64,000 nucleotides of DNA from Isoetes taiwanensis (lineage: Eukaryota > Streptophyta > Lycopodiopsida > Isoetales > Isoetaceae), in assembly GCA_021234155.1 (NCBI GenBank), contig JAJEKV010000012.1, positions 3,599,789-3,663,788 of the forward strand, read 5' to 3'. Numbering within the stretch: the stretch's first letter is position 1; each line of letters opens with the position of its first letter. Position numbers and translations under genes: made by a program. The notes beneath the pieces are model-generated. The model was not told the origin of the DNA. It did not search any database and worked only from the letters and a program-made list of their open reading frames with translations. This document shows, one piece after another, positions 1-64,000 of the stretch.

Positions 1-388
1 CCCGTAAGTTACGTATTACAGGGGAAATCACTACGTAACAAGAACGCATCAACCCGCCCAGGCGCTGATTTGTGCTTTTTGCTCAAATAGCCCCTGTGCT
101 TGGGATTTGTGTTTCAATGTCGCTCACCTCTACCAAAATGCTTCTACCGCTTACTGCATCCTCTAGACGCCATTAAGCAGAACCTAAAAGCGGATAAGGA
201 GACCGGGGTTTGGTTTAACTTATATGTATGCTCATAATCTAGGTCGTCGATGACAACCGTGAATTCAAATTCGCCCTTTTAAATTTATACCGCCTTAATT
301 AACCTACCGGCCCTATTTACAAATTTAAATTGTGTTTTTCTTTAGTGCAATTTCAAGATAACAATTAATTATTAATTAAGAACGATAT

Positions 389-1120
389 GTGGCAATCTAC
401 TACCACCTAATCGCCACCTACTATCGAGCTTCAAGATCATTACCGAGCCTTTTAAGATCATTCCTTTACCATCGCTTCAAGAACAATCGACTATCGGAAA
501 TTTCAAGATCCGTTGATCGATCAAGATTCGCCTGTCCCATTCGACCGACGGAGTCGCCTTCAATCCATTCGCCGATCGAAATACCAATTCCATTCGATAC
601 CGCCACTATGGTGAGTGTGATTCCATTCCAAATGCATTCTCTTGTTTCTATTTTTCGCCCTCTATTTTTACACGCATTCGTTCTTTATCGTTGCTCCGGA
701 GAGAAGAATGTTCATCTTTTAACAAAGAAACTTGAAGCGCCGAAGTAGGGATTGTGTAAATCGAAGATCCGAATCCAAGTTTATGTCATGGTGTTCTAAA
801 ACAGCTGAAGATTTCTATTATAAACCCGCAATTATGAAGATGAGGCTCTCCAAGAAGACATCCCGGCTATTAGCATAACAGGAAAGCGTAAGGCACATTT
901 GCATGGCCAAAAGAATCACCGAAAAGGTATGTATATTTGGATATTCAAAAAAAAAAAAAAATAATATATCATAACATCTCATGATGTTGTGAATTTTGGA
1001 TTCTTTGTTCTTTACAAAGATATCAATTCCATGAAACCACACGAAAATATGCTCGGGGTTGGTCATACCGGGCTGAGGTATCAAAGGATTCAATGTTTTC
1101 TATTATAGTGGCCATAAAAC
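389..1120 (+). other. Exon-like scraps, no gene model
   Basis: No complete gene can be built here. Around 608 an ATG is followed directly by GTGAGT, a good donor, as in plant genes whose first intron follows the start codon. From about 838 to 926 a frame reads as a plausible charged segment (DEALQEDIPAIS, then GKRKAHLHGQ) and ends at a GTATGT donor. At about 1019-1075 another short frame (QFHETTRKYARGW) ends before GTATCA. These could be exons of one degraded plus-strand gene, but I do not recognise the protein and the phases were not proven. An A16 run lies near 946-961. The first 388 bases show nothing I can assign. Confidence 0.2.
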
Positions 1121-1404
1121 ATAATAAACTAATGACAAAAGTATAGGTAAAAATGTACAGCGCCGTATTTTGTATTCATATATTCCAAAAAGTATATGTA
1201 CATTTCTTCTTTCAGAAAATGCGCCAAAGTGCCAATTCTTTCTATCTCTACAATATGTCACAATAAGTTCACTCTAATCGCCCAACCCGCGAAAAGTCTC
1301 CACCCGAACCACCCCGATATGATGATCCTCATCTTCCTCGCGCGGATGTCGAGTCTCCAACCAGAAAGTGTTGTATCGATCCTGATACTATAAATCAAAC
1401 TGCA

Positions 1405-1722
1405 TCATTTGTTGGCATGAGCCTTACTAAGAGCATAGAGGAGCTTCCGAGCAGTGTCCATAGATGCGATGGAAGTGTTCCCATGGCCTCGATACGCATC
1501 GCTATTTACCGGGATTTCAACTTCTTTAAACGCTTTCAACATCACAATCAAGTAATATCTTGTACGGTGGTCCGTAAAGCGAGCAGTCGCCCAGTGGGAA
1601 AGTGTATTTGATCTAGGAACTTCATCCAAGCGTATCCATGCATAATGAAAATCCATGGCACTAGAACGTAGATAAATTAAGTAATTAGCAAGTAATATAT
1701 TAAGCCCCCCATAAAACGACAT
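1405..1722 (-). CDS. Hypothetical 105-residue open frame
   Basis: This minus-strand frame opens with ATG and runs 105 codons to a stop. Its composition is protein-like: it contains SHWATARFTDHRTRYYL, then AFKEVEIPVNSDAYRGHG, and ends in a Lys/Ala-rich stretch. A 64-codon plus-strand frame covers the same bases and looks less natural. I see no known domain, signal peptide or membrane segment. It may be a piece of an old transposon protein or a chance frame. The neighbours are unassigned DNA. Function unknown. Confidence 0.2.
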   Translation of the reverse strand: MSFYGGLNILLANYLIYLRSSAMDFHYAWIRLDEVPRSNTLSHWATARFTDHRTRYYLIVMLKAFKEVEIPVNSDAYRGHGNTSIASMDTARKLLYALSKAHANK

Positions 1723-2029
1723 TCTACAAGAGAATTCAAACGCCAGCGCTGCTTTGCTTTTGTTTTTTCACAGACGATTCTACACGCCTCATTTGTATAG
1801 AGTCGTGATGAAATAGAAAAGCCAACTAAAACGGCTACCGGCCAGCTTTTATTAACCTAGTGGAAAATCTGAACTCAAAATCGCCATTCTAACATATTAT
1901 TCTAACGTAATGCATAATGCACGTATACGCATCCAAAATATGAAGCCGAGTATGAAGGTAGCAAAGAGAGTAGAATAATAGAATAGAATGAAGGTGATAG
2001 AGCAGACATATAATAATAATATTTTGTTT

Positions 2030-2220
2030 AGTTCATTGTTTAGTTCATTGCTTTAGATGTATAGAGTGAAGAGCTAGTGAACAGAATAAGAGTGTGACAC
2101 AAGAAAATCATATAAGCAAGATCATAGAGCGCGTATAGATCATGGTAGGAGCAAGATCATATAGGAAGATCATAGAGCAAGATCATATAAACAATAGAAC
2201 ATGTTTATAAGCAATAGACA
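2030..2220 (+). repeat. Short direct repeats of GATCATA type
   Basis: A GTTTAGTTCATT unit occurs twice near 2033-2055. Variants of AGCAAGATCATA then recur at about 2114, 2151 and 2178, mixed with GATCATAGAGC. This is a small, irregular minisatellite directly left of the MITE. No gene is visible from 1723 to 2220. Confidence 0.5.
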
Positions 2221-2594
2221 ACACAAAACCATTACATCCAACACTCTAAAAATTAAATCCCTCCCTTTGAAACCCCTCGGCCTGGGCATATTCACACCTG
2301 GGGTGACTGCATCGAGAGTCGTTGATAGGCATATTCACCCTTATTCTTAATTCAACTGCATAAAAGTTCCTCATTTGTGGGGGTATGCATGTACACAATT
2401 TGCTATATCAGATAACAAGATTTGCAAAATACACTAAGATTTGAGGTAATATATCACATAGTGTTGATTTTGGTACATGCCAACACTATAATTCTTAGGG
2501 GCTCTGCCAAAGCTCTAGTCACCGTATCATGCACCAAAACCAGCGGGGTTTCAAGGGGATTTAATTTTAGAGTGTTGATGTAATGGTTTGTGTG
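2221..2594. mobile_element. MITE-like element with long terminal inverted repeats
   Basis: The left end (2221-2276) and the right end (2541-2594) are inverted copies of each other over about 50 bases, with a few mismatches and one short indel. Both read outward-in as ACAC, AAACCATTACATC, AACACTCTAAA, ATTAAATCCC, then TTGAAACCCC. The interior of about 265 bp has no open frame. Long inverted ends, total size about 370 bp and no coding sequence fit a non-autonomous DNA transposon (MITE). I could not define a clean target-site duplication, so the superfamily is open. Confidence 0.75.
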
Positions 2595-2599
2595 TTAAC

Positions 2600-5500
2600 C
2601 TTGTATTTTTGTTCCTTCTGCCTTAGAATTGACAAACTTAACTAAAAACATTTATAATGATAATATATGTCATATGCTGTTTGTAATGATGTCGTGAGAT
2701 ATATTTAAATAGGCAATGGCGACAAAATTTATAATAAGGCAGGACCAAAAATTAAAGTCATTGTGAGGGTGACATTAGAGCACAAAAGAAACCTTGGGAA
2801 TATTGATAAAGGATAAATGTGATGAGGATAGAAAGAAAGTTCGTATTGATGAATACAATGGGAAAACCTGCTAATGCAAACCAAGGAAAATGCATTTATA
2901 TTTGAACGTCCCTATATAGTGGCAGATTAGTGTTAAACATTCAACAGATAGGAAATGGACCCGTGAAGAATCCAACAACATTTGTTAAAATAACCAAACT
3001 AACCAAGTCAAGTCACAACCATACCAACTACAAACTAATAACGATATACCCAGAAGAAAGAATGATGTACCAATGTCATTATTTAAGGTATAACAAGTAA
3101 GGACCATAGGCCAACATGTTGTTATGAAATGTAAATTTGCGCCTTGATTAGTGCATTATAAAAGCTTTTGAATATATATAACTGAATATGCATACGTACC
3201 ATGGTTTTCCCTTGTAAGAGTTAATAGAGCGTAAGTGATAAAATGACATCATTCTTGGTTTCATAGCAGAGGCAAGTGGAATATAAAGAAAGGAAAACAA
3301 ATAACTAGCAAAATAAGTTACTACTATAACAATAACAAAACAAATATATTTAATGTTCAAGAGTTGCGTGAAGAGGAAAAGAGCTAATAACACTAGCATT
3401 CAACCTGAACTTTGTTTAGTTTATTCCATCCACACCGCTATATCATAGCATCTCTCATATCCACAATGTCTAATGATAAAAATTAGCTGACATACCCTGC
3501 TAATTAATTTTTCTTCACAATCATTCTCCAAGAATGGACTCCACTTTATGCATTGGTCAAGATAAGAAAAGGAAGACCACGGGCCATGTCCACCCTAAGG
3601 TAGAGTTGAAAAACTTATCTAATATTCCAATAACAAACAAGGACCTCAAAGGTTTTACATTGAGGATATGTTTAATCCCCTTTAATCAAGAAAGCGCATC
3701 ACATGCAACATGATGCTTTGAAAGACGCTTCACAATGCTTGTCACCGAAAGCAAGCATTGCTTTGAGTATTTTAAGAAAATGCCTTTAACTTCATAGAAG
3801 CAGCGACATTGTTTCACCTTCTTTCAACCAATATCTAGCATAACCTTAACTCCATTGCTAATATTGCCCATTATTCAACTCCAACTACATTGTCCATGAG
3901 GCTAGATTTTCTTTCGTGTCATTGAAGAGGCCACTCTTTTGAATCCGGGACAAAACCCTATTGGAGCTTTCAATTCGGGTCCATCCGGGCCAGACACCCA
4001 TTTGTTGCTGGTTTCGATTACTCATCTCATGCCATGTCTAAACCGGGCGCCAAAGAGGAAAAGCGATATGAAGAGACCACCTAACCGCCGCGAAGATTTT
4101 GCTTGACCAGCATTAATGAGAATTAGCCGCGGCTCCCTCAAAGCATAAGAAAGTATTGCAACGTAAATGTCAAGTTTTTCTATATGATGGTAAAATATTA
4201 ATAACCATGATTCAACTTTAACCGACTTCTGGTTGCCAACCTTCGTAATATATTGGCAAAGCCGCAGCCCATTATATTTCTCTGCAAATGTCCGAACAGT
4301 CATAGCTTAAACGATAGAGAACAAAACGAAGATTGCATGAGAAGAGAAAAATGAAAGAATAAGATCGACATGGGCAACTTGTAGATGCCACACCTACTAG
4401 GCTCTTTTATATATTTTGCGTAGATGCAATGTCAAACTATTGGTTGTTCTAACTGCAGAAAGAGGTTCTCACAAATTGATTTGTCATTACATTTCTTCCT
4501 AGAGATGAAATTGCCAACAACCTTGCTCAAGAATCATCATGGACCAACCCAAGAGTCTCTGGGCATGCTATAGAGCAATTCCTTGCATTTTCAAGATTGA
4601 GTCATCTTCAGCTGTTTCTATAAGTTCCTTCTTTCAAGACAAATCATGCATCAACCGGAAAATAACAATAAAAGTAATTAACTCCAAAGCATCATGCAGA
4701 TACAAAGATTTACACTACATGTCAATAAGTGCAGGTCCGGTCTTGAACCGATCGCTCTTTAGATTCAAGGTGAAAGTCCTTGATGCCACACAACCGACCC
4801 ATCGTATGAAAACCCAAAACCCGCAAAGACTCGCAGAGATACCCGAGACGAGACAGTAGAATGCTTGAGATAACTTAAAACCCTAAAGTGAAGACATTTC
4901 GATGCTTGTACGTTTGGCTTATTAAAAGAAATAGAGGAATAAAATAAAAGGGGGTAAACCATTGATGATATGGAATTTAGACACAAAATGCTGAGTGCAC
5001 CTTAGATATATCGATGAGTATGTCTCGCGTAATACGCTCATGAAATCATATGAAAACCATGCCAAAAAGCTTATAAAAATCACAAAACCCCCGCTATTAT
5101 GCTACATACATGAAGGTGCTAGGGCAGCTTAGGACCGATGCATGTAAAAAGTTCAAGACGAAAAGCACTCCCCTTACTAACCCTCAAGCTCATATAACGT
5201 GATGATGTAAAGAACGACAAAAGTCGAGAACGTAACTTTCAAATACTAGAATAAAACAAGAAGAAGATAACGTGGTTTTAAGTAAAGAACATCATGAAAT
5301 AACTCGGTCAGAATGTGACTTTAATATAGAAGTCGGTGAAGAAGCGAGAAAACTAAAATGAAAAGCTTTGTAGAAACCTTGAGCGTAAATATCAAAAGCG
5401 TAAGATTGTAGAAGCCGAAAAGCCACAGAAAAATGTATTGTAGAAACCGAAAAAGCCACCGAGAAAGGAAGATTGGGAAACCACATAGACAAAACTCGAA

Positions 5501-5800
5501 GCAAAGCTCGAAAATTACTTACCGAAAAGCCGTAAAGCTCTGAAGCCGTGGTCAAAAGCCGAGAAGCCAGATTTGTTAAAAATAACAAAGCATTTCGTTA
5601 AAAATTAACAGATGACAGTTTGTAAAGCGAAGCTTACCGAGAAGCGACACCAAAAGCACACTATGAAGCCCACTATGAAATCAAATGTACCATGAAATCG
5701 CACCAGCTAGCCGAAAAAGAGAGACGAAAATTGGAAAGGGTAAACTCAGTAATAACTACTTTAAAATTCGTGACTACCATTATAACCGCCGCTGTAGTAC
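2600..5800. other. AT-rich stretch without recognisable genes
   Basis: Only short frames occur (up to 106 codons at 4539-4859), and none has family features. At 5320-5700 there is an imperfect run of GAAAAGCC and CCGAGAAG motifs, which produces the repetitive look there. Otherwise nothing is assigned. Confidence 0.4.
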
Positions 5801-5809
5801 TCATCAGAA

Positions 5810-6125
5810 GGGCTAAGGTTATAAGTTATAGGAAATTTTTAAGTTTAAAGTGTTATAAGCTTTAAGTTTTGTTTAAAGGTTATATTATTTGTAAGACAGG
5901 TTAGAAGCTTTAACCTTGGAACTTCTAACCTTAAAAGTTGTAAACTTTACTTCTTCTTAACCTTAACTTTAACCTATAATAACCTTACCTTAAAAACTTC
6001 TAACCTATAATAACCTATAATTAACTTCTAACCTGTGGTTGTTAACCTATAATACCCTCAAAAAGTTTTTTCTAAGGTGGACAACATTTACAAGTTATTA
6101 TAGGTTACATATATTATAGGTTAAC
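5810..6125. repeat. Minisatellite of AACCTATAAT type
   Basis: The segment is built from variants of AACCTATAATAACC, TTATAGGTTA and AACTTCTAACCT in both orientations. The unit length varies at about 10-16 bases. Because both orientations occur close together, the region can fold into imperfect hairpins. It lies just upstream of the 6.2-9.0 kb pseudogene. Confidence 0.6.
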
Positions 6126-6189
6126 TCCATGCTAGGGAGATGTTATTTGATATGCTAGTTCACTATATGTTTTATGCATTTTAGGTCAA

Positions 6190-9030
6190 TGGCATGCAAA
6201 ACGCTAAACTCTGCTGGCCCCCAATGATGTTGATCAAGGCAAGGAAAAATCCCCAACCAATGAAGACATTATCAAAGATGATGGCAAAGGAAAGGAAAAG
6301 ACCAGAAATGAAAAGGATGATGCCAAAGGAAAGGAAATTGTACTTTATACTCGTCGATTGGAAAACAAAAGGTCAAGATCCCGCGATGCATGCAAATGAG
6401 AGGCGAGGGAGAAGGGATTATTGTTCTAGCAGATCCCACACGCAAAGGAATACAGAAAGATTAGGGAGGACAAGAGGTGTGGTAACTTCTAAAATTATAT
6501 GACAATTGGAAGGAAAAGTGGTTCTCAGCAAACAAGAATGCCTTGCTTGTGTGAAGCAACTAGAGGTTCCAACTATTGTTGCATGGCCTAGGGACGATTC
6601 AACTCCGAGGGAACCACAGACGCTTCCTATAGATGGTAGAACCATTAATAATAATGTTCACACAAGCAGTAGCAAGAGGCCACTTCCAACTTTCAAACAT
6701 TATCCCACCAAAAAGATGCAAGTCAGATTATGATTGTTCTCCTGAAGCCTTGATGCTAGAGGAAGTGAATGTTGTTGGGCTTGAAAGGAATGTCTGCTGT
6801 TAGAGAAGCAGGGAGTAAGAGCTACATATCAGAACATAAGTGTGATAACAGAGCAATTTCATGTACACCATATTTGGCTATGCAATTGTGACGAAAGATC
6901 AAAGAAGAAAAGATTCCCATTGAATGGAAAGTGGATATGTTCAAAAAGAAGGGATGGTTATATGGAATTCCAACCTCTTCTTGGCAATAACTCGCAAAAA
7001 GAGTATTATGAAAATGGTAGTAAAATTGCATTGTATTGGAACACCGGCCCTGTAAGGCCTACCTCAAGAACTATAGTCAAGAAGGAAATATTTGAAAAGA
7101 TAGTGGATTTCAAATTTAAAAAACAGCCACATAATATAAGAAGGATGAACGTGGTAGAGTTATTGTTGAAAGTAGATTGCCATCCCATTTAAAAATTCCA
7201 GAATATACATATTAGAGGAAATAAATGCATTGCATTGGGAACTTGAGTGGCTATCTCTCTATATCCCGGTACCATGAAGGTAGGCTATGGAATAAGCATT
7301 TCAAGCATGTGACCATAGCAACTTCGTAAAACCCTGCCAAGTGCAATTTATGTGCTAAGTCAAGGAGACACTAGATAAGACTCCAGGCAACCAAGTCTAA
7401 GGGCAAAGATAAGGGAACATATGAAGGACCATATGACGTATCAACTATCATGTAGATCAACTTATTGGATGTGGAGGACCTTATCCGTGAATGGAACCTA
7501 ATAACTATCTATGTATTATATGATGATACAAAATGGACCAAATGTATGACTTGCTCACAATTCAAGTACATTCCTAAGTCATGGGAAGATCATACCCTTA
7601 TGATTTCAATGACTGGGGCAATATTGCATGCAAGGCCCAGTGCATCTATTATGGCCATTTCAGCTTAGGAGTTGTGGGAGTGATGGTCCATTTTCATCGG
7701 GAGTATCATGAGGTGTTTAAGAAACTATGAGAAGGGTTGCTGAATGGTCACCTATGATCCTATATTAGCCGCACTACAGTAGTGCATTGTTGATGGAACC
7801 CCTAATATTGAAAAGTTTAAGAAGGCAAGATTTCTAGGAGGAATGGACCTAATGAACATGTTGGAGCTTCAACATCCGTATAAAACCTCACAAGATCTAC
7901 CCGTGAAAGCTCCTCTGCAACTAGATAATTGTGCTGGTCAAAAATAAGAACAGTGGATGTTTTCTTTTCCTATCCTACTTCTAACAAATTGGGTATTTTT
8001 GAAAAAGAGTCAATTTGGGGTTCCTAATGCCGTGACATACTCATGAGGATGTGGATGGCTGTTTAAAATATAGTCATGTATTGACACAGACAGCTACCAA
8101 CTTTCCAAAGTTATTGGAAATATTTCAAGGATGTACAAATCCATCTCCTATGATCTATCATGTATTATGCCCTCATCGGAAGAGTTTTGTGGACGGTTAT
8201 GCTCTTGACATGGAAGGTCATTCTCAAATTTCAATTCACTTTGGGTGAGAGAAGGGATTCCAATCATGCAATGGAAAAATGAGACCAGAGGAGAAGTGGA
8301 GAGGTGGGCGTAAAATTTGGTGCGTGGATGCAAATGGCAAAGTTCATGATACTCTTCGGCCGCCAAAAGCTCTAAACCAACTGAAGAAGTCAAGCAATTG
8401 GGATCGACTAAGGATGGCATCAATGACTACATCAGCAGCTGCAAACTATCGACATGACAATTAATCGTGCATTGGATAGATTATTAAAGAAGGTGATCAA
8501 CTTGTCAGATGAGGTAGACATCCTCAGAGGTAGAAGGGTGGTTCCCTGCAGTGGAAAACATTAGCCGGTGCTTCTAAGATGATGGTTCATTAGTAGCATC
8601 GGTAGCGCATACTCCTCCTCAATCCTCGATAAACACTATGTTGTCCTGGCAGCGATAGGCCAAACATACCAGTACCATTGTTACGAACCTTCACCGAATG
8701 GAGTGCCACCAATTTCAGTAGTAGGGTAAAACCAACAGATCTAGAGACTCCATCCAAAGGTGGTGGTTGGGCTGGACTATTTGACATTTGCAAAGAAGAA
8801 GGTGATGTTAACTTCAATAAGTGCGATGGTAGGAAACCGCATTAACGGGCTGAGGCCGTCACCGAGCAAAGAAAGATATTCGCATTGTTACAAAGAGGTG
8901 TGGAGGAGAAACTTAGTGATCCCGATCTTCGGCTAGACATTGAAACCGTATTGTACCGTGGACTCCAAAACTCATTCCCTAAAGTAAAACAAATGGAGAA
9001 AGCACAATACCTCGTGATGGGCGAATAAGG
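6190..9030 (+). pseudogene. Frameshifted DUF7869-like transposon-associated protein
   Basis: Coding-like sequence runs along the plus strand for about 2.8 kb but switches frame and meets stops many times. The clearest part is 7900-8420. There a frame gives LQLDNCAGQK and a Trp/Phe-rich stretch, then CPMIYHVL-like sequence, KSFVDGYALDMEGHSQ, and WRGGRKIWCVDANGKVHDT. This order recalls the C-terminal region of the large plant and invertebrate transposon-linked proteins with DUF7869 (LDN, later the FKxF and GHS blocks). That is a family resemblance from memory, not a search. Downstream, 8460-8530 encodes a Leu-rich helical stretch (ALDRLLKKVINLSDEVDIL). The last open stretch, about 8850-9028, gives EEKLSDPDLRLDIETVLY and ends in TAA. 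The upstream part, 6200-7190, is Lys/Glu-rich and unassigned. No intact product is possible. Confidence 0.45.
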
Positions 9031-12000
9031 CTCAGCCCTTGGGGATGTTGGTGGAAAAAATGATAAACGAAGCATTATGTATCAATCACTTTTAATAAAA
9101 GTTGTGTACTACTTTGAGTTTCATGATATATGATACTTTGTAATTTGAAGTTAGTGTGTGAATTTATATTCCCGTGTGTGATATGTTAACGCTTATTCTA
9201 GTCTAAGGGCAACAAAGATACTAAAAGTGAATTTAACAAAAGTTACTAAAAAGTGCAATATAAAATTTATCCCAAAATTAACATAATCCCAATTCTAATT
9301 GAATGATGGTTTTCTGACATGTGAATTCCTACTCGGGTAAGGAGATATACTTTTCCCTAAAAAGGAGTGCCTCTTCCCTTGGATTTCTCGAACTGTGTGG
9401 ACGCCTCTGACCTGCTTAGGACCCGTATATGATATGAAGACCCGTATGCCACAAATGTCTCAAATGTTCTATTTTCTTAGGATAGTAGAATTTTTTAAGA
9501 AACATAGCAAAGACATATGTACCCATATGGATTTCCCCGCTTAAAAATACCAATAAAGTATACCAAAACCAAAATCAAGGGGTAAATCAATTCAGAGATA
9601 TATCAAGCCAACAAAATCTATAGTGTCATAATTACCGGGTACCATATTATAAGCGAAGAATTCAGCCTTTACTCAATGTTCATGCAAAAGTATCGACCCC
9701 CAAATGACACCACAATTAAGATAGATTGAACCTCTCACCTAAGTTAGCAAGGCCATGGTCTTGTTAAGTAGGAAGTAGATGAAGATCCACACGAAAGCAT
9801 CATTAATAAATAACAAACAGAAATCCATATTGTAAGTTTGTTAGTAGGCCTAAATTATTATTTAATGATGATGACCCTAAATCAATTGAATGACAAGTGT
9901 AGTGGAAAGGGAAAACCACCTTGATTTAGTTGTGTCGATAGCGCCGGTGTGTGTCTCCGTGCCATAAAAGCGACCAAATTATTTTGCTAAATAAAAGGCC
10001 TCAGACAAATGTTAAAACTAAGGGTTCAAGATGCCCTATTGGCATCAATTCAATCAGGGGTTGAGCTACCCTTAGAAAATTACGAATCCAACTTATACAA
10101 ATATATTAAGTCTAGCAACAAGAAATCCTTATCGTGAATTGGCCGTGCATACCACGTAACCGAAAGTGTAATCGTGATCTCTTTACCATACGCCTAAGGT
10201 TCCGCCAAAACTATTGGGGGTCCAAAATAATGGTGTACTTTAAAACCTATTACAATTTACCCTGTTGCCGTGTTATCCCCTAGTCATAGAAGTCGTACGC
10301 AAAATGCAAGAGGTAAATTCGTGTCACACAAAGAAATTATTGAACTGAACTCAATTAATCGACCGTCAAACATAAACTTTATATGAGGGATTGTGTGAAG
10401 TCGAGTCTTTTTGGGGCTCGCTACCACGAACTCGTGGTGAATATGCAACCAAACCAAAGGTTTAGGGATTTTACTTAAAATGTATAATGTAATGGTTTAG
10501 GTTAATAATGTTAATGGTGTTGTGTTGTGGCTTTAATTTCTGGCCCTTTAACAAAAGGAAAATAGAGAAACTTTAAGGGCGTAATATTTATAAAACATCA
10601 AGACATTACATTACATTTTTCATTTAATACAATGTGGCATTTTAGCTGAAGAAGTTTGTGATCTCAAGAAATATTCCTAACGATATATATGCCAAACATT
10701 GCTTTTGCAATGTAAAACCATTCCTACTAAAGTTAATCCTTTCTTATCAATCTTACTTTGGTTGAAGTGCCTACTTTAGTGCACAAAATAGAAGAGGTTA
10801 GGAGCCCAATCAAGTTCGCTGCAAGCATTATGGCAAATTCCTACCGGCGAGGGAGTATCCAACATAGAGAAGAAGGAAGATGCCCCACTCTAAGTTAAAA
10901 CACCACAAGCAGAAATCCAAATACATAGTATACATGTCTATCCATATATCGACCCATCCATATCCTTAGGGATCTCGGCTTGTCCTCAGGATAATGGATA
11001 GGTTCTCCTTTTAACCCTTCAAAATATCTCCCAAAAGAGTTAAATGGCACTATATGCAAAGCAAAGTATAAGGAGGCAACGGTGATAGCTTGGCATGGCA
11101 CTGTGGCCAAGCGTTTTCATTACCAGAAACTTACTTCTTGCTCCAGTCCAACTTTAAGGACCTTGCTGCTGACCGAAATCCATGTCACAAAATTTTGGCC
11201 AGATTGTACATAATTTATCAATTTTCACGGAATATTTTACACCACCATGAAAACCAAAGTCATCTAGCATAATAAGCTCCAAAAGACTGGATAACCTATT
11301 CTTCCAATTTGCTTTCCTCAATAGTCGTGGACCCGGTTTTCAATAGTTTGACGGAGTGCACAAAAGAACTTAGTGCAAAGTATGTATTGTCACTTCCTTT
11401 ACCGGTATTTACCAAATATATCACACCAGCCATTCTGTTCAACAAAAGGCGAAAACATCCATCGGAAAGAATGGAGATCCGAATTTATGTTGGCTTCTAG
11501 CAGACGATTATATATATCCCTTTGATATTCCCAAAGCAAGCAACTTGCTCATATTCTATAGTATCCAATTTGAAGAAAGAAAGCATACTTGAGGATAAAA
11601 TTATTATGTACAATAAAACTGCTAAGGCAACAAAGAAACCAAAGGCTAGAGAAATTATTGCGGCCAATAAAACCAAGCACAACAAAACCAAACGAAGGCA
11701 TCTCTAAAGATGCACCATTCAAAGTTAATGGGAAAAGTTGCACGATAAATGACCAATGCAAATGACCTTAATACCTCAATGTGTCTGACAGTAGGCCAAA
11801 CACAACCCATCGATGAGAGTGGATGTGCTTTTTAAAAGCCACTCTAATGACTAGAAGAAAACAAATTGAGCTTCAAAAAATTTTAAAAGATCAAAGATTC
11901 AATACTTTGATAGGAAAAGGATGTATGTGACAATTTAATTCTAGAACATCCGTAGAGTCTTGATGGATATACGTAGGGGAACTGGCTAGGCCCAAATCTA

Positions 12001-13110
12001 TGCTACCAGGAACAATGTTTCTGGGTCAGATCTCCTGCCTAAAACAATTAGCAAAAGCCAAATAATAAGATTCTTTTGAACTGCGAAAAACATAGCATTG
12101 ATGAAGATTCTTTTGAACGTAAACATAGTATCGAAGGCAGAGTGTAAAGTCTCTCGAGATGGGTGCATTTGTACCTTTCTAGATAGTAGATTCATCACAC
12201 TGTGGCACCACAACAGTGCGTAAGCTCTCCTTATTTTTTAAGTTTCGCCGTGATAAGTGGTGCATTATTATGGGCTTGCTCAAATTAGAATTTCCGCCAT
12301 GATCACTGACTTCATAAGACTACAAATCGTATCCAAATGCTTTCACTCATATCTTAATGCATTCCATAGTGCTATATTTTGCCAATGATGGAGAATCCAC
12401 TTCCTTTGGCACGCTTAAAGGCTTCCCTTTTCCACTTTCTTTCTTCTCCTTTCATCTTTGCTGAGTGAGGCTAGGCCCTAAAATGCCATAGTCGTGCCAT
12501 GCTGATATCCTTTTAAAACAGGTCTAAGGGAGACGCTATTTCCTAGCACCTCGGAGTCCACCATCCCCTCAAGTCTCCTCCCTTTCATCACCTTCCATAT
12601 ATAATACTGTCTGATCTCTACAAAACACCATCTTCCTGCGTAGGTGGCTTGGAGTGCGATGATGAAGTTGTATCTCTATGATAAACACAAAGCTATTCTA
12701 AACTCATTCTACCTGAAACTGATGGAATTAGTCACAGACAAATGTAGGTAAACTGCTGTGGTTTCCAATTTTAGAGATTGAACTAAGTTTTATTTTCAAT
12801 GCTTTGGGATGATCATATCAAGAACCCTCAAATAGAGTGACTTACAAAGGGTGCTTCTGATAGTTGGAAAAATATGTCATATTTTGAAGCCTTTACCTAT
12901 GGAAATCAGGTTCTATTTGATCAAATATGCTTATATTCTCTCTCGCGATAAGTTTCAAATAAAACAAACTTGAGCCGGACCTGAGACAGGTGTGAAAATG
13001 AATAATTTGTTTAAAATACTTATTACTAGAAAAACCTCCAAAAACTCTCTTCGATCCGCCCTGCACCCAAAGCAAGCCAAAATAAATGGGCAAGTGAGCT
13101 ACAATATTTT
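9031..13110. other. Unassigned sequence
   Basis: I see no convincing gene. Frames are at most 71 codons and overlap on both strands. A roughly 45-base direct repeat (AAGATTCTTTTGAAC twice, near 12067 and 12106) is the only local pattern I noticed. Confidence 0.35.
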
Positions 13111-13119
13111 ATCGGAAAA

Positions 13120-13270
13120 GAAACTTTGGAAGAATTGCTCAACTAAGAAACGCCAAGGTGCTTTACCAAAGAGGCCCAAGTTGATATCGCCTTTGAGGCT
13201 GGGGATGGCGATTTCATCACTTGGTAGCTAGGCACTTAAACCCCATGAGCTAACCCCGGTGCCTCGTGGC
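13120..13270 (-). mobile_element. Possible tRNA-derived SINE head
   Basis: Read on the minus strand, about 13262-13215 contains GGGGTTAGCTCATGGGG, then TTTAAGTGCC and TAGCTACCAAGTG, which resembles a tRNA A-box and D-arm. The expected B-box (GGTTCGA) is not intact downstream. This may be a decayed SINE or a chance match. Confidence 0.25.
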
Positions 13271-14860
13271 TCTCAAAGCCAGATCCACACAGCGCCGGTA
13301 TTCCCCGTGATAGGACCTCATATTTTTGCCTTGGCCTACCTACATTTTCTACTTTCATAATGTCGAAAGGACATAATCTCATAAAGATCTCACTAATACC
13401 ATCCTGGCCGTGGCTTGAGATCCAAAAACATCTTCTAAACTAAAAATGATAGATAGTCTGAGGCTGCTACTTTCTACTATTTGAGGCATTTGTAATCCTG
13501 TGATGCGAAAGCTCTAAAGCAAGGCACCTTATTTCAGGATCCAAAGATTAGCACTGCACCGCGATTCACATTACCTGATAACAAAAACCCAGATTTCAAG
13601 GAACAACTATTCTTATTCCAGAGATTTTGAGCTAAAACATAGAGGTGCTCAACATAATAAGAGTGATAACTGGAACTATCCACCCTTTCATCACCAAATC
13701 AAACTTTTCTCCATGATAATGCAATTAGTATCTTCATTAGTTCCATTTTCAGAAGCTAAGAAACCATAAGCCCAATCATTGTCTCTATGAAAAGTAGAAA
13801 ATGAAGCTCCAGAGGGTCCAACAAACAGAGTCACCAAAACTACCCAAAGATAACAAATAAATCCATATTTTTCAAATTGAGCTCACCTTGAATGAAAACA
13901 TGCTTGTTCTATCCATTCCACAGATAGGGCCAACACTTCTAATTTCACCTCAGCATGCCGCTTATCCCGGCTGAAATACCAGCTGACTGAAGGCAAGAGC
14001 GACCGCGAATTTATTGTGGAGCAAAGAAGTTTGGAGCAAGTCATAAGCATATCCTACATTATTCTCGGGACATATCAGATATACACAAACCCATATAAAC
14101 AAGGGTTTGGCCTTAGCAACCCCTCCCTTTTTGAAGTTCAACGGCTGCCAAAATCATGGTTGAAACGCGTCAAGGCACCTTAATTACACATAGCTGAATA
14201 ACGGACATGCATGTGAATCTGGCCCTTGCAAATGTTAAAATTCAGAATTCCGTCTTAAATTTGTTGCCAACCTGTCTTAGTTTTTTCGATACAGAGCTTC
14301 CCCGAACCAAGGCCCTCTAGTTGGAATGGCTGGGCAGCTTTCTCCTGCCTTTTCTGTAGATCTTTTTCTCCTCTTCTTACTTTAACTCTCAGCCCATGCT
14401 GCACAATGGACACGTTAACCAATAGAAGTATTTTTTTCTGAGCTTCTTGCACTCCAGTCCGTAGCCTTAGGTGGGTGCGGGTTTCTCAATGTAAAAATTC
14501 TTCTGTCTTCAAATGCTTGGATCAGTGAAAATGGAGCAATCTAAGGTTCGCCAGAATGTCCCAACGATTCTGATTCTGAAAAATTCAGCAGAGCCCTAAA
14601 CAGGTATTGTTTCCAGTTTATGGATAGAATGGTGAGGGATGAGGGAACACATTAGATCAGCACCATTCCATTTGAAAGCGAAGTAGAAAGCTGCTGGGCG
14701 TACCAGAAGTGGAGGAGGAAGAAGGTGCTTTTTCTTGCCTTGAATTTAATAGGAAAGCGCTGGATAAGGTTATTGGGTATTATAGGCCTTATTTGCTGAT
14801 ATTTGGAGAGGAAGACATTCCTGTGACTAGCTATTTCAAAGATAACCAAAGCTACATGGA
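13271..14860. other. Unassigned sequence upstream of the exon-like pair
   Basis: No gene is supported. Around 14480-14600 a plus-strand frame looks mildly protein-like and ends near a GT, but it has no recognisable domain. Confidence 0.3.
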
Positions 14861-14863
14861 AGA

Positions 14864-15234
14864 GTGATATTAGAGAAACACCTGGAAATTATCAAAAAGT
14901 TCTGGTATAATCCGGCATTTGCAAGTTTCGCCTTATCTCTTTCTTCTGTGGTTAACCTCACCATGGCATTGCCATCATTTATTGGTCGTTGTGCCGTTAA
15001 TATCCAAGGTGAGCCAGGCAGGAACGCATTTTTACTTAAAACATGTTGATGTTTGTGTTGATGAGTTTATATTTTCTTGCAGATTCCTTTAAAGGGGTTT
15101 CGCTTCAGGTTCTTGCTCCATTGCTTTTGAGGAGGAATTGTGTTCAAACTGCATTATCAAACCTGGGGATTATTTTACCACGTCTCTTTGTATTTTTCTC
15201 TGCTCATCCCATGGTTTTTAGGTTATCTAATTAA
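14864..15234 (+). CDS. Possible two-exon gene fragment, function unknown
   Basis: Two open frames join cleanly across a short candidate intron. Exon 1 (about 14864-15008) ends in GRCAVNIQ plus one base, followed by GTGAGC. The acceptor TTCTTGCAG ends at 15082. Splicing 15009-15082 (74 nt, phase 1) makes a D codon and continues as SFKGVSLQVLAPLLLRR, then NCVQTALSNLG, to a stop at 15234. The joined frame has about 99 codons and is rich in hydrophobic residues. I do not recognise the family. Further exon-like bits follow at 15590-15640 (ending before GTACAC). No start or promoter evidence was found, so this could be the middle of a larger decayed gene. Confidence 0.3.
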
Positions 15235-16730
15235 AGGAATATTTTTTAAAACCTCAATCTAATTATTGTGCTGCACACAGTTATTGATAATATGTTTCTT
15301 GTATTTACTCTTACCATCAGGTTTTGCTATAGTATAGAAGTTAAAACCTAATAAAAACATGTTTTTAACAGGATGTCTGTTGCAACCATTTGGGTACTGT
15401 GGGAATGAGTTTGTTATTCAGGATGCACTTAACGCATGAAGGAGAGCAAGGTGATTTTGGACAAACAAAGCAATCCAACTTGGTTGTCTTGGACAGCTCC
15501 AGTAATTGTTTACTATTCTAACCAAATTGTGGATATCGAGCACAAACGTTTCATTGTGATAATTTCAAACTCATTGTGATTGGCAGGCTTACATTCAGCC
15601 GCAGGATGGCATTCAAGAAATAGTTCTTGTCAAGGTACACATTGTGAAGCTTGAATATTCTCTGCCATCTAGAAATTTATAGGGTGAGCATGAGTTGGTT
15701 TAGAGAGAAAAGCTATTGACCATTTGAAGAAGTTATTTAAATTTATATGGTTATTTTTGCCGTTTTGTTTACAGCTCACAATTTTCATGCAGCATTATGA
15801 ACATCACCGCGCTCCTTTTGCCACATTTTTTAGCAGTTGGTCTTAGCAGGCGGAGTAATTTCTCTTCTAGTATTTGCAGCTTTTGGGTTTTAGATTGATG
15901 AAATAATCTGCCTCTACATGCCTTGTAGGATATATGGAAAATTACTTTGCTGGATGCTTCTTTGCTGTGCTCAGCCATTCCGCCAGGTGATGCGGCCATA
16001 AAATCAGACTTTGGGATTATCCATGCTATCTGGTGCTGATCAGCAGTCTGTGATCTGGTTGGTTTGAAGGTGTTCGCAGGACTATTAATTAAAGAAGCAG
16101 TGCTTCTCAAGTAAATGGCCATTATAGATTAATGGTTCTCAACTCTACATTTGTCAAGGATGACTTCATGGTGATTGATCCATTGCCCCAGGCCATCAAG
16201 AGCCCTACAAAACGGGTTGTCAGGTCCAAAAAAGAAAGGCAAACTTGAAAAGGAATCGCGATGCCTCGATCAGTCAGATTCACAAGAATTATTGATGCAG
16301 ATACCTGCTGAACGTGCAACAGCTGACATTGAAAACATGGTTTCATAGAAACTGTTATATCAAACCAAATCTATGTACACAAAGCTAGGAGTAAGGAGTA
16401 CAATGTAACAAGGCAAGGAATAGAAGTTTAGAGGTTGGAAGTGGTTAAAGCAATCATAACAGATTCCTGATTTTGTTTGCTTTTTATCATTACACAATGA
16501 ATACATGATATTGGAGGTCCACACAGTAATTGATATTGGTCTGTGCTGATTAGATTGGCAGCTTTTAGGAAAATTAGGAAAATGCTTGTTTTTTGCTAAA
16601 ATTACTAAAAGGAGCACTTTGGTAAATATAGGCTGTATAGTTTTGTGGTTCATCAGGTTCAAAAGTTATTTTACCAACATGGTAGTATGAACATTACAAC
16701 CCTTGGTTGGAAACATCCTAGCCTGCGTGA
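15235..16730. other. Unassigned, possibly intron or decayed gene
   Basis: The stretch is T-rich on the plus strand with several pyrimidine tracts before AG, as in introns. The minus-strand frames at 15769-16122 (117 codons) and 16122-16346 lack any family feature and are not called as genes. Confidence 0.3.
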
Positions 16731-16754
16731 TTCTTCAACATAATTCGCCATTGG

Positions 16755-17165
16755 CAACCTCCTTATGTTGGTTTTATCCTTGCCACTAGCAGTCAAAGCC
16801 ACGATGTGATTTGGTAGTGGGTGTATCCTTCAACACACCGCCATTAAATGCAACCTCCTTATGTTGGTATTTATTTGCCAATTAGCAATTTGCTCAATTA
16901 GCTTAATGGCCATGTCACGCTTAATTTTGGTGAGGGTAATCGCCAATGAAAGAGGGGCCTTAACATAAGTCCACCATTTTAGTTCAACACAATCTACATC
17001 AAATGCAACCTCCTTATGTTGGAATTTATTTGCCAATTAGCACTGCCACAACAATAGCTTATGTCATGTCATGACAGTCACTTAGATTTAGTTCTTGTTC
17101 TGTGAGGTAGTGCCAATGAAAGAGGCCTTGGAACATAAGTCCATCATTTTAGTTCACCATCGCCT
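16755..17165 (+). repeat. Diverged tandem duplication, unit about 155 bp
   Basis: The block starting GCAACCTCCTTATGTTGG occurs at about 16757, 16849 and 17003. The last two copies are followed in the same order by TTTATTTGCCAATTAGCA, AATGAAAGAGG, and CATAAGTCCA with CATTTTAGTTCA. Units 2 and 3 (about 16849-17002 and 17003-17163) are therefore a tandem pair. The first occurrence is only a partial unit. Confidence 0.7.
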
Positions 17166-17542
17166 TGGAGTCAGTTAGCCCATAGGCTCTGCGCCTTTTG
17201 TTCTTCTGCTTCCTTTGGTGCAATTACAATTTTAGAAGTCTTAGCAAAGACACGAAGTAAAATTACACAAAGACAAATTAAATCGTGTCTTTTTTCCACT
17301 TTGCATTGCGTGGTTCAACTTAATTGTCACTTTCCCTAGCATAATCGCTTCTATTTCTAAATTGATACTATCTGCTGCCTCCCCATCGAGCTACAACCAT
17401 CAGGAGGTTAATTCCACGTAGACCAATCAGAGGCACCACTTATAGATCATACCAATACTTTTAAGCACAGCGTTAAACATCCACAAACACAATCAAACAT
17501 TATCATCATGACTCGCTCGTAAAATATTTTCATTGGCAGTTA

Positions 17543-18190
17543 ATGATCGCACTCGCGCCAATCCACCGACTACCTAACAATGGTGCTCGTCCGCCGCATG
17601 GAACTCCACAGATATCTCAAGCTGATCCGTTAATGTGGCCAGAAACTCGGATGATATCCACCACTCCATTGCCATGCACGCCATCCACCATCCACATTGA
17701 TGGGCGCATGGGTTCTCGGCCATGCCCCCATTCATGCGATGCCATGCGAGCGCCTACGCGGGATATCCCATGCTACTTCCCATGCCATGCCAAACTGGCA
17801 GATACAATCGTAACCTCCGCCAACTGCACTCGGCGCTGACTTCAATCATTGTTCCCGACTAAAATGGATAGTTCGAGCAAGATCATCAAGCCCCGCATGC
17901 TGAATGCTCTTTTTGCTCTTGAAGAAATTCCATTTGGATGAGAATTCTCAACTCTTCCCGACTCCATTCCCCTTCCTGATCCTTCGTCGCTGAATTCGCT
18001 TCAAGTTAGGAGAGATGGCGCTTCTAATGTGATTCATCCTGAGGTAGAGAGGGTGCTTTTCATTCTGTTGGCTTCTCACCATTTCTAGAAAAGGAAAACT
18101 CGTAGCGTGAACACTTTCGTATCCTCCCCATTCAAGATCCTCCCCAGCCCGCTTTCAAGGAAGGATTTGATATGGGAAATGGAAATCACC
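17543..18190 (+). other. Exon-like segment with one in-frame stop
   Basis: From an ATG at about 17863 a frame reads MDSSSKIIKPRMLNALFALE and goes on for about 20 more plausible codons. It meets TGA after IPFG, then continues as STLPDSIPLPDPSSLNSL to VIHPE, followed by GTAGAG. This could be a first coding exon damaged by one base error, or a decayed gene. Upstream, 17600-17800 is rich in CCATGC motifs, which explains the 98-codon frame there. Confidence 0.2.
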
Positions 18191-18417
18191 ACACAAATTC
18201 CAAATAGTGGCTATGTTGTCGTTCTTGTCATATATTCCAATTAATAGAGTTTCGACTTCATCACCGGGGAGCGACTATCCGTATTCAATACTACATTTTA
18301 TACAATGGTCTCTCGGCCAAGAGAGAGTGGACAGCAAAAGAAGCCGCGACGAGCAAGCCTATCTCAAGATCGTGAGGTCGGGCTTGTCTAAGCACGTGGC
18401 CACCCTTAATTTTCGCG

Positions 18418-18600
18418 GTGGGTAGTGGTGGCTGGTCTACGGGCCTTTGGTGGTGGTTACACGTGGCCTTTAGTTGGGTGAGGTGGTTGTTAATGTGGAC
18501 TTACTTAGTAATAGTGGTTAATGTGGCCATATTATGCAAGGTTAATGGCTTGTTAGTGCATATATGTTTGAATGCTTTCACGTTAGAATTTTGGTTTTTG
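18418..18600 (+). repeat. GTGGCC / GGTTAATGTGG motif cluster
   Basis: Variants of GGTTAATGTGGCCA and GGTGG recur in this stretch. The same motif returns at 19430-19625 (TTAATGTGGCCAC three times), so the two clusters bracket a 0.8-kb segment. The unit is irregular and non-coding. Confidence 0.45.
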
Positions 18601-18612
18601 TTTTAGCTAACA

Positions 18613-19131
18613 ATGTGGGCTATGGTCCAAAAGATTCCGCAGCAACCTCGCGGAAGTGTGCTACCAAGACAAATCAAAGCTATGGCTGTCGGGTTTAAGA
18701 GGATAGACCCATCATACTCTAAAGAGACAAAAGAGGGGTATGAGCATCAAGAGAGAAAAGCCATTTCACCCACGGCAATTGTATTTGAAACCCCGAATGC
18801 ACCAAAATAACCTTTCATGAGATGGAACACATTGATGTGGAAGGCAAAGTATACCATCATGGTGTTAATGACCCCTCAATGTGCCAAGACCAGGCAATTA
18901 AAGCAGCTCCTTTGGTTATCAAAAAGAGAAGAAAGATTGGGCAACCTGAGGAAGGGAGTTGGTACAAAGCTATTAAGAAGGTGTGTGCCGAAACAAGGAG
19001 GTGTGGAGGTTCAACAACCTCAAACCATAGCTTTTGAGAATTTATTCCACAAATGGCAACAAAAAGGCAAGCTCATGTTCCTGCTATTGTTTGATTTCAC
19101 AAATTATACCACGAGGATTTGGATATATTAG
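18613..19131 (+). pseudogene. Decayed protein fragment, unknown family
   Basis: One plus-strand frame is open from 18613 to 19131 except for a single TAA at 18808. A second frame (18822-19037) reads more naturally: MEHIDVEGKVYHHG, then AAPLVIKKRRKIGQPEEG and WYKAIKKVCAETRRCG. The second frame resumes after its stop as ATKRQAHVPAIV. The alternation suggests a frameshifted coding remnant. I cannot name the family. Confidence 0.25.
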
Positions 19132-20059
19132 GGATGTTTGGCAGAGACATCCCTGATCTCACAATGCAAGACGTTTGAGATGGCATGACATTTATGACAA
19201 CTAGAACACTAATTCAAGTGCAATTCACTGTGGATCACTTTTGGACGACTCTCGCCTCTAAGTAAATATTTGAACGCCGGGTCTTCTATTGAAATCTCTT
19301 AATTTTGGTCTTAGGACCACACTTATTATATGTGATATCGCTAACCATTAATGTTATTTTGAATGGTTGGTTTTGTTATATTCAATGGTTTTCTTGTTTT
19401 TTCATATACCAATGGTTATTAATGTGGCCACGTTTAATATAGTCATAACTCCATGGTCAATCTATGGGTCGCATGTTATCAATCTATGTTGTGTTTAATG
19501 GTTGGTTTTGTTGTTATGTTCAATGGTTGGTTAATATTATACTCCTGCTACGCCGATTTTTGTTTTAAATACCATATTCAATGGTTATTAACGTGGCCAC
19601 GCGGGTTAATGTGGCCATCGTTAGATTGGATACAAAACTTTCGTGGTAAAAAGGAACGAATCCTCCCGGGACGATCTACATCGTCAGCTTAATAAGGTTT
19701 TGCAGTTCTCCTCTTCTCCAATGGCCCTAACCCCGGGTCGATGTCCAATCCTTCTGATGTTGAGAAGGATCCGGCCTCTTCGCAGACCTAAGCCCGCCAC
19801 TTAGGCGCCAGGTCTTCATAAAGGGAAATCAGTCATAATTTAGGAGGAAGACAAAGCGTATGCAAGTGGAAAGCACACGAAGCCGACCGCCAGACCGCGA
19901 AAGACCTAGTAGAAGCCGCGACAGCGGTGGTTTAAGCAAAGAGGTGATGAAGATTTCACGCAGTTAGTGACGCATCCTCGATGATGTATCGAGGACTCGC
20001 CAGACACATAGATATGCATTTCCCGTGCATATAGGTCACGTACCATGGCCTTGTGGAAG

Positions 20060-20140
20060 AAGTTTCAATGAAAAGTTTGTGTAATGAAAAGTCCGTTTTC
20101 TGTAATGAAAAGTTTGTGTAATGAAAGTAATGAAGTTTCT
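20060..20140 (+). repeat. Small tandem repeat of TGTAATGAAAAGT
   Basis: Four imperfect units of about 16-20 bases (TAATGAAAAGTTTGTG and variants) lie head to tail. The flanks (19132-20059 and 20141-20885) show no gene that I can support. Confidence 0.6.
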
Positions 20141-20885
20141 ACAAGAAAAAGTTCTCATGTTTATAAAGTCATGGTAAAAAAGTTTTTGTAATAACAAACT
20201 TCTATCGTTATAAAGAAGTACCATGTTTCTCGTCATATGACAAACTTCCACATAAAATACTGCCTACTTTCACCTCTCCCTTCCCTTTCTTCCTAAGTAT
20301 TCTCCTTGAAGCTACCAAGTCTCCCCGCACTTGCCCAATACAACATCAGAGGGTCCGGCCTCGCACTTGCAACTTGCAATTTGTCAACCAATCCGACTGA
20401 CTCAAGACACCAACGTCAATAGTTCAAGAATCAGAATTCATGAATCACAAGACAATGAAGTTTCAATGAAGTCAATTTAAACACAATTGCTTACCTCACG
20501 AGTTTCCTTTGTACCATTGACACAATAAAATCCTCAACTAATTCGCACAAAGAATTGTGAATATGCCACAATCGAACTTGTCCTGCTCGTGATTGGCGCA
20601 TTTCACCAATGGGTACCGAGAGCCAAGCGAAAGCAGCTCCCCCGTAACCTATGAACCGGCTGTATGAAACCGATGTATGACACCACAACCTTACATTAAG
20701 TGAGCCTCGGCCAGAGACCTCTAATTAGTATTGATATAATTGTTGACCATATTTATGACATTGATGATGATGCTATAGATGATAGAATCTGTCATTGGTA
20801 GCACGATACCTTGAATATTATTTATATCACTTAGTAATTTGAAATTTAAATGATATTAAAGTGATGAAAAACTTATCCTCTTGTA

Positions 20886-22228
20886 GCTGCCCTAATTTGA
20901 TCATATGTTAGCAACTTTGAAGGGTATGTGAGATTCATCCTCAATGACTCCCATTTGGCAAAGATACCGTATTCGGCCCTTCCCGCATGGCCACCAATTC
21001 CGCCTGCCTCACTAAGATGATGTGCCCCTATGCTAATGTGGAGGCAATGAGTCTCTCATGCTTCTTTTCATGGGCAAGTGGGTACACAAGTAGCATTGGC
21101 GCAGCCTCGCTCCAATGTGGGATTTGTGGCGCCGGTAGTGTGTCAGGCTCTTTGACATGTTCAAGGGCATTGGCATCCCAAAGCTATTGAGGAAGCAAGC
21201 GCCAAGATATTGCCTTCAAGCTATGGGCGACTGTCTCCTCGCTTTGCACATGTATGCACATGTGCTCCTGCACATTCCATCTAGCTAACCATTGAGCTCT
21301 CTTTTTTCCTCCGCTGTGCCTCGAGGCGCCATGCCCCTGCCAGAGTAGCTAGTTTAGGGGACGGCATCGTCCATATTGACCACCTTCCGAAAATAGACAA
21401 TGTGATGCATCAAGGCTCTCTGGGAGGCAAGAATCCTGCCTCCCACAAAGAGAATTTGATATGGGACTGTGGGACTTCTTCACCCCTAGTGTCAGTATCA
21501 AGAAGGCTGACTGCTCCAAGTCATTCCAAGTAGCAGTGATACTACTGGCCCCTATGCTTCCACCCCTCAGAGCAGCGACATGCTCCACTAAGACCTTGAA
21601 CAGTGTGAATCGATGGGCCCAATCATACAACTCCACCTCTATGACTATTGTTTTGCATTGCATATAGTGCCTTCCAAAATTACGCTTTCACTGTAGAAAG
21701 TCAGAGGATGTGTTCCGGGGCAGCATAGTAGAAGAAACTCCACTCCCCAAATATTTCGTGTGATGCAAATTTCCACATTCTCGCCTCGCAGAATCATAAG
21801 GAGGGGAATCTCTACCGACGCGGAAGATGCCGATATGAAAACCAATCTTTAGTCTTGGCCATGTTGACGCCGCCATGTATCGTACAGTGTCGAGATGTCG
21901 CTGTATTGTCCGGCCGGGTGTAAGTTAGAGGGTCCACATCATCGCGATAGGCCAATCAGTTCCCGCAGCGATTTGAGCTAGAGAAGGTGAGTCTATCAGC
22001 CTCCCCACATCGCCACAGCCGCCTCTCCAATTGATCATCAATGTAAAGCCCAAACACATAGAGAGGGCATCCCCGACGAACTACACGCTATCAAATGGTT
22101 GGGTTTGTTCCGCCGCACCGCACTGAAAGAGACCATATAGCTCGGTGAAGGCTCGTATTCCCCGCAAATCTACAGAACCCCACTGCTGCAGCTTTGCCCA
22201 TAGTTTTTCCCAAGGCACGTGTCAAAAT
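20886..22228 (-). mobile_element. LINE (non-LTR retrotransposon) fragment, RT C-terminal half
   Basis: Read on the minus strand this is the later part of a LINE reverse transcriptase. It begins near 22228 at the KAFD-type region (a PREKLWAKL-like stretch). It passes a catalytic box reading YRDD at 21938-21949 in place of YADD, then a degenerate KYLG-type block near 21750. Next comes a thumb/connection region (ATWNDLEQ, about 21540), and finally a tail rich in Trp, Arg, Cys and His. Frames shift several times, so it is dead. The same regions occur at 42451-45010 (plus) and at 57271-59070 and 61215-62600 (minus). Its truncated 5' end coincides with the left edge of the tandem array. Confidence 0.75.
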
Positions 22229-22389
22229 CATGCCTTTTTTGGCAATATATTGGGAGAAATAAACAAATCCTTTATTTGTATTTAAGTTTTGTACATATTA
22301 TATTACATGCATCTATAATTACTAAAGCAATATCATCCTATGTTGTGTTTAACAAAATTACATTTGTAAGTGAAAATAACATATAAGAT

Positions 22390-24372
22390 CCATTTTTGCA
22401 GCAGATAATGAATGAAAAATGATATATAAGATCGATTTCACATGATTATAATGGTGCATAGTTGTGGATGCAAAGAAATGGTCTTTAAAATGAGCAACCC
22501 ATTGATGTTAGCATCTTGTTTTTTTATCGAAGGAGGACGATTACGACTGTGGAACATCAAATATAATTCATGTAACATCAAGTGCATTGAGTATGTCAAT
22601 ATGAGTCATTGCATATTACTCCTTATTTTATTCTTTATTGAAGGAGGATATATTTCGCTGATCATGCAACATCAAGTACAACTTGGACAATATCATATTA
22701 TTGGCCAATCTCAACCCGCGATCTCGCAGTATGGTGAGTTTAATGTTCTACCAATCGATCGCAGTATCATTTTATTATGAGCCTTACCGATGCTAGAAGT
22801 TTGTCATTGCCTCTGTGGGCGTACACTAATGAATTTATGGAGATATTCTATCTTACTTCCCACCCTCACATTAAGGAAATAGAAGACAACATAGTAAATA
22901 AAGTGCGTAAGTATGGTTGGAAGACAGTAAATGGCATAACCAGATTGAGGCATTTCACATTTGCTCCCCTGCAACATTGGGAAGTCATAGATGGCTACCA
23001 TATAACTTAGATATGTATATCATCCTCGTGAATCTACATTTCAACATGCATTATAAGATTTCTAGAGGAAGCAGTTCGAAATTAGTAAGAAATTCGAAGT
23101 TGAACTTGCCCTTTATAAGTGAAAATAACATATAAAATCGATTTACCACTTGTAAGGTGATTATAATGAATGAAAAATGATAGGTGAAGATCATTCTTCC
23201 CACTTCTTACATGGTGTGATTATATTGTGCATAGTTGTGATGCATCAATAGAAGACACAACATAAGAACAAAGCGGATGCGATGTTAAAGATTGCAAATG
23301 GGTATAACTAGGGATTCGTGCATTGCCATTTGCTCCCTCGCGAATATTGGGGAGCTATAGATGTATTACTAGATATAACTTAGATATGTATATCATCCAC
23401 AAAACTACATCTCAACATGCATTATAAGATTTCTATAAAAGAAAGTGTCTAGAAACTCGTAGTAAATTCGAGTTGAACTTAGCTTTTGTCTATACTAATA
23501 TCCACCTTTTGTTACGAAAGCAATAGCGATCCTATACAAGCTTTAAACTTAAATTACATTTATATGAAAAATACTGATATAATATAGATTTTCCCACTTG
23601 CAAGGCAGGATTATAATGAATGTAAAACCCACATATAAGTGATCGATTCTTTGCCACTCATATGTAATTATAATGGTATACTGTGGACTAATTCAATGGG
23701 TCTTCAAGGAGCAAAATATGTTAGCATCTTGTGGCGATTTCATTGATCATGCAAATATCAAGTACAACTCATACAACATCAAGTGTATTGCATATGTCAA
23801 TATGAGTATTCATTGCATATTAAGGAGGAGTATTTCATTGGATCATGCAACATCAAGTTGAATCTTGCCTTGCCTATATTATCCACCCCTTGTTGCTACG
23901 AAAGCAATAGCATCCTTATATATTATTGTATTTAAACTTAAATTACATTTATAAATGGAAAATAAATACATAATATCACCCATTTTTCCCACTTGCAAGG
24001 TGATTATAATGAACAAACTTATATATAAGATCGATTCTTCCATTCATGGTAATTATAATGGTGCATAATTGTAAACACACCAATGGGTCTTCGGCGAGCA
24101 AAATATGTTAGCATCTTGTATTTTAGTAAAGGAGGGCTTATTTGTTGATCATGCAACATCATGGCATTGCATATGTCAATATGAGTATTCTAGAAATACT
24201 ACTGATAGACATGGACAAGAATGTCAAATAGAGTGCGTAGAAAGCAATGTAATTTTAGAATACACAATTTCCGGGCCCAAAACCCAGGCAGAGAAAATCT
24301 TCACGCAACATGAATATGTAGAGGGCAAAGGTTAATAAAAAGAAGGATTAGGGGAACAAAGAATGTATCTCA
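22390..24372 (+). repeat. Nested sub-repeats inside array copy 1
   Basis: A unit with the landmarks GGTGATTATAATGAATG, ATATAAGATCGATTCTTCC, GGTGCATAGTTGTGGATG, GTTAGCATCTTGT and TGATCATGCAACATCAAG repeats four times with decay (starting near 22390, 23150, 23590 and 23990). The same nested units occur in copy 2 (36140-38660) and copy 3 (49540-51450). Short frames such as 22442-22780 are by-products of this repeat. Confidence 0.75.
22703..22765 (-). mobile_element. tRNA-like (SINE head) segment, copy 1 first site
   Basis: On the minus strand this carries a degenerate tRNA-like unit: GGTAGAAC, then TTAAACTCACCATACT, then a B-box-like GGGTTGAGATTGGCC. It is the poorest of the six copies listed. 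See 54502-54570 for the clearest one. Confidence 0.4.
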
Positions 24373-25379
24373 CATTCTCAAGTTCTTGTTTAAATTCGGT
24401 TTTTCCTGGGCTGGGAGAAAATCTTTTAGAATTTTTTGAAGTCATTCTCTAAGGTTTTGGGTTTCTTAGACGGAAAAGTTTTCCGGATCATCCAAAAATC
24501 GCGAAAGTAACATTTTTTTTTTTAATGATTTGGGTTTCTCAGTTTGGTGATAAGAATTTAAACGGGTCAAGTGCAGACGGCTTGAGGGAACCATGTCGGG
24601 TAAGTGCATGCTGTTTATTCAAGTAGATAGGAAGGACTTGAAATGGCCAATTTATTAAGGTAAAGGAAAGAGAGCTTCTGGGTGAAGATTTTGGAAGTGT
24701 GATTTATCGTGAGGGTTTGTGATCGATTTGTAACGCCATCAATTTGATCTTCTCAGAGAATCTATTGTCACGCTTGTTGCCTTCTTTTTGGTGAGTTCTT
24801 GATTTCTTTCTTCTTGCTATTCCGGCCTTCGCCTTTGATTAATCCCTAATCGTAATTCCTATTTTTGAATCCCGGCCGGGCCCTCTTCCCTTCCTTCACC
24901 ATTATTTTGATGCCTTTTAAGGACTTACATATAGAGCTGGCCTTTATAAAGCCAGTCAAGTCGCCTTCGAAAGGATTTAGAGCTACCGATGTAGGTAAGC
25001 ATATTATGTAGTTTATTTATATTTGTAAATGTGGAAACCTTTCATTACTACGTATCACCTTTACTTCCATTATTGTAACGAGGCAAATGTTTCCATCTAC
25101 AGAGCTAGAAAGATAGTGATGCACCTTTCTTTGAGTTTCAAGGCAGATTGGGTGGTAAACTATTTTGGCCTAGATGTAATACTACACCTCATGGGTGAAT
25201 CCAGGTAGAGGAGCTTCCTCGCCTTTCTTCTCCCATTCCATAAACTATTCTAGCAAGGAGGTATATTTTCTTTTTGTTTTTTGCGTTTATGACATCTTGG
25301 TTCAATGGTCAACTCAAGTATTTGATGCCTCCTCTTACGACATTCCTTACTAGAAAGACAAATTAGCGTCATAAAATCC

Positions 25380-25706
25380 ATGGAAAGCTATGTTCTTCGG
25401 GCAAGTGCAACATTATTTTTAGACGTGTCAGAAAACTCGATTATGAAAAGCACCTTGGCAAAGTTCTTACTCAAAAACATCTTCCTGACCAACAAGTCAC
25501 ACTCGACTGCGGATGTGACTTCAGATGGAAGCAAGGCACAAAAGTTAGAGGTAGGCCATCGCTCAACAAGAGTCTTCAATCAAGAGCTACCACAAGATGA
25601 CAAAATATCTGTGAGAGTAGCAAGTGCAAAAACCCATACCGCTTTCGGGTATGTTCGGTATATAATTCATATATGTCTGCTGGACCTCCATCATCTCTGC
25701 TCATGA
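25380..25706 (+). CDS. Exon-like open frame inside the 4.8-kb insertion
   Basis: A 108-codon frame from ATG to stop. The first 85 or so codons look protein-like (STLAKFLLKNIFLTNKSHS, then DGSKAQKLEVGHRS). The frame passes a GGTATGTTCGG donor at about 25648, after which it reads as intron. It is probably one exon of the captured or decayed gene of this insertion, not a free-standing gene. No domain recognised. Confidence 0.25.
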   Translation: MESYVLRASATLFLDVSENSIMKSTLAKFLLKNIFLTNKSHSTADVTSDGSKAQKLEVGHRSTRVFNQELPQDDKISVRVASAKTHTAFGYVRYIIHICLLDLHHLCS

Positions 25707-27499
25707 GTATGGTAAGTCCAAGATGCTATTCCGGCCCCATATGTTCTATTTTCCATGTTAGTTAAACACCTATAATTTATCTTCCTAACTTCTTCATGCA
25801 AATGCATTTTGTTCTTCGTGAAAATTGAAACCAACACACCCTCTTATATATACGCCAGGATGTCACCACATGCATGCGACCAAAGTTCAATATTATGTTT
25901 AATCATGTTCAACTTTACATCACAGCCTTTCTAATTCCTTTGTAGATTTCATAAGCATAAACTTTGCCATGTTAAACTTTCTCCGCATAGGGCAAATGTA
26001 CCACTCAATGCATAGAGCAATGATGTAGAGATGGCATTAAGGATGGGGCAGAGCATGGAGGGACTAGTGGATTTATGTTAGTAGCATTTTCATGTGCATG
26101 GACTTCCTCTCCATTTAAGATTGCCAAAGTTTTAGAGAGTTTTAGAGAGGTACCCCAACTACTTTGGTCCTTCCAATAGTTTTCTAATCTCTTTGTTTCC
26201 CCATTATTATAGGTATTGGCACTGATTTGTGCTCAAGGTACTCCAGCTTCTTCTGGCATCTTCTTGAGAAATGAGAAGCGGAGAGAACAACAAACTATGT
26301 TGTAGGCCACCACGAACCTCCTTTCTTTTTGTAATTGTATCCTTCGATCTAGAAACCGCACGGAAAGTGCACATTTAAGTATGCTGTATGCCACATGTAC
26401 TTTCTTCAGCCAGATCAAGGGACCTTTGATTTGGGGCCACAAATAGTATGCAGACCAGCTTTACTTCCATCATTGCCAAGCATAAATTATTTTAGGGATG
26501 ATTTAAAGAGCTTGCATTTTCTTCTATGCACCATAACTTAATTGCATCTCCATTATCGTAGGCTCTTCTACACACTAAGCTGCTTTCATTTTGAGGTCTT
26601 TTTCTCGCCAGCAAACATTGTGGCCCGTGAAAAGTGTCAAAACATTTTTTTCCGGAATTTAGGAAACGAGGCAATCCTGAGAAGGTTTCTTAGACATGGA
26701 TATAAAGACAACATGAATAGTAAAGCACTACTCCTTCGGGCATGCAACCGGTGCATATCCCTCGAAATGGTCTAGAGGTAATAAATCTATTCTGGGTATT
26801 TGCATCGTATCTCACGCGAATGTTGTCTTTACACGTAAGACCAAGAATAAATGCTGTCTTTCGGTGATGTTTCGCCAAAGTGCATCGTCAAGAAAAATCT
26901 TTTGGTCGTAATGATTATATGTGCATATTGTGAATCCATTAATGCTTTGAAGCGCTTGAAAACTAAGATGTTAGATGGCACAGCATAACAAATGAATTGG
27001 AAGTTGCTGAATTTAGTCTATTTGATATCTCGATGCTCGATGGCCATTCTTCTATCATGCTTTTACCTTTGCTACATATTTCATTGTTGTTAGCTTCCAT
27101 GACGCATCTACTTGCATGTTAACCGAACACGTTATTGACTCAGCCTTTGATTTTCTCCGCTTTGCATCTCTCTCATCACGTGCATGAGCCTTTCGATGAG
27201 CCTACCTTCATTATCAATCGCCCTACTAATCTTGCTTTTATCAATGGCTGCACGAAGATTCTCATTTTCTTTCTTTTACCGTGATTGAATTTGGTCAGTA
27301 CTGAATACTAGAGATCAACACTCAAACCAGCCTATGGTGGAGACCGTAACATTAGTGCATGATTTAAAAGGTGGGTGTGTCTACAATATGATTATTAGAC
27401 AAAATAATATTATATTTCATTACCATACCTACATATTGGGTGCTTTTGATTAAAATTACCGGGTAAATGCCAATGTGCATAGAATGCCATTGTGGAGCA

Positions 27500-27622
27500 A
27501 ACGGCTTAAAGAAAACAAAAGTGGGCTAACGAGATAAGATTTCTATAAATTGTGGGCAAGTGGGGCTTAAAGAAAACAAATAGTAGGTCAAGCATAAGAT
27601 TTCTTATATAAATTGTGGTTTC
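27500..27622 (+). repeat. Direct repeat pair, about 60 bp each
   Basis: GGCTTAAAGAAAACAAA, then a short variable part, then ATAAGATTTCT and ATAAATTGTGG, occurs twice in a row (about 27502 and 27565). It lies inside the private insertion of copy 1. Confidence 0.6.
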
Positions 27623-29814
27623 TACTTTGCACATTCCCTCGCTAGTAATGTAACAATTTTTTAAAATATATCACGGGTTTTTTAACTATAACATTGTTTT
27701 GTGTTGCCCTTTAACATTTTGATGTATTTAGTGTGATGGTTCGTTGATACAAGAGTTTGGTAATTTTACTTTAGAGTTCTCAATAATTGTAATGTTGTAA
27801 ATTGGCTTCAAATGATACCGTGTCCATCCATCTTCACTTATAATGTTAGTAGCAAAGAGAAATTGCTTTGCAATTTCATTTATGAAAAGCTTAAGCAGCT
27901 TTGCATAGTACCAAACATGATTTTGTCCGGACATGATTTTGCCTCAATACGTAACAACACATTAAGTGTGTACCTAATTGGGCCTCGAATTGCATATTGC
28001 CAAACTGCGGATGTGGTGGCACGTGGGCAAGCAAGTCAGTCCTCGCTTTCATCTTGCTAAGATGGAAGGCCAAATTGCATTTTGTGTTTTCATCGGCTCT
28101 CTATGTATGTTAAAATCCTTTAGAGCTATATATATAAATCCTTGTGAACTACATGTAAAGCGAACATTGAAGGTAAACAACAAATATCATTTGCTGTACT
28201 ACTTCAATGCCTCTAGGTAGAAAACTCAAAAATCTCGAAATGATTTCAACAATTTCATTTAAATCAAGAATCATGGTGTCAAACATAAGCAAGAATAATC
28301 TAATCAACACTATATGTCGCTCATCATTCACAGTGTGAGGCAAGGTATTTGCAAAGTAGTTAAGTAGTTAATCTATGTCCATTGTGTATAAATGAACATG
28401 GCTTACATTGGGCAATGACTGATTATTTACCGTATTGTACCCTTCATACCCAAAAAGGTGGTACTTTTGCATGAGATCAAATCATTACCGTGGCCCGACA
28501 ATATAACTATGAATGTGTTGAGCATCGACAATATAAATGTGCAAATTCTACCAAATTATTGGATAATATAAAGTGTCATTGGCACCTAAAATCAAGATTT
28601 TGGACACATCCTGAGCAAGTGCCGATGGAAGGATGTAACATGTCCAAAGACCTAAGGATGTAACAGATGTCCACACCTATCAACTCAGCCATACCTTTTT
28701 GTGAATGTAGATACTTAGACACTCGCCTTCAATTAAACATTTTGTTCACAATCATTGGTACAAATGTGAACCTCCTCACCCTATCAATGAACATACCATT
28801 AAATACTCCATCTATATCTACATGACATTGACAACAATATCATCACAATAATTATGTGAGTAGTTTATTGCTCATTGCAATTTTATAATCTCCATTGTAG
28901 AAATATCTTTGTTTCTTTCCATTGTGGTGCAAAGCCTCATAGCTTGAGGCCACTAGATTGTGACTTACTCAATGCATGTATTGATTATTAGGAGCGTAAA
29001 CGCTAATGGAAGGTTGCATTGTCGCCTTACATTGTATATTGCCTTCCATTTCTCTCTTTATTCCCTATGAAATATGGCTAAGCATTATACATGTCTATAT
29101 TGGATTAGATTTATACCAAGAACGGGCACCCGCTACTAGTAATAATAAAGTTTATTTTAAGAGGCTTGGTAGTTCTCAACCAAATACCTGCACTCAAAGG
29201 AAACATAGGCTCCACTTTAAAGGTGCATGCACGCAAGAGCGTAACGTAGTGTGTAAAGCGATTGTGTACATGGAGGCATAGAGACAAATGGACTTTGAGG
29301 AACTAAGCAAAAATGGCATAAATGAAAGGACAAGATCGAGAAAGAAATGGATATATGCCAAACATAACAACATCACTTAAAAATCAAGGACAAAACCAAT
29401 GTTAGCAACTTAACAATCTTCAAGAATTGGATTCGAAACAAGGCCATTAACCAATATCCAAGAGAGTTAAGATATTTAAAACCTCTCACAAACGCCGCCA
29501 AATAATAACCATAACCATACACGCATCGCGTGCATCAAATATATAACCCTCCATCTTTGTAGCAAGGCCTTTAACAAACCTTCATAGAGTTCCTTGGTCC
29601 ATAAAAATCAACTTAAAATAATAAAAAATAAGAGTTTAATTCTATGTTAAAGATTAAAAAGGAAACTAGTTCTTCCCTCAACCGACTAAACGCTAATCTT
29701 GGTTATGATATCATTTTGCAATTGGTCTTAAGAATTCCACGCCATCAGCGTAGAATAAAACCACACCACTCAAAATCAGAATCCACTTTGTCCGGCAACT
29801 AGCTACAACTTGGA

Positions 29815-29845
29815 GGAAAAATAAATAAATAAATAAAATAAATGA
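29815..29845 (+). repeat. (AAAT)n microsatellite
   Basis: A short (AAAT)n run at a position shared by all three array copies. The other two are near 39609-39630 and 52312-52344. Its length differs between copies and is longest in copy 3. Confidence 0.8.
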
Positions 29846-31994
29846 AAACTCAAATCTCAATGTTCATATATCGAGGGAACTTATACCTTGGTTGATATAA
29901 TCGTGAGGTATGCCCCAAATAGAAAAACTAGATATTTATGATAGGACTAAAATTCTAGGGCTAAGAAAGGCGTAATAGTTAGGTCGAAACGTAAACAGCA
30001 AAGGCGACTCTCAGGCTGCCGTAAGCCCGGAAGAACAGCGGACCTTAGGCTTCATTCGCTCAAACCACAATACTTTATCATGCTCCGCTTGGCTATGATT
30101 TTGGCTTTCATCTTGTTCCGCCTTCACCACCGCTTTGGTTCTGCCGCAAAGGTGTTAAGGTGCCGTGGAATTGCAAAAAAGACGTATAGACACGTGTAAA
30201 ATGGCTTCGATTTCGTAATTTATAGCAAGCAAGAAAAACCTGTGTCTTGAAATCGACAAACTACAAAGCCCCTTCTAGCGCCGAGGTCGCCATTGCATAA
30301 AGAATTTGATGAGGTAACAATGTGATTGATTTCGAAAAGCAAAAAACACAGTGAAGCCATTGATGTATGAAAAAATTGATTCCTTAAGATGATCCCGGAA
30401 CCGCTTGACCTTTTGTTGCAGAAATCCGTGACACAAACGATAATCCGGGTCACATAGGCGACACGGTAACCATTACTGGGCGCTCAGTGAACACACAGAA
30501 AAATTTGGGACAGTTGAAACACATAGAGAGAGAACTCAAAGTATTTCAATTTGGCTAAAACCAATTAACTTTAAACTTTCTTATGAAGCTCGCTCTTCGT
30601 AATAATATCCGTAAGGCCACTAAACCTTTTCCCCGGACTCAAATGTAGATTAGGCTCTTTCCATTACAAATCAAAAAGTTACCTTTATCGCGGTTTCTAT
30701 TACCGGATATATGGCATTCTCCTGGGAGTGCAAATCGCCTGAAAATCTTGATACTTCAAGGAATGATCTTCTTGCCCTTTTCGCTTTCCATGAATCTTCC
30801 TCTTCGATTGATGCCTTATCGCACAAGGTCGGGGAGAGCAAAGAATTCGATTTGGTTTCAAGCTTTAGGTGAGAGCATCTACTCCAAAGAACTGCTACAC
30901 AAAGAAATCGAGAAACAAAATGTAACAAGACCTCTAGAGAAAACTAAGATAGAAAGGATCGTGAACATGAAAACCGAAAGGTGAAAAGAGGAAAACCAGG
31001 TCGCAGGCATAAACAAGAAAGTAAACGTGAAAGGAAAAGAACAGAGTCGGCAAGAAAAGAACAGAGCTCCAAGCAGGATCGCTTCTAACACTAGGAAGGA
31101 GAAAGAGTGCTCATGGCATCTCCTTTCATGACCAAACTCAGTCTGGGCACATATTGAGACCCGCATAGTGAAACCATTATGGCCGATTAAAAAACTACCC
31201 TTTGGTTTCGAGAAAAACCCCCGACAATAATGGGTGGGGATCACTAACCCATGCTAGTCATAAAATGTAATATAATCCTGTACCCTCATGCTGACCAGCC
31301 TTGCTCGTGAAATAAATATTACAACAAAGAAGTTGAAATTAAACTCATGTTCGAAAGTTGTCATTATTGAATCAACTTCGCTTCGCCTTTGAGCCTAGAA
31401 TCCAAACACTAAGTTCTAAAAATGCGCTTACCACCGCTTCCCTCAGATACACAAGCAAGAAAATGACCAAAAGCCACCAAGGCCATCCGCATCGAGCCTC
31501 CAACCACCACCAAGGCTTCCAACCAAAAGTAATAAGGGCCTCCATCAGGGCACACAAAGTCGCTAACTAGGGCACAAAGGCCTCCATCCAGCATCTAGGG
31601 CTCTCAACCGTGCACCTGACTGGAACCCCAAACACACAACAACTAAAATTCAAACCGCAGCCCACAAGAACGAGAGATGCAACGAGAGAGTCGTGATAAA
31701 GAAGAAAAGGGACTAAAAGAACCTAAATAGAGCTAGAGGAAAATGACAAATAACTAAAATGCTAAATACCAGATTTAGAACCTTGTTTTCCTTCTATTCT
31801 AAGGGAAACTAAGGAAAACGACATTTCATTGCATATTAATTAAGGAGGAAGTATTTCGTTGATCATCAAGTACAACTTAGACAACATCATCAAGTGTTGC
31901 ATATGTCAATATGAGTATTCATTGCATACTAATTTAAGGAGAAAGTATTTCAAGGATCATGCAACATCGGCACAACCAGGACAACATCATACAT

Positions 31995-32060
31995 GGCCAA
32001 TTCAACCCGCGACCCCGAAAGTACAGGGTTTAATGGGTTTAATGTTCTACCACCGATCAT
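31995..32060 (-). mobile_element. tRNA-like (SINE head) segment, copy 1 second site
   Basis: Minus strand: a decayed version of the tRNA-like unit described at 54502-54570. GTAGAACATTAAACCC is followed by GCGGGTTGAATTGGCC. The A-box is poor. Confidence 0.4.
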
Positions 32061-32192
32061 GCATCTTTTGTTATGAGTCTTACCGATAGAAGTTTTGGTC
32101 AATCGTCTTTGTGGGAGGTCCATAAGTTTATCAACAAATTTTATGGAGAGAGACTAGTAATGGTGCCAAAGGTTGTCAAGTATGTTGGGAAC

Positions 32193-32874
32193 TCCTGGAT
32201 AACTGTTTATCTGATCGAATCCAGGTCCATGAGCGGACGGAATGGATCGATCTCGATTGAAAAAGATGATGATTTCGTGCCGATGTGCCGAGATTGCGTT
32301 TATGGATCCCTGCGCGTGATTTTGATGCCGCGATTACGCGCGCAAGCTGCGATGATGCCTGACGCAGCGATAATGCGCCAAAGTCGATCTGATCCGATCT
32401 GATCAGGGCGTTCTCGCCGATTCTGCCGTTCGCAAGCGCAAATTGGCGTTTGATCCGATTCTCGATAACCGTGCTGACGTTGCCTGATCTTTGCAAGTGC
32501 TTTGATCTGATTTGCCTGATGCCCGATCTCGCCGCGCTCGATGTTTTCGCCCGCAGCTGACGAGTTTTGAGTCGTCGCCTGCCGATCTTTGATCGACGTC
32601 GATGTCGACTGGATGCCCCGCCGATCGCAAGCTGCTCGATGAAAGCAGTTTGATCGCGATCGCCGAAGAGTTTTTCCTGAGTTTGTTCGTCGCCTGCCGA
32701 TCTTCCGGAAGTTTCGAGAAACGACGATCTGCAAAGTCGAGCCGATCGCGGATTTATAAAGCGATGACGCCTCGATGATGCCTTTTTGATCGTTGATCCA
32801 CTGGTTATAATTTTGTTTTCGATTTTATCCTGAAGATCGAATTTGATCCACTTTGATGAATCCGAGGAGATTTC
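32193..32874. other. GATC-rich block private to copy 1
   Basis: About 680 bp with higher GC than its surroundings and very many GATC, CGAT and GCCGATC words. It sits where copies 2 and 3 have the pyrimidine tract. Homology is lost after GTTGGGAAC and resumes at GATGCTATC. A 240-codon minus-strand frame (32898-32176) covers it, rich in Arg, Ser, Ile and Gln. I treat that frame as a by-product of the biased base composition because no domain or splice context supports it. A TATAAA lies near 32752 (minus). The origin is unknown. Confidence 0.6.
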
Positions 32875-33465
32875 GATGCTATCTAATGTCAAGGACAAAA
32901 GCCCCTTTACATTTCATGGATATTATCACACATTAAGGAAATAGCCAACATGGTAAACAAAGTGGATGTGCGATGTTAAAGATTGCAATGGGTATAACCA
33001 GATTATAAGTATTGCCATTTGCTCCCTCCAACATTGGGGATTGTTATTACTACATAGATATGTATATCCACAAAGCATTCAACACGGCCAGTAAGATTTC
33101 AAAGGAGTCATTTCATACTAGAAATTTTAGTAGTAAAATCCTAGTTGAACTTAAGCTTTTGTCTATATTATCCACCCTTTTTTTGTTATATTAACCATGT
33201 CTCCACATTTCATTTCTGCGAACCAAACCCTGTCCATTTTTCGGGCCTCACATCATAGTTATGTTTTTCTTATTCAATTATGGTTCATTAAGATTGATGA
33301 TTTGTAGAAGGGACCTTTCTACAATCAACTGACAGCTCTTTGAAGGTTGGCTATTGCCATCATATTAGCAACTATTTTTAGAGTACAATGACACATAATA
33401 TAGCAATTAGGAAAAAAGTAATACATAATTTTCTTTTATTTATTTTTGACTTTAGATGAAAGGAT

Positions 33466-34230
33466 AAGATAGAATAGAATGGTTTTTCCTATGACCTAAT
33501 GAAGGAATGCAAAGAAACATACTTGTCCGTATTAAAACCCTCCTAAGGGTTTTCAAGGAAAACCATGGCAAGAATAAGAATGCCACCGACTATCCTACCG
33601 TCGGATTTGTCGACCCCACGACTAAGTGTTGGGAGGCTCAAGAGCCCTCAAGCTGATTATGGTTGTCAATTATAATTGGGGCTTCTATGGTTTTAAATTA
33701 TGAAATATGAGTTCACTCTAAGTCTTGGAAGATGGAATTGATGCTGAGGGTTCTAAACTCTACCAAAATAATTCAATAAACCCTAATAAAGTCAAGCTTG
33801 ATCAATAGAACCGTGGAGTTTAGAAGAGATTATTTTTATTTTAAATTTATATTTTTTTATACCAAATCCCATTTATACAATTGTTTTAGGAATATGATCT
33901 ATGGTTGTCTATTTAGGAATTATTATTTGCTAACTCCATATTAAATCCCTTAGAACCCTTTGTTATTGTGCTTACATATGTTAGGTGTGTCCGAGGACAT
34001 ACGCCTCGCGATATCCATGACCTCGTGGAAGGTAAGGATCCCCATACATCCACGTAAGCCCATGCACAATATTACATGTAGCTGCTGGGCCGTGCCTAAC
34101 CACTCAAAGATAGCGTCCAAATTGATCGACGTTGGACAGCCTTTTGAAGGATATGGCATTCATTCTCAATGGCTTCATTTGGCAAAGATTGATAAAGCCT
34201 ATCCCGACGCCCCAACCCATCTCCCGCCTC
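33466..34230 (-). mobile_element. LINE 3' end within array copy 1
   Basis: On the minus strand the element ends in a (TATTC)n tail (33466-33480), preceded by the 3' region that matches 44620-44990 of the plus-strand LINE. A stretch of about 320 bp (33645-33970) has no counterpart there and may be a later insertion shared by all copies. The element is cut at about 34230. No reverse transcriptase remains. The same junction is present in copy 2. Confidence 0.7.
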
Positions 34231-35970
34231 TATCCTCCGGTCATCGCCTTCATGACGTTCCATCTCGCCATGTAGGATTTGTAATCTCTAAATTTTTACG
34301 TTAGTTTAGCTTTTTGCCCTGTGTGACATTATTTTGCCATATGGAGGTTATAGTTGTACACCCATAAATGTGCATGTAAGTTAAAATTCACACTAGAAGT
34401 AATAGAGAGTATTTCCCAACTCATTGGAGTACGATTGCCATATTCCTCCTAGCATCCCAATTTCATTTGTACTTGTGGATGTATTTGTTATGCATTGTCG
34501 CTAGGATGTGTCTCCCCGCCAAACAATCATCGCTTACATGTTTATTCATATCCCGCACAATTCGACCGGGCTACACAATACTTAACTAAATTGATTTCTA
34601 ATATTGTCCCTTTCGCTTCCTCGATTGCTCTCGGTTCGCTTCGCATAAAATATAGATAACCTATCGAGGGGCTTGCCGCCGCAGGTTTAGAGTGAAAAAC
34701 TAAGGGAAGTCAAAACACGCTGCGCCTGACTTACCTCGCTGGCATTTTGGCCTTTCTTTGTTGGCTTTTTGCTTTTCTGCCAACTTGAAATCCTAAGTAC
34801 GCCAGAAGTCCTATGAGCTCCACTTTGTCCTAAAAGCAAAATTTAATTAAGGGAATGCTAAAAATCAACAAAGCCATAATTTAGATGATAATTCTACCAC
34901 GAACTTCACTTGATTTGAATATATATGTGTCTATTTTCAGTGATGAAAAAGCATAGAATGGTTAAGGGAAGTTATCAATATTAGCAAACTCTTCAAGGAT
35001 TAATACTCTCACAATTGGTTCCTCGGACGCTTTAAAACTTATTCTATTTCCATCTCTGAAAGTATTTGAACTGGCGGATTGAAGATAAAAGCTTTCAGCA
35101 TCATAATTTTATCGTGATGTGGGGCCGTATACGCTTTAAGTTTCTTCGTGGTGGTCAGTTTTTTGATAACAAACATTAGTGTTTTATTGTGTATTTGCAA
35201 TCAGCGAAGTGGAGCGCCATATGCTCTTTTGTCTGGCGGTTCCAATTCGCGCAGGTTGACGTTAGCCAGCTCAAAGCATTTTCATCGTCCTTTGAGCAAA
35301 GCGGAATTGTACGCTTTCATACCATTGCCCGTTCGCAATTATGCCTTTGGCCATTTCCATCGTAACTTGTTGGAAGATGCTGCCAGCCTAATTTTCAAAG
35401 CGTGACATCTAACCATTCTGTCCGCCGCGCATTACTCTTCGCCTGGAGGGGAACATTTGAAAATTTGGAACTGGTATTCCCACATGTAAAAAATAATACC
35501 CTTTCAGAGCGCATGATGCCACTTAACAAATCTCGGAGTGTCATAATTGCGTACTAATTTCTTGGGGAGGAGTATTTTATTGATTTTAAATCAGAACTCG
35601 AGTTATGATGACATGAATCACTTCCTTCAAAGCCAGCGTTAGTAGCAATGCAATATACATTCAAAGCTAAGGTGAAACCAATTGAATCTTCATGAAGTGG
35701 AAACCAAGACTTTAATTACACACCACCGATCTGTGCATTCAAAGATGCTTTATTTTAGAAATTATCTCACAGTTCCACTGAATTATGCCTGTGACTAGGT
35801 TCTTGGCCATCAACATGTCATGAAATTACATCTATCTCGATTGTTTGTAAAATAACATTTTTTGTTTTTGCATTGGCATATTTAACTTTAATTTTGGGGA
35901 AAACTCACCTTTGGCATTAGATGTTCTATGTTGTGAATGCGATTACCTATGTTAGGATTGATTTATGGCT
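34231..35970. other. End segment of array copy 1, no gene
   Basis: This 1.7-kb stretch is shared with copy 2 (47637-49361) and missing from copy 3. Frames are short (85 codons at 35148-35405). Near 35460-35760 it is the counterpart of the 93-codon frame of copy 2 at 48869, but here that frame is broken. Confidence 0.5.
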
Positions 35971-36474
35971 CATGCCTTTTTTGGCAATATATTGGAGAAA
36001 TAAACAAATCCTTTATTTGTATTTAAGTTTTGTACATATTATATTACATGCATCTATAATTACTAAAGCAATATCATCTATGTTGTGTTTAAACAAAATT
36101 ACATTTGTAAGTAGAAAAATAGCATATAAGATCCGATTTTTACAAAGGTGATTATAATGAATGAAAAATGATATATAAGATAGATTCTTCCCACTTTACA
36201 TGGTGATTATAATGGTGCATAGTTATTGGATCTTGAAAATGGGTCTTTAAGCGAGCAACCATTGATGTGTTAGCATCTTGTTTTTCTTGAAGGAGGGCGT
36301 ATTTCATTGATCATGGAACATCAAATACAATTCACACAACATCAAGTGCATTGAGTATGTCAATATGAGTCATTATATTACTCCTTTTTTATTTTATTCT
36401 TTTATTGAAGGAGGAGGGATATATTTCGTTGATCATGCAACATCAAATTTTAACGGACAATATCAAAGTACATT

Positions 36475-36535
36475 GGCCAATCTTCGAACCGTGACCTCGA
36501 GGTATGGTGGTTAATGTTCTACTGCCACTGGATGG
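36475..36535 (-). mobile_element. tRNA-like (SINE head) segment, copy 2 first site
   Basis: Minus strand: CCAGTGGCAGTAGAACATT, then GAGGTCACGGTTCGAAG and TTGGCC. The A-box and B-box are both recognisable with small indels. Confidence 0.5.
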
Positions 36536-39037
36536 AGTGCATCATTTTATTATGAGCCCCTTCTTGATGCTAGAAGTTTGTCATTGCCTCTTTGTGAGGT
36601 AGGTGTCTATAAGTTTACCAATGAATTTATGGAAATATTCTATCTTATCTAATCTCAAGGACTTAAAAAGTCCTTACATTTCATGGATGTTATCATTGAC
36701 ATTAAGGAAATAGAAGACAACATAGTAAATAAAGTCGTGCGAAGGTTAAAGATTGCAATGGGTATAACCCGGAGTTGAGGCATTGCCATTTGCTCACAAC
36801 ATTGGGGAAGTCATGGAGTGGCTACATATAACTTAGATATGTATATCCTCGAAATCTACATTTCAACATAGGTGCAGATTTCTATAGGAAGTTTTTTTGC
36901 ACAGGGTGTAGTAGTAAAGAATTCCGGGTTAGACTTGCCTTTATAAGTGAAAATAACATATAAAATCAATTTTACCACTTGTAAAGGTGATTATAATGAA
37001 TGAAAAATGATATATAAGATCGATTCTTCCCACTTACATGGTGATTATAATGGTGCATAGTTGTGGATGGGTCATCAACCATTGATGTGTTAGCATCTTG
37101 TTTTACAACATTGATCATGGAACATAAATACAATTCACACAACATCAAGTGCATTGAGTATGTCAATATGAGTCATTATATTACTCCTTTTATTTTATTC
37201 TTTTATTGAAGGAGGGATATATTTCGTTGATCATGCAACATCAAGTACAACGGACAATATCAAGCAAATCTTCGAACCGGACCTATATGGTGGTTAATGT
37301 TCTAACCACTGGATGGATGCATCATTTTATTATGAGCCTTCTTGATGCTAGAAGTTTGTCGTGCCTCTTTGTGATTCTATAAGTTTACCAATTTTATGGA
37401 AGTCTCCTTATCTAATCTCAAGGACTTAAAAAGTCCTTATTTCATGAATGTTATCATTGGAGCTATAGATGGCTAAAGATTGCTAGACACTGCATTGGAA
37501 GATAGATGGCTACTACATATAGCATCCACAAAACTACATTTCAACATGCATTATAAGATTTCTAAGGAAGTTTTTTGCAAAATTGTAGTAGTTTTTGAAC
37601 TTGCCCTTTATAAGTGAAAAATAACATATAAAATCAATTTTTACCACTTGTAAGGTGATTACTTAATGAATGAAAATGATATATAAGATGCGATTCTTCC
37701 CACTTACATGGTGATTATAATGGTGCATAGTTGTGGATGCATCAATAAGAACAACATAGTAAACAAAGTGGATGCGGATGTTAAAGATTGCAATGGGTAT
37801 AACTAGGATTGGGGCATTGCCATTTGCTCCCTGCAATATTGGGGGTAGATACTAGACATAACTTAGATATGTATATCGAACTACATTCAACATGCATTTA
37901 AGATTTCTATAAAGGGGTTTTGCTATCCACCTTTGTCTATACTATCCACCTTGTTGTTCAGAAAGCAATAATGCATCCTATATTGTATTTAAACGAAATT
38001 ACATTTATAAGTGAAAAATAACATATAATATAGATTTTTCCCCTTGCAGGTAGTTAAAAGCGACATATAAGATGGATTCTTGCCACTTACATGAAGGTAT
38101 TATAATGGTGCATAATTGTGGGCCTTTCCAATGGGTCTTCGAAGGAGCAAAATATGTTAGCATCTTGTATTTTTTAGTAAGGAGGGGCGTATTTCATTGA
38201 TCATGCAACATCAAGTACAACTCATACAACATCAAATTGTATTGCATATGTCGATATGGTATTCATTGCATATTAAGGAGAGTATTTCATTGATCATGCA
38301 ACATCAAGTTGAACTTGCCTTTGTCTATATTATCCACCCCTTGTTGCTTTCTGGCTTAATAGCATCCTATATTGTATTTGCAAAATTACATTTATAAATG
38401 AAAAATAACATATAATATCGATTTTTTCCCACTTGCAAGGTGTTTATAATGAATGTAAGCGACATATAAGATCGATTCTTTCCACTTACATGGTAATTAT
38501 AATGGTGCATAATTGTAAACACACCAATGGGTCTTCGGAAGGAGCAAAATATGTTAGCATCTTACAGTATTTTTTAGTAAAAGGAGAGCATTTTTCCTAT
38601 TGATCATGCAACATCAAGTGCATTGCATATGTCAATATGAGTATTCCAAAAATACTACGGATAGACATGGACAAAAATGCTGAAATAGAAGCGAGAGAAA
38701 AGCAATGTAATCTTAGAAGGCGCCTGATTTCGGTTCAAAACACGTGCGGGGAGAAAATCTTCTACATAACGCATGAATATGTTAGAGACAAGGTTAATAA
38801 AGAGATTAAAAAGAGAAGGATTAGGGAACAAAGAATGTATCTCAATATAATAATAAAGTTTATTTTTAAGGGAAACGGCACTCAACCAAATACCACCTTG
38901 AAAAGGAACACCAGGCTCCACTTTAAAGGTTTTGTCTGTATGAAGCGATATAACGGTGAGAGTTGTGTATTATTTTACATGGAGGCATAGAGACAAATGG
39001 ACTTTGAGGTGAAAACTAAGCAAAAATGGCATAAATG

Positions 39038-39060
39038 AAAGGAAGGAAGGAAGGAAGTTT
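39038..39060 (+). repeat. (AAGG)n microsatellite
   Basis: GGAAGGAAGGAAGGAAG lies in array copy 2 only. Copies 1 and 3 have GGACAAG at this place, so the expansion is private. Confidence 0.8.
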
Positions 39061-41800
39061 ATTTTAGCGTCCACGGAGGCGGGGAAGGCACATGAGGCGA
39101 CGCAGAGCTGGGCAAAAAGCCAAAAACGCTCTTTCGGTGAGAAGAAATGGATATATGCCAAACATACCAACATCACTTAAAAATGCGTGACAAACCAATG
39201 TTAGCAACTTAACAATCTTCAAATTGGGCGAAAACAAGGCCATTAACCAATATCCCGGTATAGTTAAGATATTTAAAACCTCGACAAGCGTCAAATAATA
39301 ACCATAACCATACAGTACGTGCATCAAATATAACCCCTCCATCTTGTAGCAAGGCCTTTAACAAACCTTCATAGGTTCCTTGGTCCGCAAAAATCAACTT
39401 AAAATACCAAAATAAAGAGTTTGAAATTTATGTTAAAGATTAAAAGGAAACTAGTTCTTCCCATGGACTAAAGCACTTAATCTTGGTTTAGCGTAGTGCT
39501 ATCATTTTGCAATTGGTCTTAAGAATCTATGCCACTAGCAATAAAACCACACCACTCCATGTCTTAGCGATGGCAATATGCGGCAGCGGCTACAACTTGG
39601 AGAAAAAAAATAATTAAATAAATAAATGAAACTCAAATCTCAATGTTCATATATGGGAAACTTATACCTTGGTTGATATATGGGAGGTATGCCCCAAATA
39701 TAGAAAACTAGATATTTATGATAGGACTAAATTTAGGGCTAAGAAAGGCGGAATAGTTAGGTCGAGAAGCGAAGCAAGGCTATGACTACGTGCTTTCACA
39801 GTGGAAAAACAGACCATGACCTTAGGCTTCATTAAGGCTCAAACCACAATACTCATGCCTCGGTTGGGCTATGATTTTGGCTTGCTAAGGTGTTACGCCT
39901 TCGACCCGCGGTTTTTTGGTTCGGCCCGGGCGGGTTAAAGGTGCGGGAATTGCAAAAAGAACCGTGAACCGCGGGTAAAATGGCCCCGATTTACGTAATT
40001 TTATAGCAAGCAAGAAAACCCGGTGCCCAGTAAACTGCGGTCCTTGGGCCCCTTCTAGCGGTCGAGGTGCCATACGGACAAGAATTTGGCCGAGTAACAC
40101 ATGATTGATTTGGAGAAAAGCAAACCACCGTGAAGCGATTGATGTATGAAAAAATTGATTCGAAGATGATCCCAAAAAGCGCGACCTTTGTTGCGAAGCG
40201 GGTAGACACAAAGCATATCCGAGGTCACATATTTATCGAGGGGTTGGGCATAACCACAGGGTAACCATTCCAAGCGACCAAAGGAAGTGAACCTGCGGAA
40301 AACTTTAAGGCGACAAACACATAGAGAGACGCCCAAAGTATTTCAATCTTGGCAGAAACCACCAATCCCTTTAAACTTTCTTATGGCTACGCTTCGCCGG
40401 AATATCGAGAAGGCCACTCTCAACCTTTCACGACTCCAAATGTAGATTGAAACTCTTTCCATTACAAATCAAAAGTTACCTTTTATCGTGTTTTCTATTA
40501 AAATTTGGATATATGGCATTCGGGGTGCACAAATAAAGCTCACGAAAATCATGATACTTCAAGGAATGATCTCTTGCCCTTTAAGCTCTTTCCATGAATC
40601 TCCTCTTTTCGGGATTGATGCCTGTCGCGCAATTTGTGAGCAAGACTTCGATTTGGTTTCAAGCTTTTAGAGAGCATCTACCCGGCAAACAAGCTGATAC
40701 AAATCGAAGCGGGGGTACGACAAGACCTAGAAAACTAAGATAGGAAAAGGATCGTGAACATGGCAAGTAGCGGAAAAGAAAAACTTGTCCCGCGGGGCAT
40801 AAACAAGAAAAGTAAGCAAGGGAAAGGGGAAAAGAAACGAGTCGACAAGAAAAAACGAGAGTCGTGAGGATCGCCCAACACTAGGAAGGAGAAAGAGGCT
40901 CATAGCATCTCCTTTCATGACAAACTTCCGGTCCAAGTACATATTGAGACCGGATAGTAGAAACCATTATGGCGGGGAAAGCCTCGCCCTTTGGGTTTTC
41001 GGCGAAAAACCGACAATAATGGGATCACTAACCTATGCTAGGGTCATAAAATGTAATATAACTTGTACCCTCATGTGGCCAGCCTTGTGGTTGAAATAAA
41101 TATTACAACAAAGTTGAAATTAAACTCATGTTGAGTTGCCTTCCCTATTGAACCGTCTTGAGCCTAGAATCCAAACACCTTGTTCAAGTTCCAAATCACC
41201 ACACCTTTCTGCATACACAAGAAAATGACCCAAAAGCCACGAGGCCATCCAGGGCATGAGGCCTCCAACCCGGCCACCAAGGCTTCCAGCCGGGCACAAG
41301 GGGCCTCCACTAGGCTTACAGGCGCAGCCCAGGCACAAAGGCCTCCATCCCGCCGCGAGGGGCCTGGCGGCCGGGCACTAGGCCTCCACAAAATATTAGC
41401 TTCACAATTAAAAGGTTCTAATTTGGGGAAAAAGCGGGAGGTGGGGCCCAACACTAGGAAGGAGAAAGAAGTGCAGCGAGGCGTAAAGAAGAAAGGGGCC
41501 GGAAAAGAACCTAAATAGAGAGCTGAGAAAATGACAAAATAACTAAAATGCTAACTACCTCAGTATTTCTAGAACCTTGTTTTTCCTTCTATTGATTATG
41601 AAGCGAAGGGAAGCGACATTTCATTGCATATTAATTAAGGAGGAAAAGTATTTAGTTGATCATGCAACATCAAGTACAACTTAGACAACATCATCAAGTT
41701 GGTTGCATTTGTCAATATGAGTATTCATTGCATATTAATTAAGGAGGAAGTATTTAGTTGATCATGCAACATCAAGTACAACAGACAACATCAAGTACAT

Positions 41801-41870
41801 GGCCAATCTCAGACCTGTGACCTCGAGTATGGTGGGTTTAATGGGTTTAATGTTCTACCACTGGATCATG
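41801..41870 (-). mobile_element. tRNA-like (SINE head) segment, copy 2 second site
   Basis: Minus strand: GATCCAGTGGTAGAACATT, a duplicated TTAAACCCA, then CGAGGTCACAGGTCTGAG and ATTGGCC. Same position in the unit as 54502-54570. Confidence 0.5.
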
Positions 41871-42116
41871 CATCTTTTTGTTATGAGCTTTACTGATGCT
41901 AGAAGTTTTGTCAATCGTTGTCTCTTTGTGGGGAGTGTCCATAAGTTTATCAACAAATTTATGGAGACTGAAGTAATGGGTGCCAGTGTTGCTTGGGCAT
42001 AAGTTGAGGAACATTGTGGATGAAAACTTTGTTCATCTCGGACTCCTTTTCATAAATCTATTATAATAGAACCAAGTCCGGCATTCTTTGAGCTATAATA
42101 GGTTTTTGTGTATTGA

Positions 42117-42450
42117 CATCCTTCCTCTTTTCCTTTGTCTTTTGCTCTATCCACGTTTCTTTTCATCATCATTCTCTTCGCACTTTCTTTTTTTTTTCCT
42201 TTTTACTATTTTTTCCTACGTTTTCTTTTTTCCTTCTCTCGTTTTTAACCCCCTTCTCCCTCCCCTTTCATTCCCTTCCCTTTTTCCTTTTCCTTTTTCC
42301 TTTTCCTTTTTTTTCTCATGGACTTTTTCCTTCCTTTTTAGTCTTTCCCTTTCTTTCTAATTTTCCTTTTCTCTTCTTTTTCCTTTTCTCTTTACCTTTT
42401 CCATGTCATTTTTTTTTTTTTTTTTGTTTCATTTTTCCCATCTTTTCATG
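42117..42450 (+). repeat. Pyrimidine tract, left part (copy 2)
   Basis: Almost only C and T on the plus strand, made of TTTTCC, CCTTTTCC and TTTCTTTT words. It continues at 45011-46136 once the LINE between is removed. The 90- and 127-codon frames here are artefacts of CT-rich sequence. Confidence 0.9.
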
Positions 42451-45010
42451 TTTTTGTGATGTGTGCTTGGGACTTTGGCAGAAGTCTTTAGGATAAGCCG
42501 CCCATGACGGACCTCGGGGAACCTGACCTTCCCGTAATCAATGGTTTGATCACACGTCTTGCAGGAACACAAGCGGCTCTCAGCCAAGTCCACGAACCAC
42601 CACTTCGCCCACATGCGGTCCCGAGGGCGTGCAGCGTCTTTCTTAAAACTAAAGCGGTACATTCGCGACACATCAAAGGAAATGTTTTATCTCTGGAGCG
42701 TCACCCGGGACCTTACGGCGAAGGGTTCTTAGAAGCGGTCTGCCCAGGGAACATCACTCCTGCGGCGGTGAGGCAATACTTACAGCGGCTATATCACGAC
42801 CCTCGGGGTGCACATGCGGCATTACCCACTGCAAAGAAGGCCCGATCTTTGGAAATCACCAGTTCGAATATGGAACAAGGCTTCACGGCGTCTTGCCAAT
42901 GGGAAAGCCACAGGACACGGATGGCATGCGGCCGGGGGTTGCTTAAGTGGGGCGGGAGTCCATAATACAGTCTTGTGCCTTGTTCAACAAGGCATTACAG
43001 GGAAAGACTTCCGTCGTGGACCAATAGCGAGTTGTTCCCATCTATAAAGGTGACCCTTGCTTTGCTTGACCAATTCACCAGGAACAATCATGGTCGGTTG
43101 ATGTTTGCAAAATTGCTTCTTGGGATTCTCGGCGGCGGTTATTGGCATTTTGAAGGCGAGAAGCGTGAGAATCACGCCCTCACCCAGGCGGGATTCCGGA
43201 CCGGAACACTCAACCATTGACCACATCTTCACATTCGCGGCTCACGGTTGAAAACGGCCGAGGAACACGCCCGTCGGGATCTATATTGTTGTATTGGATT
43301 TTGCAAAAGGCATTTGACATGCCTCCGGGGAAAAACTATGGGCAAGTGCGGCGGTTTGGGGGTTCTGGTAGATTTTCGCGAGAATGCGATTATGCGAGCT
43401 TTATGAAAGATGCTTTCGAATTAGGTTGCGGTGGAAACAAACCAACCATTTGATAGTAGTATCGAGGGGTTAGCCCGAGGGATGCCCTCTCTCCCCAACA
43501 TTGTTTTCGGGCTTTACATTGATCAATTGGACTGGCTTCTTGCGATAATGGGGCGGCGTGGCTCACCTTCTCTACCGGATCATCAAGCGGTTAATATATC
43601 TTTGATGATGTGGACCTCTAGCTTACACCCGGCGGAGACATGCAGCGACATCTCGATGCTCACGGACACATTTTGTCAAGCGGCCCGTCGCGTCAACAGG
43701 CCAAGAGAAAGGTGGTTTTCATATCATCTTCACAACAGCAGGATCCCCTCCTTCCAGATTCACAGAGGCCGAGAATGTGGAAGTAGCATCCACATACAAA
43801 TATTTGGGGTGGAGTTTCCGTCTATATGCCTTTGGGACATCCATACGGCTACGAGTTACGGCGGGATGGAAAGCACTATATGCAATGCAAAACAATAGTC
43901 ATAGAGGCGGGTTGTATGATTGGACCCATCAGTCACACCTGTTCAAAGTCTTAGTGAAGCCTGTCACTTTTATCACGGGGTTGAAGTATGGGGCCCGATG
44001 GTATCCCTACGCTACTTGGAATGACTTGGAGCAGGTCGCGAGACCTTCTTGAGTAGAAGGGCACTAGGGGGTGAGGATCCACGGTCCCCATATCAAATTC
44101 CTCTGCCCGAGGAAAGCAGTTTTCTTGCCTCTTGGAGGCGGCCCTTGTAAGCCACATTGTCTATTTTAGGAAGGTGGTTAACATGGGCCCGATGCTGCGT
44201 CTCCCCGCCTAAAACATATCATGGCAATGGGGCCTAGCGCCTCAAAAAGTGGCTGGAGGGAAAGAGAGCTCAATGGATGGCTAGATGGAATGTGCGAGAA
44301 CCTGAGGTGCATACATGTGCAAGCGGCCCGGTCATACAGCTTGAGGCAATATCTTGGCAGCTTTGCTTCATCGGCAAGCTTTTGGGATGCCAGCCGCCCC
44401 GGCAGTCAAAACGGCCACACTACGGCATAAATAAATCCCACATTGGAGCGAGGCCCACAATGCTACCTGGCGCACCCACTTGCCCATGAAAGGCCTTGGG
44501 GCCTCATTGCCTCCATTGGCCGCGGGGGCACATCATCTTCGGGTTGGTAGGCGGATGGATTGGTGAGCCGTCGGGGGCGAGCTCTGTCAATGCTGCCAAA
44601 TGGGAGTCATTGAGTTGAATCTCATACCCTTCAAAGTTGCCCAGCATATGATCAAATCGGACGCCAGCTATGTTGAGTTGGTTAGGCCTGGCCAGCTTAT
44701 TGACATGTGACGTGAGCCGCGGCATCCGTACCCAGGATGCTTTAGGATCATACCTTCAGGAGGTCATGGACATGCGAAGTCAGCTATGTCCTCGGGCACG
44801 CACTGAACATGTACATACATTTATTTCATGATGATGTATGCATGCGGTTTGGCGGCATTCTTAATCTTTGCCCGGTTTTCCCTCGAAAACCATGCCAGGC
44901 GGGGTTTTTTTTTGGACCCGATGGCAAGTTTCTTTGCGGCTCATACAGGGTCCATAGGCCCGATTGGTCTCGATTGGGGCGATAAAAAACTATTCTATTC
45001 TATTCTACTA
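42451..45010 (+). mobile_element. LINE copy inserted into the pyrimidine tract of copy 2
   Basis: The uninterrupted tract of copy 3 shows the empty site. Coding-like sequence runs plus strand but is broken by frameshifts. Landmarks in order: a segment before RT with VRQYLQRLYHDPRG (about 42765), KWGGSP (42945), an AQAGFR-like box (about 43190), and KAFD (about 43306-43319) followed by a KLWAKLRRLG-like box. Then come GMPSLPN with FGLYIDQLDWLL (43480-43540) and a damaged catalytic box reading FDD (43601-43609) in place of YADD. TYKYLG (43792-43809), AWKALYAMQN (about 43869), the ATWNDLEQV region (44010-44035) and a Cys/His-containing tail follow. The element ends in GGGGCGATAAAAAAC and a (TATTC)n tail at 44991-45010. 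A single protein is no longer encoded. GC is clearly higher than in the flanks. Confidence 0.85.
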
Positions 45011-46136
45011 TTTCTTCCCTTTCTCCACCCTCTTCCTCTTTATCCCATGCCCTCCGTTTCCTATTTCTCTCTCTTTTTTTCTTGTCACCGTTTTTCCTTT
45101 CCCTCCCCCCTTTCCATCTCCTTTTCCTTTTCCTTCCTTTCTACGCCATTTCCCTTTTTTCTCGTTGCCTTTTTCCCCTTTCCTTTCTCCTTCATTTCCC
45201 TTTCTTTCCCTTTCCCCTTTTCCCATGTTTTTTTCCATTCTTTTTACGCTTTTTTACATTCCCCTTTTTGTCCTTTCTCACCCTCTTCCTCTTTTCTCTT
45301 TTTCCTTTCCCTATTCCCCTCTTTTCTTTTCTCTACATGTTCAATGTTTCTTTTTTCCCTTGCTTTCTTTCCCTTTCCTCACCCTCTTGCCTCTTCCATT
45401 TTTCCGGAGTGCCCTTTCCCTTCCTCTTTCCCATTTTCCTCTCACTTTTCCTGGTGCCCTTTTCCTTCCTTTTCCCTTCTTTTTTGCCTACCTTTTCCTT
45501 TTCCTTTTGCCTTCCTTTTTTGCACCTGTCTCTTTTTTATATGCCCTTTCCTTTCCTTCCTTTTCCATTTCTCTTTCCACTTTTATATTCCCCTACCTTT
45601 TTCCTCTTTTCCTCACCTTTTCGTGCTCTTTTTCCTCCTTTCCCACCTTCTTTTCCCTTTCCCCATTTCCCTTTTTCTTTTCTTTCCCCTTTTCTCATGC
45701 TCTTTTTCCGTTTCTTTTTTTTCTTTTCCTCACCCTTTTCCTCTTCAAATTTTTCCGTGCCCTTCTCTTTTCGTTTTCCTCTCCGTTTTCCTGGTGCCCT
45801 TTTCCTTCCCTTTTTCCCTTTTCCACCTCCTTTTTACGTTTTCCCTTTCCCTTTTTATTTTAGGTACCTTTTTTTTTTGTCTATCCACCATTTTTCTCTT
45901 CCCCTTTTTTTTCCTTTTCTCCTTGCCTTACCCTTTTCCTTCTTTCCTCCCTCCCCTTTTCTTTTTACCTTATTTTTTTCCTTTTCCATGCTATTTTTTC
46001 ATTTTCTTTTTCCTCTTCCCCTTTTCCCCATTTTTTTTCCCTTCCCTTTTCCCTTTCCCTCTTCCCCTTTCTCATGCCTTTTTACCCTTCATTTTTTTCC
46101 TTTCATCCTCCTTTTCCTTTTCCTTTTTTTTTTTTT
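45011..46136 (+). repeat. Pyrimidine tract, right part (copy 2)
   Basis: About 1.1 kb of nearly pure C/T on the plus strand. Three plus-strand frames stay open for hundreds of codons (up to 436) and consist of F, P, S, L and a few other residues. They have no charged or structured domains and follow only from the base composition, so no gene is called. The opposite strand is a long purine run. Confidence 0.9.
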
Positions 46137-46880
46137 AAGAGATCAAAGCGATAACCAATCATAGTGGAGAGTAATGCGATAAATCTTGGCCTTCAGATGC
46201 AATTTTGATAATCAAGAGCCATCTAAATTAGGGTGGTCCAACACTTACGGTAAACTTTTATAATATAGATTCTATGCTATCTAATGTCAAGGACAAAAAG
46301 CCCTTACATTTCATGGATATTATCATTGACATTAAAGAATAGAAGACAACATAGTAAACAAAGTGGATCTTTGATATGTTAAAGATTGCAATGGGTATAA
46401 CCAGGTTGAGGCATTGCCATTTTGCTCCCTCAACATTGGGGGGCCATAGATGGCTACTACTAGATATGTATAACATCCACAAAGCTACATTCAACACGCA
46501 TTATAAGATTTCTACAAAGTCATTTTGTTGCCTAGAAATTGTAGTAGTAAAATCCGAGTTGAACTTGCGCTTTGTCTATATTATCCACCCTTTTTTGTTA
46601 TATTAACCATGTCTCCACATTTCATTTCTGCAACCAACCCAATCCATTTTCAAACTGCCATCTTGCTAGTTATGTTTTCTCTTATTCAATTATGGTTCAT
46701 TAAGATTGGATGATTTGTAGAAAGGGCACCTTTCTACAATCAAAATCAATGTTTCCCTTAGTTGCTACATGTTGTCATATTAGCAACTATTTTTTATACA
46801 ATGACATAATATAGCAATTAGGAAAAGTAATACATAATTTTCTTTTATTTTTATTTTTTGACTTAGATGTGAAAGGATAT

Positions 46881-47636
46881 GATAGAATAGAATGGTTTTT
46901 CCTATGGACCCTAATGAAGAATCGCGGCGGACTTATTACTTGTCCGTGATTAAAAAACCCTCTCAAGGGTTTTTGCGGGAAAACCATGGCATGTAAGAAT
47001 GCCACTGGACTATCCGTTGCGTCCCATTTGTCGACCCTACGAATATGTTGGGAGGCTCTGGACATCTCTCGTTTCGATTATGGTCAATTATAATTGGGGG
47101 CGCCTATGGTTTTAAATTATGAAATATGAGTTCACCTAAAGTCTTGGAAGATGGAATACGAGGGCTCGAACCTCTACCAAAATAATTCAATGTCCTAATA
47201 AAGATGTTTTGATCAATAGAACTGGTGAGCTAATATGATTATTTTTTATTTTAAATTTATATTTTTTTATACCAACCTACTATACAATTGTTTTAGGAAT
47301 ATGATCTATGGTTGTCTATTTAGGAATTCTTATTTTACATCCATATTAAATCCCCCTAGAACCCTTGTTATTGTGCTACATATACATGTTAGGTGTGTGT
47401 CCGAGGACATAGCTGTTTCCGCATATCCATGACCTCGTGAAGGTATGATCCCGACATCCGCACAGAAGCCCATGCACAATATTACATGTAGCGGTTGGCC
47501 GGGCTAACAATTGAAATAAGCGTGTCCAAATTGATGTCGATGTTTTGGGCGGCTTTGAAGGATATGGCATTCATTCTCAATGGCCCCATTTGGCGGCCAT
47601 TGATAAAGCCTATCGACGCGATCAACCCATCTCGCC
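46881..47636 (-). mobile_element. LINE 3' end within array copy 2
   Basis: Counterpart of 33466-34230. The (TATTC)n tail at 46881-46893 (minus) is followed by the LINE 3' region and cut at about 47636 at the same place as in copy 1. It is non-coding. Confidence 0.7.
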
Positions 47637-48868
47637 TATCCTCACGGTCATTCGTCTTCATGATTCCATCCGCCATGTAGGATTTGTAACCCAAATTTTT
47701 TTACGTTAGTTTAGCTTTTGCCCTAATCTAAATGTGACATTATTTTTGCCATATGGAGGTTATAGCTAGGCCAATTCCATAAATGTGCATGTAAGTTAAA
47801 ATTCACAATTGTGAAGTAATAGAGAGTATTTCAACCTTCAAAAGTATCTGATTACCATATCCTCCTACCATCCCAATTTACTTGTACTTGTGGATGTGTA
47901 TTTGTTATGCATTTCATCGGTGTAGGATGTGTCTCACCTTAAAACAATCATCAGTTTGCCATGCTTTATCTATATCCCGCCAACCGGGACCGGTTAAAAA
48001 TAATACGTAACTAAATTGATTTCCTAATATTGTCCCTTTGCTCTGGATTTTCTGGGTTCGTTGCTTACTCGCATAAAAATAGATAACCTATCGAGGGTTT
48101 CTTTGCCGGTTTAGAAGCGGGAAAAGCGGAAGGGGAAGTCAAAACAGTCTTGTGGACTTACATTTTGCATTTTTAGGGCCTTTCTTGTTGGCTTTTGCTT
48201 TTAGTTTAACTTGAAATCCGTTTACTATGAAGTCCTATGAGCTCCAAATTTGTCCTAAAGCGGTCTTAATTAAGGAATGCTAAAATCAACGTGGTTTACA
48301 TAATTTAGATGATAATTTACCACAAGAACCACTTGGATTTGAATATATATGTTCATTATGATGAAAAGCATAGAGAATGGTTAAAGGGAAGGACAATATT
48401 GTGCAAACTCTTCAAGGATTACTCTGCCAATTGGTCTCGGTGGACGCTAAAAACCTATTCTATTCTATTCTATATTTTTGAACTATGGATTGAAGATAAA
48501 GCTTTCATAGCATCATAATTTGACAGATGGGCCTATATTTTTAATTAAGTGTACAAGTCCTTTTGGATAACAAACATTAGTACGGATGTATTTGCAATCA
48601 TGAAGTGATGTTGTTGTTTTGTCATAATCATATCTGCTAGGTTATTGGACAAAGTCGCGATAGGCTGTAATTTTCTTCAAAGATTATAGTCCCTTTTGAG
48701 CTATGGATTGAAAATAAGCTTTTCATAACAGCAATGGCCCATACCATGCAATTATGCTCTTTAAACTGTTTGCATCAACTTAAAGAAGATGCTACGAGTC
48801 TAATTTTCATGCATTTTTATCTAACTATTTCTAGAGCTCACATTTTCTACGGGAGGAACACTTGAAAT

Positions 48869-49150
48869 TTGGAACTTGTTATTCCACATGTAAAAAATAA
48901 TTATGTAGCTACAAAGATGTTTTCTGAAATGTTCCCAGAGTGTCGATTGCAGCTACCTTGCATGAGTATTTTGATGATTTTAAACCAGAATCGATATGAT
49001 GACATGAATCATCTTCCTTCAAAGCCAAAGGTTAGTAGCAATGCACATACATTCAAAGCTAAGGTGAAACCAATTCCAGATCTTCATGAAGTGGGAAACC
49101 AAGACTTTAATTACACATACGATGCATGCATTCAAGATGCTTTATTTTAG
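48869..49150 (+). CDS. 93-codon open frame at end of copy 2, unknown
   Basis: An ATG-to-stop frame with protein-like composition: ELVIPHVKNNYVATKMF, MFPECRLQLPCMSILMI, RYDDMNHLPSKPKVSSN, VKPIPDLHEVGNQDFNY. Part of the frame continues upstream of the ATG. In copy 1 the same region (about 35460-35760) is broken by indels, and in copy 3 it is absent. No family recognised. It may be one exon of a decayed gene carried by the repeat. Confidence 0.25.
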   Translation: MELVIPHVKNNYVATKMFSEMFPECRLQLPCMSILMILNQNRYDDMNHLPSKPKVSSNAHTFKAKVKPIPDLHEVGNQDFNYTYDACIQDALF

Positions 49151-49873
49151 AAGTATCACAATTCCACAAAAATTATGCACGAGACTAAGGTTCTTGGCCA
49201 TCAACATGTCATGAGAATACATCTATCTACTGTTTGTAAAACCAACATTTTGTTTTGCATTGGCATATTTAACTTTAATTTGGGGAAACTCATAGCCTTT
49301 GGCATTGAATGTTATTTATGTTGTGAATGCGATTACCTATGTTCCTGATTGATTTATGGCTCATGCCTTTTTTTTTGGCAATATATTGGAGAAATAAACA
49401 AATCCTTTATTTGTATTTAAGTTTTGTACATATTATATTTACATGCATCTATAATTACTAAAGCAATATCATCCTATGTTGTGTTTAAACAAAATTACAT
49501 TTGTAAGTGAAAAAATAAATATATAAGATCGATTTTTGCAAGGTGATTATAATGAATGAAAAATGATATATAAGATCCCGTTCTTGCCACTTACATGGTG
49601 ATTATAATGGTGCATATATTTGTGGATGCAGAAATGGGTTCTTTAAACGAGCAACCCATTGATGTGTTAGCATCTTGTTTTTTTTCTTGCGGAGGGCGTA
49701 TTTCATTGATCATGGAACATCAAATACAATTCACACAACATCAAGTGCATTGAGTATGTCAATATGAGTCATTGCATATTACTCCTTTTTTATTTTATTC
49801 TTTTATTGAAGGAGGATATATTTACGTTGATCATGCAACATCAAGTACAACTTGGACAATATCAAAGTACATT

Positions 49874-49931
49874 GGCCAATCTCGAACCCGTGACCTCGAG
49901 TATGGTGAGTTTAATGTTCTACCTTTGGATC
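49874..49931 (-). mobile_element. tRNA-like (SINE head) segment, copy 3 first site
   Basis: Minus strand: GATCCAAAGGTAGAAC, then ATTAAACTCACCATACTCG and AGGTCACGGGTTCGAGATT. The B-box GGTTCGAGATT (about 49879-49889) is perfect in this copy. Confidence 0.55.
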
Positions 49932-52900
49932 GTGCATCATTTTATTATGAGCCTTCTTGATGCTAGAAGTTTGTCATTGCCTCTTTGTGGTGGTGTCTAT
50001 AAGTTTACCAATGAATTTATGGAGATATTCTATCTTATCTAATCTCCAAGGACAAAAAAAAGTCCTTACATTTCATGGATGTTATCATTGACATTAAGGA
50101 AATAGAAGACAACATAGTAAATAAAGTCGTATGCGAAGGTTAAAGATTGCAATGGGTATAAAAACGATTGAGGCATTGCCATTTGCTCCCTGCGCGAACA
50201 TTGGGAAGTCATAGATGGCTACTACATATAACTTAGATATGTATATCATCCGTAAATCTACATTTCAACATGCATTATAAAGATTTCTATAAGGGAAGTT
50301 TTTGCACGGAAATTGTAGTATTAGTAAAATTCAGTTGAACTTGCCCTTTATAAGTGAAAAATAACATATAAAATCGATTTTTTACCTAATTTGTAAAGGT
50401 GATTATAATGAATGAAAAATGATATATAAAGATCCGTTCTTCCCACTTTACATGGTGATTATAATGGTGCATAGTTGTGGATGCATCAATAGAAGACAAC
50501 ATAGTAAAACAAAGTGGATCACGGATGTTAAAGATTGCAATGGGTATAACTAGGATTGGGCATTGCCATTTGCTCCCTGCAATATTGGGGAGCTATAGAT
50601 GGCTACTAGATATAACTTAGATATGTATATCATCCACAAAACTACATTCCAACATGCATTATAAGATTTCTATAAAAAGAGTTTTTTTGCCTAGAAACCG
50701 TCGTAGTAAATTCGAAAGAACTTAGCTTTGTCTATACTATCCACCCCTTGTTGTTCTACGAAGCAATAGCATCCTATATTGTATTTAAAACGGAAATTAC
50801 ATTTATAAGTGAAAAATAACATATAATATAGATTTTTCCACTTGCAAGGTGATTATAATGAATGTAAAAGCGACATATAAGATCGATTCTTGCCCATACA
50901 TGGTAATTATAATGGTGCATAATTGTGGACGCATCTAATGGGTCTTCGAAGGAGCAAAATATGTTTAGCATCTTGTATTTTTAAGTAAAGGAGGCTTATT
51001 TCATTGATCATGCAACATCAAGTACAACTCATACAACATCAAGTGTATTGCATATGTCAATATGAGTATTCATTGCATATTGGGAGAAGTATTTCATTGA
51101 TCATGCAACATCAAGTTGAACTTGCCTTTGTCTATATTATCCACCCCTTGTTGCTACGAAGCAATAGCATCCTATATTGTATTTAAGCGAAATTACATTT
51201 ATAAATGAAAAATAACATATAATATCGATTTTTCCCACTTGCAAGGTGTTTATAATGAATGTAAACGACATATAAGATCGATTCTTTCCACTTACATGGT
51301 AATTATATAATGGTGCATAATTGTAAAACAATTCAATGGTCTTGAAGGAGCAAAATATGTTAGCATCTTGTATTTTTTGTAGTAAAGGAGGCATTATTTC
51401 ATTGATCATGCAACATCAAGTGCATTGCATATGTCAATATGAGTATTCTAGAAATACTAGGACAAGAATCTTTGAAATAGAGGCTGAAGAGAAAAGCAAT
51501 GTAATCTTAGAAGGCCGTGACAATTTCCCGGTTCAAAACCTGTCTTGCGAGAGAAAAATCTTCTACATAACATATGAATATGTAGAGGGCAAAGGTTAAT
51601 AAAAGAGAAGGATTAGGAACAAAGAATGTATCTCAATATAATAATAAAGTTTATTTTAAGAGGCTTGGCACTCAACCAAATACCCACCTTGAAAAAGGAA
51701 ACATAGGCTCCACTTTAAAGGTGCATGCACGCAAGAGCAAAGATTATAGAAAGCAGTGTAGCGGTTGTGTACATGGGCATAGAGACAAATGGACTTTGAG
51801 TGAAAACTAAGCAAAATGGCATAAATGAAAGGACAAGGCTGAGAAAAGAAATGGATATATGCCAAACATACCAACATCACTTAAAAAAATCATGTGACAA
51901 ACCAATGTTAGCAACTTAACAATCTTCAAGAATTGGAGCAGAAAACAAGGCCATTAACCAATATCCGGTATAGTTAAGATATTTAAAACCTCGACAAACG
52001 TCAAATAATAACCATAACCATACATGTACGTGCATCAAATATAACCCCTCCATCTTGTAGCAAGGCCTTTAACAAACCTTCATAGAGTTCCTTGGTCCAT
52101 AAAAATCAACTTAAAATACCAAAATAAGAGTTTAATTTATGTTAAAAGATTAAAAAGGAAACTAGTTCTTCCCCAACCGGACTAAACGCAATCTTGGTTT
52201 AGCGTGGTGCTATCATTTTTACCAATTGGTCTTAGAATCTATGCCACTAGCAATAAAACCACACCACTCAAAACTGGACTGGCAATGTCGGCAACTAGCT
52301 ACAACTTGGAGGAAAAAATAAATAAATAAATAAATAAATAAATGAAACTCAAATCTCAATGTTCATATATTTGAAACTTATACCTTGGTTGATATCTGGG
52401 AGGTATGCCCCAAATAGAAACTAGATATTTATGATGGGACTAAATTTAGGCCTAAGAAAGGGCGTAATAGTTAGGTCAAAATGAAACAAGGCTATGACTC
52501 GTATAATCTGGTCGGGAAGAACGACCTTAGGCTTCATTCCTACTCAAACCACAATCTTATCATGCCTCCAGTTGGGCTATGATTTTGGCTTCATTCCTAG
52601 GTGTTACCCCGCTTTGACCACGGTTTTGGTTCGCCAAAGGCGTGTTAAGGTGCGGGAATTGCAAAAAAGACAGACGTACCGCGAGGTAAAATGGCTTCGA
52701 TTTACGAATTTATAGCAAGCAAGAAAACCTGTGTCTTGAAATCGGCCGACCACAGGCCCCTTCTAGCAAATGAGGGTAAAGCCCTGACAAAAATTTGACC
52801 GAGAGGTAACCTACAGGATTGATTTCGGAAAAGCAAACACAGGGTAAAGGCGATTGATGTATGAAAAATTGATTCGAAGATGATCCCGAAATCGCTTGAC

Positions 52901-54501
52901 CTTTGTTGCAGCGGGTAGACACAAGCGATAATCGGTCACATATTTTGTCGGGGGTCGGGGCATAACGGGTAACCATTCCAGCTGAATAAAGTGAACACAC
53001 AGAAAATTTAAGGCGACAAACACATAGAGAGAACAAAGTATTTCAATCTTGAAAACCACCAATCCTTTAAACTTTCTTATGAAGCTCGCTTCCTTGAGAA
53101 TATCGGTAGGCCACTCTCAACCTTTCCGACTCAAATGTAGATTAGGCTCTTTCCATTACAAATCAAAAGTTACCTTTATCATTGTTTTCTATTAGCTGGA
53201 TATATGGCATTCCGGGGAGTGCAAATCAACTCTCGAAAATCTTGATACTTCAAGGAATGATCTCTTGCCCTTTCTCTTTCCATGAATCTCCTCTTTTCGG
53301 ATTGATGCCTATCGCTTTACAAGGTTTGTAGAGCAAAAGACTTCCATTTGGTTTCAAGCTTTAGAGGCATCTACCGGCAAAATTTGGTACCACACAAATC
53401 AATCGGGCAGCCAAGACCCTAGAAAACTAAGATAGGAAAGGATCGTGAACATGAAAACCCGTGAGCGGGGAAAAGAGAAAAACTTAGGTCGAGCGCATAA
53501 ACAAGAAAGTAAACAGAAAGGAAAAAGAGTCGTAGGCAAGAAAAAGTCAGCCCGAGGATCGCCCAACACTAGGAAGGAGAAAGAGGCTCATGGCATCTCC
53601 TTTCATGACCAAACTCGGTCCAAGTACATATTGAGACCCCGGATAGTGAAACCATTATGGCGGGATTAAAAACCTGCGCCCTTCGGGTTTTCGAGGAAAA
53701 ACCTACAGCAATAATGGGATCACTAACCTATGCTAAGTCATAAAATGTAATATAACTTGTACCCTCATGCTGACTAGCCTTGCCGGGTGAAATAAATATT
53801 ACAACAAAGAAGTTGAAATTAAACTCATGTTCAGTTGCCTTCCCTATTGAACCGTCTTGAGCCTAGAATCCAAACACCTTGTTCAAGTTCCAAAATGCGC
53901 TTTACCTGCTTCCCATACACAAGAAATGACCAAAAGCCACAAGGCCATCCAGACATCAGAGCCTCCAACCAGCCACCAAGGCTTCCAACCAGGCACAAGG
54001 GCCTCCACTAGGCACAATAGGCCAACTAGGCACAAAGGCCTCCATCCGGGCCGCGAGGGCCTCAACGGTGCACTAGGCCTCCAACAAAATATTAGCTTAC
54101 ACAATTAAGGTTCACAATTTGGGAAGCGGGGGGTGGGGGCCCAACACTAGGAAGGAGAAAAGAGATGCAACGAGAGAGGCGATAAAGAAGAAAAGGGACG
54201 GAAAAAAGAACCTAAATAGAGCTAGAGAAAATGACAAAATAACTAAAATGCTAAATACCTCGGTATTTCCTAGAACCTTGTTTTCCTTCTATTGGTGAAA
54301 CGTGAAGGAAAACGACATTTCGTACATATTAATTAAGGAGGAAGTATTTGCGTTGATCATGCAACATCAAATTTACAACGTAGACAACATCATCAAGTGC
54401 ATTGCATATGTCAATATGAGTATTCATTGCATATTAATTAAGGAGAAAGTATTTAGTTGATCATGCAACATCAAGTACAACTTAGACACCATCAAGTACA
54501 T

Positions 54502-54570
54502 GGCCAATCTCGAACCCGTGACCTTGAGTATGGTGGGTTTAATGGGTTTAATGTTCTACCACTGGATCAT
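54502..54570 (-). mobile_element. tRNA-like (SINE head) segment, copy 3 second site (clearest)
   Basis: Read on the minus strand it gives CCAGTGGTAGAACATTAAAC (A-box and D-arm-like), a short duplicated TTAAACCCA in the anticodon region, then CAAGGTCACGGGTTCGAGAT (T-arm with B-box), then TGGCC. Spacing and motifs match a tRNA-derived RNA polymerase III promoter, as in plant SINEs. The sequence beyond it, toward 54330, is the GATCATGCAACATCAAG repeat, which may be the SINE body. Whether it is still transcribed cannot be seen. Confidence 0.6.
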
Positions 54571-54815
54571 GCATCTTTTGTTAGAGCTTTACTGATGGAA
54601 GAAGTTTTGTCAATCGTTGTCTCTTTGTGGGGAGTGTCCATAAGTTTATCAACAAATTTATGGAGAGACTAGTAATGGTGCCAGTGTTGCTGGGCATAAG
54701 TTGGGAACACCATTGGATGAAAACCCCTTCATCTCGGACTCCTTTTTCATAAATCTAATATATAATAAACCAAGTCCAGCATTGCCGAAGCTATAATAGG
54801 TTTTGTGTATTCGAC

Positions 54816-55640
54816 ATCCTTCCTCTTTCCTTTGTCTTTTTGCTCTATCCCACGTTTCTTTTTTTTTCATCATTCTCTTACGCACTTTCTTTTTTTCTTT
54901 TTCCTTTTTCTATTTTTTCCTCCACGTTTCTTTTTTCCCTTCTCTCGTTTTAACCCCTTCTCCCTCCCCTTTTCATTTCCCTTCCCTTTCCCCTTTTCCT
55001 TTTCACTTTTCCTTTTTTTTTTTCTCATGGACTTTTTCCTTCCTTTTTAGGTCTTTCCCTTTCTTTCTATTTTTTCCTTTTCTCTTCTTTTTCCTTTTCT
55101 CTTTACCTTTTTTCCATGTCATTTTTTTGTTTCATTTTCCATCTTTTTCATGTGCCCTTTTCTTCCTTTCTCCACCTCTTCCTCTTTATCCCATGCCCTC
55201 CGTTTCCTATTTCTCTCTCCCCTTTTCTTGTCCGGGTTTTCCTTTCCCTCCCCCCTTTCCATCTCCCTTTTTCCTTTTCCTTCCTTTCTCCACCATTTCC
55301 CTTTTTCTCTCGTGCCTTTTCCCTTTCCTTTCTCCCTTCCTTTTCCTTTTCTCTTTCCCTTTCCCGCTTTTCCCATGTTTTTTTTCCATTCTTTTTTAAG
55401 ACCTTTTTTACATTCCCCTTTTTGTCCTTTCCTCACCCTCTTCCCTCTTTTCTCTTTTTTTTTCCTTTCCCTATTCCCCTCTTTCTTTTTTTTCTTTATA
55501 TTTTCAATGTTCTTTTTTCCTTGCTTTCTTTCCCTTTCCTCACCCTTTGCCTCTTCCATTTTTTTCTGGTACCCCTTTCCCCTTCCTCTTTCCCATTTTT
55601 TCCTCTCCCTTTCCTCGTGCCTTTTTCCTTCCTTTTCCCT
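54816..55640 (+). repeat. Pyrimidine tract, left part (copy 3)
   Basis: The same C/T tract as in copy 2, about 0.82 kb here, without the LINE. It includes TCATGTGCCC at the point where the LINE sits in copy 2 (about 55147). Open frames of 80-198 codons are compositional artefacts. Confidence 0.9.
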
Positions 55641-55832
55641 AAGGTCACGGGTTCAACATACTCGTTGTGGTAGTGGCCATACAATGTAAAGTTGGTGGGG
55701 GAAGGACCCACTTCAGCAATGTAAAGTGGTGGGGCCGAGGACCATCAGGTGTGTTGTAAAGTGTCACATGTCCGTCCGGATGCCTTTGGCGTGGCGTTAA
55801 AATCTCTTCTTATTCTTCTTCTTCTTCTTCTT
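55641..55832 (+). mobile_element. SINE copy inserted in the tract of copy 3
   Basis: A 190-bp island of mixed sequence in the C/T tract, absent at the matching place in copy 2 (about 45480). It starts with AAGGTCACGGGTTCAACATA, the T-arm/B-box end of a tRNA-like head. It continues with a GTGGTGGGG-rich body containing two copies of AATGTAAAG and GGTGG, and ends in a (CTT)n tail at 55806-55832. The A-box is missing, so the copy is 5'-truncated. Confidence 0.65.
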
Positions 55833-56511
55833 GCCTATCTTTTTCCTTTTTCCTTTTTGCCTTCCTTTTTTCACCCTGTCTCTTTTTTCTATGTGCCCTT
55901 TTCCTTTCCCCTTCCTTTTCCATTTCTCTTTCCACTTTTATATTCCCATACCTTTTTCCATTTCTTTTTTCCTCACCTTTTTCGTAGCTTTTTTTTCCTC
56001 CTTTCCCACCCTTCTTTTCCTTTCCCCCATTTCCCTTTTTCTTTTCTTTCCCCCCTTTCTCATGCTCTTTTTCCGTTTCTTTTTCTTTTTCCTCACCCTT
56101 TTCTCTTCAAATTTTTCCGTGGCCCTTCCTGTTTTTTCGTTTTCCTCTCCCGTTTCCTCGTGCCTTTTTCCCTTCTCTTTTCCCCTTTCCACCTCCTTTT
56201 TCGTTTTTCCCTTTCCTTTTTATTTTTCCATGCCTTTTTGTCTATCCACCATTTTTCTCTTCCCCTTTTTTCCTTTCCTTTTTCTCCTTGCCTTACCCTT
56301 TTCCCCTTTTCCCTTCCATTTCCTCCCTCCCCTTTTCTTTTTACCTTATTTTCCTTTTTTCATGCTATTTTTCATTTCTCACCTTTTCCTCTTCCCCTTT
56401 TTCCCCATGCCTTTTTCCTTCCCTTTTCCCTTTCCCTCTTCCCCTTTCTCTCGTGCCTTTTACCCTTCATTTTCCCTTTCATCCTCCCTTTTCCTTTTCC
56501 TTTTTTCTTTT
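55833..56511 (+). repeat. Pyrimidine tract, right part (copy 3)
   Basis: Continuation of the C/T tract after the SINE. It ends at TTTTAAGAGATCAAA, as in copy 2 (46136). Left plus right parts total about 1.5 kb, the same as in copy 2 without the LINE. Frames of up to 254 codons are not genes. Confidence 0.9.
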
Positions 56512-57270
56512 AAGAGATCAAAAGCGATAACCAATCATAGTGGAGGGAAGTCATCACGATAAATCTTGGCCTTGGATGCAATTTGATAATCCGAGCCATC
56601 TAAATTAGGGGTGGTCCAACACTTACGGTGTAAACTTTATAATATAAGATTCTATGCTATCTAATGTCAAGGACAAAAAAAGCCCTTACATTTCATGGAT
56701 ATTATCATTGACATTAAAGAAATAGAAGACAACATGGTAAACAAAGTGGATGCGTATGTTAAAGATTGCAATGGGTATAACCTGTGATTGAGGCATTGCC
56801 ATTTGCTCCCTCCAACATTGGGGAGCCATAGATGGTTACTACATAGATATATTATAACATCCACAAAGCTACATTCAACACGCATTTAAGATTTCTACAA
56901 AGGAGTCATTTTGTTGCCTAGAAATTGTAGTAGTAAAATTCGAGTTGAACTTGCGCTTTGTCTATATTATCCACCCTTTTTGTTATATTTAACCATGTCT
57001 CCACATTTCATTTACTGCAAACCAACCCAATCCATTTTTCAAGCCCGCCATAATTGCTAGTTATGTTTTCTCTTATTCAATTATGGTTCATTAAGATTGG
57101 ATGATTTGTAGAAGGGCACCTTTCTACAATCAAAATCAATGTTTCCCTTAGTTGCTACATGTTGTCATATTAGCAACTATTTTTATACAATGACATAATA
57201 TAGCAATTAGGAAAAGTAATACATAATTTTCTTTTATTTTTATTTTTTTGACTTAGATGTGAAAGGATAT

Positions 57271-59070
57271 GATAGAATAGAATGGTTTTTCCTATGGACC
57301 TAATGAAGGAATGCAAAGCAGACTTATTACTTGTCCAGATTAAAAACCCTCCCCGAAGGTTTGAGAAAACCATGGCAAGAATAAGAATGCCACCGGACTA
57401 TCCCTTGGCCGCCTGGATTTGTCGACCCTCTAACAATATGTTGGGAGGCTCTGGACATCTCTTTAGATTATGGTCAATTATAATTGGGGGCTATGGTTTT
57501 AAATTATGAAATATGAGTTCACCTAAAGTCTTGGAAGATGGAATACTTAGGGGCTCGAACCTCTACCAAAATAATTCAATGTCCTAATAAAGATGTTTTG
57601 ATCAATAGAACCCGTGAGCTAATATGATTATTTTTTTATTTTAAATTTATATTTTTTATATCAACCCTACGATACAATTGTTTTAGGAATATGATCTATG
57701 GTTGTCTATTTAGGAATTATTATTTTACATCCATATTAAATCCCCTAGAACCCTTGTTATTGTGCTACATATACATGTTAGGTGTGTGTCCGGGACATAG
57801 CAAGCTTTCCGATATCCATGACCTCGTGAAGGTATGATCCCGGACATCCGCACGTAAGCCCATGCACAATATTACATGTAGCGGTTGGCCAGTGCCTAAC
57901 CAATTCAAATAAGCGTGTCCAAATTGATCGTCACATTTGGATGGCTTTGAAGGATATGGCATTCATTCTCAATGGCCCATTTGGCAAACGATTGATAAAG
58001 CCTATCAAGACGTGGCTCCCCAACCCATCTCGCCCGCCTTAATTTAGAGATAGAGGACCAGACAAATCAAGGCAATGAGTCTATGCCTTTTTATAGGCAA
58101 ATGGATGCCGCAGTGGCATTCTTCGGGCCCCATTCCAATGTGGGGTTTATATGGCGCTGGTAGTATGTTGTCTTGGCCTGTTCAAGGGCGCTGGCATTCC
58201 AGAGATTGGTCAAGCATCAATCTTTTGCCTTAAGCTATGGTGATCTACCTCTGTTTGTACCTGTATGCACCTGTGCTCCTACACATTCTATCTGGCCAAC
58301 CATCGAGTTCTCTTTTCCTTTCAGCTAGCCTTGAGGCATAGCGGCCCCATTGCGATGGTATAAGCTAGGTTAGGGAGATGAGCATCAACCATATTGACCA
58401 CCTTCTAAAAGTAGACGATGTAGTGATCAAGGCCGCCCTCTGAAGAGGCAAGAACAACAGGATTTGATATGGGACCGTGGACGTCACCCCCAGTGCCTGT
58501 GATAAGAAGGTGTTCTGCACCTGCTCCAAGTCATTCTAGGTAGCAAGGGATACCACCAGGCTCAGGCTCCACTAACACCATGAACAGGTGGTGCGACTGA
58601 TGGATCCAATCGTACAGCTCCACTCTATGACTATTGTTCTGCATTACATATAGTGCCTTCCAGCCCATTGTCCCTCTTACCTAGATGGAAGTGTCCCAGT
58701 GCATATAGTAGAAGGAAATTCCACTCTAAAATATTTGTAGGCAGATGCCATTTCCATATTTTGCCCTGGTAACTAGAGGAGGGAGTCCTCTGCTGATGTG
58801 AGGATGATATGAGGACCACCTTAGTCATGGCCAGGTTGATGTGCATGTCAGTCACCCCGGCAGAATGTGTCCAGGGCCTTGTGATGGCACTACATGTCCA
58901 CCGGAGTATAAGTTAAGAGGTCCATATCATCAGCATATATTAGCTGCATGGTGATCTGGTGCAAAAGGTGAGCTCTGTTGCCTCCATTGTTAGCAAGTCA
59001 GCTCTCCAAGTGATCAATGTAATGCCCAGAGGAGTCATATTTCTAGTCCCTAAGTCGAGATGGATAGGCA
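57271..59070 (-). mobile_element. LINE copy at the right end of the array
   Basis: On the minus strand the 3' tail (TATTC)n is at 57271-57283, and the 3' region and RT C-terminal part extend right to about 59070. The catalytic box is intact: IYADDMDLLTYTPVD, with YADD at 58926-58937. It is followed by NLAMTKVVLIS (about 58800), a degenerate KYLG region (near 58715), LYDWIHQ (about 58610) and a NDLEQVQ-like box (about 58525). Frames shift, so there is no full protein. It shares its 3' insertion point with the short LINE ends of copies 1 and 2 but keeps about 1 kb more of the element. Confidence 0.75.
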
Positions 59071-59650
59071 TTGAGTAGGTCTTAAATATAACAAAATACC
59101 AAGCGGCATTGCATTAGAGAGTGACTTAGCATTATAGTGCCTTCATAAGCAACAACATGTCAAGCAAATTGGCCATCAAGATATAATATCGTCTAATGAA
59201 AGCACAAGGTATTGTCACAGAGAATCTTAATAAACCGACCAACAGAAATTAATTTGTACATCTCAATAGTCTATGGCGTACTAGAACATGCATTGCCAAC
59301 CTGTTTAGTGGTCCACAATGTTTACTAATAGATAGTACATGTTACATGTGAGTATAGTACTGTAGTGGCCGGTTCATCTTACCATCTTATGCATATGTTC
59401 ATGGATCATAGATCTATACGTGAACATTTTTTCTTCATAAAAACTGCAAATATTTCTTCTGCATGGTGTAAAAATTGCTCCTTCTTCTTCTTCTTCTTAT
59501 TCTTCTTCTTCTTATTCAATGTATGGATAATAGAGTATCCATGATCGTGAAGACATTGCATTGATAGACATGTATTGTGATAGCGAGTGGCAACACCATT
59601 GAGAAGATATAAAGAGACATGTAAAGGAGGGAAAATCAAGTGAAACGTTT
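59071..59650. other. Spacer between LINE and ERF gene
   Basis: No gene. It includes a (CTT)n microsatellite with ATT interruptions at 59481-59515. On the minus strand the part right of 59400 would hold the 3' UTR and polyadenylation region of the ERF gene. No single AATAAA was fixed. Confidence 0.4.
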
Positions 59651-59656
59651 AAGATT

Positions 59657-60272
59657 CTAGGGAATAAAAGGGCCATATTGTTGGTGCCAAGCAAGGGCAG
59701 CAACTTGTTCGTCAAGGGAGAGAGATGAAGGGAGACTCTCAAAATCAGGGCCACATGAAGAGGGCCAATCCTCGGGGAAATTTAAACGAGCACGAATCCC
59801 CTTAAACCTTACAGCAGCACGATCATAAGCCCTTGCAGCTTCTTCAATGCTATCATATGTCCCAAGCCAGGCCCTTTGACGCTTGATAGGGTCTCTGATT
59901 TCTGCTCCCCACTTTCCAAGTGGCCTTGCTCGGATCCCTTTGTAAGGCAGTTTACATTTGCCTGTTTTTTTTACGGTGGTGATGGCCCTCAAACTTGCCT
60001 CTGTTTGCAAACCAAAGAATGATAAGTTATACAAATACATTTTTTTAGTTATGGCAAATGTCAACTAGATTTAACCAAACTCTTGAATCTAAAATGCAGC
60101 ATATATAAGCAGTACCTTGTACATTCGATTCACATGAAGAGTTTGGTATTTCTACGGATGCGCTTGTGGTGTCCATCGTTTTGGGACAACTCAATAGATA
60201 GTCCAATAGCTTGTCCAGCTCTAAATCATACACAATCTCCTCCTCACTTCCATTATCTTCCCTTTCCCCCAT
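59657..60272 (-). CDS. AP2/ERF-domain transcription factor, two exons
   Basis: Exon 1 is 60272-60116 and exon 2 is 60000-59657. The 115-nt intron (60115-60001) has a GT start (CAAG before GTACT) and ends TTTGCAAACAG. It is phase 1 and keeps the frame, giving 166 residues. The N-terminal 52 residues are acidic ([18 protein letters not shown]). The single AP2/ERF domain spans about residues 72-129: [18 protein letters not shown], then [16 protein letters not shown] and RLNFPE. Asp at domain position 19 places it with ERF, not DREB, types. Position 14 is Gly instead of the usual Ala. The Trp of the RPWG motif is Leu (codon 59918-59920). ERF proteins bind GCC-box-like DNA in the nucleus and control stress or development genes; the targets here are unknown. 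A short Ser/Leu-rich tail ends in YGPFIP. The ATG at 60272 is the first in frame. The open frame of exon 2 starts earlier only because it reads through the intron. Confidence 0.92.
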
Positions 60273-60335
60273 GCTTGCTTTGAAAATGGTGCTTGCTGTT
60301 CATATATACGCCATCTATCGTACATCTTTAGTTTT

Positions 60336-60360
60336 TACTTGTTCTTATATTCCTCCCTCT
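60336..60360 (-). promoter_or_regulatory. Candidate TATA box of the ERF gene
   Basis: On the minus strand AGGAATATAAGAAC lies about 75 bases before the ERF start codon, a fitting distance for a TATA box with a short leader. A second AT motif (GTATATATGAAC, about 60300) is too close to the ATG unless the leader is nearly absent. No binding sites for regulators were assigned. Confidence 0.35.
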
Positions 60361-61214
60361 ACCATCATCATTTTTTATGCATCCTTTATGTTTGCACTTC
60401 TGATCTACATTCATTGTCGTCCCCTCTAACTCTTCTCTATATCCGTGACATATGTTGCCTCTTCCTAGGTGTCTGGTGTGGTCTTGTGCCTCTCTGGCGC
60501 CTGTCTTCATCACTCTTTTGAGTACAACACGTGTTCCCTTGGATGTCCTATGCACTCATATGTAGTACCAATGGGACTACCCATAGGTTTGCTTTCATAT
60601 ACTTTCCCTTTTCCTTCACGTCCTTACATTTTTTCCTTCCACTTGAATCCGTATGCAAGAACGAGTGCATTAACAAGTGGTCCCCTTAAGATGCATATCC
60701 AAGTAGTATCTTGTTTTTCCCTTATAGTACATGCAACAAAATATAAAAATCTTCTCAAAGTATGTACAAAAAATGACAGTTAATCCACTTTTGACAATAT
60801 ATATCAAATGATGAAGTCGATCTATATGACAATCATCACATCTACAAGGTAATGCAATATAATAACAATCATACCCATTATGGTCAAAACAAAAGGATAT
60901 ATTTCAAGATCTAAGATAGCTTAGTGGCCATCATAAATAAAAATATTTTATTACCCTTTAATGGTCTAAGAAAGGTTTCACATCATAGAGCTATCTCTTC
61001 TATATTAGGTAATACGTAAAAGATGTTGCACAGATTGCAGTGCACGTGCTCTCATTATAAATGCCACGTAAAGGCGGTAGCCAATTTGGTGCTATGATAC
61101 AAATAAAAATGACACAGTTGAAAATTTTAGAGCTCTTGCATGTTTTGCACATGGATTTGTAAAACTTACCATCAATTTACAAAGTTATCATAAGATAGGC
61201 ATTGATTGAGTATA
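60361..61214. other. Upstream intergenic region of the ERF gene
   Basis: No gene is supported. The 104-codon plus-strand frame (60469-60783) lacks any family feature and starts in likely promoter sequence. The DNA is AT-rich with no clear repeat. Confidence 0.4.
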
Positions 61215-62600
61215 CTGAATTGAATTGAATTGAATTGAATTGAATTGAATTTTATCGTCCATTGAGACTAGAATGGCCTATGGGATTCAAACAACAAGAA
61301 AGAACAATGGGCCTATTACTGTACATGATTAAAAAGTCCACATCTCGAGGGATTTTCAAAGGAACAACCTTAATCGTAATAAATCTACTGATTAACTGTA
61401 CAATTTGAACATGTGAACATTATGATCGAGGGAACAATAGAGCCATCATGTCCATTATCTCCTAGACATAAGATGAGTCTGCTCACCGAAGACGTGTTCA
61501 TAAGTACATGGTTGGTTAGGAGTAACGAATCTGTCGTATCGTGACCGCATAGGTGAAAATATCAAACAGTGTTGAAGGGTGTGGCTCTCATGTTCAATCA
61601 ATTTCAACTAGCAGCATTGCAGATCCTATTTTCTCGCATCTCCCAAGCCCATCTGACTATCTCGATTTTGAGGTGGTGTGCTTCCTGCGTAGGTACGCAA
61701 TCGCCCTATGATTTTTCATGAGCAAATGTGTTAACAAGTATAGCTATGGACCCCTGGCAAGATTGATTCGGATTTTGTAGTTGGATGCCTATACTAACTT
61801 CAAAGCACTATTATCCCGAAGCTTACTGTGAAAAATACATCTAGATATTGTCTGAGGCAATTGTGGTTGATTGTTATGCACCTATGTGCACCCCTACTCC
61901 TGCACATTCGAGAGAACTAGGTAGCTCATTTATCCTTCCAATATGCTTTAAGGCCATTGTGTAGACGAGGTTCGGAAGGCGGAGTCTCCCACGCTGATGA
62001 CTTTTTTACTGTATATGATATGACGATTTAGAGCAGCTCTTTACGAAGGCAAAAAGCGAGTCTCTTGTAGAAGAATTTGGTACTGGGCAGTTGACTTGAC
62101 TCCAAGTGCTAGAGTCAGAAAGGCCATCTGTACCCGTTCCAAGTCTTCCCAAGTGATACGTGATATTACAGCCCCCATGCTTCCACTCTATACTGAAGTA
62201 CTGACTCCATCAACATCCTGAAAAAGTGTGACTAATGTGACCAGTGGCAAAGCTCTGCTTGATGGCAGTTGTTTTGTACTACATCGAAAGCCTTCTAACC
62301 TGCCATCACACATTGCCTTATACATGTATCCCAATATGTGATAATAGTGAACTCTACTCCTAGATATTCGCATGTTTGAATCACTTCCACATTTTGACCC
62401 TGATAAGTGAAGCAAGTTTGTCCCTCTTGCCTCAAAAATAACACTAAAAGAACCTTGGTTTTGGCCAAATTGACATGCATCTTAGTGATTTCACAGAAAG
62501 CGCTCAAGGTATCCAGATGCATGCTGCTGCATACTCATTGGGGTACTATAGACTGAGTTCTATATCATGTGCATATGTCGGCTATTGAATGATATGGTGA
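61215..62600 (-). mobile_element. LINE copy with (TTCAA)n tail
   Basis: Minus strand. The 3' tail is six or more TTCAA units (61215-61250), preceded by GGACGATAAAA, matching GGCGATAAAAA before the (TATTC)n tail of the copy at 45000. The 3' region resembles the other copies at low identity. The RT part at 62190-62575 gives HVNLAKTKVLLVL, FTYQGQNVEVIQTCEYLGVE, and a catalytic box decayed to YAHD (62564-62575). The 5' part is lost at about 62600. Inactive. Confidence 0.75.
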
Positions 62601-63074
62601 GCAAGCCTGACCCCCACCCCTTTCCCCACATGCCACACCGCGATGCTCCCGGGGGGTTCACCTCTATGTAAAGGGGATATGGCATATGCGTTCCAGGGGT
62701 CGGGAGAAACCCCTCCGTATACGGCTCGCCCCCCATAGAAACCCCTATGTATACAGTCTGGTGTCGGTGAAAAATAATACTTGATTCCATACTTTTACAC
62801 CTAGTCCAATCCCCATTGACCCTACCCTTAGCCGTATTTTGCCAAGTATATGTGGCATTCATTTGGTCATCTTTTTGGGGAAATCAAAACGGAATTGGGA
62901 GCGGTATCTAGTTGCAGAGGGAGCAGAAGGATTGATTGGCCTTGTGTTGAATGCAACTAGACGCAGCTTCAATCATTGTTCAGCAGACCCAAACTCCAAA
63001 TTGTTTCAAAAAAAATTCGTATATGGTTCAGACATTATTCATTTTGATATCCAGTTGCTTCTTTACATGCTATG
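62601..63074. other. GC-rich patch, then unassigned sequence
   Basis: At 62610-62760 the sequence is rich in CCCC and GGGG runs, including ACCCCTCCGTATACGG and ACCCCTATGTATACAG as a short direct repeat. A 100-codon minus-strand frame covers it without recognisable features. The rest (to 63074) has an 82-codon plus frame with no family match. Confidence 0.3.
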
Positions 63075-63335
63075 TAATAATGCATGAATGAATGGAACAT
63101 TGAAACCATGTAATAATGTATACATTAAGGTTTGATAATAATGTCATAATGTATACATACATGTATACCATGTTCATAACAATATATAATGTATACCAAG
63201 TTTATAATGTAATACCATGTTCATACAAATAGCATAAGAATGAATGTAATACCATTATAGGTTCTCATATGTTATATAATACCATTATTATTATAATAAT
63301 GATTAATAATAATAATAATAATGAATACCATATTT
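63075..63335 (+). repeat. AT-rich minisatellite (TAATGTATACC type)
   Basis: Variants of ACCATGTAATAATGTATAC, TAATGTATACC and ATACCATTAT recur at spacings of about 18-40 bases. The segment ends in a (AAT)n run at 63300-63322. It is non-coding. Confidence 0.65.
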
Positions 63336-63509
63336 TAAAAGTTTAGCCAAAGCCAAGAAATAGTGATAGAGAAAAATCATCGAGTTTAGCCAAGTACTAG
63401 AAACTTCAAGCTCCAATTTGAGGGTACTTTAGCCAAACCTATTTTGGCTACACCAAAATATAGGACTAGTAATTTATTCCATGAAGTGAAGAGCATGCAT
63501 TATCTTGTT

Positions 63510-64000
63510 TCATTTGCCAAGCCTAATATTAATAACATGTTTCTCGCATGGTGAAACTCTTGTCTGAAAAGTCCAAAGGTCAATTACTAATTTTTGTTGT
63601 TTTCTGCTTAGTTTATCAGACTTGGTTTTCTTTTTGAACATTGACCATGGGCCATCACTAATTTCTGCTATTTTTCTCCTCTGAACTGCTGTAGTCACAT
63701 ATCTTCTATTCAGGTTGAGGCAGTTGGAAGTTCCCAAGCAATTAGCGCCAGGGACAATAGCATATACCATGGCTGAGGTTCTTGCTGTAAGCACATCCGT
63801 CGATCTGGCATACTTATGCTTTGCAAGAGAATTCCTCAAGTTGTTGACTATCTTAGTCATTGTCCCTAATTCTTTCAATTTCAACATTTCAAATTCTGGC
63901 AGCAACTTAGCAACACCTTGAAGAACTTTCCTCTCATTTTTTGAAAGTTTTTGACATACTTGATTAGCATGTTCTGCAATCAACTTCGACATTTGTTGTT
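63510..64000 (-). CDS. Transposon-associated hypothetical protein, 5' end outside window
   Basis: The frame is open from the right edge of the window (codons continue upstream of the first ATG at 63992) to a stop at 63510, at least 160 residues. It has a helical, Lys/Leu-rich start (NQVCQKLSKNERKVLQ), a KIVNNLRNSLAKHKY segment, and a C-terminal basic stretch KKKTKSDKLSRKQQKLVIDL followed by TRVSPCEKHV. The order SDKL, then a Trp-containing helix, then T-x-V-S-P-x-x-K with Val and Arg recalls uncharacterised proteins linked to plant and invertebrate transposons. Those usually continue beyond this point, whereas this one stops. It is probably a truncated copy. This comparison is from memory. 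No intron signs were checked beyond the window. Confidence 0.45.
   Translation of the reverse strand, partial: QQMSKLIAEHANQVCQKLSKNERKVLQGVAKLLPEFEMLKLKELGTMTKIVNNLRNSLAKHKYARSTDVLTARTSAMVYAIVPGANCLGTSNCLNLNRRYVTTAVQRRKIAEISDGPWSMFKKKTKSDKLSRKQQKLVIDLWTFQTRVSPCEKHVINIRLGK

Follow-up and report, generated by a model that had tools for sequence, protein, structure and literature searches.

The window, the whole stretch of 64,000 nucleotides analysed here, harbours three homologous copies of one DNA segment, arranged head to tail with the order of their blocks preserved. Private inserts and a LINE break that is found in units 1 and 2 and absent from unit 3 accompany the three copies. The reading that we favour is a tandem segmental duplication whose junctions lie at the LINE break points and whose divergence is inflated by sequencing error; as a whole, this reading is given a probability of roughly 60%.

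The tandem array

Self-comparison of the window returns ten self-matches of 1.1–4.4 kb with 75–88% identity (E=0), far above chance expectation, and confirms the three copies with blocks in constant order that the original prediction had described. The homology of these adjacent head-to-tail copies extends beyond transposable element families, as in a tandem segmental duplication. The first positions of the homologous blocks are 22228, 35970 and 49361, so that each precedes by one base the landmark that had been proposed to open each unit at 22229, 35971 and 49362; its role as unit start is doubtful, as it marks simply the point at which copy 1 is cut off against a LINE. The proposed unit of 13.5 kb has to be revised to ∼10.2–10.8 kb after subtraction of the private inserts, and since these inserts differ between copies, the similar spacings of the copies are a coincidence. 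The units are as follows.

22228..34232, plus strand: unit 1, truncated by LINE1 at its left end, where the initial ∼1.7 kb of the unit is missing, and without the pyrimidine-rich block
34233..47632, plus strand: unit 2, 13.4 kb, ∼10.8 kb after removal of LINE2
47633..58032, plus strand: unit 3, 10.4 kb, ∼10.2 kb after removal of the 168-bp insert, complete in the favoured model

An artefact of assembly, in which alleles or repeated reads were placed end to end, is highly unlikely to account for the three copies. The consensus looks noisy and the assembly may be poor, which lends this explanation some weight; however, each copy carries different private inserts of 0.17–4.8 kb, and at motif-poor sites the copies display the relationship ((2,3),1). 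Such copies do not represent a single locus read three times, and an origin from alleles would require more than two of them.

Putative LINE elements and the phase of the unit

The position of the junctions hinges on a group of elements which we take to be LINEs, a designation based on resemblance beyond a YADD word and the tails.

20884..22227, minus strand: LINE1 fragment, reaching neither end of the LINE2 extent and adjoining the array at 22227/22228
33465..34232, minus strand: LINE 3'-end fragment of unit 1, with LINE matches within 33469–33587 and at 33987–34221 and none between
42452..45010, plus strand: LINE2, 2.56 kb, private to copy 2, with a (CTATT)n-like tail and broken frames
46878..47632, minus strand: LINE 3'-end fragment of unit 2, with LINE matches within 46882–47003 and at 47380–47609 and none between
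57268..59121, minus strand: LINE3, interpreted as one antisense LINE across the right end of unit 3, with a (TATTC)n-like tail near 57268
34225..34240, no strand: putative tandem junction 1, from the LINE 3' fragment to the start of the next unit; units 1, 2 and 3 align before it, only 1 and 2 after it
47625..47640, no strand: putative tandem junction 2, with a LINE break point identical to that of junction 1

The (TATTC)n-like tail is shared by LINE2 and the unit fragments in 19-base matches (E 0.003–0.007), and the YADD word of LINE3 is found at 58937 on the minus strand. A six-frame scan of the broken frames of LINE1, LINE2 and LINE3 detects no Pfam reverse-transcriptase match. About 0.4 kb inside the LINE piece of the unit, in LINE3 between its tail part and 57769, is without a match to LINE2, which weighs against junctions at the LINE breaks. 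When LINE3 is aligned with LINE2 or LINE1, both at the DNA level and in translation, the match extends past 58032; DNA similarity stops at 59027, and 59028–59121 is a frame read by eye. A possible target-site repeat of LINE3, TGACTTAG, occurs once on each side, at 57249 and 59122; it is weak, given that words of at least 8 bases in common with the same 40 bases are present in 98 of 3648 control windows, and it lies ∼11–14 bases away from the LINE3 tail. LINE1 lacks the 3' end; the idea that LINE1 and LINE3 are halves of one LINE split by the array was rejected, as their LINE coordinates overlap.

An antisense LINE 3' end is present in each copy. In copies 1 and 2 it breaks off at the same point (34232 and 47632) and joins unit DNA, whereas in copy 3 it continues past that point as one LINE. 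Over the 150 bases before the break point the identities number 115 (copies 1–2), 126 (1–3) and 126 (2–3); over the 150 bases after it they are 121, 10 and 6, respectively. A random-pair control, with identities anywhere from 0 to 1 over tiny overlaps, is uninformative for this comparison. Because the break is common to copies 1 and 2 and absent from copy 3, we infer that the tandem junctions lie at about 34232 and 47632 and that copy 3 is complete; it need not have been cut short. The junctions near 35971 and 49362 that had been anticipated are, by contrast, doubtful in position: 32872–37078 aligns to 46270–50489 as a single match, so that copies 2 and 3 stay homologous right across them.

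One observation speaks against junctions at 34232 and 47632 and does not fit them simply. Within the initial 1.7 kb of units 2 and 3, at columns at least 8 from a motif, 20/195, 36/203 and 22/231 positions differ (10–18%); this level resembles that between copies 1 and 2 in block D (12–13%) and exceeds that of most of the remaining bins compared between copies 2 and 3 (3.2–12.2%). If the junctions are placed at 34232 and 47632, this high divergence requires a later exchange between units, and it is better explained by a second duplication that broke near 35970 and 49361. The positions 35971 and 49362 were dropped as sole break points on the LINE break data, and are retained in a rival arrangement owing to the divergence of these 1.7 kb.

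In that arrangement, which is possible although rather unlikely, the units start at 22228, 35970 and 49361, the antisense LINE was already 5'-truncated at insertion in each copy, and a rearrangement involving a second LINE, located in the right flank, deprived copy 3 of its last 1.7 kb. Motif-poor divergence is indeed lower to the right of 35970 (12/342, then 34/432) than to the left (22/231, 36/203, 20/195), in a comparison that sets a copy 1–2 stretch against a copy 2–3 stretch, and a weak target-site-like match, AGGAT, follows the truncation point. Yet the switch of copy 3 from unit to flanking LINE coincides exactly with the truncation point of copies 1 and 2, up to this switch copy 3 is as near to copies 1 and 2 as those are to each other, and LINE–LINE recombination would be expected within the shared LINE segment instead.

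With junctions at the LINE breaks, a ∼10-kb segment ending inside the older antisense LINE3 would have been duplicated head to tail, and a second step, either unequal crossing-over or another tandem duplication, would have produced three units. Single copies would later have received transposable elements, unit 1 a 4.8-kb element, unit 2 a LINE and unit 3 a short element, and the left end of unit 1 would have been lost in a rearrangement associated with a LINE. That the array is prone to unequal crossing-over is plausible.

Private inserts and compositional blocks

The proposed succession of duplication followed by copy-private insertion is supported by private blocks at aligned sites.

24373–29139, no strand: 4.77-kb insert, private to copy 1, at an aligned site
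32190–32871 (approximate, ends partly by eye), no strand: GATC-rich, CpG-rich block of copy 1
45011..46138, plus strand: pyrimidine-rich block of copy 2, 90.5% C+T
54684..56513, plus strand: pyrimidine-rich block of copy 3, 85% and 91% C+T on either side of the 168-bp insert
55641..55808, plus strand: insert of 168 bp that only copy 3 has, perhaps a SINE truncated at its 5' end

The 4.8-kb block foreseen in copy 1 corresponds to the 4.77-kb insert, and the LINE insertion foreseen in copy 2 to the private 2.56-kb block at 42452–45010, likewise at an aligned site. Helitrons are characterized by TC...CTRR ends inserted between A and T, a 3' hairpin and Rep/Hel. The ends of the 4.77-kb insert would permit a Helitron-like reading (TC ... 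CTAG followed by T), with CTAG and T on the right and a left end that requires noise; by eye, it contains no strong hairpin, and searches of the insert found no Pfam match and no long or convincing terminal repeats. As regards the SINE assigned to copy 3, the private 168-bp insertion at an aligned site stands, and its identity as a SINE is unproven: a B-box-like GGTTCAA word is visible by eye, and ARAGORN finds no tRNA gene in the insert, a weak test that a truncated SINE would escape.

The GATC block is present in copy 1 as predicted, with 24 GATC in 32190–32880 against 2.6 expected, but it is no simple insertion, because copies 2 and 3 accommodate a ∼1.8-kb pyrimidine-rich block at that place. 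In copy 2, the sequence left of LINE2 (42000–42480) is 78% C+T. A distant search of a plasmid collection gave no match to the GATC block. When 7.8 kb of unit 3 was compared with the plasmid collection, one record matched, with 11% coverage at its best place in the pyrimidine-rich part, and was rejected as compositional.

Divergence between the copies

Conservation was counted over 32 trinucleotide classes, each comprising a word and its complement, with every copy pair compared in both directions. The lowest conservation is that of CAG/CTG (0.062), followed by CCG, CGC, ACG and TCG (0.16–0.27), the remaining classes ranging from 0.395 to 0.76. Composition-matched words are conserved far better: AGC/GCT at 0.427, GAC/GTC at 0.576 and GCC/GGC at 0.508. 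Aligned CAG/CTG words stay the same in 22 of 324 cases, and CAT/ATG words in 1306 of 1756; the CAG/CTG fraction departs from 0.062 as gap columns are handled differently in the two counts. The other CAG/CTG partners comprise 33 deamination products, 63 other single changes, 118 words with two or three changes and 88 gaps or insertions. The observed/expected ratio of CAG+CTG has a median of 0.38 (0.11–0.96) in 36 one-kb bins from 22001, and is 0.84–1.40 in six bins at 12001–18000.

The substitution rate is 0.40 at CG/CHG and declines to 0.12 at distances above 10 bp, and the transition fraction is about half (0.42–0.58). Differences are clustered, with variance/mean ratios of 2.1–3.3 in ten comparisons and permutation maxima of 1.0–1.5. 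Among isolated 1-bp indels, 131 of 255 lengthen or shorten a run, a count without control. Divergence at the word is likewise elevated in four control word sets, to 0.27–0.34 in pairs with copy 1 against 0.46–0.52 for CG/CHG, and to 0.19–0.23 between copies 2 and 3 against 0.37. Ten columns off, two of the four sets (AGG/CCT,GGA/TCC; GCC,AGC,GGT) reach about equally low divergence, 0.05–0.10, which means that the estimates far from motifs lack specificity for CG/CHG.

At least 10 columns away from motifs, copies 2 and 3 differ at ∼5% and copy 1 differs from the others at 8–10%. In 2011 such gap-free columns the odd copy is copy 1 at 133, copy 2 at 58 and copy 3 at 28, and all three differ at 6, which suggests the relationship ((2,3),1).

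Sequencing error or mutation

The identity of 75–88% is a poor guide to the age of the copies. A good part of the apparent 12–25% divergence probably represents base-calling error at methylated CG and CHG in an unpolished, nanopore-type consensus. The pattern expected of 5mC-related error is present, as differences concentrate at CG and CHG and are multi-base and indel in nature; the effect of distance is partly unspecific, as judged by the controls. Nanopore miscalling fits better than deamination, because CAG/CTG and CG are worst affected, changes often involve several bases and transitions are about half.

The nanopore studies considered here offer a partial parallel. In Klebsiella pneumoniae, methylated Dcm motifs account for ∼70% of consensus errors with the then-current ONT base-callers (PMC6591954), and methyl groups are described as making base-calling harder (PMC7501810). 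Errors thus gather at methylated cytosine motifs there as well, and homopolymer length changes occur too; in contrast, the motifs affected in the window are CG and CAG/CTG (plant CG/CHG), and the level is far higher. Dcm motifs give rise to ∼0.4% error (PMC6591954), far below the level needed here, and a maize nanopore assembly, in which ∼96.4% of potential errors fall within transposons or repeats, attains 99.82% base accuracy after polishing (PMC8188678). Being far lower, these published levels count against the error reading.

The same gap in error rates (PMC6591954, PMC8188678) favours the opposite explanation, namely that the differences are true mutations in very old copies in which cytosines of methylated CG and CHG contexts have a high mutation rate. 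These contexts are the most changed, as expected for methylated plant repeats, and deamination products do occur among the CAG/CTG partners (33/324). We consider this explanation unlikely: deamination yields C>T and G>A, yet the transition fraction is ∼0.5; in 206 of the 324 partners two or three bases differ or there are gaps or insertions; and the effect reaches neighbours at distances of up to ∼10 bp. Deamination as the whole cause of the copy differences was dropped on the partner spectrum. It is hardly probable that methylated CG and CHG in the repeats of this plant truly undergo clustered multi-base and indel changes in addition to deamination, for instance by error-prone repair after active demethylation.

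Because the copy differences concentrate at CG/CHG motifs and in good part resemble sequencing error, the value of the copies as the clean 'local record' envisaged by the original prediction is undermined. The main value of the array is caution in dating repeats from such assemblies. Comparison of CAG/CTG and CG with composition-matched words between copies provides a check for error that does not need reads; where motif conservation is near zero and transversions and indels are many, repeat ages, transposon dating and crossing-over risk may be wrong.

Known systems and coding content

In the transposon-rich intergenic DNA of plants, tandem segmental duplication is an ordinary, known phenomenon, and in biological terms the array is one more old example, useful solely as local history. 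It shares with plant tandem segmental duplications the head-to-tail kb-sized units of differing age, the private transposable elements and an element at the break point, and departs from them in that no gene was found in the unit, the junction appears to fall inside a LINE and the divergence is probably inflated by error. The head-to-tail arrangement is also that of satellite DNA, which comprises many near-identical units; within the window there are only three, of ∼10 kb each and with strong structural differences between copies.

It is very unlikely that the units represent a large non-coding retroelement in tandem (LTR-internal-LTR-internal), as opposed to a segmental duplication. Such an element would suit the kb-sized repeat units, which lack a recognised gene, and the long polypurine strand within the unit, but 22001–51002 and 51801–58050 give no Pfam match in six frames, and self-comparison reveals no terminal repeats beyond the repetition of the unit, local sub-repeats and LINEs.

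The DNA of the duplicated unit is apparently non-coding, and probably methylated, intergenic plant DNA. Rfam yields 0 families at the gathering threshold and ARAGORN 0 genes. The Pfam scan covered six frames, with X at stops and E up to 0.01, and the scanned unit pieces (the array without 51003–51800) match no Pfam family: 0 families are found in 22001–37402, 41203–46202, 51801–55002 and 55003–58052. The scan of 37201–41202, 46201–51002 and 58001–64000 detects AP2 alone, a domain located in the right flank beside the array and indicative of a plant source, and AP2 is again the single family in ten selected pieces at E up to 0.1. The left flank (1–22202) contains DUF7869 alone.

Layout and length of the array

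Self-comparison of the window reveals three homologous stretches in identical orientation and order, composed of blocks named A, B, C and D, of which C is pyrimidine-rich. The sequence thus does contain a three-copy array, one of an ordinary type. In BLAST the long matches are 75–82% identical for pairs that include copy 1 and 83–88% identical between copies 2 and 3.

Blocks of the three copies (self-comparison) and private blocks (at aligned sites)
Copy 1: A 22228–24372; B 29140–32168; D 32872–35970
Copy 2: A 35970–39043; B 39139–42451; C to 46138, split by a LINE; D 46270–49361
Copy 3: A 49361–51833; B 51843–54683; C 54684–56513; D 56650–58032
24373–29139: private to copy 1, 4.8 kb
42452–45010 (plus strand): private to copy 2, LINE, 2.56 kb
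55641–55808: private to copy 3, 168 bp

The shared order of A, B and D in all three copies bears out the predicted collinearity of long blocks. Copy-to-copy spacings are 13,742 and 13,391 bases; copy 1, which lacks C, holds ~5.5 kb of private sequence and copy 2 its 2.56-kb LINE. With private inserts removed, unit 2 measures ~10.8 kb and unit 3 ~10.2 kb, and the 13.5-kb unit of the original prediction is not sustained. Copy-private insertion holds for the 4.8-kb block, the LINE and the 168-bp block, but a GATC-rich block of ~0.68 kb in copy 1, also listed as an insertion, occupies the place of C in copies 2 and 3. Block A has short sub-repeats too; within it, at 36290–36942, a piece resembling the last part of B adjoins one resembling the first part of D, so that C and the GATC-rich block are flanked by two sub-repeat parts.

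The GATC-rich block (32190–32871) contains 24 GATC against 2.6 expected and, over 691 bases, 75 CG; with 27 CAG/CTG sites it escapes the CAG/CTG depletion of its surroundings; it has no match in a plasmid collection. The pyrimidine-rich blocks (45011–46138 and 54684–56513), found in copies 2 and 3 and absent from copy 1, are long, 85–91% C+T, with loose internal periods of 6–132 bases. The right end of 24373–29139, CTAG followed by T, resembles a Helitron end; the left end and hairpin are unconvincing.

Tandem junctions and phase

The landmark said to open the units at 22229, 35971 and 49362 is the point where copy 1 abuts a LINE (20884–22227, minus strand). Homologous order does run from these positions, each set one base earlier by self-comparison (22228, 35970 and 49361), but as a start they reflect the edge of copy 1: upstream, copies 2 and 3 remain homologous without a break, 32872–37078 and 46270–50489 forming one match in self-comparison.

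In antisense orientation, block D matches the 3' part of the copy 2 LINE at 69–72% identity over 218–235 bases and, ~0.4–0.5 kb away, matches its 3' end and simple-repeat tail weakly, with no match to this LINE between the two parts. In copies 1 and 2 LINE similarity ends near 34232 and 47632, and the same non-LINE sequence then follows in both; in copy 3 it passes 58032, reaching 59027 at the DNA level and ~59121 by frame reading. The 150 bases before the break hold 115 (copies 1–2), 126 (1–3) and 126 (2–3) identities; for the next 150 the counts are 121, 10 and 6. We infer a single old LINE insertion, from 57268 to ~59121, within which the tandem junctions would lie. A possible target-site repeat of this LINE is the word TGACTTAG, present at 57249 and 59122 and elsewhere on the plus strand only at 46859, the corresponding site of copy 2; as 98 of 3648 control windows have a word of at least 8 bases in common with the same 40 bases, this reading is suggestive only.

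Divergence at motif-poor sites, at least 8 columns from CG/CHG, is 20/195, 36/203 and 22/231 (10–18%) left of 35970, similar to copies 1–2 in block D (54/424, 44/365). To the right it is 12/342, then 34/432, and the remaining copy 2–3 bins range from 3.2% to 12.2%. This result argues against a phase set by the LINE break; it better fits the originally predicted phase for the second duplication, or requires later exchange between units.

Nature of the copy differences

Aligned over the first 1.1 kb of A, over B and D and over the last part of D, the copies show 8.5–28% substitutions, 22–45 indel events per kb and transition/transversion ratios of 0.74–1.25. Differences are clustered, with variance/mean of 2.1–3.3 in 20-column bins against permutation maxima of 1.0–1.5. 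Among trinucleotide classes, CAG/CTG is conserved in 6–7% of aligned occurrences, CCG/CGG in 16%, CGC/GCG in 18%, ACG/CGT in 20% and TCG/CGA in 27%; the other 27 classes reach 39.5–76%. Composition-matched words are far better kept (AGC/GCT 43%, GAC/GTC 58%, GCC/GGC 51%), and this is stronger evidence than decay with distance. The substitution rate falls from 0.40 at CG/CHG to 0.12 beyond 10 bp, transitions staying near half throughout. Divergence at the word itself is likewise raised in four control sets of words (0.27–0.34 in copy 1 pairs, 0.19–0.23 in copies 2–3), though less than at CG/CHG (0.46–0.52 and 0.37); ten columns off, two of the four are about as low as CG/CHG. Since the controls behave partly alike, specificity to CG/CHG is only partial, both for the decay and for the 'clean' divergences.

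With every pair of copies read both ways, 324 CAG/CTG occurrences comprise 22 unchanged, 33 deamination products, 63 with another single change, 118 with two or three changes and 88 with gaps or insertions. Deamination alone yields no transversions, multi-base changes or indels, unlike the differences seen here. A nanopore base-caller that miscalls methylated CG and CHG, left uncorrected in repeats, could produce all three and so be the source of the copy differences. Wick et al. (PMC6591954) trace ~70% of the consensus errors made by the ONT base-callers of the time to Dcm motifs, at ~0.4% error; in maize A188 ~96.4% of potential errors fall in transposons and other repeats, overall accuracy after polishing being 99.82% (PMC8188678); and modified nucleotides make base-calling harder (PMC7501810). 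The error levels in the first two are far below that needed here, and the cited passages of all three contain no direct demonstration of a CHG effect, so miscalling is a source that we infer. Copy divergence is an unreliable measure; this, the unit length and, probably, the junctions and the completeness of copy 3 are useful corrections to the original prediction.

Across the array CAG and CTG fall short of expectation (observed/expected with a median of 0.38 and a range of 0.11–0.96 in 36 one-kb bins), as they do in the first 12 kb (0.39–0.77) but not at 12001–18000 (0.84–1.40); values at 58001–64000 are 0.50–1.23. At 1–2000 and 5001–6000, CpG observed/expected is 1.09–1.26 and CAG/CTG 0.43–0.60; these left-flank bins may show the same error pattern as the array.

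Order of events

Among 2011 columns that are free of gaps and no closer than 10 to a CG/CHG motif, copy 1 is the odd one out 133 times, copy 2 58 and copy 3 28, all three differing in 6. Pair divergences at least 10 columns from motifs are 198/2021 (1–2), 172/2039 (1–3) and 103/2121 (2–3). Copies 2 and 3 are therefore the younger pair. Judged from the presence and absence of inserts, the 4.8-kb block would have entered copy 1 after the older split, and the LINE copy 2 and the 168-bp block copy 3 after copies 2 and 3 separated.

Setting and coding content

Rfam finds no families and ARAGORN no genes. A six-frame scan of the unit, covering 22001–51002 and 51801–58050, gives no Pfam family, although one could be masked by broken frames. 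A protein piece immediately to the right of the array carries an AP2 domain (Pfam; 59657–60064, minus strand, E 1.1e-10), which indicates a plant setting. The left flank has a DUF7869 match (E 1.4e-08), its place near 8036 on the plus strand being a guess from the word HTHEDVD.
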